Shown in pieces: positions 1-64,000 of a stretch of DNA of 64,000 bases. Position numbers and translations under genes: made by a program. This stretch comes from Branchiostoma floridae (lineage: Eukaryota; Chordata; Leptocardii; Amphioxiformes; Branchiostomatidae). Position 1 is the stretch's first letter; every line of letters begins with the position of its first letter. A model generated the notes under the pieces. It saw only the letters and a program-made list of their open reading frames with translations. It searched no databases and was not told the origin of the DNA. Where the stretch lies: the NCBI RefSeq assembly GCF_000003815.2, contig NC_049983.1, forward strand, positions 26,281,003 through 26,345,002. Direction: 5' to 3'.

Positions 1-81
1 CGGAGGATCTTTCACGTCAGCTGCCTGGCAGGCAGCCCTCCCCGTGATGGCACATGGGCTTGTGGAGACTGTGCTGTGTAA
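1..81 (+). CDS. Gene A, terminal exon fragment: end of a PHD-type finger
   Basis: The first 26 codons and TAA (79-81) translate to the end of a zinc finger (His-x2-Cys-x12-Cys-x2-Cys, ending GDCAV). They match the end of gene C at 57168-57245 almost codon for codon, with only the residues around the loop changed (CLAGSPP against CQAANPP). This is therefore the 3' end of an upstream paralogue on the same strand, most likely another polycystin-Ulp1-PHD gene. Only the tail is in the window, so the upstream domains are inferred. Confidence 0.8.
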   Translation, partial: RRIFHVSCLAGSPPRDGTWACGDCAV

Positions 82-249
82 AGTACAGTTTTTAGCATAC
101 GTACAAAGCAAATATTTCCTTTTTTGGCGGAGGGAGACCGCCTAAGTGGTCACATAACCATTGCTGCCCAAGATCCGTTTGTAAAATTGTAAAAATTCTG
201 AAAATTTGCTCTGCTAAGTATATGTATTATTTACCTTCATCTTTCTTAT

Positions 250-253
<4 letters not shown>

Positions 254-284
<31 letters not shown>

Positions 285-372
285 ACACACACACGCACAT
301 GCACATACAGACAGACAACACACACACACACACACACATGCATGCGTAGTTAATATATATATATATATACAC
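254..372. repeat. (CA)n and (TA)n microsatellite
   Basis: Runs of CA interrupted by GCACATGCACATACAGACAG, then TA repeats. The antisense reading frame full of Cys-Val is a by-product of the repeat. Confidence 0.9.
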
Positions 373-1017
373 ATATACATATGATATGATAGCATAAAAA
401 TTTAGGTCTGTGTACTTCAAACAATTTACTTAAAATAGGTCGCCCAAATACACCTTGCTGTATGCAGGTATATCATAGATACATATACTATATTAAACAG
501 CTTTTTGTTATTTGTACTGATTATGTAATTTTGTATTCAGAGAATGGATAAATACCTGGTTACGTATTACGGTAAGCTGTCTTTATGCTTACTGGGTACT
601 TGAGTTATTTGATATACAGTACTATATTGTATAAGCTTATATTGTGTGTGTTGAAAATCTACAAACCTTCGTCCGTTGAAGTGCAGTAAGAAAAATTTTT
701 TTACGAAAAAATGATTAAAACTTCGCGAGGGTGTTCATGCTCATTAGTATTTAGTCTTGAATAGGGCTGTTCTATGTTATGATGACCTTTGACAAGTAGA
801 TTTATACATCGCTTCATGTATATATATATCATATATCATATCTGAATGCTTTGATATATTATGCTCGGTCAATTTATGTCATTCTGTATCAGTCTGAATA
901 TTTCAATACAATAAGGATAAAGTTGTATAGGCGATTAAAATATAACATGATGTCCAAAAAATCGGACATATAGTTCTAGAGATTTATTTAGAATTATCAT
1001 GTAGCTGGGGACGTGGG

Positions 1018-1174
1018 CCAATCAGAAGGCCCCATTTCATGCTGGTTATGACGCCGTAACAGATGGAGAATCATCAACAGCCATGCATTAATCATTTCAT
1101 TATTGCACGTGTGCATTAATGACTTTTGAAGTTTGAACCAATCAGAAGGACAGACAAACAGGACGCTGGCCAAT
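1018..1174 (+). promoter_or_regulatory. Three CCAATCAGAA boxes
   Basis: CCAAT at 1018-1022, 1138-1142 and 1170-1174, all in the same orientation and all followed by TCAGAA. Repeated CCAAT boxes are typical NF-Y sites. They lie 270-425 bp upstream of the ATG at 1442 and could be its promoter; an old repeat is an alternative. Confidence 0.3.
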
Positions 1175-1441
1175 CAGAATGAGATATCCAGGAATCGTCC
1201 ATCTGCCAAGATAGGGGAATAAGTCTTGGCATGGCTGGGGGGGTGTAGTGCGTGTTTCTTTGTTCAAAGAAAACATTTGCCGTCTTAAAACAACATTAAA
1301 TTACCTATAATATTTCAGACAATAAAATCTATTTCAAGTCATGTCCAATTTAAACTGCAAATTGAAAATAAAGTTATTTGCATCCCCGCCCATTCAAGTT
1401 CAGACGACAATAACACCACGGTCCGCCATTGAGAAGCGACC

Positions 1442-1684
1442 ATGGCGCTGACCAAAATGCTACCTTTCTTCGGGGAAAACGTGTCTGAGTTCCTAGTGAA
1501 CAAGATTCTCAAGAGCTGTGAAGCACAGGGATCCCGGAATGCCTCAGGAAAGCCGGCAGAGATTTACCGCCTGATACGAACGAACTCGATAAACTTGAGA
1601 ATGGGCGAGTGGAGAAATACGGAGCGTGAAACAGTTTGTAACATAATGAATCGACTTTGTTCTTATTTCAAGCCTTGGAACTGA
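1442..1684 (+). CDS. Small ORF, possible sulfotransferase C-terminal remnant
   Basis: An 80-residue frame opens at an ATG in good Kozak context (GACCATGG), with an in-frame TGA just upstream at 1430, and ends at TGA 1682. AATAAA lies 60 bp after the stop (1744-1749). The order FFGE, an I-Y-R-x2-R-T-N-S stretch, a Trp in GEWRNT and a Cys near the end recalls the C-terminus of carbohydrate sulfotransferases, but only weakly and from memory of the family pattern. No catalytic PAPS-binding part is present. It may be a short real gene, a decayed fragment or chance. Confidence 0.3.
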   Translation: MALTKMLPFFGENVSEFLVNKILKSCEAQGSRNASGKPAEIYRLIRTNSINLRMGEWRNTERETVCNIMNRLCSYFKPWN

Positions 1685-1743
1685 AAGACATTTCACATAC
1701 AAGTTTTATGTTGTTCAAATTCACTGCTCAAATTTATGTACTG

Positions 1744-1749
1744 AATAAA
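1744..1749 (+). terminator. AATAAA polyadenylation signal
   Basis: Canonical AATAAA 60 bp downstream of the stop of the 1442-1684 ORF. It supports that ORF being transcribed but does not prove it. Confidence 0.35.
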
Positions 1750-1830
1750 AGATGTATGTTTTATAAAGGAATTTGTCGCTCCTACCCAACCGGAAACTCT
1801 ACTCCACTCTATTCTTAAATGGGTTAGTGT

Positions 1831-1998
1831 GGGTAGGCTATATGATAATAGGGTTAATGAGCCGCCTGTTCCTCGGTATATATGGTGTCATAACGCCTGG
1901 TCCTTTGCTATAACCACCGAATAAAACCATAGCAAAGGACCAGGCGTTATGACACCATATACACCTCGGGGCGGGTCATTAACCCTTAATTATCCTAT
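1831..1998. mobile_element. Foldback MITE, family 1, copy 1
   Basis: Two arms of about 65 bp (1844-1912 and 1929-1994) are inverted complements around a short loop containing ACCACCGAATAAAACC. Both arms carry CGCCTGGTCCTTTGCTAT. A second copy in the opposite orientation is at 39181-39315, sharing the outer TATTATCATATAGCCTACC end. Confidence 0.85.
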
Positions 1999-3219
1999 CA
2001 AGTACGTTTGTATTGCTGCATGCTGCATGTGTATTTCATTGACACATGGATGTCTCTATAAACTGTATTAGATATTCATAAGCGTTGATTATTTTCATCT
2101 CGAGAATATTTTCATTTTTGAGTCAAAATCTTACGTAGTGTACCTTTGAACACAGGAAAGGACGAAAACTTTGCAAGGCCCGATGCAAGATGTTGGCCTC
2201 CTGATTATTGTACAGAAACCTACTCGTACCCGCATGTAAATTTGTCAATTTTCTTTCATATATAGTCTATTAATTGCTCAAGTAAGTGAAACAGAAGCTT
2301 TTATTTTTATCAAATTCAAGCAGAAGTGGTAAGTATTTGTGAATATCATCATCATCATCATCATCATCATCATTTTGAATATCAACAGACCATAACCACA
2401 TTTTATTATTTATTGCCTGACTTCTATTCGAAATTAAAGGTTATATGTTTGCGTGCCCAGATATTTTCTTACATTACAGTACTTTGCTTCATCTCTATTC
2501 ATCTATGAACAGTTTTAAACCGCACTGGGCAAAAACGAGACAGCCGCGTCGCAAAGTAAAATACCTGAAGAATTACAGTAGAAGCCAGTTGATTCCAGTT
2601 GATTAAGCACAACGGATTAACGAATACTTTTGTTAACTCCACGGAATCCCAAAATCCCAAACCGGTGCGGTCCAGCTGGATAATTCACATTATTGCACCA
2701 ACCGGTTAAAACACGAAATTCACCGGCAAATAAGCCGTACTCTTAATAAAATAGGTTTTTATTAAACACCAACGTCTAAGTCCAGCTATGTCAGAACATT
2801 AAAATAAAACATTAGTGATGTCCTCCATTTTGAAATGTTTGTAGCTACATCGGGTAACCATGGAGATTACCATGGAAACGACTAGTTCTAGGCAAGAGGG
2901 CACAACATACAGCCAAGGACACGATAGTTGCTGCGCTATGACAGAAGAACGTTCTACCTGCTCCTCAGGCATACATAGGGTCTAGGTCATACTTGGGTCA
3001 TACATAGGTCATAGGGTCGGGCATACTTGCAGTCTACTCGTCTGATGCTTGACTTTTTGCTTGACAGCAAGGGAGCGGGCATGTTTGCTGGTACGGGCAC
3101 GTGCGTGACCATTAATAAAAATATACAGTATATTGTCATATATGTTTTCATTTGAAGAATTTGAAGAATTGAGTAGCACGAAAACGAGACAACCACGTTA
3201 TCCCTTCTCATGCTGAGCC

Positions 3220-3248
3220 TATATCTATATCTATATCTATCTATCTAT

Positions 3249-3308
<60 letters not shown>
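3220..3308. repeat. (TATC)n/(TA)n microsatellite
   Basis: CTATATCTATATCTATCTAT followed by more than 25 TA units. Confidence 0.9.
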
Positions 3309-3310
<2 letters not shown>

Positions 3311-3939
3311 ACTGCACATACGTGATAGCTGTATTTAAGTCCTGAATTTTACGGGGTTTGGTTATTTCTCACCGAAATGCGGCATACCACGGCAAAGCGC
3401 ATCGAAGGGAGAAGTAACACCGAAGAGGTCACGTTTTTACTGATGAAGCGATCAGCTCAGGGAAGAAACGGAAAAAAAACACACTCCAGGCAAGTCTCTG
3501 TTCATCAGCGAGACCGACAAGCTGTGTGCCCAGAGATTAATGATGTTCTCAGTTAGGTTTGACGTGTCTGCATATCAAAAATGGGTAACCATGAGAATTA
3601 CCACAGACATATGGTGAAAAATGACTCGCGCTAGGCAACAGGTGACCACACCCGTCCAAGGACATGATGTTTTTCTGTACAGGCCCTGGGAGCTCACAAG
3701 CAAAAACCCTCCGAAAACACGGTAGGTTTGGAACATTTTGCTATGTAAATTTTTCATTTGCAGGATGTTATAGATTACAAGGGACGGAGTATAGAAATTT
3801 ATAAAAGAACAGGTCGATAACCTTAGAGCGTGGTCCTTTCACTTTCGTCTGGATGCATGCGTATTCAGCAATACTGACTACCACGGTCTTTGCGCCACCT
3901 GCAGAGACGTGCGTACGCACATTGACAGGGCGTAGCCGC

Positions 3940-4086
3940 GGTGTAACCATGGTAATTACCATGGAAACATGACGAAAATAGCTCTCGCTAGGCAACAGGT
4001 GACGTCAACCAGCCCAGGACACGGTATTTTTCTCTAACGACCGAAAACCAGACGATCTGGGCGTCACTTGCAGAGACGGACTTACC
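3940..4086 (+). promoter_or_regulatory. Gene B proximal promoter and 5'UTR block with X-box-like palindrome
   Basis: This block recurs before every copy of exon 1. It holds the perfect 18-bp palindrome CCATGGTAATTACCATGG (3947-3964) and ATTACCATGGAAAC (3955-3968), which fits the relaxed X-box consensus RYYNYYATRRNRAC bound by RFX factors. The latter is 132 bp before the ATG. A GCTAGGCAACAGGTGAC stretch and a GTCACTTGCAGAGACGGAC 5'UTR segment follow, also shared by all copies. Confidence 0.5.
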
Positions 4087-4165
4087 ATGGCCGGACGGGA
4101 CCACCGGGCCACGAGGAGCCGACTGGTCTCCGCTGGAATCGCCTGTTGGCTGCTGATTGTCATAG
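4087..4165 (+). CDS. Gene B exon 1: leader peptide
   Basis: Starts ATGGCC in strong Kozak context and encodes a basic stretch (RDHRATRSR) followed by a hydrophobic core (LVSAGIACWLLIV), a signal peptide or signal anchor. It ends in phase 1 before GTAGGG. The same 79-nt exon recurs at 26721, 60991 and 62387. Confidence 0.85.
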
Positions 4166-7100
4166 GTAGGGAATATACTATTTTGTTTTCTATATTTACT
4201 CGGGGTAGTCATCTGGTGCTAAATATCTACCTCGACATCTATCTGTCGCGAGATGGGAGGTAGTTATGTCGTAGTGTTTTACAAATTACAGCGCCAACTG
4301 TCAGACCCCTTCCAAAGATCCATTCAGACTAGATGTGTGTACACGTACCGGAATGCCGCACCTGTGGCTGTACAATTGTTTGAGTGCAGTTTCTGAACCT
4401 AGACGCCATGTATATGTGCCTGTGCGTCTACAAACTAAAACACTTTGCTTGGAAGATAGATTATCTAGAAATAAGGCAGGTAAATCGGGTCTGAAAGGTT
4501 ACATATTCGTTCACAAATTCCTACTTGAAATTTAGGTAATCTTGTAGACAAAGTGTTACCTTTTGGCATTGGTTTTAGGTGTTTGGAAGTTTAATGGAGT
4601 TTGTTATTGTTGTTGGTGTTGGTACCGACTGCTGTTTGACTGACTGTGAGAGTTGGTTGTACAATGTTTTCGGAAATCCGGTGTGCTCTATTCTGCGAAA
4701 TGTGGCAGAACGTCTTTGGATTTAATCGCCCACTGGCAACCAGTATAATATTTGTAGCACTGTTGGTGTTTATATTCTAACATGGTAAGGCGTCTCAATA
4801 TTGATTCCATTAGTCATGTGTTAGATCACGTAGATAGAAGTTAGGAGGGGCAAACTGCGCAAAGAAAAGGACCAATCAACCGTAAGGCAAAGATACCTCT
4901 AAATATTTGATGAGCCTGGCGTCGCCTCTTTGTGCGATGAACAAAGACTGACGTTTATCCGAGAGTAACACAACAGTTTTGTAGGTACAACAGACATTGT
5001 CCCCAGGGACTTTCTGCACCAAGCATCGCACAGACGTCGGTAAACCTTGCCAAAGTTAACCGTAATGCTATGGGAATGGTACAGTAGTGCCAATTAGGAC
5101 TCTGATCAAGTCTATCGGATATCTATGTCCTGATGAAGGTAAATGAACATTTAGATAGAGGTCGGCCAGGAAAACATGTCATACTCTAATAAAAATGGCT
5201 TTTTTTTACATTTTTTTAACTTTATTTCACACACCGGACGATTTGTATAACCTTAAAAGTTTATATGCATCTGTATTGTAGGGCAAGAATAAGCAGTGGT
5301 GTATATTTTTTGTTTTGATGTTGACTTACTTGTCATTTACTTTGATTTGTTATTGTATTTACATTTGATTTGTATACTACTATTTGTAACTATGTTGTTG
5401 GTGTTCGTATATTCCATTTTANNNNNNNNNNNNNNNNNNNNNNNNNNNNNNNNNNNNNNNNNNNNNNNNNNNNNNNNNNNNNNNNNNNNNNNNNNNNNNN
5501 NNNNNNNNNNNNNNNNNNNNNATCTGTAAAGATATAAATCTTATATTCTCTATCATCCAAAATAGCGGCTACACTTCTGTTTCATTGAACTATAGAATAA
5601 CGTTCAAAGATGGACAAAAAAATGTAAAAGTGAAAAAAAACTGACAACTTTTTAACCTCTTCTTCCAGGAATTTCAGCTCCAACAGCAGCCGGTAAGTTT
5701 TCTTTTTCGTTTGTTACCTAGTTACGAAAAGAGCGTTTTTACATGACGTCATAGGCAGAAAAATATGGAAGCGGACGCAGCTATTTGCAGTGATTTGCAC
5801 CTGTAAATAACGGAGAAAACTTGGGTGTTGCAGTAGAGGTTTGTCACTTCCAAATGGCGTGTGAGTGTGATTTGTTATAATGTATAAATCAGTTCTCAAA
5901 ATCCTGAGAGGCATTTGCTTTTACTGTATCATTTCTTTTTACGACCATAACGAGTTCTTTTAAAATCTGTGGCCAGTTACCTTTTGATTAAGGTAGTAAT
6001 GTTACAATTCTACACTTCATATGGACGCGCTAGTACAAATTTCTTCACCTCAATCCCCAGTCAGGTTATTATTTCGTAGTCCCACATCACAGCGAGTGTG
6101 ACTATTTCATTACTTCTTCGTATTATGTAATTGTTAGCGAGGACGAAGGTAGTAATCATTTCTAGAACCTCGAAATTAAAATTTGTAGAACAATTAATCT
6201 AAGGTAACGTTAGCTCCAGAAGCAGGTGTTTTCTAATTTTAACAGTCTGCATTTTGCGGGCATGTCTTTGCTTTCGTTCTTACAATTATTGCCTTTATCA
6301 TATCAGAAGTCTAATCATAGTTATCCTTGTTCCCAGCTGGACCTCACGCTTTCCAAGTCGTGCGAACTACAAACCAGCAGTATAAAGGGGTGGACTTCTT
6401 CGCCATCCATGCGCGGCTGCCCGCTGACGGTTGGTCGGCCTCAGAGAACTGGTGCCGGGACTACCAGAACCTTTGTGAAAGGTTCGGACAGCAACCTACC
6501 GGCTGTGGGGAGCAATACACAATCACCTCTCCACGGCCAAACAATGCAAGGTAGAATCAATGACCGATAGAAGCCATATTGCATGATGTTCGTATGTCTG
6601 TCTTTTATTTGATCTTTCGCGCAATCTGTAATACGATCTGTCTTGTGATTTTCGTTTGATCTATCCTGCGATCTGTCTTGCTACTAATCTTCCGATCTGT
6701 CCCGCAATTTGCTCTGCCATCTTTCTTGCGATTTGTCCTTTGATCTGTCCTTCGATCTGCCTTACCACTTGTCTTTATTTGTCCTGCAGTCTGTCTTGCG
6801 ATCTGTCCTGCAATTAGCCCTGTGGTCATTCCTGCAATCTGATCGATCTGTCCTGCGATCTGACCAATCTGTCCTGGGATCGGTTTCATGATTTTTGCTG
6901 CGATATGTCCTACGACCAGTCTTGTGAAATGTCTTTTGATTTGTTATGAAGGCAGAGTCATCCATCAGCCATGAATATAATTGAACCTGCGGTCATAAAT
7001 TACATTGAACTGCCTTTGTCATATTTAGAAAAAACGACAACCTATTTCATAGGAGTAACCAAATCTTCAGTACAATCATTCTTGTGCCTCCAGGTGCGTG

Positions 7101-10100
7101 ACTGAATACAACTCCGACCCCTACATCAACGACGTTCTTGGCTGCAACCCGGCAGGAGGTGTTGGGGAGATTGCGAAGCTGGCTTTCTCAGCCCCAAACT
7201 CTTGGAGTCGGAGTTTCGGCTTTAATAGCTGTGCCGACTCTGATAGATACTGCCGACAAAACATATCGAACAGTATCTACAGTCTCTACTCCACAAGTCG
7301 CGCCTGGCCTGGGGAGGAAGACCAGACTGTGTACACCGTGTGTAAAGGCTCAACGCCTCACAGTGAGTATCCGGGTCGTCTTCTCACTCTGTAGAACACG
7401 TTTCTTAACCTTCAAACACCACAATATTTTTTTTTCAGACTAACATGACTGAACGTGGTGCAAATGGACCACATTATATTTTGTTCATTAATCTCTTCCT
7501 ATTACGGTGTTACATGTCCTGAACACGTCCTAACCATCTCCCGATCAGTAAATGACTTACTCCCGACTGTGTCCCGAAACGTTTGGATGGCCCAGGGCGG
7601 CAGGCAAACAGCGACCGACTCAGCCGAACGCCAGCCGACAACAGCTCATGAATCACTCCTAACCATAATCGGGAGCTAACTTCGGCTATGTGTGTAAGAG
7701 GGGCTTGAGATGCCTTTCAACCCCAAAATGCACGCTTTTGCCGCCACACAATCAATAGAAGAACCTGCAAATTTTCTCCCACTGACACCAAATCCCACTT
7801 GATCGTTGTGCCATTTCCGTCCAGCTGTAACCGTTACCCGTTACCGTTAACTGTGGTTTGTTCTTCCAACAGGTAATGGCGGCTGCCAGCATTTCTGGGA
7901 CGGTCAGAGCACGTGTATCTGTCAACCCGGCTTCGTGTTGCAGGCAGATGGTCGAAGTTGTGAAGGTGGGAGACCTAATAAATATTCTTTGTTAAAATTT
8001 TTGTTGCCGAACATTAGCAGCGGGCCACTATTTTCGTAAAAGACAATGCTTATGTCTCTTATAAAACAATAATATGCTAAGATGTTTTCTCACCATTGTT
8101 ACCTGCCTTCATGTCCGTCAAAGTTATGCTTTGCTACATGTTAAACCACCTGTTTTAAATTCAGTGAGAGCCAAAACAAAGGACAAGTTTTACTATGGAA
8201 TTCGTCCAAAAGGACGCCCATTAACAAAGTTATGTACTCATTTTCACCGGCGTCGAGTAAATGAATCAGTGCACTATTAGAACCTGTTTGGGATTTGAAC
8301 ACTACCGCAAATTCCCTTCTCTCAGCTGGACCCACCGCCTTTGAAGTCCTGAGGACTCAGAACCATGAGTATAAAAGAATCAACTTTCTCGCCATCGAGG
8401 CGCGACTACCGGCTGACGGCCTGTCTAAGTACATCACCTGGTGCACGGACTACATGTACCTGTGCGCAGAGTACGGACTCAGACCCACGGGCTGTGGGGA
8501 GGACCATGCACTCGAGACAGGGCAATATTTCTACGATAGATATGCGCGGTAGGATCTGAAACATGCACGCTACTAGTAAAGCATGTATTGTAATCTAGAA
8601 CTGGGCTGTAGATTCTTTTAGAAATCGTGGCCCGTATAAGTCATAAATGTCATCGGGCTGCCCCGGATTAGGGTGATGTGGTGATGAAATAAAACTTCTA
8701 ACACTGTGGTATCCGATACACTGTTAAAGCTGTGCTGAAATCGAAACCACCTCCATGGCAAGATTTTTACTGAGATTCTCTATAAGACATGAAGGTTATG
8801 CATGGGTACCCTTAGAAAGCCCTCTAGAGATTTCAGATCCTCATTGCCACGTCTCGTGAGGACCATGTTTCCAGACATAATTTCTACGTCTCCAGTGCAT
8901 GTGAACAGCACAACCAAAGGTTCTCGAACTACTTGTTTTGAGAATGGGGAAGATCAACATGTTGTAGGCAGTTAAGAACAACCGTTTGTGTGTTTGTCCA
9001 TCAGGTGCTTGGCTGAGTATAACTCCGACCCCTACATCGACAACTCGCTCGGCTGTAACCCGTACGGCCACATCGCTAGTCTGGCGAGCTCGGCTTTCTC
9101 TGTCTCGGTCACACGTACCAGCAGTTTCGGCTTCTCTAGCTGCCATTTTAACCACTGCAACCGTGAGATATACGATAGTAGGAGCAGTACTGTACCCCCA
9201 GACTTTACCTTCGACGGAAGCGGCAGCACGATCGTTTACACCGTGTGCAGAGGCAGAGATGGTGAGTATCTTAATTCTCTAACGTTAGTCTATAAGCGGT
9301 TCAATATAAAAAAGATCGATCAGCATCACTCACCAACATCACCTAACCACTCCAACGACTTGACCAAACACCCGAACGATCCACCAACAGCACCCACCCA
9401 CACTATCAACTTACACCATTCCAACGACTAGACCATTTACCCTCGCCACTCAGTAACACCACCCAGCCCCACCATCCGCTTGCACTACCCACCCGAACAA
9501 GAGTTCGGAGACCTCGTACCTCCATGAAATATTCTGATTAATATGCAAATGAAATTCACATTTGCATAATGTATGCGTGGTAATGAACACCTTTAGCTAA
9601 CAGGTCACAATGTTGGCAATCCAATCATTAACTACATGTATTTAGATGGATTAGTACACTTTCATATTCATTTTGCAAATTAGGCACTTATTTGTATTTG
9701 CTAATCTTCCACCTGCCACAAACTCCATAAGCTACATGCATTTGAGTTCTACAATAGACAACACTGTAATTATAGATTTCTCTCATTAAGTATGCAAATT
9801 AAGTCCAAATTTGCATAAACTACACTTCATTATGTATATCTTTGCGCTGCGTCGCTTTTATTGGTGTCATAATCTCAACAGAGATCCACACTTTCGAGGT
9901 CCTCCGCACTGCAAACCAGCAGTATCAAGGAGTCGACTTCTTCGTCATCGAGGCTCGGATACCAGACGACGGCCTGTCCGCCTCTGAAAGCTGGTGCAGG
10001 GACTACCAAAACCTGTGCGCAGAGTTCGGGCTCAACGCGACCGGCTGTGGGGAGGACTACGCAGTGGAGGGGGGCTGGGGTACCACACCTGAACACATCC

Positions 10101-13100
10101 GGTACGATCCGTGACACGTAACGTTACCACTGGAATCGCGTACTGCTATTGTACCTGTCTACTGATCTGGTCAGACATGGAGTTAGCAGTTGTTAACATA
10201 TTCTAAGAAAACCTCTGTCGTGTTTCCAGGTGCGCCGATGAGTACAGCTCCGACCCCTACATCAACAACGTGCTCGGGTGCCCTCCGGCCGCTGGGGTAG
10301 AGGCGGTGGTGAGGCAGGCTTTTGAACCTTTGTACACTGGTGCGAGGTTCTTCGGCTTTGATGCCTGCTCCGTCCCCTCCTGCCAACGTACGCTATACGA
10401 TAGCTCTGCTCTGTCCAACACAACAGCGATTCACGCGGGCACAAGTTCAGCTGAGAGGATTGTGTATACCGTGTGTACCGGTATAGTAGGTTGGTATATG
10501 GGTCCATTTTCAAGACGTTATCCAACACTCATATAGGCCACTTAAGCCATTTATTTGTGTATTCAGGAAAATTATACTCGTGTGCATTGTACGATAGTGG
10601 ATCAAAACGTATGGCAAGTGGTTTTATAACTGGCTCATTTTTAGCTGAATGTGTTAAGTTCGCACAAAGTTACAGACATATATCCTCTTGAGGTTGAAAT
10701 ATCTTAATTTCTTTTTCATTATTTATGAGTTGATTTCAGGATGATTTCACCATTGGAGGTTTGATAATCAGTTCCTCTAGATCTCGACAAACTAACAATT
10801 ACTTGGAAGTTGCTATTGCACATGTATATGTAGGATAGCAAATGTATCTATACATTACATTCTAATTTTCATTTCTTAACTCCTAATGGTTCCTCATTCA
10901 TAGTTACCAGATTGGTGAAAGTTGTGATATAGAGCAGTTGAATTTTTAGCTGAATACGTGATTTGCTGATTAAAAGTTTTTGTAGACTACTTTTCCATCA
11001 AACAAAAGAAACGACGTGGTGAACGAAAAATTTAGATATTTTAATATCAAAAGGATGTATGCCAAATTTCAATTAATTTCACCCTCGTATCTATCTGGTT
11101 CACTTCATGGAACGAGTATTAGTACTATTGATTCTAAGACACACTTTCTTGAAAAACACCTTGAATTTGACCAATGACTGCACCATCAAAGCAAATCACA
11201 ATAGGGTATCACAATAAATGTTGTTACTGTCATTTAACAACGGAAATATGGTCAACCCAAACCAAGTCTCTTGCCTCTTCGTGTCAGCCGTATTTCTTTT
11301 AACTGATGATGTTCCAAACGTTAATCTGAGCCTTGGCTGTGCTCTGTATTTCTTACAGACGGGTGTGCGAATGAAAATGGCGGGTGTGCTCAAAACTGCA
11401 CCAGCCTCCAGGGGGGAGGATATCACTGCAACTGCACGCAGGGCTATTTTCTAATGGCGGATCTTCATGGCTGTGAAGGTGGGAGGCTGTTTGCAAGTTA
11501 GTTAATTACAAGCGTAAGATATGGACATGACTTCCTCGTTTCACAACCAGTTCATCAAAATTATAAAGATGGCTGGAGATTATCATGCTTCAAGTTTATC
11601 AACAGATTAAAACAAGTTAATATCACTAAGCACATACCGAGGTATGGTCCAACCCATGGGAGAGCCGACTATTGTTACTAGTATCTAATACTTTTGGCTC
11701 TTTCAGACATAGACGCCTGCCTAGCTAATCCATGTGACACCCAGGCCAGCTGTACGGATAACCCCGCCCCTGCCCTAGATGCGACTTGTACCTGCAGCAC
11801 TGGATATACAGGAGATGGACTCGCTAGTGGAACTGGATGTACAGGTATTAAATTATTTCAAAAACCACGTGACAAGAATAAAATCAACATTAAGGCACAA
11901 TATGTGTATGCGAAATCTTAGGTATTCGCATTCTATAAACGTCCATTTAGATACCTAACACCCATTGCCTTCCATTTCATCCACAGACATAGACGCCTGT
12001 GATAATAATCTATGCCACGCCCAGGCCACCTGTACGGATAACCCTGCCCCTGCTCTAGATGCGACTTGTACCTGCAACACAGGGTTTACTGGAGACGGAC
12101 TCGCTAATGGAACTGGATGTTTAGGTATTGCATTCTTCCAAAAGCCGCGTGACAAGAGTAAAATTAGCAAAATCCTTGGTATCCAGATTCTATAAAAAAT
12201 TCATTTCGATACTGTAAATGCATTTAGATTCGCGGGGATTTGATTTCGCGGTAGCGGGAAAGGGATATATTCGTGGCGGTTTTAATTCCGCGGTAGCACC
12301 ATGTACTTAAGTCTCTTACTGCCATGGAGAAATGTTCGCGGAGGGTTAAATTTCTCGGTAAAATGTCCGCCGCGAAAACCGCGAACATTGCTGCATTTAC
12401 AGAACCTCTCTAAAACCATCCCCATTGCTTGTATCCACAGACACAGATGCTTGCTCGGCTAACCCTTGCCACGCCCAGGCCAGCTGTACGGATAACCCTG
12501 CCCCTGCTGTAGATGCGACTTGTACCTGCAACACTGGGTATACAGGAGATGGACTTGCTAGTGGAACTGGATGTTTAGGTATTAAATTATTTCAAAAGTC
12601 GCGTGGCAAGAATAAAATTAACGTTAAGGCACAATATTTGTGTGCAAAATATTCGGTATCCGCTTTCTATAAACATTCATTTAGATACCTAACACCCATT
12701 GCCTTCCATTTCATCCACAGACATAGACGCCTGTAATAATAACCCTTGCCACGCCCAGGCCACCTGTACGGATAACCCTGCCCCTTCTCTAGATGCGACT
12801 TGTACCTGCAACACTGGATATACAGGAGATGGACTAGTCAATGGAACTGGGTGTTTAGGTATTACATTCCAAAAGTCACGTAAAATCCACGTTGAGGCAC
12901 AATATGTGAATGCAAAATGTTGAGTATTCACGTCTTTTAAAAACCTAGTACATGTAAATACCTTTGTAATTTATCAACCATTGCCTTGCGTTTATCTACA
13001 GATATAGACGCCTGTAATAATAATCCATGCCACGCCCAGGCCATCTGTACGGATAGCCCCGCCCCTGCTCTAGATGCGACTTGTACCTGCAACGCCGGAT

Positions 13101-16100
13101 ATACAGGAGATGGACTTGCTAGTGGAACTGGATGTTCAGGTAAATACCTGAACATCCAGTGATACATTCCAAAAGTCACGTAAAATCAACGTTGAGGCAC
13201 AATATGTGTATGCAAAATGTTTGGTAGTCGCATTCTAAAAACAAACGTTCATTTAGATACATCTTTAACAACAATTTCCTTGCTTCTATCCACAGACATA
13301 GACGCCTGTGATAATAATCCTTGCCACGCCCAGGCCACCTGTACGGATAACCCTGCCCCTGCCCTAGATGCGACTTGTACCTGCAACACTGGATATACTG
13401 GAGATGGTCTCATCAGTGGAACTGGATGTTCAGGTATTACATTCTACCAAAAGCCGCGTATCGATGAGTAAAATTAAGGTTGAGGCACAATATGTGTATG
13501 CAAAATCTTGGGTATTCGCATTCTAAAAAACGTTCATTTAGATACCTGTTTAACAATTTCCTTGCTTTTATCCACATACATAGATGCCTGTGATACTAAT
13601 CCATGCCATGCCAAGGCCAGCTGTACAGATAATCCTCCTCCTGCCCTTAATGCGACCTGTACCTGCAATACTGGGTATACAGGAGATGGACTAGTCAATG
13701 GAACTGGGTGTTTAGGTAAAATATTACTTCTCCGACATTATCATGCACTTTAAAGCTAGCTTTGGTGATCATTGTGCCTATCTTGAGAAAGACAAGAAAG
13801 AACCTCTATCATTGTCTTTTTTCTTTACTACATTGTTCGTGCGTGCTCAAAACTGGTATTTTATATTGCTATACACAGACATAAACGTCTGCTCGGCTAA
13901 TCCATGTCACGCCCAGGCCACCTGTACGGACAATCACCCTCCTGCCCTTAATGCGACCTGTACCTGCAACACTGGGTTTACTGGAGACGGACTCGTTAAT
14001 GGAACTGGATGTACAGGTATTACATTCTTCCAAAAGCCGCGTGACAAGAGTAAAATTAGCGTTAAGGCACAATATGTGTATGCAAAATCCTGGGTATCCA
14101 GATTCTATAAAACGTTCATTTGGATACTGTAGATGCATTTAGATTCGCAGGGATTTTATTTCGTGGTAGTGGGAAAGGGATATATTCGTGGCGGTTTTAA
14201 TTTCGCGGTAGCACCATGTACTTAAGTCTCTTACTGCCATGAAAAAATGTTCACGGTTTGTTTAATTTCTCAGTAAAGTGTCCACCGCGAAAACCGCAAA
14301 CATTTCTGCATTTACAGAACCTGTCTAACAACCATTTCCTTGCTTTTATCGACAGACACAGATGCCTGCTCGGCTAACCCTTGCCACGCCCAGGCCACCT
14401 GTACAGATAACCCTGCCCCTGCCCTTAATGCGACTTGTACCTGCAACACCGGATATGCAGGGGATGGAGTCGCTAGATGTTCAGGTATTTCATTCCAAGA
14501 GCCGCGTAAAATCAACGTCGAGGCACAATATGTGAATGCAAAATGTTGGGCATTCACGTCTTTAAAAACCTAGTACATGTACATGTACCTGTCTAACACA
14601 CATTGCTTTGCCTTTATCCACAGATATAGACGCCTGTGATAATAATCCGTGTGACGCCCAGGCCAGCTGTACGGATAACCCTGCCCCTGCTCTAGATGCG
14701 ACTTGTACCTGCAACACTGGATATGCAGGAGATGGACTGGTCAATGGAACTGGGTGTTTAGGTATTACATTCCAAAAGTCATGTATCAACGTTGAGACAC
14801 TCACTCACTCACTCACTATCCATGGTTAGATTATACTGCTGCTGGGTTCCCTGACGCAGGGGTAGGCAGCAGTCGGCCAGTCTTCACACTCCGCTTCCAT
14901 TTGGCTCTGTCCAGTGGGTCGACCCCTGTCAGACCGCACTCCTTCAAGTCCCTGCTGACACAGTCCCTCCAGGTTTTCCTAGGTCTACCACGACCTCTGT
15001 TGCCAGATACTTTCAGTTTGGTGATCTTATTGATGCAGTCACTAGATCTTTCAACGTGCCCAAACCATCTAAGACGGCGGGACTGCAGCACTGAGATGAT
15101 GTCCAGAATACCAAGTTTATCACACAATATGTGAATGCAAAATGTTGGGTCACGTCTTTTAAATAACCCAGTACATGTAAATACCTTTTCTATTGCCCAT
15201 TGCCATTGTCTTGCTTCTATCCACAGACATAGACGCCTGTGATAATAACCCTTGCCACGCCCAGGCCACCTGTTCGGATAACCCTGCCCCTGCTCTAGAT
15301 GCGACTTGTACCTGCAGCACTGGATATACAGGAGATGGACTCGCTAGTGGAACTGGGTGTTTAGGTATTACATTCGAAAAGTCACCTAAAATCAACGTTG
15401 AGGTACAATATGTGTATGCAAAATCTTAGGTAGTCGCATTCTCAAAAACGTTCATTCAGATACATCTCTAACACCACTTCCTTGCTTCTATCCACAGATA
15501 TAGATGCCTGTGATGATAATCCGTGTGACGCCCAGGCCACCTGTACGGATAACCCTGCCCCTGCTCTAGATGCGACTTGCACCTGCAGCACTGGATATAC
15601 AGGAGATGGACTCGCTAGTGGAACTGGGTGTTTAGGTATTACATTCGAAAAGTCACCTAAAATCAACGTTGAGGTACAATATGTGTATGCAAAATCTTAG
15701 GTAGTCGCATTCTCAAAAACGTTCATTCAGATACATCTCTAACACCACTTCCTTGCTTCTATCCACAGATATTGATGCCTGTGATAATAATCCGTGTGAC
15801 GCCCAGGCCACCTGTACGGATAACCCTGCCCCTGCTCTAGATGCGACTTGTACCTGCAGTCCATGGTTCACGGGAGATGGACTTGTCAATGGAACTGGGT
15901 GTTCGGGTATTGCGTAATGTTCTACACAAATCTACACTTAAGATTTCGCATGTTTTACATAATAGTATCCAATTGTTAGACAAATAATGCGTTTCGTCAT
16001 ATTCTCCTTTGTCAAAATGTGTCATAGAGATATGAGATCGCCTAATTCTAGTTGCTGCTATTTTTTCTTGTCTGTTTTAAACCTGAGATAAAGTCTATCC

Positions 16101-19100
16101 GCGAAACTGAAAATGATGTCTGCCTTCCCTGTAGAAACGCCATGATGTAATATTGGTATTTGGCAAGATTCCTTTAATTATTTATTAATTTATTCAGATT
16201 TACAGATATGTTCTGAAAGGATTCGGCAGCAGGAATATAAATTTCCTCTAAATCTATTTTATCTATTCCACAAGCAACAACATTTTCATGAACTCTTCCC
16301 AACTAAGTTTCCAACGACTAACAAGCGCAAAATGAATCTGGCCCTTACAGTAACAACTGCGCCCCCTAGCCTGGTGTACCAGGTATTGCAGGGTGTTCAT
16401 GAGAGCCTGGAGCTATTCAACACAAATGACAGCGCCACCATGGCGGACTGGGAAAGGTGGAGAACAGGAGAGGCCGTTCCAGAGGATTATAAGAGGGAAA
16501 CCCGGCCGCAAACGAGAGGTGCTGGACACTGACTTATTTTTTTTTACGTTTCTCTATATTTTATTGTGTTCTATTCCGTTAATTTGTAAGAACAGTGGAT
16601 GGTACTCCTTATCAATAGAATGTTTTCATGACAATTTCACTATATCTTCAGCTATGGCTTCTTCAACCTTGGTACATGGTACAAAATACATAAAAGTGGG
16701 CGATGCTACCTGATTTGAGTCCGTTCATTAGGTCGTTCTCGTTACTTTAAGAGTCTATTTAAAGAAGCCAGAGTTTTGACTGTGCGTACGTATGGTGATA
16801 TACTGTTCCAGATGGTAGGCGATGGTTTTTCTGAAGGTTTCTCTCTGGGATCTTGGGACAGCAATTTGATTGCTTGTGCTCGTTGTTCTTGTTCCTTGGT
16901 CTCGGCAACAGACAAACATGTAGGGCGCATGTAGGGTGGAGGTTCTATAAGGTAATCAAAACGAATGTCATGACACATATGTACATTTGTATCATTTTAT
17001 TTTATTCTATAACAGATGGCAACATCGAAGTGATTTACACTGTGGCTGTTCTTGGAGTCGGTCCGCTTTCTGAAGCAAACTCGGTCAGCTTACGGACTTA
17101 TTTCTTATGGACTTTAAATTTATTTCTTTAACAGGAATGCTAAAATATTTGTAATGGTCCACAACCTTATGTTTTCGCCAAGTACTTTTGTCTCATTACA
17201 ATGCTGGTCGATGATTTGCGAAGAAAGTCACACATTTTGCAAATAGCCCTCTTCACGAAGCTTTTGCAGCATTTCCTCATTAAATATTTTTGTTTGATGC
17301 CTGGAACCAATGTACAGATATTGTAAGCATAGAGTTCCTGTCTATTATCGATATACAAATTTCCCTACTTAATGATTTAATTTCGTCCTGATGTGGACAA
17401 TAAACGTGCCATTAAGTTAGTATTTGTCAAAATCATTTCGACGTCTCAGCAATACTCGACCACATACCAAATATCAAGACAACACATCTTTGTATCGCCG
17501 ACACTCACACGCTCCCGAAAACATTACCTTCAAGGCACAATCGTGGCATACAGAGCACTGAGTACTGTAAAGGCAGAACCTTTCGCGGTGGTTTCATGTT
17601 GGCCGCTTCACCGCGAGTTAAAAAACGCGAACATTTTTCCATGGCAGTTAAAGACTACAGGGCATGGTGCTATCGCGAACTTAAAACCACCGCGAACATT
17701 TTCCATGGCAGTTAGAGACTACAGTGCATGGTGCCGCCCAAAGTCCTTTTTCTCGCTACCGCGAAATTAAATCCCCATGAACTTAAATGCATTTACAGCA
17801 TATTTACATGTTATTTGTGTGACCCCCTCCAGAATATGACTGTGGCAATTGAATACTCCATGGCTTGGGTTGATGATCGACTCGCAGAGCTGACAGATCA
17901 CGTGACCCCGGTCTCCAGTGCCCTCCTGTGGGTGCCTCCACTCGCCTTCGGATCTACCGTAAGGAGGGCGGCGCACATCGATGGTGACGGGAAAGGCAAC
18001 AACAACAAAATAAATATGTGGCTGCAGCGACAAGGAGTCACGTTCTATAAACTCACGTAAGAAGTCACTGGCCAAAATGTGGCGATTTATCGTTTCAGTA
18101 GTTCTAAGGCTAGAGAAAGTAAATTTTATGGATGACATCCGCGCGCTCATTCATTTTCCTCTGATCTCTGAAAAAAAGAAGATTTTTTTCGCCTCTTCGT
18201 GGATGGTCAAATAGACCAAACTGGGCAAACATGTTGTGTTGAAGCTTAATAATTGTACTTGTAGAAGTGACACTAGGGAGGTAGCCATAGTTGCAAAAGT
18301 AAAGCTTGTTGCATAGTTGCATAGTAAAAGTGCCACCAATACGGAAGCCATAAATGTAGTTGCCAGCTTGGCAAGTGATACCAGTGTACCACTCTAGTAT
18401 TACTTTCACTGCACTAGTTCACTACGATCTTTCATACAGAAATTGATGCCTTGTAAGTTGTGATGCCACGCTTTGTCACAACTTTGTTACGACGTTTATT
18501 ATTTTTTATGGTGTCTGTTTTCAAAATTTAGCCATATTGTTTTTGTAGCCATCTTGTTTTTTTCGCACTATCTCATTATTTTTGCACTCTGCATAGGATG
18601 TCATCAATAAAATTTACTTGCTGTGGCCTCAGGTTGATATTTATTTAAGATCAATGTTTAAATACTTTAAAAAAAATGTCTGAGGACAGCATGGACATCA
18701 TTGAGTGTGATTTGTTTTATTTCAGGAGAAAGCTAGAGCTGATTTGTCCAACAGATCTAGAAAAATACCCCTTTGATGACTACAAATGCAGCATTGTGCT
18801 CAATGGATGTAAGTGATTTAATTTCTTCCGTGTCCTTCTGACTTGAAACTACATCAGCTGTGGGCCTTCTTTAGAAATGAATTAGATCAGCTTTTGAGGT
18901 GGGGGTATAAAAAAGAACAACATGTGACTGATTTTGTCCTACACCTGGCTACTACCACTTCTATAAAGATTAAACATCATACAGTTCTCTTTTCTCCAAA
19001 ATCACGCTGCATATGAAATTTTCTTTAAAAATAATAGATATTGTGAATGTCTGCCATGTGTTCGAAGGAGCTGTAAGCAAGAAATATGAGAAAAATATTG

Positions 19101-22100
19101 CCTTTCGTAATGTTGTCTCACTTTCTGCCATCTAGACGGCGGAGTTGTCTTCCCCTTCCGCCAGCCATCGGAGTCTTACGAAGCGCAGCCCATCGAGGTG
19201 GACATGACCGAAGTGACGTCACAGTTCGAAATGACAGGACTGAAGCTGGTCTCAAGAGTTACTCCACTCAATCAGCACACAGGTCATGTACAGTTACTGT
19301 ATTATCCGCCTAAAAGTAGTTACTAAAGCAACTGGATATGGTTTTGGAAACGGTTAAGCGTTTCGACTGCTATCCAGTGGTTTTTGTCAGTGACACTAAG
19401 GAGATCTTCTTGGAGAGGGTTTATATATCCTGGCTGTGAATAGAATAAACTCTTTCCAATAAGATCTCTGACGAAAACTGCTGGATAGCAGTGAAAAAGT
19501 CTGACCGTTTCCAAAACCATATCCAGTTCCTTAAGTAACTACTTTTGGCCATATATTATTACCTGGATGTCTAACCTACATCGACGTACAGTAATATCAT
19601 ATGCCATGTATAGTGTCACAACGAGTTTGCCATGGATTGTCATAATTCTATACATCTTGTCTCTCGCTGTTATGTATTTTATACCATGTTTGTAAAATTG
19701 TGTATATAGACTTCTAAGAATCATTAGGACTTTTAATGACGCCAACTGTACATCTGTCATATACGTTGTCTGACCCTTGTCTCTTCCCTCATAATCTCAA
19801 TGAAAAGCGGCCTGCAGGCCGATTTGAGCTTTCATGAATAAACAAAGGTTCAAACAAAAGTACAAACTTTACTTACAAGCACATGTGTAAAGTTTCATTG
19901 GCTTTCTCTTCAACATGCAGAAACAGGATGTGTGATGTTCGAAGCCAGCTGTACCTTCCCTGCAAACGACTGTCCGCTGATGAAAGGCTGTGCTGACGAA
20001 AGTGACGAATGTTACGGGTGTAAACACTTCGTGGGAACATGCAGCTACGTCAGCGCTACTGACCAATGTGCCAACACCTCGTCGGGTAAGAATGTAACTT
20101 TAAATTTGTTTGATACATTTAGACTACTTGGTGACTTCGTTCTTGTCTTTTGCATTCGAGCATCTTGACTCTACAGTGTCAATGGCTAGTTACAAAAGCC
20201 CGTACTCCTTTTAACTGGTAAAAACATGTTCATGGAACTAGCATTTCAATCACATATCAAAATGAAAAACCATACCAAAATGAAAACAGAACTACAGTGG
20301 ACATCACTTGAAGACAGAAGGAAAATGTCCAGACTTTGCATGATGTACAAAATGACCAATAAGCTGGTGGACGTACCGACTGATAAGTATCTAATACCAG
20401 CTCAAAAAAGAACAAGAAACAGCCATGACTTCAAGTACCAGAGTTTCCAAGCTAGGATTGATGTGTTCAAAAATTCGTATTTTCCCAGAACTATCGTAGA
20501 TTGGAATTTGTTATCACCAAGTACAGTAGGGGCATCTTCTCTGGATAGTTTTAAAGAACGCTTGCAGTTATAGATGTGCAAAAGTTAGGTGTGACGGATC
20601 GTTCAGTGTAATATAACCAGCTGCGGCCGCGCCGCGTGCCTGCGAAGCTGGTGTGTTACGCCGAATGGCGGTTATACCGGCTATATAGATACAGATACAG
20701 ATACAGATCAAGTTCAATAACCCTTTCTTAAAAATTGCTCTCAAAGGTAACTATTGAATATATCATCTTCGAAAGACTCACTCTACTACATTCTTATTTA
20801 CCATATTACAGGACTGTCCACCCTTGAGGTCCAGTTGAGCTTCTCGCGTCGGAGATGGAGTCACGTGTTCCGGACCTTCGTTCCTAGTGTTGTCATCGTG
20901 GGCTGTTCCTGGATCTCCTTCTGGCTCCATCCGAGTGACGTCACGGCCAGAGTTCAGCTGTGTGTCACGGTCATACTTGCCCTCATCGCGATGGCCGGCA
21001 ATCGTATGAAGCACGGGGTAAACGCTGTTGGAATCATTCCCCCAAAGTTTTACTTCACCAGGGCTTGAAATACTTTTTCTGCATACCTGCACTGGTGCAG
21101 GTAACATTGAGGATTACCTGCACCAGACAAATTCATTTGCACCACTTTGAATTTAGGAAGTATGAATAATACTAAACTTGCTAAGGCACCATGACAGGAC
21201 ATTAATGTACCAAACTCAGTGCATGGGCCAGCGCAGGTTAGGTGCAGTTAGACATCAGGAATACCTGCACAGCTCCAATTTTACCTGCAGTAACCTGCAT
21301 ATGCAGGTGGTATTTCGAGCCCTGTTTACAGTACCACCAAACCATCCCTTGAATGAAGTAATTGTCGTATAGACTATAGTATCACCTCACACTATAGTAT
21401 ACGCGTCTTGAAATGATGTCCTGACACTATTTGTACATGAATTATACAAGAGTGTAGGGTATTTATGTCAGTCTACCATTACAAGACGTTTGTTTGCAGA
21501 TTACCGCTGTCAGGGCGGAAGATGTGTGGATGTGTGGAGGTATCATCACCGTGGCACTAGCTCTGTTGGAGACAGTTGCCGTCAACTCAGCACTCCGCGG
21601 AAATGTGTTCATGGTGAGTTCATGTCTGACTAAACGCACTAGACTGGTGCAAGAGTTGATTTTCACACAGAGAGTTTCTGATGTCGATTGTGAACTTGGT
21701 ATGAGTTATCATCAAAATCTTCCTGCTCTTGGTTTCGTTTGATGATGATGATGATGATGACTGGTTTGTTTATTCAAAAACAATTCAAATGTACAAGCCT
21801 CTGTAGGCAGCCCTAAGGCTGATATGGCGGGCTAGTTGTGGGATTAAAAACTATTAGAATTATTCACACAATTGCATCGTTAAGTTGATTATGATGATCG
21901 TTAACTAAAATCATTTACACCAGGTCACCACTTGACAAGTTAAAAAAAAATGTTTATACAATGGCATGGTTAAGGATGTGGTAGGTCAGACATTTTGGTC
22001 AATTGAGTGGTGTTAGCTCTGAGAGTCTGCAGAATGTTACTCGACCGAGTCGTGCACACATATCTGCGTACCACAATGAGTCTGACGAAGAACATGCCTC

Positions 22101-22442
22101 GTTAAAAGCCTCCATAGCATTTTTTTGGCTCACAATACACGTTTGCTGTCCAATTCTTTTTGCACTGGATCGCTGATTGCCAGCCTTTTCTGATCTAATG
22201 ACTACCTCGTTAATTTGGCGGAGTGTCTTCCCTTCCCCCAAATACAGCTCTCCGTCTTTAAGCGCCATACAACCCGAGTTGAGCCGATCCCGGGACCTTC
22301 GGCTTGGGCGGACGATGAAGGGAATGAAGAAGCAACCTCTCACGAAGCTGTCGCCAACAGGATTGATTTCTTCTCCAGAATACTCGTTCCTATTAGTTTT
22401 ACTGCCTTTGTAGCCGGATTCCTTCTGTACTATTTGGTGTGA
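4087..22442 (+). CDS. Gene B: EGF-rich ectodomain joined to a Cys-loop ligand-gated channel subunit (32-exon model)
   Basis: Spliced model; the exon groups are listed separately below. The 32 exons sum to 4908 nt, exactly 1636 codons with the stop, and every junction is phase compatible. Residues about 1-34 are leader and microexon; 35-195, 227-386 and 387-546 are three cysteine-rich A/B pairs; 196-226 is a half EGF; 547-586 an EGF; 587-1179 thirteen EGFs; 1180-1635 a pentameric channel subunit with ligand-binding domain, Cys-loop and four membrane segments. The channel part has no leader of its own, the EGF array has no stop, and I see no AATAAA between 15907 and 16350, so one transcript is the simplest reading. 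Alternatively the two halves are separate genes and the ATG at 16332 starts the channel. Family knowledge says such subunits form plasma-membrane pentamers; the ligand is unknown. Confidence 0.65.
5422..5521. other. Assembly gap (100 N)
   Basis: Exactly 100 undetermined bases inside intron 1 of gene B. A round length usually marks a gap of unknown size, so the true intron length is uncertain. Confidence 0.95.
5669..5692 (+). CDS. Gene B exon 2: 24-nt microexon
   Basis: Flanked by TCTTCCAG and GTAAGT. It encodes ISAPTAA with split glycine/alanine codons and keeps phase 1. The same 24 nt recur at 32211-32234 and 63939-63962. An Ala-rich end followed by GP in the next exon could be the signal-peptidase site. 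Confidence 0.8.
6337..7362 (+). CDS. Gene B exons 3-4: first cysteine-rich A/B module pair
   Basis: Exons 6337-6550 (module A) and 7094-7362 (module B), joined in phase 2. Module A is about 71 aa with W-C-R-D-Y-x2-L-C and a later P-T-G-C-G. Module B is about 90 aa with E-Y-N-S-D-P-Y-I, L-G-C, a Cys pair and the end T-V-Y-T-V-C. A has three cysteines and B five, so pairing across the two modules is expected. I do not recognise this domain. Acceptors TTCCCAG and CCTCCAG and donors GTAGAA and GTGAGT are good. Confidence 0.8.
6596..6950. repeat. Degenerate GATCTGTCYTG tandem repeat in intron 3
   Basis: About 350 bp built from variants of GATCTGTCCTGC/GATTTGTCTTGC. It explains the long mirrored reading frames on both strands. 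A shorter decayed version is in the matching gene C intron at about 33660-33775. Confidence 0.75.
7873..7965 (+). CDS. Gene B exon 5: half EGF-like module
   Basis: A 93-nt phase 1-1 exon encoding NGGCQHFWDGQSTCIC then a loop ending GRSCE. Only four of the six EGF cysteines are present, resembling the C-terminal part of an EGF fold. Gene C has the same exon at 35505-35597. Confidence 0.8.
8326..9261 (+). CDS. Gene B exons 6-7: second A/B module pair
   Basis: Exons 8326-8548 (A) and 9005-9261 (B). The pattern is as in the first pair: A has W-C-T-D-Y-M-Y-L-C and T-G-C-G-E-D; B has E-Y-N-S-D-P-Y-I-D-N-S-L-G-C and ends I-V-Y-T-V-C. Acceptors CTCAG and CATCAG, donors GTAGGA and GTGAGT. All eight cysteines are retained, unlike the gene C counterpart. 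Confidence 0.8.
9882..10489 (+). CDS. Gene B exons 8-9: third A/B module pair
   Basis: Exons 9882-10101 (A) and 10230-10489 (B). A opens EIHTFEVLRTANQQYQGV and keeps W-C-R-D-Y-Q-N-L-C and A-T-G-C-G; B keeps L-G-C and ends I-V-Y-T-V-C-T-G. The last donor reads GTTGGT, a weak form of the GTAGGA used by gene C at 38823, so splicing here may be less efficient. Confidence 0.8.
10490..11358 (+). other. Gene B intron 9, no features seen
   Basis: AT-rich intron of 870 bp. I see no repeat arms, coding signal or element ends in it. Confidence 0.5.
11359..11478 (+). CDS. Gene B exon 10: full EGF-like domain
   Basis: A 120-nt phase 1-1 exon with six cysteines in EGF spacing (C-x6-C-x3-C-x10-C-x1-C-x12-C); begins DGCANENGGCAQNC. 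It is nearly identical to gene C 39989-40108 and marks the 3' end of the cassette shared by the two genes. Confidence 0.85.
11707..15906 (+). CDS. Gene B exons 11-23: thirteen tandem EGF exons
   Basis: Exons: 11707-11844, 11987-12124, 12441-12578, 12721-12858, 13002-13139, 13296-13433, 13584-13715, 13879-14016, 14356-14484, 14624-14761, 15227-15364, 15498-15635, 15769-15906. Most are 138 nt (46 codons), all phase 1-1, each one six-cysteine EGF of the type DIDACxxNPCxxQASC then a TCTC pair and GTGC. The Asp-x-Asp start suggests calcium binding. EGF7 lost its usual acceptor; EGF9 is three codons short near its last cysteine. Introns are homologous too, so the unit duplicated as exon plus intron. 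Any exon can be skipped without a frameshift. Confidence 0.85.
12211..12402. mobile_element. MITE family 2, copy 1 (between EGF2 and EGF3)
   Basis: Begins CTGTAAATGCA and ends TGCATTTACAG, an inverted terminal repeat. The interior is rich in CGCGGT/ACCGCGAA motifs. Copies are at 14126-14317 (same orientation, same intron position one higher-order unit later) and 17565-17798 (opposite orientation). Confidence 0.8.
13128..13159. promoter_or_regulatory. Hairpin over the EGF5 splice donor
   Basis: CTGGATGTTCAGGT (13128-13141) and ACCTGAACATCCAG (13146-13159) are perfect 14-bp inverted complements around AAAT. The stem buries the last 12 nt of exon EGF5 and the GT donor (13140-13141). Other EGF introns lack the second arm, so it is a local inverted duplication. 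Confidence 0.7.
14126..14317. mobile_element. MITE family 2, copy 2 (between EGF8 and EGF9)
   Basis: Closely matches 12211-12402 along its length and has the same ends (CTGTAGATGCA, TGCATTTACAG). It sits at the equivalent place of the EGF intron, so it was probably copied together with the flanking exons. Confidence 0.8.
14801..15123 (-). mobile_element. LINE 3' fragment in the EGF10-EGF11 intron
   Basis: The antisense frame 15127-14831 encodes a reverse-transcriptase tail with RRLRWFGHVER and GRGRPRKTWRDCV, a pattern typical of non-LTR retrotransposon C-termini. It is followed by a (TGAG)n-type tail. Comparison with sister introns shows that the sequence GAGRCACAATATG was split here, giving insertion limits and a short ACAC-type target duplication. 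The element is 5' truncated and inactive. Confidence 0.8.
16351..18808 (+). CDS. Gene B exons 24-27: Cys-loop receptor ligand-binding domain, N-terminal part
   Basis: Exons 16351-16518, 17016-17083, 17833-18056 and 18726-18808. The second and third encode the classic strand pair GVGPLSEANSNMTVAIEYS and W-V-D-D-R-L. The fourth holds the signature loop CPTDLEKYPFDDYKC (13 residues between cysteines). The first exon enters in phase 1 after GCCCTTACAG, as every EGF exon leaves in phase 1. An ATG at 16332 lies just upstream in the same frame but gives no convincing signal peptide. Confidence 0.8.
17565..17798. mobile_element. MITE family 2, copy 3 (reverse orientation)
   Basis: Ends CTGTAAAGGCA and AATGCATTTACAG match the other two copies, with the interior reversed. 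A CGCGAACATTTTTCCATGGC block is repeated inside it. Confidence 0.65.
18118..18619. mobile_element. Inverted-repeat element, family 3
   Basis: AGTAAATTTTATGGATGAC at the left and GTCATCAATAAAATTTACT at the right form terminal inverted repeats of about 23 bp enclosing 500 bp of noncoding DNA, inside the intron before the Cys-loop exon. No transposase frame is visible, so it would be non-autonomous. Confidence 0.55.
19136..20085 (+). CDS. Gene B exons 28-29: ligand-binding domain end and cysteine-rich loop C insert
   Basis: Exon 19136-19282 encodes the strands after the Cys-loop (Y-G-G-V-V-F-P-F, ending V-T-P-L-N-Q-H-T). Exon 19921-20085 encodes about 55 aa with eight cysteines (from T-G-C-V-M-F-E-A-S-C to T-D-Q-C). 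It falls between those strands and the last strand before M1, where loop C lies. Glycine receptors have two cysteines there; a whole cysteine-rich exon is unusual. Confidence 0.75.
19308..19549. mobile_element. Foldback element, family 4
   Basis: Arms of about 75 bp: AACTGGATATGGTTTTGGAA near the left and its complement near the right (CCAAAACCATATCCAGTT), each also carrying the CTGCTATCCAG motif. Noncoding, within an intron. Confidence 0.7.
19690..19865 (+). mobile_element. Probable LINE 3' end
   Basis: CGGCCTGCAGGCCGATTTGA followed by ATGAATAAACAAAGGTTC is the look of a CR1/L2-type LINE 3' untranslated tail. No coding part is joined to it. The call rests on pattern only. Confidence 0.35.
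20200..20710 (+). mobile_element. LINE C-terminal fragment with (AGATAC)n tail
   Basis: The frame 20226-20573 encodes a reverse-transcriptase C-terminus (LQWTSLEDRRKMSRLCMMYK, then YFPRTIVDWN). It is followed by a GC-rich 3' UTR and AGATACAGATACAGATACAG. The same family occurs on the minus strand at 49740-50320. 5' truncated and inactive. Confidence 0.8.
20812..22442 (+). CDS. Gene B exons 30-32: channel transmembrane domain
   Basis: Exons 20812-21017 (M1 and M2), 21500-21613 (M3) and 22248-22442 (short cytoplasmic loop and M4, TGA at 22440). M1 reads VPSVVIVGCSWISFW, close to glycine/GABA receptors. M2 starts T-A-R-V-Q-L with a Leu at 9' and no Glu at -1', which points to anion selectivity. 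M4 is ANRIDFFSRILVPISF and on. The M3-M4 loop is only about 45 aa. All junctions are phase 0. This is the C-terminus. Confidence 0.85.
21059..21324. mobile_element. hAT-like MITE
   Basis: Starts CAGGGCTTGAAATAC and ends GTATTTCGAGCCCTG, a 15-bp near-perfect terminal inverted repeat of the CAGGG type known from hAT elements. The interior is rich in ACCTGCA/TGCAGGT. I could not find a convincing 8-bp target duplication. Confidence 0.65.
21735..21870 (-). mobile_element. LINE 3' tail with (ATC)n
   Basis: Read on the minus strand, GCCCGCCATATCAGCCTTAG leads to AATAAACAAACCAG and a (TCA)n run. This is the usual look of a LINE 3' end. It is a short fragment without coding part. Confidence 0.4.
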
Positions 22443-23024
22443 AAGATGCTTACAATATGCATAAAGATGCACGCAATAAGCATATTGACATGGCAATTGA
22501 GTTTGGATATTAGTCTAGTTTGTTTTAAGCATTGTTTATCTTGTGTTCTATCTTGGTGAATTGAGAATGTAAAGTTATACATATAATATTTGTTTGTGTG
22601 GAAAACTGTCACTGTCTGTACCACAACTGAAAAAAGTTTGGATCTTGTAGGATAATATAGGAAGTGGAAAAGTCAGGATGGTTTCCTTATATGTTACAAG
22701 ACGAAGTGAAAAGTCTATACGGGCTTCATAAGAAGAAAAAACCTCATTTTCTCACTTGAAGTTATCTTCAGTTTGTCCGAGTATAAGCAGACTCTGTTTT
22801 CAGATTCACAAAAGTTATTTCCATTTAAGCCTTCTTTTACTTTCAATTTTTTTTTAATTTGATGTTTCGTATTTGTCGCAATACATGGTTGAATTTGCCC
22901 AGATGCGTTAATCAAACATGGTCAACGAAGTTCTTGAATTGGACGTTTATGATCATGATTATATCATTTATGAGCATGAAACATCATATGTACACTTGTA
23001 CACATCTTACTTCAATATAACGTT

Positions 23025-23030
23025 ATTAAA
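23025..23030 (+). terminator. Candidate ATTAAA poly(A) signal of gene B
   Basis: ATTAAA about 580 bp after the stop, followed by a GT-rich stretch. No canonical AATAAA is seen closer. Weak call. Confidence 0.25.
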
Positions 23031-23364
23031 TTATCTGTAGTGTTTCTGATTTTTAAAAGACAGGTGCATCTGTAACAGATATATTTCTATGTACCTGCGT
23101 TTCAATTTATCTTGCCCATTCAGTACACACGAATAAGCGTCATAATTCTCTCACGTATCTGCTTGTAGATAAGCTTAAGTTGTTGTGCGCAGTTTGTGTG
23201 ATGGGGCTAGCCTCTCTACCAGACTGAGCACGCTGGCGCTTATAGGGAAATAATTTTCCAGGGAAGCTTTGCTACCAGAGAAATTGGCCGGCCGCGCAGG
23301 AGGGAAAACATCACCCAGGAACCAGAGCGTGGACTGACTCCCTTGGCCAATTTCCACGATCGAG

Positions 23365-24190
23365 CGAATTCTACGATCCCCGCACCCCCATAGGAAGGCC
23401 TGGTGGAGGCTACAATCCCCTCACCCTCGTAGGAAGGCCTGGTGGAGGCTACGATCCCCGCACCCTCGTAGGAAGGCCTGGTGGAGGCTACGATCCCCGC
23501 ACCCCCGTAGGAAGGCCTGGTGGAGGCTACGATCCCTGCACCCTCGTAGGAAGGCCTGGTGGAGGCTACGACCCCCGCCCCCCGTAGGAAGGCCTGGTGG
23601 AGGCTACGATCCCCGCACCCTCGTAGGAAGGCCTGGTGGAGGCTACGATCCCCGCACCCCCGTAGGAAGGCCTGGTGGAGGCTACGATCCCCGCACCCTC
23701 GTAGGAAGGCCTGGTGGAGGCTACGATCCCCGCACCCCCGTAGGAAGGCCTGGTGGAGGCTACGATCCCCGCACCCCCGTAGGAAGGCCTGGTGGAGGCT
23801 ACGACCCCCGCCCCCCGTAGGAAGGCCTGTTGGAGGCTACGATCCCCGCACCCTCGTAGGAAGGCCTGGTGGAGGCTACGATCCCCGCACCCCGTAGGAA
23901 GGCCTGGTGGAGGCTACGATCCCCGCACCCCCGTAGGAAGGCCTGGTGGAGGCTACGATCCCCGCACCCCCGTAGGAAGGCCTGGTGGAGGCTACGATCC
24001 CCGCACCCCCGTAGGAAGGCCTGGTGGAGGCTACGATCCCCGCACCCCCGTAGGAAGGCCTGGTGGAGGCTACGATCCCCGCACCCCCGTAGGAAGGCCT
24101 GGTGGAGGCTACGATCCCCGCACCCCCGTAGGAAGGCCTGGTGGAGGCTACGATCCCCGCACCCCCGTAGGCAGGCCTGGTGGAGGCTAT
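23365..24190. repeat. 39-bp GC-rich minisatellite, about 21 units
   Basis: The unit contains CGTAGGAAGGCCTGGTGGAG and GCTACGATCCCCGCACCC. As 39 is 13 codons, several frames stay open (for example the 13-residue GRPGGGYDPRTPV), but a few units of 38 bp or with other indels shift frame. No splice or start context supports a protein. The central units (about 23900-24180) are almost identical, so expansion is recent. Confidence 0.9.
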
Positions 24191-26569
24191 AATGTGATGC
24201 GGAGGCCTTGAACAGTACACAGTGCTGGAGGGCTGGGGCATGAATATTTCATGGCGCTTTATGTGGCAAGCTTTGTCCGCGTCAGGCAACAGGTGGACGC
24301 TCCCAACCAAGGACGTTATACAGAAATAACGTCCTTGGCCAAATCAAGGACACACTGTCTTTCTGTACCAACAAAGATGTGACGGTAGGGAAGATATTAT
24401 CACCACCTTTTTTTTCAAATACGCATTCTAAAATATGGCGATGACGGTCTATCGAAGCACCGAAATCACAAAAGCTGGCCGATTATTGGACTGCATCACC
24501 CTTATTCCTTACCTCTTGAAGTTTGGCTACCTACATATACCACTGGCACTTGCCTCTGCGCCGATCGTGCTAGTGCCTTGGAAAATGTATGGAGATCAGT
24601 AAAGCGTTGGTAGCAGTGTCTCGGGGCATGGCTAGGGGGCCGTCAAGACCTTGTAGTATACTTGCGGTACACAGTATAATCTTCGGAAGAAGATGCGAGA
24701 ATAACACATGTAACGAATTTGTAGGAAGCGGCCCAATATCGACGCTAAATTTTTCATGCCTATTTTCCACTGGTAATTAAATGATAATTCACTCTTTGTG
24801 GGGCCATTCATCTCATTAGTTAGACTATTTTCGTATCTATTAGAACTTGCCTTGCTCAAGAGTAAGGCTTTTGAACACACTGCCTGAAAACTTAGTCACC
24901 ATTGGGGACAGAGACTAAGACGTTAATTCTTTATTCAGTGTATACTGACAGCGTTCTTTCCACCACGAGGATTCCAGCTGATAATGATGTATGAAAGTTA
25001 ATATAAATTTTGAAAATCTCTATTTACCCGTGAACACATTTGAGAAGCATAGAATTGAAGTGTTAAGAGTTATAAAATGTTATAAAGTAGGCTTAATTTT
25101 GACCCATGTAAGAAAATATTCAAAACAGATGAATGATGTTCTCCATTTTGTTTGACATGTTTGTATCAACACTGGGTAACCATAGAAATTACCATGGAAA
25201 CATGGTGACAAATGGCTCGTGCTGAGCTGCATCCAACTAAGCCTTCCCAAGGACACGGTAGTTTTTTTTTTATCTTCTCCATAGCAGAAGGGCGTTTTGC
25301 CGGCTCATCCGGCGTTGGGTATACTCAGTGCACTTGTCTGGTACTTGACTTTTGGCATGGTAGCACTCGTACTAATGACAATAAACATAGCAGGTTTTCT
25401 TTACCCAAAGAATGAATTGATATGCAAATGAGCTGAAGACAAATGTCAGATGGTCCCATTGGAAACATAAATAAGACAACTCAGGACATTATTGCTGCCA
25501 GAAAAGCGTTACAATGACTGACTGAAAAATACACCTGCGTTTTATTACAACACGTCAATTGGACCTGAAAAAGCGGCAATACCACCCCCCCCTCGCCCTA
25601 CACACACATTTTGTTCTCCTAACTGTGAGTTAAACGTTTAATCCATGATACGTGACCTAATGATTATGTAAGTATCATAAGTGGACATCTTTTCATCATT
25701 GAAAATCTCTTTTTGATCTAATCTAATAATTCAAAATTTTGATTCAATGACATAACCTTCACATCTGGTCTTTCTTGAAATGGAAGTTCGCAGGACGTCA
25801 GTGTCAGCAGCGCAAGGGAAAATGGGCGAAATACGACGTAAGCACCACTGTTGTGGTCCACATCCAGTTTCAGACATGTCTATCTATCTATCGGTCGGCC
25901 GCAAGGCGGGCGACTGCAAGTCTCCACTGTTCAGACATGTACTCCTTCTTCTGTATATGACAAACGTTCAGATACAGCACCCGTGCTTTTGTAGTATCCT
26001 CCATTCCAGTGGATTTTCGTTAACAAACATCTTCCTAAAGCCCGCTTTACAAATCAAGAATTTAGCTCGGCCGAGTTGACAGCGAGCTCTAAATTACGAG
26101 GAGGCGTGACCCTGATGCCTACGAACAAATGGCAGAGATTATTCGTCGGCATCAGGCTCATACTTCCTCGTAATTTAGAGCTCGCTGACAACTTTGCCGA
26201 GCTAAATTCTTGATTTGTAAAGGGGGCTTAATCAAGATATGCTCTAAGTGTAGATCTACAGATCATTTAAGGAGTAGATATGGGGACGCGTTAGTAGATG
26301 GAGAAAAACATTGCCAAATGATGTGAGGTCAGTGAGTTTTTTTTCAATGTAACAGGACATTTTGAAACGGGGCACGGCATGTTAGAAACGTGACCTTTTC
26401 GCTTGGAAATGTTTGTATCAACACTTAGTACCATGACAGTTAAGCGAAATACAGCCCGCGCTGGTGACTACATCCATCCAAGGACGCGTTGTTTTTTGTA
26501 CAGACCAAAGATGCGAAGGACACGTCGTCACTTGCAGAAACGTCCGGACGGACATTAACAGGGCGTAGC
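24191..26569. other. Spacer between genes B and C
   Basis: No gene supported. It holds degenerate promoter-block copies (25165-25265, with ATTACCATGGAAAC at 25188, and 26400-26565) and a foldback element (26038-26229). A segment near 24205-24270 (GGGGCATGAATATTT) has a relative at 59440-59500 before gene D, so spacers were duplicated with the genes. Confidence 0.5.
26038..26229. mobile_element. Foldback element, family 5
   Basis: Arms of about 85 bp. The left begins AAGCCCGCTTTACAAATCAA and includes GCGAGCTCTAAATTACGAGG; the right is its inverted complement ending TTGTAAAGGGGGCTT. Short loop; noncoding. Confidence 0.8.
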
Positions 26570-26720
26570 CGCGGTGTTACCATGGTAATTAACATGGGGA
26601 CATGTTAAAAATAGCTCTCGCTAGGCAACAGGTGACCACACCTGCCCAAGGACACGATGTTTTTTCTGTACCGACCGAAAACCAGACGATCTCGGCGTCA
26701 CTTGCAGAGACGGACTAACC
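26570..26720 (+). promoter_or_regulatory. Gene C proximal promoter block with degraded X-box
   Basis: Same layout as before gene B, with GTTACCATGGTAAT at 26576-26589. The second motif reads ATTAACATGGGGAC instead of ATTACCATGGAAAC. The 5'UTR segment GTCACTTGCAGAGACGGACT is intact. Additional block copies lie inside intron 1 (27365-27690). Confidence 0.45.
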
Positions 26721-26799
26721 ATGGCCGGACGGGACCGCCGGGCCACGAGGAGCCGAATGGTCTCCGCTGGAATCGCCTGTTGGCTGCTGATTGTCGTAG
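26721..26799 (+). CDS. Gene C exon 1: leader peptide
   Basis: ATG in ACCATGG context; MAGRDRRATRSRMVSAGIAC then a hydrophobic end, 79 nt, phase 1, donor GTAGGT. Homologous to exon 1 of genes B and D with a Leu-to-Met change. Confidence 0.85.
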
Positions 26800-29700
26800 G
26801 TAGGTAGTACCTTTTTGTAGTTTTTGTTATTTGCATGTACTCATGACGTCGTCTGGTGCAAAATTACATCGGGCGGTGACGGTGTAACCTGTAGTCTTTT
26901 ACAACTTACAGTGCCAACTGTTAACCAAACATGGCGACTCCCTTCGCCAAGATGCATCCATGATTCTAGGTAGAAACCGGAGTCAAAGAACAGCTCTCAT
27001 GTACTTCCCTGTACCTGAGACACCGTAATGTCTGTGTGAAATTATCATTGTCCATGTATATACCCCCAACCTTCTCTAGTTGGTTGCCTCCGAAAGTGGG
27101 GAGGTTAAACGGCAGAAAACTAGGGACAAAGGAAGAAGTTACGCAGTTCAGATGTAGAAATTACAGATGTAAGAATAATACTAACTTATAGAGTAGAATT
27201 AAGCCAGATAGTGATGCAACGCTCCATCAAGAAATGGTCCAAGTGTTGATCTACGCGATCAAACAGATCAATGATTGAGTCGATATGGGACGCGTTACTG
27301 GGAGATAGAGAAAAAAAACACAGCAGACTGTTTTGATGACAATGAGTTTCTTTCTTCAACGTAACAGAAAATTTGGAAACGGGGCCTGGCTATGTTAGAA
27401 ACGTGAACTTTTTGCTTGGAAATGTTTATATCAACACTTTGTATCCATGGCAATTACCATGGAAGCATGGCGAAAATAGCTCAAGCTGGTCGCCACATCC
27501 GCCCAAGGACGCGTTGTTTTCTGTACAGACCAAAGATGCGAAGGACGCGTCGTCACCTGCAGAAACGTGCGGACGGACATTGACAGGGCGTAGCCGCGGT
27601 GTTGCCATGGTAATTACCATGGAAACATGTTAAAAATATCCCGCGCTAGGCAACAGGTGGCCGCACCCATCCAAGGACGCGGGGTTCATGTCGCGTCGGC
27701 AATACAGAGGCTGTTAAAGTGTTTTGAATACATCCCCGGTTCCAACCACACATCCCAGTTCCAACCACACACCCCAGTTCCAACCACACATGCCAGTTCC
27801 AACCACACATCCCAGTTTCAACCACACATCCCAGTCCCAACCACTCATCCCAGTTCCAACCACACTTCCCAGTTCCAACCACCATCCCAGTTCCAACCAC
27901 ACATCCCAGTTATGTCCCCGTAGACTAGAAAATACATTAGATACACAACGACGTAAATAGGCGGCAATGCCTCGGAGTGCAACCGGCACTTTATCATGTC
28001 ATGTACACGGAAATTGTTTTGTTTCTCTAGCTCTGACTTTCTTCCAAAACTTTTTATTCTTATGCTACTACAGTTATTTTCAAAATGTAACTTTTCATGC
28101 AGAAGTAAGGAGTGGCAAGCTGTGTAAATAAAAGGAGCAATCAACCATAATGTAAAGATACATAAAACCTCTAAATATTTGATGAGGCATGGCCTTGCTT
28201 CTTTGTGCACGACGAAAACAAGATATTATATCCAGGGGCAATGGGCAGTTTTCCAGCCATCAAAAACAGGCAAAAGCAAGAAGGGACAAACTGTGCGAAT
28301 AAAAGGAAAAACCAACCGTAAACAAAGATGCATAAAGCTCCAAATATTTGACGAGACATGACCCGCTTTTTTTGCAGCGAAAACAAGACTTACGTTTACT
28401 AGGATAACAAACAGAAGACAGTTTTGTAAGGACAAAAGACCAGCGCTTATATCCCTGTCACATTATGTACGATCATCGGACGTACTTCGCGATCGATGGA
28501 AAGTCGGCCAATTTTAAGATCTTCAGAGGGTCTTGCGTACTTTCGTCCCCAAAACTGTCCCTGTCAAATATAAGCGAGGCTCGTGCGATCGCTTGGGAAT
28601 ATTTCTATGATAATGAACCTCCCATGACCTTTTGCACGCGGACAAGGTAACACAAAACGTTCCTCACAAAAAAGCAAGAGATCAATGAATGTTTATTCTT
28701 TTGTTGTCAGAGGTTTTTGACTTATTAATGGAATGCGCAGGCATAATAGAAATGGTGAAAGAAAAGAAAGTGTGTCACAAAGCCAGCCTACATAATACCA
28801 TAGAGCCACAATGTCAGAATTACCCTCACATTTAAAGTGTAACTGAAATGAAATCGTCTGTAGCATTTTCTACCAATAATGTAAAAATTTGATCTTTTCT
28901 GAAAAAGTCAATGCAAGTTTCAAATCAATTGTCCGTCCGGAAGTCCCTCAAACAGCGACATAAAAATGTGTACTTTGAGCTCTTTGCTGGAACTAATTAG
29001 GAACATGCCGTGACGTCATTTTAGTTAGTCCCTACTAGCTGGTATGGTTGACTAGGGGAATAATATACATTTGATAGACCCGTATCTTATAAAGGAAACA
29101 TAATTCATTGACGGAACTCGGCACGACTAAAGAACACATACTTCACTTCACTTGAAGAGAATTTCGTTCGTATTCACGCCACTGAAATATATCTTAGAGG
29201 CACTTGAAGTTGATGCACGTACCAAGCGTGCGTAACGCAAGCGGGGAGAACGTTCATTATTGTAGCGTGTGGAATAAGCGGGGACAAACAGTCATCGCTT
29301 CTTCTATACACAAATGATAGAATTAGCTTACATTATCCTCAGTAAGGAGGCCATGCTGTACATTAATTTGAAGATGTTTTCTAGCGGAAGCGCAGAAATT
29401 TGTGCCTCTTTGCCGTCTCAGCTTGTGTCTGCTAGCGAAACCGGGACTAAAGCTTCGGTCGCGTACAAATATACAACAGCTGAGCAACTAACTACGTACA
29501 GTTCGCCAGGATTTAAAATGAGAAGCAACCTCATTGCCACAAGAAATGCGATTCAAAATACATTCCCACTCAAAGTATGTGTTTGTTTACAAACCTGTAA
29601 GCTTTTATCGGATAGATAGTACGTCGTAGACTGACTATTTCTAGTCGTGAGCACGGCCGATAGCTAGCTAAACGCCTCCAGATTGTGACGAGTCCGTGAA

Positions 29701-32700
29701 ACATTTTGAGAGTGACTGTTCTTTCTGTCTCATATTTGTCTGCACAACAGACAGATTTTGTAAGCTCCCAGTGATTCGAGGAAAACACACAGACTGGTGT
29801 TTCCGTGATAGAAAATTCGAAAAGTGTGGTTAAATAATAGCGCATGGCACGGGGCCGCCATTTTTTTGTGAGGAATTTTTCTTTGTTGTTGACGACGAAA
29901 AATCCAAGATTCACTCGTAACTAGGTTTTACGGAGACCATATCAGTACTACATATAAATGCTACAATATTCATGACAAAATCTAGCGACAAAAGTGCCAA
30001 GTTTGTAGCTACACGAGCAGAAAAAAACGAGTTATCGATGACATAGTAACGAGTACGTACATGCTTGTGGTCCCGCAACCTCGATATATTTTCCTTTGTT
30101 TACATGCTCAGGTTACGCTAGAAGTTTTTATACAAAACCAAACTATTTTAACTCATCTATCAACAACATGTCCACCGCTAAGACACTAAACAACACACAG
30201 ATTTCGTAAGCTCCTAGTGATTCGAGGAAAAACATACAGACTGGTGTTTCCGTGAAAGAAAATTCGAAAAGTCTCTGAGGTTTTTAGCGCACGGCCGCCA
30301 TCTTTTTTGGGGCCATTTTTCTTAGAGTTGTTGTTGTCGACGACGAAAAATCCCAGATTCGCTCGTAACTTGGTTTTACGGAGACCAAAAACTACAATAC
30401 TCATGACAAAATCTAGTGACTATTTTTCCAACGTATTTTGAATACGGTCAGCAAATTTTCGTGCTTGAAAATCTTGGGACAGCGTCGGCATCATTGTTGT
30501 TACGAGTTCGGTATAAGCGGTTCACTTTGTTATGAAATCTATCCGGACGCCGACAAAGATGTAAAATCCAAGAATCATTTGTGCTGTTTTGTGTCGGAGT
30601 CAAAGCGTACAAGTACTTCACAATAATGGCAACACAGTTATGACCATAACAAGCGAAATACAAGGTAAATTTACAGGGTGAATTACTACTAGTATGTGAC
30701 AGATAAACGTCCTGCAGCTGTGATAAACAGTGGCGAATTCACCCTTCTCCGCGCGCGTTCCGTGACTGGAGTCGGCAGACCAGCGGTGTCAATAGTTGGA
30801 ACTTTTCCTGCGATAATCCTGCGATTTTCCTGCGGTCCTCCTACAGCTCTCCCCAATATAATCTCAAGGTTCATGTTGAAGTACGAGGGCTCGAAGTGTG
30901 CGGAGCCGTAGATGTCGCGGAAGGAACCATGCCGATGCCTCTGAACAAACTTGATACATAATTTTGTACACTGTTTTCTAGCTCGCTGAGACTCTCAATT
31001 TGTCAGCCGCAGTTCTGTCATTTTTAACTTTGGGGAATCTGTGCATAGATATCCCCTCGGTAGACTGACTATTCTTACAGCTAACGCCATGTGGGCCTCC
31101 TGCGACACAATAACGTCCACTGGACTTTGTACTAACACGACCGGTAGTACAAGACGCCATTACAGCGGACAGGGGTAGAGCTACTACAAGAACGCGACTC
31201 TCTAAAATGACGTCATGCATATCATTTGAATTCGCCCTCGGATGCCCCAAATCGCACTTTTTAAAGACGTTTTAACATAACTTTCCGACCAAATTATCAC
31301 ATGAAAAATATCTCAATCTAATAGCGAGGAAATGATCCTCTAGATCGTTAAAAAAGTTTGCAAAAATTAAAAAATCGATCCTATTTCTCCTAGTCTTTAA
31401 TGAAATTTAATATTTGCAAACAAACGTTAGTCGGACGTTAGTCGGGCGAAATTCACCCAATTTGTTCGATCTGCACGATCTGCAGGCGACTTGTTAACGA
31501 GCTCTGTTAACAATATAAGTGAAGGGAGTTTATAAAGAGAGGTTATAACAATTTAAAAGACTGACTGGTTTATTTGCGATGAATCATACGCATATGCATA
31601 CCATTGCAGCCATAAGGCGAGATTGGTGTATGGGACATAAAAATTTGTTAAAAACAATTCATTAGAATACGTTCAACAGTGATACAATAAAAGGCAATGT
31701 ACTATTACTGAATCTGGCAGATCTGCATCTAAACTGTGTGTAGTTGTCCTTTGTACGTAGTTCCCTGCCATTAACACTTCCTGGGGCAGCCAGCCAGAGA
31801 ATAGTGGAGACTTAGACTTAGATTTCAGACAAAGACTACGGATAGAAAATATAAAAATCTATAAAAGTGTTTTGAGCTCGTGCCAATGTTCTCCCAACTT
31901 GTGAATTTTCCAATGTTGTACCAGACTGATGATGCTACACGGGGCAGCTGTTGGTATGGTTGGTATAACGAAGGGCACGCTCTGTTATGGGCTCCTGATG
32001 GATTTCTAGAGAATTTCAGCGGAACTGCGTATATTTTCATATTTTGTCTTCAAAACATGCGATGTTTTTGGAACAAATAAATCAATCTTCATATTCTGTA
32101 TTGTTTTCAAATGGTGGCCAAACCTCTCATTGATAGAATAAAGTTTGAATAAGCCACTGATTGAATGTAGAACTAAAATATACTGACCAATTTTCAACCT
32201 CTCTTTCCAGGAATTTCAGCTCCAACAGCAGCCGGTAAGTTTTAGTTTTGTTTTCCTGTTTGTTACCTAGTTACGGATAGCTAGAGCGTTTCCACAAGAC
32301 ATCATAGGAACACCAACATAGAAGCGCACGCGGCTGTCTGTGTTACTGTGGTTCGCGTTTGTGGACATCTGAAGATCTTGACAGTCTGCGTCTGCCGGCA
32401 TACTTTTGCTTAATTAACCCTCAAACACCCGAGTGGGGTCCGTTTGGACCCAAGACGTACATTTTGCAGTGCCATTTGAACATTTTTAATCTGAAGAAAA
32501 ATTCCTTCCGTGACTTTGTCAGCCAACATCTTCTATACCTTCTCCCAATTTTTTTATGAAGATTGGTACAATACTGTGGAAGCTATATAGAAAGTCCTTG
32601 ATCAGTCCGTCTGGGGTCCAAACGGACCCCAGCAAAAAAGTGTAGCTTTTGAAAGAAAGTTTTGAGTCTAACTCCCTAAATATTTACTGTATCACCACCA

Positions 32701-35700
32701 AACTTAAGCATAATAAGCATGTAAAACTAAATCATCATAAAAACTTATGTGTCATCACCATATAATATGACGACATTATGACGTCATTAAGCTAATAAGG
32801 GCGGCCATCTTGGATTTCGACTATGAATTATGAAAATAGCATTGAATTTAATAGAATTTTATTGTTGTAACAAAACAAGCATTGTTTACCAAAAAAAACC
32901 TTGTTAAAATCGAAATTGGCAAATTTTGGCAAAAATATGCCTGTCATAATTCCGTTGCCATGGCAACCCCAAATAATGATAAATTTACTGTATTGCCAAA
33001 ACAATTTTGCTAACAATATTTTGTGATGTATGGCCAAGTTTCGTAGCTTTAGCACTACCCGTTTAAGAGTTATGCGACATAAAGGTTGCTGAGGGCCTCA
33101 AAATTCCCCTCTCTGGTCAGAATAGGTTTAGTGCAAAAGATGGTCCTCTGATCTTTTGCATAAATTATGATAATGAGGTTGAATAAACAACACCTTAACA
33201 TGTCGAAATATTCCTCTTACATTGATGAAGCGATGTATGTACAATGATCACCGATAGGAATTGGAACTGAACAAAACATTTTGGGGTTCGTTTGGACCCC
33301 ACTCGGTCATTTTAGTCGCAAAAAAAGGTCGGGAGCTTGAGGGTTAAGGACTTACAATTAACGTCTCCATCGTATCATAGCGCGATTATGGTGCTCACTG
33401 TTCCCAGCTGGACCTCACGCTTTCCAAGTCGTGCGTACTACAAACCAGCAGTATAAAGGGGTGGACTTCTTCGCCATCCATGCGCGGCTGCCTGCTGACG
33501 GTTCGTCGGCCTCAGAGAACTGGTGCCGGGACTACCAGAACCTTTGTGATGAGTTCGGACTCCGCCCTACCGGCTGTGGGCCATCCAGTAATGCAGGCAA
33601 ACTTAGGTAGGATCAATGACCAGAAGTAATTGCAGTGCATACTTATAGTATATTTGTCATTTGGCTTGTCCTGCTATCTCTCTTGCGATGTATCCTACGA
33701 CTTAACTGTTCTGCCACCTGTCTTCCGATCCGTCCTGATATCAGCATTTTGATCAGTCTTGCGACAATTCTTCATGGAGTTAAGGCAGAAACGTCAATTA
33801 GTCATGGATATCGGAACCTACATGAAATTTCATGGAGGTTATATTTCTAGTAGCGTCTGTCTGTTAACAAAATAAGTCAAGATTGGCTGGGTGGATTGGT
33901 TTCATACTCGGTGTGTTGGTGGCGTGTGGTGAAAGGTGGAAATTATTAGATTTTGTCCCCCCCGGCTTCCTTTGGTACTGCAGCGCAACTTCCGGTTTTG
34001 CTATTCCCATCAGTTCTGTCCTTTGTTCAACTTTCCTGATCACTTAGATTTTATGATTCTATTATAATAAGATCAACATGGCCTTATCTACTGGAATACA
34101 AACTGAAACCCGATTTTCATAAGTTTAACTCTTCAACAGAATCAGATCAGATCTTCAACAGAATAATGATTAATAATGATGATCTTTAATGATAATTTTT
34201 ATTGCAAGTCCAGGGCTTGGGCTTATTGCACACAAAGTAAAGCAGTGGTCTGGTCTACGTAATTGCATACGTAGCAGAGAAGGAAACTGAGATTTATAGA
34301 TAGATGAAAAGGGAAATAACGTGTAATCTTTAAGTCCGTTTCTACTTATGATGGGTTCGACTTATTTTCTTATGTGCTTAGATGCGTGGTGGAATACAAC
34401 TCAGACCCCAACCACAACGAAGTGCTCGGTTGCACACCGCAAGTCGAAGTAAACGAGATTGCTGAGATGGCTTTCTTAGCCCGAAACTCTTGGAGTCGGA
34501 GTTTCGGCTTTGCTGACTGTTCCGACCAAGATCAGTACTGCCGGCGAAACATATCCAATAGTTTCTACAGTCTGTACACCACGCATCCCGCCTGGCCGGG
34601 GGAGGAAGACCAGACTGTGTACACCGTGTGTAAAGGCTCAACGCCTCACAGTGAGTATAAAGATCTTACTCCTCTTTTTTTGCTCTGCAAAACATGTGCA
34701 TTAACACTCATCAACCACAATATTCTTTGCGGCTAAAACGGAAAATTATGTTATGTTAAGTAATATGTTCTTTTTACACGTTTTTGGTGCTTATTACAAT
34801 GATTGAGTCGTCAATGTAAAGGAATATTTTGACATGTTCAGGTGCGGATAATAACGGCTCATTATGATAATTCGATCAGAATGACCACATTTTGCACGAT
34901 CGGTGTTAACGCCACCTTAACTTCATTTCTTACAAGTTTGCTGCTTAGTTAACACCGCAAATTCTATAATTATAACAAACTTAATAATATTGAACTAATT
35001 GTTCTTCTAAGAATACATGTTAGGGATAATGATAATAGACCAACCTGGCGTGAACTCTCCTTGTCTGTAGCCGCCATGCATCAGACTTATGATGCCTGCG
35101 AATGATCATGATGATGATAACCAAAAAACTTCATGTTTTAAAAACTGCACATTAGCAGGTGTCCAAGTTGACCCCACTAGGTGTAGAGAGAGACCTGCCT
35201 TTTTAATTTAACAGTTTTTGCCAATCTCCGTAAAATTCCGGATTTTGGAGAGTTTATATCACTTCTAGATGTTCATTAACGGCTTCTTGTCGGAACCAAA
35301 ATGTCAGTTAGATGACATTAAAATGAGCCCATATTGGTTTAAGTTTTTCCTTTCCATCCCTCAAATGTACGTTTTTCCAGTATCTTATGAACAGTAGAAC
35401 CCACCTGCTTTCTAATTTGCTCTAATATGCAAAAGCCAGATCCCAATTGATTGATCCCATTTCCTGTCCAGCCGTTACCTAACTGTGGTTTGTTCTCCCA
35501 ACAGGTAATGGCGGCTGCCAGCATTTCTGGGACGGTCAGAGCACGTGTACCTGTCATCTCGGCTTCACTTTGCAGGCAGACGGACGTAGTTGTGTAGGTG
35601 GGGAAATGTTCCACCATTCTTCTTCAGAAGGGGGGTTCGTGGTTGAATTTAGCAGAGGGCCACAATTTTCTTGAAAGACTCAATGGCTACACCTTTTGCT

Positions 35701-38700
35701 CTTTCCCTTTACGAGTACATAATAGTAGTGGTAACAATAGTGAAAGAACTAGTAATAGTAACAGCAACTTGTTGCCGCCATTGGCATCTGCTGGTAGGTT
35801 GTGCTTTTTTACCGTAAATTGTTGCCACTACTCAGCTGGACCCACCGCCTTTGGAGTCCAAGGAAAATGTGGCCATTCACTCGAGTTAGTATCCTTAGAT
35901 AACTTAACAATCTCACATACAAAGGCCAGACAAAAGATACGTATCGACACAGCTGCCTCAATCTTGCCTAACAGCCTTGCATTAATACCGTGTATTGCTG
36001 ATACTACCGCAAATTCCCTTTCCTCAGCTGGACCATCCGCCTTTGAAGTCCTGAGGACTCAGAACCAGGAGCATAACGGAATCAACTTTCTCGCCATCGA
36101 GGCGCGGCTGCCGGCTGACGGCCTGTCTAACTTTGACAACTGGTGCCTGGATTACATGTACCTGTGCGCGGAGTTCGGACTCAGACCAACGGGCAATGGG
36201 GAGGACGATGCGGTCGAGACAGGGATAAGCTTTATGGATAAATATGCGCGGTAGGATCCGACACGCTTATCGTAAAACCTGCCTTGCGATCTGAACTGTG
36301 CTGTAGCTTATTTAGAAATTGTGGCCCCTATAAGACATAAATGTCATCGGCTAATTTAGGTGATGCAGTGATGAAATAAAAGTTCTGACACATAATGGGG
36401 TATACAATGTTAAAGCTGTACTGAAACCAACTCCATGGTGGAATTTTTACGTAATTACCGTAAAAGACATGCATGGATATCCTACGAAAAGCCATTTCCC
36501 CGCCGTGTTTCCAGACATAGTGACAACACATTGCTTCCCGCTACTTCTCCAGTGCATGCTAACACTAACAATGAATGTTTGGTTCTCTAACTACTTGTTT
36601 TGAGATTGGGAGGAGATTTCACACCGTGGCACACCAACAGTTTGCAGACAATCAAGACCAATCGTTTGTTTCCAACAGGTGCGTGACTGAGTACAACTCC
36701 GACCCCTACATCGACAACGCGCTCCGCGGTCCACACACCGACATCGCTAGTCTGGCGAATTTGGCCTTCTCTGTCTCGGTTACACATACCAGCACTATCG
36801 GCTTCGCTATGTGCCCTTTTACTCACTGCAAGCGTGGAATATCAGATAGCCTTGGTAGTACGGTGTCAACAGGGTTTACCTTTGATGGAAGCGGAAACAG
36901 GATTGTTTACACCGTCTGCAGAGGCAGAGAAGGCGAGTATCTCAATTCGATATCCGAACCACTCACCAACACCATCAACATACATCATTCACAAGAACCA
37001 CCACCATTCACATACACCAATCACCAAAACCACCCAACACCACCATCCACATGCACTATCCACCAGAACCACTCACCAACATCACCCACCTACACCATCC
37101 ACTTACACCATTCACCCGAGCCACTCACCAACACCACCCACCCACACCATCCACATACACCAATCACCAGAACCACTCAACACCACCATCCACATACACC
37201 ATTCACCAGAACCACTCAACACCACCACCCACCAACACCATTCACCAGAACCACCTACCAACACCATCCACATACACCATTCACCAGAACCAATCAACAA
37301 CACCATCCACATACACCATTCACCAGAACCACTCAACACCACCATCCACATACACCATTCACCAGAACCACTCAACACCACCATCCACATACACCATTCA
37401 CCAGAACCACTCAACACCACCATCCACATACACCATTCACCAGAACCACTCAACACCACCATCCACATACACCATTCACCAGAACCACTCAACACCACCA
37501 TCCACATACACCATTCACAAGAACCACTCACCAACACCAACACCAAAACTCACAACACCACCCAAGTGATCCGAAACACTCACCCACATGCACCGTCCAC
37601 CCGAACAATACACCCGCAGAACATTGGCAAACAAGACACTTTTTGAATATCTAAAGGGGGCGCTGCATCGCTTTTATTGGTGTCATAATCTCAACAGAGA
37701 TCCACGCTTTCGAGGTCCTCCGCACTGCCAACCAGCAGTATCAAGGAGTCGACTTCTTCGTCATCGAGGCTCGGATTCCTTCCGATGGCCTGTCCGCCTC
37801 TGAAAGCTGGTGTAGGGACTACCAATATTTGTGCGCAGAGTTCGGACTCAACACGACCGGCTGTGGGGAGGACTATGCAGTCGAGGGTGGCAGTTCCAGT
37901 ACAATCGAATATACCCGGTACGTGTAACGTGTGAGGTGAAATCGCGTACTGTTAATGTACCTATCGTCTGATCTGGGCAGAGTGTACTTATCTTCAGAAA
38001 GAAAGCCTCAAAACTTCAAATTGAGTATTTGACTTTTTTAAAGACCATTCTTCAGAGATCATTGCCCGTCACGCATTTATCGATGTTGTTACCATAGACT
38101 TAACTGTCTCTTATATAATCGAGAGTAAGGCCAGTGGTAAGAGTGTAAGACAATTACGTAGACACTGGTGGTAGATAGAACAATTGTGATACATTTTTAC
38201 TTCTATATTTTAGAATAATTTGGAATAAAACACTTTCCTTCAAGATTTGTTCTGGAATCACATGCTTACACATCTTCAAACAAGCGCTGAAGCAGTTTTG
38301 CTTTGAATGTAGATACAGCGTGCAGAACTGATGAAGCAGTTATAAGGGTTCATATGGAAATTGACCAAACGAAATGATACCATCAATGTGTTCTTCATTG
38401 TCTACAATGCATGCAACAATGACGCTTTTTCTTTTTGAGGCCTATCGATCTGAATCATTGTCTCCGTCCAGGTATTTTCCTTCTGACAATGCTGACATAT
38501 TGATTCACTTTTTAGTGTCCGTAACTCTTGACATGTCCTAAAAACCTCTGTCGTGTTTCCAGGTGCGCTGATGAGTACAGCTCCGACCCCTACATCAACA
38601 ACGTGCTCGGGTGCCCCCCGGCCGCTGGTGTAGAGGCGGTGGTGAGGGAGGCTTTTGAACCTTTGTACACTGGTGCGAGGTTCTTCGGCTTTGATGCCTG

Positions 38701-38903
38701 TTCCGTCGACAACTGCCAACGTGAGATACAGGATAGCCTTGCTCTGTCCGACACTTCAGCTGTTCACTTTAGTTCAACTCCAGACGGGAAGATCGTGTAT
38801 ACCGTGTGTTCCGGTATATCAGGTAGGAATATCAGCTATCTAACGTTCTCGCTTGTCATTTTACCTCCATGAAAAATTAAGATATTGTTTTTGGTGTATC
38901 TTC

Positions 38904-38943
<40 letters not shown>

Positions 38944-41900
38944 CTGTATGTGCGTGTGTCCGTCTATATGTGTGCGTGTTTGTGTTTCCGGGTATTGGTG
39001 TAGGTTTGAGCTCCCTAGCAGGTTGCTGTGTAACTACAGGACTCTTTTGTTATAGTTTTTCCAGGAGAGTAACTGAAGAAAGGAGCGCATGCAGTTCGAG
39101 ATTTACATAATGTGCAAATTATGCAAAGCAAAATCTAATTTGCATGATTAATGAAGAAGTCTATATTTGCATTGTTTTCGTTTTGACCCGCCCCGAGGTG
39201 TATTAGGTGTCAATATGGTTTTATTCGGTGGTTATAGTAAAGGACCAGGCGTTATGACACCATGTACACCGAGGAACAGGCGGGTCATTAACGTTATTAT
39301 CATATAGCCTACCTAAACTTGCAAACTCCGGTATGACGCATAGGGCCCTTGGTACTATACATGTGACTTCCTTTGTCGAATTTCTGAAAATTCCCATCTT
39401 CTCTTTGGTACATACATTTGTAAGAAGATTACATACGTTGCATTTTGAAAGCAGAATTTCCACAGAAAATATTCAAAACATTGCAGTCTTTGGCTGTTCA
39501 GAACAACAAAACTCACTATCAATATTAACAGAAGGAGCCATTCCTCCTTGCAGTCTTTACGTATTCTCTCTGCGCTGGAAAGTGTTTCGCTCATTCTGAT
39601 TGGCCAATGCCCGCATATCCCTTACTTTCCTGTGTATCGCTCCTTCTAATTGGTCAGAAGGAATCAACACCGGCACCCGTGTCGCTGTCGATTCATTCTG
39701 ACCAATCAGAAGTAGCGATACACACCGGGCTGTCTCGAATCTATGTGTTAAGGCGTCATAACCAACGTGGAACGGGACTTTCGGATTGGTCCTCGGCGCC
39801 TGGCTTTATGATAATAAAATATAATATATAATGTAATAAAATACAGATGTGATCAACCGAAACTAAGTATTCGCCCTTTTTGCACGAATTAATTTTTCAT
39901 GGTGGTCTAAACTTTAACCTGAGCTTTGGGTACGTTCCGCACTTTCTGCAGTTTATCTGATCCTTGTCTGTGCTCTGTATTTTTACAGACGGCTGTGCGA
40001 ATGAAAATGGCGGGTGTGCTCAAAACTGTACGAGCCTCCAGGGGGGAGGATATCACTGCAACTGCACGCAGGGCTATTTTCTAATGGAGGATCTTCATGG
40101 CTGTGAAGGTGGGAGGTTGTTCTGTCTTTGGTTAATTACAACTTCTTCGTATCACAACCAGTTTATCATAATAATAACAACAATTGTAAAGTCTTGTCCT
40201 AAGGTTAGTTGCAAGTAGATTCAAATAAGTTCATCACAAGATTAAAAGAAGCTGATATCACTAAGCACAGCTCACCTTAGAGATAGAAAAATAATATGTT
40301 TCACATGCCAAGCAAATGTAAGCCCTGTTCTAATGAAAAACAGAGAAAAAACATCGATTCAAAATACTGTAGTTTTTATGGAATAAATTGTGGTAGTAAC
40401 ACGGTTAAGGTAATGATAGCAAATAACTCTCACTCATTGTGTTTATGTCGCGTTATTTCATTTTTAAGATTGCGGCCACTGCCAGGGCGGAGACATCAAC
40501 TGTGACCCGGTGTCGGGTGTCTGCTCGGCTGGGTGTCAGGATGGATGGAAAACACGGCGTTGCAAAGAGAGTATGTTGTGATTTGAGTGCTTGTGATTTG
40601 TTTGATAGCCTGTTACATGTATATCCATCGTCCATCATGTTTTCTGTTCATTAGTCTCATATGTGTACGTTCCTCCTGGTACGTCACTTTGTTTACACTG
40701 CTATAATCTTAAAAACATTAAGCAAAATTCTTTAGTTTTGGTACGTTTATGAAGGTTAGACATCCAGGTAAACAATATTCAAATAAAATTCAATCTCTAC
40801 AACTGGATAAAAACGGATATTTACTTCCTGACGTTTCGAGTGACATCCATCACTCTTCTTCAGCGTCACTAGAATGAACTAGCAGAACAATTCAATACAA
40901 GTACAGCTAACTAGAAAAACAGCTAACTAGAAAAACTGGTTGAACAACGTAGGAATCATATGCAAAATTCACTCAAATGTAAGTCATGTTAGCATAGTTA
41001 GTTAGTTACTTAGTCAGCATGTTATTTTAGTGTTATTATTTTGCAAAGCTGCTTTGTAGATTTGGTCATTGCCCCAGCATCTAAGATTGGAAGAAGTTAA
41101 AATGTGGTTTTATTTGTAGATGATAAAGCAGAGCACAATAGCGACATTTTGAATTCATATTAACTCCTACATATATTATCCTTCTGCAGCTGTTGATCCT
41201 CCAATGAACCTGACCGTCTCTGACGTCACGGATGAAGGGTTCAAGGTCACCTGGCTTCCATCCCCTGACCCTGACCTTCAGAGGTACCGTGTCGTGGTGT
41301 CAAGGATGGACACAACGACAACTGTCAATCAGAGCACAGCTCAGACATGGCTTCAGGTGGCGAGACTGACACTGGAAACTGATTACATCATCAGTGTGAG
41401 GGTGTTGGTCCTGTCCGAAGGGCTCTGGTCACAGAGCAATGTGACAACCACCGGAGCAACCACGAGTAAGGAGTGATTTGGTTTTCTGATTATCGGTAAA
41501 CAATCAGATGGCTAGTCCTTCATAGCTTTGTCATACTGTAGCTTTAGGAAGTTAGTAACCACAATTACATCTAAAACAGACCGGACTGTGGAATTGGCTT
41601 TCCCTGGTTAGGGTAATTCTAGTGTTAGACTAAATCGCTTACTTAACTATTCAAGCCTGGATTTATAATTTTGACCTTTCATTTTTTTTTAGTAATGAGC
41701 TCCTCTACAGACCTGGAGTTTATTGACGTAACCGAGACGACGTCCATGCTGAGGTTCACCTGGGTGCCTCCTGATGCGGTCGTAACCGGATACCGCATCA
41801 TGTACGGACTGGAGGAGGCCACAGAACAGCTCACCCCCTCCCCGGGTCCAGGAGATAGATCTGCCTTGATGGTGGAGCTCCAGCCAGACACCATGTACAA

Positions 41901-44900
41901 GGTGGAGATCATCACCATCGGGCGTCGACGGGAAAGCCTGCCGCTGGTCGGGCATAATGCGACAGGTAATTGTGCTGATAGTCTCTTCGTTGTTCAGTCT
42001 ACTCTCCAGGCTTTTGATTTGTTGGCCCCTGCAGCACATCAACAAGGAGCTTCGATTAAGTAATGTTATGCTGTGTGTTTTTAGACTGTTACCGCCACTT
42101 TGCTCACTTTACAGAGCCCGACGAATGTGCGACAGTAAACGGCTGGTGTGACCAGATCTGTACCAACGTCCCGGGCAGCTACAGGTGTTTCTGCCGACAG
42201 GGATTCGTATTAATGGCAGATGTCCACGGTTGTGGAGGTGGGAAATTGTTCAATTGTGGTTCAGATATTTCTCCGTTCAGATACAAAGCTATACTATGTG
42301 TTCTTGGAATGTTTGTGGACTGAGGACAAGAGAAGACAATCGACATCCAGGTTGCTTTTGTCGAAAGTGCGGTGAATCTTGAAGTCGTAGGCACTATCCA
42401 AGAAGACCAGGGACCAAAGTTTTTAGTCAGACGAGTCAACCGAAGTTTGATATTCATCTCACCATCCTGGCTATTGATCTTGGGTGTTTAGACTCTTGGT
42501 ATACGAAGAATGCAACTTTAACAAAGCTACGGATACAAAAGTATCACTTTAGTTTTATATGGAGTACTATGGCCCACTATGAACATATAGGAAGGTGGCA
42601 AATCATTTAAAATGTTTAAAATTGTACTATTTCACAGTGTGTGGGCACTGCGAGGGCGGAGACATCAACTGTGACCGGATGTCCGGTGTCTGCTCGGCTG
42701 GGTGTCAGGATGGATGGAAAACACGGCTTTGCAACGAGGGTATTTTATTTTATTCTTTTTTTCAGAAAGAAACTTTGATACTACTGTTTGAATACCTATC
42801 TATGTACATTGTCCCGTACATTAAAATGGTGGAATATTTAATTGGATGCATTCTAATCCTGTTACGTATTAAATAGTAGGCAAACAGAAGTCCCCCAAAT
42901 GCAGTGATTTTAGTGATCGTAGCCTTGTAGAGAAGAAGCAAATTAGAATACCATCTATAATCATTGTGCATTTCTGATATCATCTTCGCGTCCCTTTAGC
43001 TGTGGAGCCGCCAATCAACCTGGCCGTTTCTGACGTCACTGATAAAGGGTTTAAGATCACGTGGTCCCCATCCACTGACCCTGACCTTCACGGATACCGT
43101 GTGGTGGTGTCGAAGTTAGACATGACGACAGCTGTCAATCAAAACACGAATCAGTCATCACTTCTGGTGTCAGATCTGTCACCGGATTCAGATTACATCA
43201 TCAGTGTGACCTCGCTGTTCCTGACGGATGGTTGGAGGTCACAGAGCGAGACGTCGGTGACACACTCATCCACAGGTAGGAAGAACGTAGTTACAAATCA
43301 TAATAGGCAATCAAATTCCGAACTTAAAGGGCGTTTTTACTTGGACGTCGGACGGTCAAAAAAAATCGGTTATGATAGAGTTTGAATGGAAAGGGCAAAA
43401 TATTCTATGTGTATGTATATCAATAAGAAATTTTGGACGATACAAATCTACTCTGCAAAATATCATACTGCGAAAAGTAAAAAAAGTGGAAAAGATCTCG
43501 TATATTTTCTGAAACATAATCAAACACTAAGTTTGCATATTTTCAGAGATGAGCCCCCCTACTGACCTAGAGTTCGTGGCAGTGACTGAGTCAATGCTCA
43601 GGTTCACCTGGGTGCCTCCTGACGCGGTCGTAACCGGATACCGCATCATGTACGGACTGGAGGAGGCCACAGAACGGCTCATCCCCTCCCCGGGTCCAGG
43701 AGATAGATCCGCCGTCATCCGTGGACTTCAGGCAGACTCCATGTACAAGGTGGAGATCATCACCACCGGGGTTCAGCGGGAGAGTGCGCCTCTAGTCGGA
43801 TATCAAAAGACCGGTGAGTACATGACGTAAATGTAATGCTGGTGTTGATATCGAGGAAAGATTCCAGTACTCCAGAGGAAGGGCGTGTGTACTGGAGAGG
43901 AGAGTATAGCCGAAAAGAGGAAAATGTTTGTCTACGTAAAGTCATTTTTGTTATGCACCAAACAATTTATACAGTAGAAGCCGCTTTGATGCTCACCCCA
44001 TTTGCCAGCTTATTTCGTGCAAGTATCCGCATAGTGCCATAATGTGAAGTTATCTAGCTTGATGGTAGTGGTTTGGGATTTTGAGATTCAGTGCTATTAA
44101 GTGTGTGGTAATCCGTTGGGCAATTAACTGGCTTCCATTGTAGTACAAATCAATTTCGTGATGCACGAACCAGTTACAGCACTCTAAATTCCTTTTCTCA
44201 TGTCAGCTGTGATGTCAACAACGCCTGCCGCCTCAACCAGCAAAACAACTGCTTCGACCGCCCGAACCAGTCTGATGACATCGTTTTTCATCAGCCTTCT
44301 GACTTCAACTACAGCAGCAAAGACACAGGAATCTACTTCGACCCGGGAAGAGCTCAATCTCGGTAAGTTACCGCCAGAGGAACAACTGTGCCATTAATGA
44401 AGCAAGATATCTCGAATGAGACAAATCATTACGGCTGTGATGGTGTAACTTTATGCTAGAAGTCTTTGATGCATGTGACTATCTTTTACCTAGGTGGCGA
44501 TCAATCGGATAGCGACCAATCGGATGGCGAGCAATCGGATGGTGAGCAATCAGATGGCGAGCTAACTGATGAAAACTCCTTGGCTCAAAGAACAGCTAGT
44601 ACATTGGAAGCAACCAAAGAGGGTAGGGAACACAGTCGCGTTTTGACAACTTGTGAAGCTATTGCCGTACTTAAGATGGTTGTCATTAATAATTGTAATT
44701 CTACAAAGGATGGCTTTGCTGTGAACGAAGCCCTTGCATTACTCCTGACATGTTTGTTTTACATTTTTGTTGTACAGAAATGAAGCAAACCAGCACATTC
44801 TCACCTGGAGGCAGCAGGACAACACTAGGAGACCAGGTTTGTACTATGAATATCTTTTGACGCTCTGGTGAGCATTTTATGGTCATTTTGAATGATCGCG

Positions 44901-47900
44901 GCTACTGCCAACTAAAGAGCTAACTAAATAGTTAAACATGAACATCGCCATTCATTGATTATGCAAATGTTGTATACATTTCAATAATTATTCTTTAAAA
45001 GGTTCTAAATATTACATGGGAGTATGAGGTCTCCGAACTCTTTTACTTTTCTTTTCTGATGATCAGGCACCAGGAAATGGTCTGGACAGCATCTACGCAG
45101 ACGCCTTCTCCCCAAGTCCACAGGACGTGCTCCAGAGGCTGGCTCAGGTTAGTCACTCCTGTACTTGTTGACATCACGTGTATTTTCCACTAATGCCATT
45201 AGAAAATTTGTGATGTAAAACAAAACTAAGTTGGAGTGAATCTAAATATTATCACCATTGTTTGCAAGTTTCCTTTATGTTGTCCCCGCAAAGTGTTAGA
45301 TATTATTTTTACATTTACGGCTCCTATTTGCTCTTGATTTGAGACTTGATTAAAATTTTATACGCTGGCAAATGATTATAGCTGTTGAAAACGTAATAAT
45401 CTTTCTTCTTTAGAAAATAACATGGCGTCTACATTTACAGCATGCTTGTTTCTCGTTTGTTGACAATATCTAACTTTTTTGTCGGTAAAATTAATATTTT
45501 TCTACAAACAAGGCCATTGGTGCTGACGATGACGGTGCTGTTAGGTTGGAGCAGCCGGTATCAGCTGCCGATGAAAAGTCAGAGGTAAGTTATGTTCAGG
45601 ATCTAGTAATCTTCTTTGGTTGTAAGAATGTATTATTACCTTTATTGTAGATCAACGGGGCGATCTATATAACTTTGCATGATATAGGCATCACTAAATG
45701 TTCTTGTCTGTTGACGTTATTTACACATTCCGAAAAAGTTAAGATTTCTTTACTACTTCGTGGATGTTCATCCTTTTCATATTCCTTAAATTCTAAAATT
45801 TTAACTTTAACCCAAAATTTCATTACAACTTCTGAACGTTTTATATTTGATTTATTCTCCCAAGCCTTTTAGTTCTTTGTAAATTTAGATCTTTTGTTAC
45901 TGGGGTAGGGTATCAGACATGCGCACTTATCTACTTTTGTTACACACATCATTTAATTTCCATTTGTTATTATTTATATCGTCTTTCATCTTGTATTTCA
46001 CTTAGTTGAGTTATGTTTATGTCCTTGTACATATATGTATAGTGGTTGCGTGAATATAAGTCATAAACTTGAGTGCGCCATCACTACGTCTGTCTTATAC
46101 GAGTATGTCAAAGTGAATAACAAAAAAACAACGTTGTTGCAGATGTGCAGGAAGGCAATCCAAAGATTGGACTCCGAAACGGTTAGGGCCCAGACGTCGC
46201 AACGTGTGCAGATGATCTCTGAGCTGTCATTACTTGTCATTACGGCATGCCCCGACATTCCACAGGAAAACGCTTTTAAGGTAAAGATAGTTTCTACAAA
46301 GTTGAATGATTTTATTCAGTCTTCTGATATAGATTTAGCCATACATCCCACGGCCCTCATAATGCTAAGATAGGTAAATACATAAAGTATTGCTTTGTGA
46401 TTAGAAAAGATAATCTCATGTTTAGCCCCACCTGATTGTATGGTGGTTTTCTAATTAACCTATCTTGTTTAGTTAGTAGAGTTTTAAGATTTATTCTGTA
46501 TTCACTTTTTTCTTTGTAGTTTATATTTGGCCACACAAAAGTCACTGTACCTTCTGTCCTGTCAATAAAGCTTGTCGTTGTTTGTACTGTTAACAATGTT
46601 TTCCAACTTGTTTATTTCATGTTTGATGAGATCGATTAAAAGCATCATTTGCTTATTTTGGACGCAAGAAATCGTCATACTTTTCTGAAAAATGTAAAAA
46701 AAAATCTTTATGACTACCAACAGAACACAGCACTAGACGTTCTGCAGTCCATCACCAGCAAACTGGGCAAACTGGACATGTCTGACCCGTCCACTGTGGA
46801 GGCTGTGGGAGGTCGTAAGTACCGAATACATGAAGTCTACAGTGTGAAGCTATTCGCTTGATTTCCTCAGAGCGTATCAGGTCTACAGTGTGCGGCTATT
46901 CTCTTGCCGTCCTTAGGACGCACAGAAATATGTTTGAGAACGCTTTGCTATGCTCATTTCGTGTACTGTACGCTATAGTTTTGTTCTCACATTATGTCAA
47001 CATCATAAATAGATAGAAAATAGCTCTCAACATGTCAACATTCTCTAAACAAGGCTTTGGAAAAAAATCTATGCGTTACTTTGAAATTGTTGCAAATATG
47101 GAATTAAAAAATCATGCAATAAAATACGATTTTAAAGCACATATAACCTGTGTGGAGACCGTTTCCAAATTCTGTTTCTAACAGGTTTTGCGATTCATTT
47201 GGTAGTTTTGGTAAAAGTCATTGGTAGCTTGTAATGTTTCTGCCTTGTATAAAAGTTTGCCAGGTTCTTCTTTCAACCCAAGTAGAGTATGTTTGTAATG
47301 CTTCTTGCTTTTTAAACAGCCCTTCATGTTCATTTGGAAGCCGCGTTAGAGTGGCATTGTGTAAAGTTTCTGACGTGTGAAACCTTGAACCTTGAACGTG
47401 GACATCAGTGATGCCATCAGTGTATCAAATTCTCAAGACATGATCCATAATTGTCTTCATTGTTATATTTTGTGACAGTATACTTTGTTATCAAGATATT
47501 CCCAGACTGATGAAAGTATTCCCGGTTTCGTTTATAGCTCTGGTAGAGTCTGTCGCTACTTTGCTTCATGAACCTGAGGATGATGCAGAAGCGAATGACG
47601 GGAATGTACAATCCGATGCTGTAGAGGACGATCATGTCTCTCCAGAGGAGCGCGCTCAAAAGGCGAAACAAGAGGAGGAAGAACAGCGAGCTGAGGTGAA
47701 AATGGGCCATTGGTGTTTACTAAAGGCTGAGCTTTCCTTCCTGAACTATGACTACTTTTACACTCCTTGTATGTCAAAATTTGTACCTCTACGATGCATT
47801 TAAGTCTTTTATCTCAAATAATGCACAGTTTCACAGATTATACGCTTAATATGCGTGCTAGCTCAGAAAACTTTGGCCAATGACCGTAAGATTGTGTTGC

Positions 47901-50900
47901 TATATCAGTGCTAAATTAGTATTTCTTTTGCGTTCCATTTTTTTCAATGAATGTTTTTCCAAAACTAAACTGGTGTCTGCAATACCATGTTTTCTTTCAC
48001 TATTAGAAGGAAATGATTGTCCAGAAAAGCCGCCAGGTTCTGGATAACCTGCTCAACGCCGTTACCGACCCCATGAGACTTGGAGCCCCGCCGGTAACTA
48101 TCAAGAGGAGTGGTGTTACTCTGAAAGCACAGAAGATCCGGGGCTCCATGTCTGGGGGCCAGGTGGTGCAGACGGAGGAGGGGGGAGGAGTCCAGTTCCC
48201 ATCCCAAACTGCACTTTTCCCGGAACATCCACCTCACAACGTTACCGTTAAGGTATCATCCCTCCCTTCCTACCCCTTATGTCTGCATCAGCTAACGATC
48301 TTTTCATCCTTTAAACTTCCAGAAAGGGTGTTGTTAGACCATCCCCTTTCATCTCGTTCTAATCATCTGCATGAAAAAGGTGAGGTGAACACCTCGACTA
48401 ACATCACGGCTTTAGCATTTCCTTGTATAATACCATATTTTTGTAAATTGCCAACGCTTAGAATGTTGTCTTCAATCTTCTTCTAGTGGGAACGGCAACC
48501 AATGAAAAAATAATCTGCTTTTGAGAGAAAGGTACGGACCTCAAATCTAAATATAAAGGGATAACAAAAATTCCATTGCTTTCAGTTGACTCAGTATCAG
48601 CAAAACCCATTCACTTGGGGCCTTGGCCAATACCAGGCACACTCTTCTGTCATGGAACTGACGATTCGCCAGAAAAACTACAAACCCTTGGTCTTCAACA
48701 ACCTTACTGAAGATTTCATAATCACCATTCCGGGCAAGTCCAGAAACACACCAGCGACAAAAATCATCACCTACCCTCTCCCAGGAAACCGAAGTTCGGC
48801 CTACCATTTGCTAAACCTCAACAGCACCGCAGAAGCGTTCCTGGTCACAATCACCCCGCTGAACACAAGCGTGGTCTACGGCGTGTGGGGCAGGTACGGC
48901 GGCCGCCCTGATGACCCAAACTACGACGTGTCCATGGAGACGTACGTTCTTCCCGAGGAGTGTTCCCTGATGGAAACTCTGGGTGGGGATGGACACGGCA
49001 TGGACAAGACGGAGGCAAGGATGTTCATCAAAGGAGTTGAAGATCCAGTGGATCACTACGTCAAAGTCCAAATTCTAGGTGAGCCATTTTGTTTTCAAAT
49101 TATGATCACCATGACAGAAATAAAGGTCTCTTGATTTGAAAGACTGAATAAAGTAAATGTGTGTAGCAGACGAAACTATGCTTTTATATCGATTTTCTCC
49201 AGTGTCTTCTCCGGTGCCTTTTGGTCTTAAACCGTGAAAAAAAAATTAAAGAAATATTATGTTCTACCACTGTCGAAAGTACATATTATACGCTATCACA
49301 TAAGTCGGCTTGAGTCCTGGAATGTAATAATGTATGTTTCTTATGAAGTAGAGATTGTCTTCTTTTCTTCAGGACCGGCGACACAGTGTGACGTCAATGA
49401 GCAAACAGAAGAAAATCGTGTACTCTCAGACTCCTTCTACTCCTACCAGATCCAGTGGGCCCGTCTGAGCTGCGTCTTCTGGAGCGAGACCCAGGACGCC
49501 TGGAGACCGGAAGGCTGCACAGTGCGTACAACGGCCATATTATATTGCCAAACTTGCAGAGTTTTGTTGCCATTTTATCAACTATTAATAGTGAATCATA
49601 TCTTATACGATTAGAATCTAATTTGTAACCGATTGTAACCATTTCATTGATGATTGATTATTCCAATAATTACTAAAACTGGTTTAACCTGCAGTGTGTC
49701 AACATATTCGGAGTACTAATTAGCATAATGACAATATGGTTCTTCTTCTTCCCGTAATGTCCAGCTGCCGAGTCTTCGGCAATAATTGACATGTTGGGGT
49801 CAGAGGTCACCACTAATGCTCTAGGAGGCACTGGATACTTTTAGAATGAAACGGGCCAGGGATGGGGACTGTACAGTTTCTTCGGACAAGTTGTTCCATT
49901 CTCGAACAGTCCTGGGGAGGAAGGAGTTGAGTCGGTAGTTGGTGCGACAGGGGATATGTTGCAGCTGTAGGCTGTGACCCCTTCGGCATCTGTTGCTACT
50001 AGGTAGAGGCTTCAGTGTTTTGCAGCGCACGTGTGCCAGACCATTCAGGATTTTGTACAGCATGGCGAGTCTGCTGGTGCGGCGTCGGTCTTGAAGGGAA
50101 GGCCACTGAAGTTGTTCCAGCATATCAGAAACACTGGACGTGTTTCTGTGCCTGTTCAGGACAAAACGGGCTGCCCTGCGTTGGATCTTTTCAATTTTGC
50201 TAATGTCTCTGTTGGTGTGAGGATCCCAAACGGAGCTGGCGTACTCCACAACTGGTCGGACTAGTGCTTTGTACGCCAGCTCCTTTGTCTTGCTAGAACA
50301 AACCCTCAAGTTGCGCCGTAGGAATCCTAATGTTCGATTGGCTTTAGAGTTAAGAGTACTTGTAAATTATTATACTGTTAACGACCCATTTAACATTTCT
50401 AAACATTTATTTGGATTAGTCGTTTTTATCGACAAAAATGTAACATTTCTGTCTACCCTTCAGATTAGCAACCAGTCCACGATTAACAACATTATCTGCC
50501 ACTGCAACCATCTGACGGCGTTCGGGAGTGACTTCGCCACACCACCTAACAGGGTGGACTTCGGGGCTTTAACTCTTAGTGATTTACGTAACAACGGCGC
50601 GGTGTTGACAACCATCTTCGTGGTGGACTGCCTGTTTTTGCTCGCGTTGGTCATAATAAAGATTATTGACCCTAGATTAAAGAGGAAGGTAAATGGGCAT
50701 AATCGACAATGACTCAATTTCATAAACAACTTGGAACTTTGTCGCGTGTTCTGAATTTTTTAGATATATTTTATCAATATTCCATTTTTTCATTCTTACA
50801 GAAAAACTCTTCCATCACACTGGATTACCTGCAGAATGATTTCCGGTACCGCCTGCACCTTTGGACAGGCACCGCTAAGCATGCCGGGACGGAGTCCACA

Positions 50901-53900
50901 GTTTCCTTCAACCTGTGTGGAGATGAGGCGACCTCCGGGGTGAGAGTGGTCAGCATCACGGAGAAGGTCATGCATTAAATTACTTTAGCGTCCATTTTAT
51001 TCCGTATGAATGTTTTCAAGTAAATCCTAACAGGTCGAATGTTGCTGTTTAGGTTTTTACCCAAGGCAGCCAGGTGACGCTGAACTTCAGCACAGCAGAA
51101 CAGCTGGGTAACGTGGCGCTGCTGCAGCTCATGCACGACAACAGTGGGGAGGGGAGCCGTGCATCGTGGAACGTGGACAGAGCAGCAGTGCAGGATCTCA
51201 CCACAGGCAAACTGTGAGTTTTTAGGCTGCTTAGATTCGTCAATTCAATCGCATCTATAAAGTGCACGACCGAGAAAGGATCTACACATTATGTTTAGTT
51301 TTGTGATGAAGTTAGATATGATATTTTGAAAAGATATAGTTTTTATCATGGCGAAGAACAGACACGACTGCAATTCAGTTCTTTTTGATCGATGGTGACA
51401 AAAATTAAGCTTGCATATCTTGCCACGTGATTAAAATGATATAAACCTTATGTCCTAATAATCAAACTTTAGACTTTCTCCGTTTCATACTTCACTAGCT
51501 TTAAAAAATCCCTATTCCTGACCTTTGTCAAACTGTGAGGTTTAATATGGGTCCTAAAAGAATTAATCTAAGTTATTTTGCCATTAAATCATGGAACAAC
51601 AGGTTCTACTTCTTCTGCGATGAGTGGCTGGCAGCCGACCGCGGGGACGGACAGGTCGCGAAGACCTTCCCTGTCGCCACTGAGCAGGACCTGCGATCCT
51701 TCGGGTTTCTGTTCCCGGCAAGTCTGCGGAGCAATCTTGTAGAGGAGCACCTCTTTTTTTCCGTCGCTATCATGCCTACAGGTAAACGTGTATATTTACT
51801 ACATATTAGATCTATCTGTATTACACTTGCTGAAGGATTCCTATAAGTTGAAATGAGGAGCTAGGTGTCTATAGAACAGAAGTAGTTCTGCTAGTTTTCC
51901 TGCTCATCTGGCGAAAAATCCACAGGAGAATCCGAATTATCATCAGATGACTGCGGAGCAACCAATCCCAAGTTTCTATCCATAACTGACGGGCCTCAGC
52001 CAGTACAGCAATTGTGCATTAGGAAAATAGCATAGAGATAGTTCTTCTATGCATGGAATCTTTATGAGTATAGTCAACTTTGTTGTTCCTGCAAATACAG
52101 TAATCAACTGAAGACAGATTTTCAAATTCTTTTAATTATGGTTGAATATGACCAGAAACTGTTCCATTACAGGAAGCAAGTTCACCCGCATCGAGAGGCT
52201 TGGCTGCTGCCTGAGTTTCCTCACCTTGTCCATGGTGGCCAGCGCCATGTGGCTGAGCGATGAAAACGCAACTCAAGTTGTGCAGGCCGTCAGCCTGGGG
52301 CCGTTTTCCTTCACCTTGAACACAGTTTACACGGGAATCATGGCCAGCATCACCTGCCTTCCCGTCGTCATGGCCATCGTTGTGCTGTTCCAGTACAGCC
52401 GACCGAACAGCAAGGGCGGTCGTCCGGTCAGGGACGCGGAGACAGCCGGACCAGCTGAGGCACCCACGCAGCAAGAACCAACCAAGGGCCTGCCACACTG
52501 GTGCAAGTACGTGGCCTGGGTGCTAGTGGTGCTGTCTGCCATGGGGTCATCTGTCTTCACAGTTCTGTACAGCCTGGATTGGGGCAAGGACAAGTCCGAG
52601 AGGTGGCTGTCTGCGTTCTTCACCACTTTTCTGGCGGACATATTTCTTCTGCAACCAGTGAAGGTTTGTGCCGAAATGTCTTGTCATGCTCTGCTGTTTC
52701 AAATCTTAATTCCTTTGAAAAAGAAGCAAATTAAGTACAATGCAATCGGGTTTGCATGTTATTAAAACGTTGGGGATTGTGATGGATACATGTTCATCCA
52801 TAGATCTAGAAGCATTGGTTGTCTAATTGTATATAAATGTCAAATCAAGATTTTGTACAATACTAATGTATATAATATAACCTCTTCAGAACCTCCACAT
52901 CCTACTAGCTGCTGTTTCCTTAATCAACGTCGACAAAATTGTCAATATTAAACACTTAATGTTACAGGTCTTGGTTCTGGCGATCGTCTTTTCATCCGTT
53001 TTCCAAAAACATACCTTGAAGATGATTTTTGAAAATGAAGCGGACAAAGTTGTCCTGCAGGACACTACTGTGGTGTCAATAAAGCAGAAGGAGTTTGACA
53101 GTGAGTCATTAATAACTTGATGTAAAGCCGCAACATTCATTTTACAGTTATTATTTGTTACGTTATTATCTAAGGATACGACATTTGTGTTCCGATTGTT
53201 CTGCGTTCTATCTCTTTACGTAATTACTGATTGATTTTATGTTTACTTTCAACAAAGGTGGTCGATTCCGGGTAAAGAAGAAAATGGAAAGACTGTCTCA
53301 GATGTCCCTTGCAAACGTTAACGAAGCGCAACGTAAGCGGAACAGAGACAGGCGAATCGGAAACCTCCTTTGGGACATCATCTTGTCTTGTGCTCGCCTC
53401 CTGCTTGCTCTGACTATCATTAACGGACACCACAACACCAACACAGCCTTCTATCAGACACAGAGTGCTGCAGAAAACTTCGTGCAGTCCATTGACGAGG
53501 TGAGCACGTCATTGCAGTATTTAAAACGTAGCTTTGGGGAGTATTTAATTGTGTACATAACGGCATGCTTTCTCTAGTTCTCACTGTTATAACTGTCATT
53601 AAGAAATACTGCTGAAATACGCACAAGCCACATGCAACTTATCAAAATGTATCCAGGATATGAAAAATGTGAATCTTTTATCATCTGATCTAGTCTTTTA
53701 TCATGGAGCATACAAAATTTAGAATATGCCAATAATTCATGGATATATCCACATATTCTATCCTTCCAGGTGACCGAGCCTTCTGCCCTCTGGCCCTGGC
53801 TGAACGAGACCGCTCTGGAGAGCTTCTACCCGGAGACTTCCTACAATGACGACAAGCCCCGCTGGTGGGAGAAGGTCTTCACAGCCGACATGCAGTCGGT

Positions 53901-56900
53901 CCTGGTCTCCCCACCCATCCTGATTCAAGCCCGAGTAAAGCCAGGTTGGTTGAACTGCTTTTTACGTAGGACTAGAAAATAAACATACGTTACTATAGGG
54001 TACAAATTTGACCGTAGTTCTGAGCCTGTACAACTTTTATCAATTGTTTCAACGCGACTTGCGTAAAACTAACGGAGTGTATGAAAGGCGATTACATCTT
54101 TAGCTATTTTCTTTGACTTCCCTCCTTCTTCAATCCCAGGGCTGTGCGTAGTGCCTGCGACAATGCAACACATGTTCGATAAGTGTACGGCAGCGTATGG
54201 TGAAAACACGAAGGAGACCGGAGTGTTTCAGAAGGGATGGAAAAGGGTCACGAATGTGTCGGAGGTGGAGTCAGAAACCTCTGGATGGCGCCACCGCCCC
54301 AGCGGTTACACCATCAAACCCGTCTTTGGTGTAAAATCGCACTACTGGGGAGACGGCTTCAGTCTGGACCTAGGAGATTCAGCAGACGAGATGCGCGGCA
54401 TCCTAGCAGACCTGAAGTCCAACCGCTGGATTGACAAGCGAACAAGGGCCGTCATTGTGGAACAATTCGTCTACAACGGAAACCTGGATATGTTCACTTC
54501 AGTGACGGTAGTGTTTGAATTTACCGAGATGTCCGGAGTTTTCTCCCATCGTCACCTGCACACCTTCCGGCTTCATCAACAGCCAGGTACAATCGGGTAC
54601 ATCTACGTCTTGCTGGAAATTATTTACGTCATCTTTCTCCTCTACTCACTGTGGAAAGAGGCGAAAACAGCACGAGCAGCCGGCTGGGCCTACCTGACGG
54701 AGCCATGGAATATTTTCGAAATCTTTAATTTCATCTTGGCCTTCACTGTCATTGCCTTGTACGCCACGAACAGAGTCTATGGGTCCATGGCTCTGACGGC
54801 TGTCAAGCAAGGGAAAGGTGGGTTATAAATATGTACACATCAGTTCATTACGTTGTCCGCTAGCATTGTAAAAAAAATCCTACAATTTTAAAAGTTCAAA
54901 AGTTCGAGGAAGGGCTTAAAGAAAATAATAACGAACAATTCTTTTGATTCCGTTTAGATCCACTCCAATATCTCAGATCAGTGGTGAACATAAACCTGCT
55001 GTACGGATGGTTCCTGTCTTTCCTTGCCTTTGTCAACATCATGAAGCTCCTGCGACTGTTGAGGTTCAACCCACTCCTGTCCAAGCTGATGTCCGTGTTC
55101 CGGGGAATGGCGGTGGAGTTCTCTGCCTTCATCTTCTACTTCTTCCTCTGCTTCTCAGGATTTGGCATCAGCGCTTATTTCATGTTCGGTGCCACCGCAA
55201 CAACGTACAGGTTCGTAATCTCAAATGTCCACTTACAGTCAAGACTATACCAGACCTGGAATTACATTAGATTGTACACATACTGACATGAAAACGACTT
55301 CTTTTTCTTTTTCAGATCCATCAGCATCTCCTTCTCCACATTGTTCCAGATGTCTCTTGGATTCTTTGACCACACAGAGCTGACGGAGGCAAACCCTATC
55401 CTCGGTCCCATCTTCTTTGTAACTTTCATTTGCTTCATGTTCCTGGTTCTGATGAACATCGCCATGGCGATCATCGACAGCGCACTTCCGGACGTGCGGA
55501 ACCACGTCATGCCTGAAGAGGACCGGTACTTCATCCAAGGGTTGTGGGAACGCTTTACCTCCCTGCTTGGGCTTCAGGAAGCGCCAGTCACAGGTAATGA
55601 GGTCTAAGTGATGTTGTCCAACACGTAATTAAAATCTTAATGAGCCGTATTTTTATTACCAGGCGACACCCGGTTCATTTCTACCTGATCATTTTAGTTT
55701 TATTCAAAGTTTTGGAATGACAAATTTGTACACGTTACAGACGTCCACATCGTGGATACGCTCCACGACAGCCTCATTGAGGTTGAGATCCAAGTTGAGA
55801 GGCTGTGGTTGAGGAGACTGTCGCTTTTCAGCTGCAGGCGAGTACGGTTCTCTGTGGGATGCATGGACCGAACATTTCCTGTGTCCGACTTACTCATGCT
55901 TTTCCCTCCCCCTTCTGAACTGTAATGTTGCGCTGCCGCATTCTTTCGACAGCGTGGCTGACATGTCGTAGTCTTGGAACGATTTTTTTTTTATATTTCA
56001 CATAACAGTTGGGGTTTTGCTTCTCTCTCAACAGTAATAATCAGATGTTAATGTTGCCATCGCTTTACCATTTTCATTATTTTGGGTCTCCTCGCGCTCT
56101 GCTGTCAGAATGGAAGACAAAAGCTAATGGTTAAGTGACTAATTGAATAGTCCTAACATTTGATATTTCAAAAGACGATTACAGATTCAATTTGCTTGCT
56201 GAAGGCGCGGCTTCACTTTGCTTGTCTTTCACCTTTCTAATTTTCTAACGCTTCTGAACCCTAGTTTGACCTTATCTTATATTTTTTACCGTACAGGATG
56301 AAGAATGCTGACCTCCCCACAGAACCTGACTTCGTCCCGCCAGTCATGAACGTCCTCAAAGATGCAGCCGAAGATCGCCAAGCTCCAAAAGAAGACCTTC
56401 CCGTCATTGTGATCCGTCCTGCTTCCCAAAACAACGGCGGAGTGGACGAATCCGGGAACAGCACACTAGCGACGACGGGTCCAAGTTCAATTGACAGCTA
56501 CGAAGAAGAAAATGTCTTAGAAGATAAAGATTTGGCTGTGGTTAAGTCCTCTTCACCTCCTTTCCTCGACAAGATGCTGACATACAACGACATCCAAGCT
56601 GCCCAGAGCCTGCTCTGCCGCCAGTACCCGGCATTCCAGGGGCTGGAAGACCCTGTATTCGGTCTCTATGAGGTAGGATTTGCAAAGATGACTAAAAATG
56701 GGTTACAAATCCACCACAGTGGTAGCGGTACCATGCACTGGGTGCTGTCGTCTTACACAGACGGACAGGTGTGCCTGTATGACAGTCTCGGCGTCGCCAT
56801 GACCAAATCCTTGCAGATTCAGCTTTGCCAGTCTTACGCCGCATTGGTTGACCAGAAAACAAACGTACTGACCGTCTTGGTACCGGAGGTACAGCATCAA

Positions 56901-57245
56901 TGGAATGCCGAAGATTGTGGGCTGTTCGTCATCGCCTGGGCAGTGGATATCGCAGAGGGGCAAGACGTGAGCAGGGTTTTGTATGACGACAGGAAGATGA
57001 GGAGCCATTTGGAGATGTGCTTCAAAGAAGAGAAACTCACACCGTTTCCACGTCTGACCAGCCGCAGATGGAGGGTCGGTCCAACCAGTGCACACCAGTT
57101 CACACTGGTCTGCCGCTGCAAACACGTTGGGCGTCTGGGAAGGATGGAGAGGTGCAAGGCATGCCGGAGGATCTTTCACGTCAGCTGCCAGGCAGCCAAC
57201 CCTCCCCGTGACGGCACATGGGCTTGTGGAGACTGTGCCGTGTAG
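26721..57245 (+). CDS. Gene C: polycystin-1-like 11-TM protein with Ulp1/C48-like and PHD tail (41-exon model)
   Basis: Spliced model; exon groups are listed separately. The 41 exons sum to 8958 nt, exactly 2986 codons with the stop, all phases compatible. Order: leader and microexon (1-34), A/B pair 1 (35-190), half EGF (191-221), A/B pairs 2 and 3 (222-540), EGF (541-580), EGF-FN3-FN3 and EGF-EGF-FN3-FN3 (581-1053), Ser/Thr and acidic stalk (1054-1174), GAIN/GPS (about 1215-1660), TM1, PLAT (1719-1887), ten further membrane segments with the polycystin extracellular domain (1888-2637), linker, Ulp1-like domain and PHD (2670-2985). PKD repeats and the large REJ module of vertebrate PKD1 are absent. 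Family knowledge places such proteins in ciliary or plasma membrane, often paired with a PKD2-type partner. Confidence 0.75.
27742..27912. repeat. 19-bp minisatellite in intron 1
   Basis: About nine copies of CCAACCACACATCCCAGTT. A short array of the same unit is at the equivalent place after gene D exon 1 (63408-63465). Confidence 0.9.
28108..28440. repeat. Tandem duplication inside intron 1
   Basis: Two diverged copies of about 160 bp (28108-28257, 28272-28440) share a CTGTG(T/C)(G/A)AATAAAAGGA start and AAATATTTGA(T/C)GAG. Single copies lie in gene B intron 1 (4850-5000) and before gene D exon 2 (63690-63830). Confidence 0.7.
28443..32097. other. 3.65-kb stretch unique to gene C intron 1
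   Basis: Genes B and D have introns of about 1.5 kb here, with flanks that match both sides of this block, so it looks like an insertion or expansion. It contains a direct repeat of about 200 bp (29745-29940 and 30186-30390; both include CTGGTGTTTCCGTGA, AGAAAATTCGAAAAGT and GGTTTTACGGAGACCA). I find no coding gene and no clear terminal repeats; ORFs here are short and unrelated to anything I recognise. Confidence 0.5.
32211..32234 (+). CDS. Gene C exon 2: 24-nt microexon
   Basis: Identical to the gene B microexon, between CTTTCCAG and GTAAGT. Confidence 0.8.
32418..33343. mobile_element. piggyBac-like non-autonomous element
   Basis: TTAA (32414-32417) then CCCTCAAACACCCGAGTGGG at the left; the right end is the complement, with CTTGAGGG and TTAA (33344-33347). 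TTAA target duplications and CCC-starting ends are diagnostic of the piggyBac superfamily. No transposase is seen in the 926 bp. A one-ended copy in reverse orientation is at 57521-57670. Confidence 0.8.
33408..34650 (+). CDS. Gene C exons 3-4: first A/B module pair
   Basis: Exons 33408-33606 (A) and 34382-34650 (B). A is five codons shorter than in gene B after P-T-G-C-G. B keeps L-G-C and T-V-Y-T-V-C, ending in the same K-G-S-T-P-H. The acceptor of exon 4 is GTGCTTAG and the junction codon is AGA rather than AGG. All eight cysteines are kept. Confidence 0.8.
35505..35597 (+). CDS. Gene C exon 5: half EGF-like module
   Basis: 93 nt, phase 1-1, NGGCQHFWDGQSTCTC then GRSCV. It is the counterpart of gene B 7873-7965 with few changes. 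Confidence 0.8.
   Translation, partial: VMAAASISGTVRARVPVISASLCRQTDVVV
35829..35870 (+). pseudogene. Duplicated fragment of exon 6 with its acceptor
   Basis: CTCAGCTGGACCCACCGCCT at 35831 repeats the first codons of exon 6 with its splice acceptor, but the similarity ends after about 30 bp. A relic of exon duplication, possibly a decoy acceptor 190 bp upstream of the real exon. Confidence 0.6.
36028..36932 (+). CDS. Gene C exons 6-7: second A/B pair with two lost cysteines and a GC donor
   Basis: Exons 36028-36250 (A) and 36679-36932 (B). In A the usual T-G-C-G-E-D reads T-G-N-G-E-D (TGT to AAT). In B the usual L-G-C-N-P-Y-G reads L-R-G-P-H-T, one codon shorter and without the cysteine. The donor of exon 7 is GCGAGT, a GC-AG intron; the gene B counterpart has GTGAGT. 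Beyond it the frame stays open into a minisatellite. Confidence 0.75.
36985..37560. repeat. 39-bp minisatellite in intron 7
   Basis: The unit contains AACCACTCAACACCACCATC and CACATACACCATTCACCAG; there are roughly fifteen units, the 3' ones nearly identical. Gene B has a related but unexpanded ACC-rich stretch at 9325-9480. All frames on both strands tend to be open, giving His/Pro/Thr-rich or Trp/Met/Val-rich translations of no clear meaning. Confidence 0.9.
37698..38822 (+). CDS. Gene C exons 8-9: third A/B module pair
   Basis: Exons 37698-37917 (A) and 38563-38822 (B), the same lengths as in gene B (220 and 260 nt). A keeps T-T-G-C-G-E-D, B keeps L-G-C-P-P-A-A-G and ends I-V-Y-T-V-C-S-G. 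Donors GTACGT and GTAGGA. Confidence 0.8.
38893..38980. repeat. (TG)n microsatellite
   Basis: About 24 TG units followed by interrupted TGTG/TGCG sequence in intron 9. Confidence 0.9.
39181..39315. mobile_element. Foldback MITE, family 1, copy 2
   Basis: Reverse-orientation copy of 1831-1998, with GACCCGCCCCGAGGTGTA, GTAAAGGACCAGGCGTTATG and TATTATCATATAGCCTACC. Confidence 0.8.
39989..40108 (+). CDS. Gene C exon 10: full EGF-like domain
   Basis: 120 nt, phase 1-1, six cysteines, nearly identical to gene B 11359-11478. It is the last exon shared by the two genes; downstream of it the architectures diverge. Confidence 0.85.
40469..41965 (+). CDS. Gene C exons 11-13: EGF-like and two fibronectin III domains
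   Basis: Exons 40469-40570 (34 aa, six cysteines, DCGHCQGGDINCDP start), 41190-41465 (FN3: P-P-M-N-L-T-V-S-D-V-T, F-K-V-T-W and D-Y-I-I-S-V) and 41693-41965 (FN3: M-L-R-F-T-W, T-G-Y-R-I-M-Y and M-Y-K-V-E-I). All are phase 1-1. FN3 domains serve adhesion or ligand binding outside the cell. Confidence 0.85.
42115..43813 (+). CDS. Gene C exons 14-17: second EGF-EGF-FN3-FN3 cassette
   Basis: Exons 42115-42237 (EGF, starting EPDECATVNGWCDQIC), 42638-42739 (34-aa EGF-like), 43000-43275 (FN3) and 43547-43813 (FN3). Each of the last three pairs closely with one of exons 11-13, and exon 14 corresponds to exon 10, so a four-exon block was duplicated in tandem. Confidence 0.85.
44207..44836 (+). CDS. 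Gene C exons 18-20: Ser/Thr-rich and acidic stalk
   Basis: Exons 44207-44362 (about 40% Ser/Thr, mucin-like), 44494-44622 (imperfect DQSD/EQSDGE repeats) and 44778-44836. Likely an O-glycosylated spacer between the adhesive modules and the GAIN region. Exon 20 ends in phase 0, closing the run of phase-1 exons. Confidence 0.7.
45067..48252 (+). CDS. Gene C exons 21-26: membrane-distal GAIN region
   Basis: Exons 45067-45147, 45513-45584, 46143-46280, 46724-46814, 47538-47695 and 48007-48252. Helical sequence with QRLAQ, VLQSITSKLGKLDM, an acidic stretch with EEEEQRAE, then VLDNLLNAVTDPM. This is the pattern of the helical part of GAIN domains that precedes GPS in polycystin-1-like proteins. 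Individual small exons are supported by splice sites and phase rather than by family motifs. Confidence 0.65.
48586..50688 (+). CDS. Gene C exons 27-29: GAIN beta-part, GPS motif and TM1
   Basis: Exons 48586-49078, 49373-49521 and 50464-50688. The GPS reads SCVFWSETQDAWRPEGC, then CHCNHLTAFGSDF. All canonical Cys and Trp and the H-L-T cleavage site are present, so self-cleavage between Leu and Thr is expected. TM1 follows (LTTIFVVDCLFLLALVIIK). The intron between exons 28 and 29 holds a LINE fragment. Confidence 0.85.
49740..50320 (-). mobile_element. LINE C-terminal fragment in the GPS intron
   Basis: The antisense frame 50309-49821 encodes a reverse-transcriptase tail (YKALVRPVVEYASSVWDP, LQWPSLQDRRRTSRLAMLYK, FLPRTVREWNNL). 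Towards 49740 it ends in a GAAGAAGAAGAA-like tail. Same family as 20200-20710. It splits the intron that separates the two halves of GPS. Confidence 0.85.
50802..51781 (+). CDS. Gene C exons 30-32: PLAT/LH2 domain
   Basis: Exons 50802-50966, 51053-51213 and 51603-51781. Y-R-L-H-L-W-T-G-T and F-N-L-C-G-D-E start the beta sandwich; F-Y-F-F-C-D-E-W-L-A ends it. In polycystin-1 proteins this is the first cytoplasmic loop, binding lipids and calcium. Confidence 0.85.
52173..53100 (+). CDS. Gene C exons 33-34: TM2 to TM5
   Basis: Exons 52173-52663 and 52968-53100. F-T-R-I-E-R-L-G-C-C-L-S starts TM2, the usual polycystin-1 motif after PLAT. Three further hydrophobic spans follow, with a hydrophilic QQEPTKGLPHWCKY loop between TM3 and TM4. 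TM5 is interrupted by the exon junction. Confidence 0.85.
53258..54817 (+). CDS. Gene C exons 35-37: TM6, polycystin extracellular domain, TM7-TM8
   Basis: Exons 53258-53499, 53770-53944 and 54140-54817. After TM6 the polycystin (TOP) domain contains Cys-x12-Cys (C-V-V-P and F-D-K-C), the conserved disulfide position of PKD2-family proteins. TM7 (Y-I-Y-V-L-L-E-I-I-Y-V-I-F) and TM8 (N-I-F-E-I-F-N-F-I-L) follow. Confidence 0.85.
54958..55593 (+). CDS. Gene C exons 38-39: TM9-TM10, pore and TM11
   Basis: Exons 54958-55210 and 55316-55593. K-L-L-R-L-L-R-F follows TM9, TM10 is F-I-F-Y-F-F-L-C-F, the pore helix reads F-S-T-L-F-Q-M-S-L-G-F-F-D and TM11 ends L-M-N-I-A-M-A-I-I-D. The pore loop is complete, but the PKD2 filter L-G-D is replaced by L-G-F, so conductance properties are open. 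Confidence 0.85.
55741..55837 (+). CDS. Gene C exon 40: cytoplasmic linker with GC donor
   Basis: Encodes about 32 aa of charged helix (L-I-E-V-E-I-Q-V-E-R-L-W). Using the GCGAGT donor (phase 2, AG) and the acceptor at 56296 the next exon is read exactly in frame. If the intron is retained, translation ends at TAA 55923-55925, giving a short-tailed form. Confidence 0.65.
56297..57245 (+). CDS. Gene C exon 41: Ulp1/C48-like protease domain and PHD finger
   Basis: A 949-nt exon. After an acidic linker, a C48-type core has His (M-H-W, codon 56736), Asp (L-Y-D-S-L, 56781), Gln (56898) and Cys (D-C-G-L-F, 56916) in Ulp1 order and spacing, Q-x5-C. The end is a C4HC3 PHD-like finger (C-x-C-x10-C-x2-C-x4-H-x2-C-x12-C-x2-C), stop TAG 57243. 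Family role: cleaving SUMO or related modifiers, and binding histone tails. Such Ulp1-like exons also occur in animal transposons, so capture from one is possible. A separate gene starting at ATG 56298 is the alternative; the same tail at 1-81 shows that the exon travels with the family. Confidence 0.7.
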
Positions 57246-60200
57246 AGTACAGTCCTCAGCATGCCGTAAAACTTAGGGAGAATCCTTACGTTAATGCAAT
57301 ACTATTTCTTTACCGTTTCCCAAGTTTGTGCATACTTCTTCTAATTAGATGTCTACTTCAGGAAATTTACAAGTATATTTATTATGCTAAATGCTTGTAC
57401 ATTCCATAGATACTAAAATATCATAATTTCATATAGTTTGATAATGATATGTTATGTGGGGAAATTATTTATCCAGAACATGTATTAGTAGCCGAATGAC
57501 TAAAATCTCGTTGCATGTATAACCCTCAAGCACCCGACCTTTTTTTGCGACTAAAATGACCGAGTGGGGTCCAAACGGACCCCAAAATGTTTTGTTCATA
57601 AAATCTCAGTACCATTTCTTATCGGCGATCATTGTATATACATTGCTTCGTCAATGTAAGAGGAAGATTATTCTTACTATCTTACTCATCTTACTATATT
57701 GATATACTATAATTACATTTGTGGCATATATGTTTACGATTATTTGATATACTATAACAATTTATTATTTATGTGTGCTGATCATTTCTGTAGACCAAGT
57801 CCAAAAATAGACAACTTAAATTTTGATTCAGTACGTTACAGTAAGGATAAAAAACTAACAATATAATTACAAAAACATTATGAAAGTTGTACATACCCAG
57901 TAGAATTATTGACGTTGTCTCGAATAGGTTTTGTTTAAGTTATGAAGGGTTAATTTATTGAAATTATGATGATGATGAATTGCTTTCATTGAAACATTCA
58001 AACACTACATTATTGCAGTCAACAAGAAAAACTTAGCTTGATAGCGTTGTGTAAATATAATACAAAAAAATGAAAATAATAACAAATAAACTTAGTCTAA
58101 AGTCAACCGTATCTAAAAGACATTAAGAGGACAAGTAATAAGTTGTCTTTAGCATGAAACATAGAGACTTTCAATTTGATTTGAAACTTTGAAGGGTCAA
58201 TTGTAGGATGTTGATGCTAGTCGATTCTGTCTGTAAGATTTTGATATATAGTCTATTCCTCGCTCATACAAATTCAACCTAAGCTTTATGTTTTATCACA
58301 AAGACCTTGCTGCAGTTTCTAATAAAAAAGTGTTTGCTCTACTACGGTGTCAGATATTCTTGGTTAATAATCCTGAAACTAAGGCTAATATTCTTCTATG
58401 TATCTATATTATATCCAAATACAGACATGTACTAACATATGAAACATTGTTCATTGCCTGAAAATTCATTCCAGCTCTATTGCATATTTTGTTGATGTGG
58501 TCGCCACACCTGTGCAGAATTTTGGTCGGCAAGAGGCATGTCGTTTCGTAAATATAAACGGCCGTCGCCATTAGAAACGGCCGTCTCCAGTTGAAAAGGA
58601 CGGATCTATTTGAAACAGTCGTTTTCAGTTGAAACGGCCATCACCATTTTAAGCTGACCCTGTCGCAAACGAGTGGATACCATATCAGACTATTCTGCTA
58701 CATTTTGGATGGTCGACACAGAAAGTGCACCACCTCGTGAATAAACCCAATAAAATCTTATACCCCAATCGACCAAATATAACGATGTGAAAAAAACGTG
58801 CTAATACACTTAAAGTAAAAGCGTGCTAATGCCTTCTCAGCCGACGACAGTTTACGAGACGGACAATGAGTGCCTCCGAGTCTGGGCCAGTCAGATGTTT
58901 CATAACGTTGCCGGGTCGTTTGTTGATTGTTAAATGGCATGCGTAGTCTGGAATGGTGTGTTTAAAGGATGGAAACTAGGAAGACGTCGCCTGTGGTCGG
59001 AAGGTCGACACCAATGTTGCAGACATAACTTTTCAAAAAAAGGATTATACGCTAAGCAGCGGTTACTGAAGCAACTGGTGATGAGTTTCGAAACGATCAA
59101 AAGTAGTATCAACAACCTTCTAAAAGTACTGCCTCTAGTGACACTGGGCAACATCTGTTGAAGACAAGGTGTTTAAGCCAAAATGAATGTTTATGCAAAT
59201 GAGGTGACGACAGATATTAGATAGTCCAAATGAGAACATAAATAAGACAAGGCAACGCAAGGTCGATGCTAATTAGTTCAGTAGCTCCTGTTATGTTAAA
59301 AGGACTAACTAATAATACTCACACCTACTTTTGAGTTCAACTCTTCAGATGTACATGCATATGCAGTCATACGTTCCCCATCTACTTGTAGATGGGCGTG
59401 TTGTTGTGCATGTGCTAGCGTAGCTAGAACGGGGTGGCCTTCAACAGTACACAGGAGGGTGTGGGGCCATGAATATTTGATGACGCTTTGTGCGTCGGCG
59501 TTCATGTGGAAAAGGAACATGTGAAACGTTACAATGTGGCAGATCGGGTTCACCATACTCATGAACGATACAGATACTTTTCTTCATGGACGGAAGACAA
59601 CAACGTCTTGGTTTCAACGGCGAGACCTACTGTTTTATTTTAGCCACCCTGCCTTTAACATGATTTTGTGCTTTATACTGAAAACCACAGGAGAAATGGC
59701 TTATAGCTGAACACGGATCCACTCAAAGTTCAAAGGTGATCAGCCATGTCCCCGCGGTGTCAGAAATACAACGTAAAAGACTTGTAAATGTCCGTCCATT
59801 CGGTTGGCAGTTTTCTAAAATTACAGCAATTTGTATAATCTCTATTTATCAGTAAACAGTTCTAAACCAACCAAGGCTCAGCCATGGCAAAACATGAAAA
59901 GAGAAAGACAATGACGTCCTCTATTCTGTTTGAACTGTTTGTATCAAGTTTCGGTAATCATGCAAAGATAACGAATATGGCTTGTATTATGCTACAGCGG
60001 ACCACATACAGCCAAGTGTAACAGAAGACCGTTTTATCTGCTATTCTTTGGTAGGCATACCCAAAGTATTATACTTGACTTTCCCTGTGACCAGTAATTA
60101 ACAAAATGCAGTGCATGGTATTTTCTGGTAAACTATAAAAACCATAAAAGCGATGGTATTTGGTGGTACCTTTCCGAGGTTGTATAGTCTATGCTAGAAA

Positions 60201-60834
60201 TACGTGTTTTTTTTTTATGTAGGAGGGTCTCTGTGGGGGAGGGGGGGTAGTTTTCCAGTTACTTTTATGGACTACGCTCGGATTTGCCAAACTCAGTGCA
60301 AAACGATATCATGTCAGCTGATTGGCTAATAAACTCTGTATTATAAGTAGCAACTATAGTCAGTGCAATACGATATCCTGTAAGCTGTGGCTATTTCCTA
60401 GGGCACCCTGTCCGAACTGCTCAGGACGCCCTGCCCTAACTAGAGTAGAAATTATAAAAGCAACTGCGGTATCACTCTCTTGTTATTCTGATGAAGACTT
60501 TTGAATAAAAGGTAAAGCGGGAAATTGTTCTGTCGCAGCCGTCAATCTTTTGACATCTTTTCGACTTTACCAATGCACATTTGGTAAGCCCCAGTTTCAT
60601 CAGCGAGACCGACAAGCTGTGTGCCCAGAGATTAATGATGTTCTCGGTACGGTTTGAAATGTTTGCATATCAACATTGGGTAAGCATGAGAATTACCATA
60701 GGAATATGGTGAAAAATGACTCGCGCCAGGCAACAGGTGGCCACACCCGTCCAAGGACACGTTGTTTTTCTGTACAGACCAAAGATGTGACGATGTCTAC
60801 GTCAATCGCATAGATGGGCAGACATTAACAGGGC
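57246..60834. other. Spacer between genes C and D
   Basis: No gene supported. It holds a one-ended piggyBac-like fragment (57521-57670), a run of AAACGGCCGT-like repeats (58555-58650), a segment CCAATAAAA...ATACACTTAAAGT (58745-58830) with a relative at 61570-61680, and degenerate promoter-block copies (about 60600-60790). AATAAA at 58085 is a distant candidate poly(A) signal for gene C. Confidence 0.5.
57521..57670. mobile_element. piggyBac-like fragment
   Basis: AACCCTCAAGCACCCGACCT and GACCGAGTGGGGTCCAAACG match the right end of 32418-33343 in reverse. The similarity fades after the GATCATTGTATATACATTGC stretch and the other end is missing. Confidence 0.7.
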
Positions 60835-60990
60835 GCGACCACGGTATAACCATGACAACTACCATGGAAACATGGTAAACATAGTTCGCACTAGGCAACA
60901 GATGACGTCAAACAGCCAAGGACACGATGTTTTTCTCAACCGACCGAAAAACAAGACGATTTCGGTGTCACTTGCAGAGACGGACTAACC
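60835..60990 (+). promoter_or_regulatory. Gene D upstream promoter block
   Basis: Homologous to the block before gene B, with ACTACCATGGAAAC at 60858-60871, 133 bp before the ATG. This fits the relaxed X-box consensus. Confidence 0.45.
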
Positions 60991-61069
60991 ATGGCCGGAC
61001 GGGACCGCCGGGCCACGAGGAGCCGATTAGTCTCCGCTGGAATAGCATGTTGGCTGCTGATTGTCACGG
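60991..61069 (+). CDS. Gene D, first candidate exon 1
   Basis: The 79-nt leader exon again (MAGRDRRATRSRLVSAGIAC and on), ATG in strong context, good donor GTAGGG. Which of the two copies is joined to exon 2 at 63939 cannot be told; this one has the better donor. Confidence 0.7.
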
Positions 61070-62234
61070 GTAGGGGATTTTTTTTTTCCTATGCGATATT
61101 TGCATGTACTCAAGCAGTCGTCTGGTGCCAAATTACTTCAATTTGGAAGCTGGAGGTGACGGTGTAGCCGGTAGTTTTTTTTCCAAATTACAGTGCCAAC
61201 TGTTGGGCCAGACATGGCAACACCCTTCACAGAATCCCCCCTCAATGATACCCCAGTAGGGGAGGTTTAAGGGTAGTAAAGAAGAAGACAAATGAATCCT
61301 TAATTCTAGGTAAAATCCATGCTTGGTACGACAGAGCTTTAGAACAGCTGTTACTTGCTTCCCTGGACCTGAGACGCCGTAACCTTGGCGAGAAAATTGC
61401 ATTGTCCATATCAAAATGCTCATGGCCACCTTCTCTAGTTTGTTGCTCCTAAATGGAGAAGGTTACACGGCAGAGCAAAAAGTATACAAAGCAATTAATA
61501 TTTCAATCACAAAATTTAGCGTACAACAGTGTAATGACAAGTTGTAAAAGATTTGTTAAAAAGCGCGCCACCTCGGGAACGAACCCAATAAAAAAGCTTA
61601 AACCCTATTAATCAACCAAATATCACGATATGGACAGGGCGATTTCTAATACACTTAAAGTGACATCGTCCTATGCCATTCTTTTTAGACCCCTAAACAC
61701 GAGAGGCAGACAAAGCCAGAATATTATCAGACTGAAGATACTTTGTATATATTCCTGGGTATCCTAAGTGTATTCTAGAAATTATCGCAGCATTCCAGTT
61801 ATTTGTGCACATTCTTGTGGTCATCTCAAATGTTTTGGTAATGTTCAAAACATTCGATGTAAATTGGGAATGAAGAAATATCGAACGACATTCAAAGTGT
61901 ATTCTAACTACAGCATGACCGCATTCTACGGCAATTCCAACATTATCAGAAACATTCTGATCCCGTTTGATGGTGAACCAGCCGTGTAAATTTCTACAAT
62001 GCACTACGAATATTCAGGAATATATAGAAACGCACTACGAATACCCAGGAATTTCTTTCGGACTGCATTCTGGCTCATCCCGATTCTTGTGTGAATAGAA
62101 ATATGGTGAAAAATGACTCGCGCTAGGCAACAGTTGACCACACCCGTCCAAGGACACGATGTTTTTCTGTAGAGACCAAAGATGTGACGATCTCTACGTC
62201 AATCGTAGAGATGGACAGATATTAACAGGGCGCG

Positions 62235-62386
62235 ACCGCGGTATAATCATGGCAACTACCATGGAAACACGGTAAACATAGTTCGCACTAGGCAACCAAT
62301 GACGTCACCTAACCAAGGACACGATGTTTTTCTCTATCGACCGAAAACAAGACATTTTCGGCGTCACTTGCAGAGACGGACTAACC
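62235..62386 (+). promoter_or_regulatory. Second gene D promoter block
   Basis: ACTACCATGGAAAC at 62255-62268, 132 bp before the ATG at 62387. The block and exon 1 together are a 1.4-kb tandem duplication of the preceding one. Confidence 0.45.
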
Positions 62387-62465
62387 ATGGCCGGACGGGA
62401 CCGCCGGGCCACGAGGAGCCGACTGGTCTCCGCTGGAATCGCCTGTTGGCTGCTGATTGTCACGG
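62387..62465 (+). CDS. Gene D, second candidate exon 1
   Basis: Encodes the same leader as 60991-61069, but the donor reads GTTGGG instead of GTAGGG, a weaker site. It is the copy nearer to exon 2. Confidence 0.65.
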
Positions 62466-63938
62466 GTTGGGGATACAGTTTTTTTCTTACGCGATATTTG
62501 CTTGTACTAAAGTTGTCGTCTGCTGCAAAATTACTTCTGCTCGAGGTGAAAGTGTGGCCGGTAGTTTTTTTTTTCCAAAGAATGAATTCGTAAATCTAGG
62601 TAGAAGCCATGTTAGGTATGACAGAGCTTAAGAACAGTTTTCACTTACATCCCTGGACCTGAGACGCCGTAAAATCTGCGTGAAAATTGCATTGCCCATA
62701 TCAAAATCCCCCATGGTCACCTTCTGAAGTTAGTTGCCCCTAAATGGAGAAGGCTATACGGCAGAACACTGAGAACAAAGGACAACTTTAAGACGGTTCA
62801 GGTGCAGAACCTCCAGAAAAAAAATTTAAGACTAGTACTTAACATTTTAGTGTAGAGTTGTTGAATGATTTTTAAGAATGCTCTCTGTCTCATACCCCGA
62901 TTCCGCCAGCTGTAACGGTATGCTTGTTGTTGCAAATAAGCCTGCCATCTATTTATTCTTTGCAATGTGTGACCAGAACTCTGTACCTGTACCCGTGCAT
63001 ATACTTAGGTGCAGGTTCGAACCTGAACGTCATATGTGCCTGTGCTTCGACAAACTAAACACTTTGCCCATAGGATAACATTTTTAAGGCAGGTAAACTC
63101 TGTCTCAAATATGGCATATTCGTTCAAACATTCATTCTTTCAAGAAAATTAGGTAAAATTCTAGATACTCTTTGTAGATTACCACACATGATGGCAACTT
63201 ACTGCCAAAAAGCACGCGTATTTTGCACATATTTTGCACAAATCCTGCAACAGGTGACCACACCCATTCAAGGACACGGGGCCCAGGTCTACAGTACAGA
63301 GGCTGTTTTGAGCACCTTCTATCTTGTCCTGTCCTGTACTCCCGATTAAAGCGATTTAATTCTGGAGGAATGCAGAAAGTCACCTGCTTGTCTACACATC
63401 TCAGTTCCTACCACACATCCCAGTTCCAACCACACATCCCAGTTCCAACCACACATCCCAGTTCTGTCCCTGTAGACTGGAAAACCCATAAGTTACACAC
63501 CGTCCGGACAATGACGAAAATAGGCGGCTATGCCTCGGAGTGCAACCAACACTTTATCGTGTCATGCATGCGGAATGTGTTTCATTTCTCTGACTCTCTT
63601 CCAAAACAGATTTGACTTGGTACATAAAGTCTATTTATTCTCCTACATACAGTTGTTTTCAAAAGGTCATTTTTCATGTGGTAGTAAGGAGTGGCAAGCT
63701 GTGCCAACAAAAGGAGCAATCAACCATAATGTAAAGATACATAAAACCTCTGAATATTTAATGAGACATGGCCTCACGTTTTGTGCACGACGAAAACAAA
63801 ATATTATACCCAAGGCCAAAGAGCAGTTTTCCAGAATGTTTTTTAATGGTGACCAAACCATTATAATCTATTAATATAATAGAGTTTGAAGAAGCCAGAA
63901 ATAAAATGTACTAACCAATTTTTAACCTTTCCTTCCAG
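62466..63938 (+). other. Gene D intron 1
   Basis: Homologous along most of its length to intron 1 of genes B and C. It holds a short 19-bp minisatellite (63408-63465) and the AAACCTCTGAATATTTAATG segment seen in the other two. No gene. Confidence 0.6.
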
Positions 63939-63962
63939 GAATTCCAGCTCCAACAGCAGCCG
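63939..63962 (+). CDS. Gene D exon 2: 24-nt microexon
   Basis: Between CCTTCCAG and GTATGT; encodes IPAPTAA, one residue different from genes B and C. The gene continues beyond the window. Confidence 0.75.
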
Positions 63963-64000
63963 GTATGTTTTGTTTTCTTGTTTGTTACGTTTTTACGGAT

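Follow-up and report, generated by a model that had tools for sequence, protein, structure and literature searches.

The window analysed here, a 64-kb stretch of the Branchiostoma floridae genome, holds two long gene models on the plus strand, B and C, which open with near copies of the same ten exons and run on into channel domains of different families. The model of gene B comprises 32 exons and 4908 nt and that of gene C 41 exons and 8958 nt; both totals, already put forward as whole codon numbers in the preliminary description, were reproduced, and in each model the terminal stop is the only stop. All 32 exons of B are open and all of its introns are GT-AG; exons 7 and 40 of C require GC donors (GCGAGT at exon 7). 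Splice scores in the B model are low at acceptor 16351 and at several donors, and at the end of the shared part the exon 10 donor scores 9.4 (median 7.07) and the acceptor of the first EGF exon 7.96 (median 8.04).

The shared head comprises a leader, EGF-like exons, and a cysteine-rich domain, here called R, that occurs three times. In gene B, a signal-peptide-like leader exon (E1, 4087-4165), placed by the exon model and a genome pattern search, is followed by E2 to E10 (5669-11478), which encode R1, EGF, R2, R3, and EGF (5669-5692, 6337-6550, 7094-7362, 7873-7965, 8326-8548, 9005-9261, 9882-10101, 10230-10489, and 11359-11478). The corresponding exons of gene C lie at 26721-26799, 32211-32234, 33408-33606, 34382-34650, 35505-35597, 36028-36250, 36679-36932, 37698-37917, 38563-38822, and 39989-40108. 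As first described, the two sets (4087-11478 and 26721-40108) are colinear near copies with identical phases; lengths are equal except at E3 (214 and 199 nt) and E7 (257 and 254 nt), nucleotide identity is 80 to 100% per exon, and amino acid identity is 79% over 580 codons. Introns 2 to 10 each outscored the best of 10 shuffles when aligned between B and C (intron 1 was left out as too long), so the shared part is a segmental duplication, introns included. The sole run of N in the window, 100 N at 5422-5521, falls within intron 1 of B, so the link from leader to head in this gene rests on the array copies described below. For the R domain itself, neither Pfam nor PDB gave a credible match (best E values of 0.11 and 0.17, respectively), and a scan of prokaryotic genomes yielded no relative; the predicted structure of its second half, made from six alignment rows, was unusable (mean pLDDT of 35.3). 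Two cysteines of R are lost jointly, which predicts a bond between them. A separate Rfam search returned nothing that reached gathering thresholds.

Past exon 10 the two models part company, in line with the preliminary description: Pfam matches lead in B through 13 EGF exons to a Cys-loop channel like that of glycine receptors (GlyR), and in C through FN3 domains, GPS, and PLAT to a polycystin channel. The EGF exons of B (11707-15906) are phase 1-1 and 129 to 138 nt each, the seventh (13584-13715) having a shifted acceptor. The channel, identified by Pfam, PDB, and paralogues, spans 16351-22442 with the stop and has nine exons (16351-16518, 17016-17083, 17833-18056, 18726-18808, 19136-19282, 19921-20085, 20812-21017, 21500-21613, and 22248-22442). 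An alternative in-frame acceptor at 16198 has a higher score and would raise the total to 5061 nt; codon usage disfavors it, and an alignment of three paralogues, in which homology begins at 16351, also led us to reject it. Both halves of the channel exceed the Pfam cut-offs (Neur_chan_LBD, 4e-14, 52.9 bits versus 26; Neur_chan_memb, 1.3e-9, 39.1 bits versus 28.1). Cys-loop receptors have 13 residues between two cysteines, and B has this pair, C-PTDLEKYPFDDYK-C, in exon 18726-18808. In the anion-selective GlyR/GABA-A subgroup, M2 has Pro-Ala-Arg at its inner end; B reads T-A-R at this place, and GlyR chains are its best PDB matches. The nearest among the Cys-loop (pentameric ligand-gated) receptors is GlyR alpha1 (7mlu), with which the B tail shares the C-x13-C loop, matches to the ligand-binding domain (LBD) and membrane domain, aligned M1 to M3 segments, an M4-like end, and an A-R pair where M2 starts. 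It differs in that a stalk of 13 EGF exons and three R domains precede the LBD, in having WVPP in place of WKPD, in the lack of a proline before the A-R pair, and in a cysteine-rich insert in the loop-C region. This insert is exon 19921-20085, with 54 full codons and 8 cysteines; when it is included, the Pfam LBD match stops at position 148 of 216, and when it is removed the match reaches 214. Being symmetric (phase 1-1), the exon could be skipped without loss of frame. It is 91% identical in a paralogue, which keeps 8/8 cysteines.

In gene C, exons for Cys-rich, FN3, FN3, EGF, Cys-rich, FN3, and FN3 units (40469-43813; exon model and Pfam) are followed by Ser/Thr-rich exons judged by eye to be mucin-like (44207-44836), a stretch that runs through the GPS (CHCNHLT; 1.3e-10) and a first TM-like segment (45067-50688), PLAT exons (50802-51781; Pfam, 2.6e-10), and a TM region with polycystin domain and PC2-like pore (52173-55837). 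GPS, PLAT, Polycystin_dom (4e-31), and PKD_channel (1e-26) lie above the Pfam cut-offs, fn3 matches four times, and the pore is nearest to PC2 (1.2e-39), then PKD1L3 (1.2e-25), then PC1 (1.7e-7). Gene C resembles the PKD1/REJ-family polycystins (the human PKD1 group and sea urchin SpREJ, PMC1934368) in its large modular ectodomain, GPS, PLAT, TM region, and polycystin pore, and departs from them in its R/FN3 ectodomain, in its last exon, and in lacking any Pfam match to the REJ family at E values up to 1. That last exon (56297-57245), whose nature the preliminary description did not mention, is Ulp1-like (C48) and PHD-like. Its matches fall below the Pfam cut-offs for Peptidase_C48 (15.5 bits versus 20.7, E of 0.016) and PHD (19.6 bits versus 24, E of 9e-4), SENP8 aligns at an E value of only 0.41, and the predicted structure of the exon alone was unusable (mean pLDDT of 32.8). 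The catalytic positions of Ulp1/C48 peptidases are His-Asp-Cys; motifs at these positions (HW, Y/F-D-S, and D-C-G) are conserved in 7/7 array copies, and all seven also have the PHD Cys/His pattern. Polycystins with such a last exon account for 24 of the 26 places compared.

B and C belong to an array. A 35-nt pattern taken from the start of E1 and allowing one free position matches the 513-Mb genome at 11 sites, every one on C5, and the genome-wide search for genes with this leader exon, as originally suggested, gave nine in all (B and C included), eight of which have a polycystin tail. Gene B alone has a Cys-loop tail. The idea of one head joined to two unrelated pore types is supported at the level of gene models, but the accompanying proposal of a modular cluster in which one sensing unit is wired to different pores is not: as the single exception among nine, B is better read as one derived chimera than as an instance of a general pore-swapping design. 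The gene upstream, A, enters the window only with the 3' end of its PHD last exon, which ends in a stop (1-81, plus strand; 75/81 nt identical to the C copy; whole exon, C5:26280136-26281080); it has a polycystin tail with kringle/EGF exons, and R was not detected in it. The heads thus vary within the array; R1 was not detected in genes F and G. In gene D, at the downstream edge, the R1 exon is apparently broken; two leader exon copies (60991-61069 and 62387-62465) and an exon 2 copy (63939-63962) lie on the plus strand.

The B tail is of a kind with a family of Cys-loop genes that have EGF stalks. Its order of EGF exons followed by a Cys-loop channel recurs on C2 (10.77-10.82 Mb) and C19 (3.68 Mb), with EGF exons of matching type and the same channel exons; the parts that were read show 15 EGF exons ahead of the channel in the C2 gene and 9 in the C19 gene, and the leading channel exons are 80 to 91% identical to those of B. 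Unlike B, the C2 gene, the only one followed further in the 5' direction, shows matches there to C-type lectin, F5/8C (discoidin), and sushi domains and no R within the 20 kb searched. When 24 Cys-loop places were compared with R places, only B and a place on C137 had R on their own strand in the 70 kb upstream. At the latter, a 23-kb gap separates R from the Cys-loop part, and the exons after R are SRCR- and MAM-like by eye.

The joins between array and foreign tail could be located. At the 5' join in intron 10 of B (11635-11706), intron alignments show that array homology is over by 11634 and that matches to EGF-family introns start at 11669 at the earliest. Up to the break, this intron is homologous to that of the polycystin-type array genes C, E, F, and G, the match to D being in the exon only. 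On the 3' side, a 39-bp minisatellite occupies 23371-24189, and array-type flank resumes after the B tail near 24,200.

On the strength of the gene structure, homology, array context, breakpoints, and constraint between paralogues observed here, we consider it probable that gene B is a chimera in which the polycystin-Ulp1-PHD end of an array member was replaced by an EGF-stalk/Cys-loop end. An array of head-polycystin genes, tandem and inverted, would have contained a member that retained everything from the promoter and leader through the three-R head to EGF exon 10 and exchanged the rest, with one break in intron 10 (about 11,635-11,668) and the other upstream of about 24,200, the donor being a separate receptor family with EGF stalk and Cys-loop channel. 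Because the introns concerned are of phase 1, the reading frame would have been kept.

That B is instead two genes, a secreted or truncated head and an EGF-Cys-loop part with its own promoter, is quite unlikely. The EGF-Cys-loop part does stand as a module elsewhere in the genome, and there are two overlapping leader-like candidates (ATG at 11218 or 11248; their donor, at 11362, falls 4 nt inside exon 10) and an ATG just 5' of the 16351 acceptor; however, the C2 paralogue has no ATG near the latter position, hits like the 11218/11248 candidates turn up at chance level (0.2 per kb for both strands alike), and neither a stop nor a terminal exon was seen past exon 10. A signal-peptide-leader rule that gave 13 plus-strand hits, 4 of them true leaders, found none in introns 10 to 23 of B (0 in 3093 nt).

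We regard as highly improbable a misplacement of an EGF-Cys-loop locus into the polycystin array by the assembly. Minisatellites are spots where assemblies fail, and one sits at the 3' join; the EGF introns are repetitive, and intron 1 holds the gap noted above. Against this, the sequence is free of N from 5522 to 26,600, the 161-nt 5' junction occurs in full once in the genome (47 other matches begin at its position 65 or later), and the channel exons of B are distinct from the C2 and C19 copies. It is just as improbable that the chimera is real yet recent, non-functional, and drifting. Such a reading draws on the apparently broken R1 exon of neighboring gene D and on a fusion that should postdate the split of B from the other array heads (B-C dS of 0.26), but the open exons, the GT-AG introns, and the conserved loop-C cysteines speak against it. 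So does the low dN/dS of the Cys-loop tail against the C2 paralogue (0.206 over 367 codons and 7/9 exons, or about 0.21). For the head, dN/dS is 0.50 (bootstrap 95%, 0.41 to 0.65; 0/300 at or above 1); the two values show purifying selection on both parts, measured between paralogues and not on the isolated B branch after fusion.

As to transcription, protein assembly, cell type, ligand, and ion selectivity, we infer the following for the chimera. The B product would be one subunit of a GlyR-like pentameric channel bearing its head on a stalk of 13 EGF domains, and the C product would be a polycystin, cleaved at the GPS site, that bears a head of the same kind. If the shared promoter acts alike in both, the same cells would produce B and C. 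The promoter block of B (3943-3968) has RFX X-box-like sites at two places, 132 and 144 nt 5' of the ATG, and that of C an X-box-like palindrome 145 nt 5' of the ATG (26576-26589); a strict match was present within 300 nt upstream of 9/9 leader copies retrieved, whose promoters are copies of one another, versus 3.85% of random windows, the match in gene A being at -285. These sites hint at ciliated cells, although an X-box by itself does not predict an RFX target (PMC2375033). A bolder and unlikely extension is that the shared head and RFX-type promoter set B and the polycystin genes in opposition within the same ciliated sensory cells: a single ligand would open both a cation-conducting polycystin and a chloride-conducting pentamer, and the EGF stalk would serve both pore families as a swap platform.

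The pores of Cys-loop and polycystin channels are unrelated. A literature search outside subscription papers and preprints recognized no report of a head common to the two and no polycystin-Ulp1-PHD protein, and found no EGF-stalked Cys-loop genes. For lancelets, PMC4284660 describes novel domain combinations and the shuffling of phase 1-1 exons, and B resembles the cases given there in its symmetric phase-1 exons and promiscuous extracellular domains; unlike the B case, its main text contains no occurrence of "ion channel," "polycystin," or "PKD." Two wider families come into view, the EGF-stalked Cys-loop genes and the polycystins whose last exon is both Ulp1-like and PHD-like. Gene B would be a case in which exon shuffling changed the effector at breakpoints that are mapped, and for which the remaining array members serve as the unswapped control, and a polycystin-family head on a pentameric channel may allow a direct test of what the head senses with two very different readouts.

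The array genes B and C were modelled anew using reading frames and splice sites. Gene B (4087-22442) has 32 exons totalling 4908 nt and gene C (26721-57245) has 41 exons totalling 8958 nt, each with a single, terminal stop; both lengths given in the preliminary description were thus reproduced. In exons 1-10, the head, each exon of B has its counterpart in C at the same position and with the same phase, and identity per exon is 80-100%; the shared head proposed for the two genes holds, with a head dN/dS of 0.50 between B and C (bootstrap 0.41-0.65). Judged by its hydrophobicity, the leader exon looks like a signal peptide; it is followed by EGF-like exons and three copies of R, a domain of ~160 residues encoded by two exons per copy, for which searches of Pfam, PDB, and prokaryotic genomes gave no credible match. 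Two gene C introns begin with GCGAGT (at 36933-36938 and 55838-55843) in place of GT. By eye, open frames resembling the 3' ends of LINE-type reverse transcriptases lie in introns at 14831-15343(-), 20190-20573(+), and 49821-50366(-).

Beyond the head, gene B has 13 EGF exons followed by a Cys-loop channel (Pfam Neur_chan_LBD, 4e-14; Neur_chan_memb, 1.3e-9) whose best PDB match is glycine receptor alpha1 (5.9e-22). It carries WVPP where GlyR alpha1 has WKPD, and gating by a classical transmitter is therefore doubtful. The tail of gene C consists of four FN3 domains, GPS, PLAT, a polycystin channel (best PDB match polycystin-2, 1.2e-39), and a last exon whose similarity to Ulp1 and to PHD is weak, falling below the Pfam cut-offs in each case.

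A 35-nt leader pattern matches the genome (513.4 Mb, 431 contigs) exactly at 11 sites, all on C5, the contig on which the window occupies 26281003-26345002; one, at 1060017, lies outside the set of nine leader-bearing genes. Mapping of 260 kb places genes A-E on the plus strand, with F-H on the opposite one; the 5' half of gene H and gene I (27.37-27.39 Mb) fall beyond the fetched stretch and were placed by other searches. The tail is a polycystin in eight of the nine genes and a Cys-loop channel in B only. Gene E is headed by a diverged leader that is not among these 11 matches, gene D has two leader copies spaced 1.4 kb apart, and the Ulp1-PHD exon was sought in gene I and not found. Gene A (C5:26245889-26281080) has the polycystin-Ulp1-PHD end and, instead of the R head, a kringle exon and EGFs; R was not detected in it, exon 2 was not found near its leader, and it is tied to that leader, 15 kb upstream, solely by position. 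Between genes A and B, an 80-aa open frame (1442-1684) gave no match in a Pfam search.

R1 went undetected in genes F and G, where R2 and R3 were both seen. The second R1 exon of gene D (C5:26345951-26346212) was matched by tblastn in two frames, likely a frameshift or sequence error. In R2, the same two cysteines are jointly absent from C, D, and E and kept in B, F, and G; in R1, that pair is absent from D and E and present in B and C. Because the pair was lost jointly twice, we suggest that these cysteines form a disulphide linking the parts encoded by the two exons. Beyond these genes, R lies 5' of other domains, namely, FN3 and ZP-N on contig C7 and sushi on contig C15.

The first part of intron 10 in B aligns with its counterparts in C, E, F, and G up to 11,555-11,566, and a further piece of C extends this array homology to 11,634; for gene D, in which an N gap follows exon 10, the match is confined to that exon. 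Junction matches to other EGF introns begin no earlier than 11,669, placing the 5' breakpoint at ~11,635-11,668. On the other side, a 39-bp minisatellite (23371-24189) lies 3' of the channel, and from ~24,200 the sequence matches the flank downstream of the C and D Ulp1-PHD exons. Both breakpoints together indicate that ~12.6 kb occupies the place of the polycystin end in B. Elsewhere in the genome, of 26 close polycystin places, 18 have an R exon on their strand no more than 70 kb upstream (with 51 of 150 R rows used; the R exon of a neighbouring gene may fall within this distance), and given this co-occurrence the R-polycystin pairing looks like the older one.

The joins within B were scored with splice-site matrices built from the B and C models (median donor 7.07, acceptor 8.04). 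The exon 10 donor scores 9.4 and the first EGF exon acceptor 7.96. A leader-exon rule (hydrophobic start plus phase-1 donor) yielded 13 hits on the plus strand of the window, including all four leader copies, and no candidate in B introns 10 to 23 (3093 nt). By contrast, two overlapping hits just 5' of exon 10 (ATG 11218 and 11248, shared donor at 11362) could act as an alternative start; hits of that kind occur at 0.2 per kb over both strands. At the EGF-to-channel join, acceptor 16351 scores low; the in-frame acceptor 16198 outscores it and was rejected, as the extra stretch scores as non-coding and homology to the paralogues on contigs C2 and C19 starts at 16351. A Cys-rich exon (19921-20085) interrupts the ligand-binding domain where the Pfam profile otherwise runs unbroken; it is 91% identical in the second C2 gene and is therefore a real exon. 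It is symmetric, so that including or skipping it could keep the frame either way, and it lies at loop C, which in known receptors closes on agonist.

Close matches to the B channel fall into four clusters, three on C2 and the fourth on C19; C17, among other locations, has more distant ones. One C2 gene (C2:10771331-10790379) has 15 EGF exons of B type before the channel, and further 5' are open frames with matches to Lectin_C, F5_F8_type_C, and Sushi, assigned to this gene by position; on C19, inspection by eye showed nine EGF exons over the 6 kb read, as well as fragments resembling lectins. These genes are apparently a Cys-loop family with large ectodomains. The channels of B and the second C2 gene differ with a dN/dS of 0.206 (dS 0.39, 367 codons; seven of nine channel exons, the other two being outside the stretch compared). 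EGF exons of B type also stand between R and polycystin exons (C13:20.84, C13:21.09, C13:21.55, and C12:17.15 Mb), and the stalk is therefore common to the two pore families and could plausibly have served as a substrate for swapping. On contig C137, R exons (C137:145305-146015) are followed by SRCR- and MAM-looking exons and, after 23 kb in the same orientation, by a Cys-loop TM-region match (C137:169012-169302, 34% identity), possibly a second R/Cys-loop fusion.

The ~200 nt upstream of the leaders are conserved and contain paired sites, e.g., ATTACCATGGAAAC, near -132 and -145; allowing up to 2 mismatches, 14 occurrences of this motif were counted over the two strands of the window (palindromes twice), whereas 1.24 are expected. 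A strict X-box match lies within 300 nt of the leader in 9/9 copies examined (in gene A at -285) versus 3.85% of random windows, but since the promoters are mutual copies this amounts to about one observation, and, according to PMC2375033, an X-box by itself does not predict RFX control.

B is thus one derived chimera within an array otherwise uniform in pore; it probably arose by phase-1 exon shuffling, a route known in lancelets (PMC4284660). The preliminary observation of one head on two pore types holds, made firmer by the genome context, while its proposed scope shrinks to B as a lone exception. The B product would most likely be a pentameric channel with its head held off the membrane, and the C product a GPS-cleaved polycystin with a head of that same type. 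For C, the nearest working model is C. elegans LOV-1/polycystin-1, a GPS-processed protein with a role in cilia (PMC9829181).

Copies of the gene C last exon (56297-57245) lie on C5, C13, C19, C3, C9, C12, and C174. At 24 of the 26 close polycystin places, one lies downstream in the same orientation, no more than 20 kb away, the distance being 2.1-3.6 kb in 23 of these 24; 3 of 27 Ulp places compared have no close polycystin. All seven copies in the array have an open frame, with pairwise dN/dS values of 0.26-0.60, and retain both the Cys/His pattern of PHD and the putative His, Asp, and Cys residues. This recurrence and conservation support the assignment of 56297-57245 to gene C despite its GC donor, and give a polycystin subfamily an unexpected end, one part protease-like and the other chromatin-reader-like.
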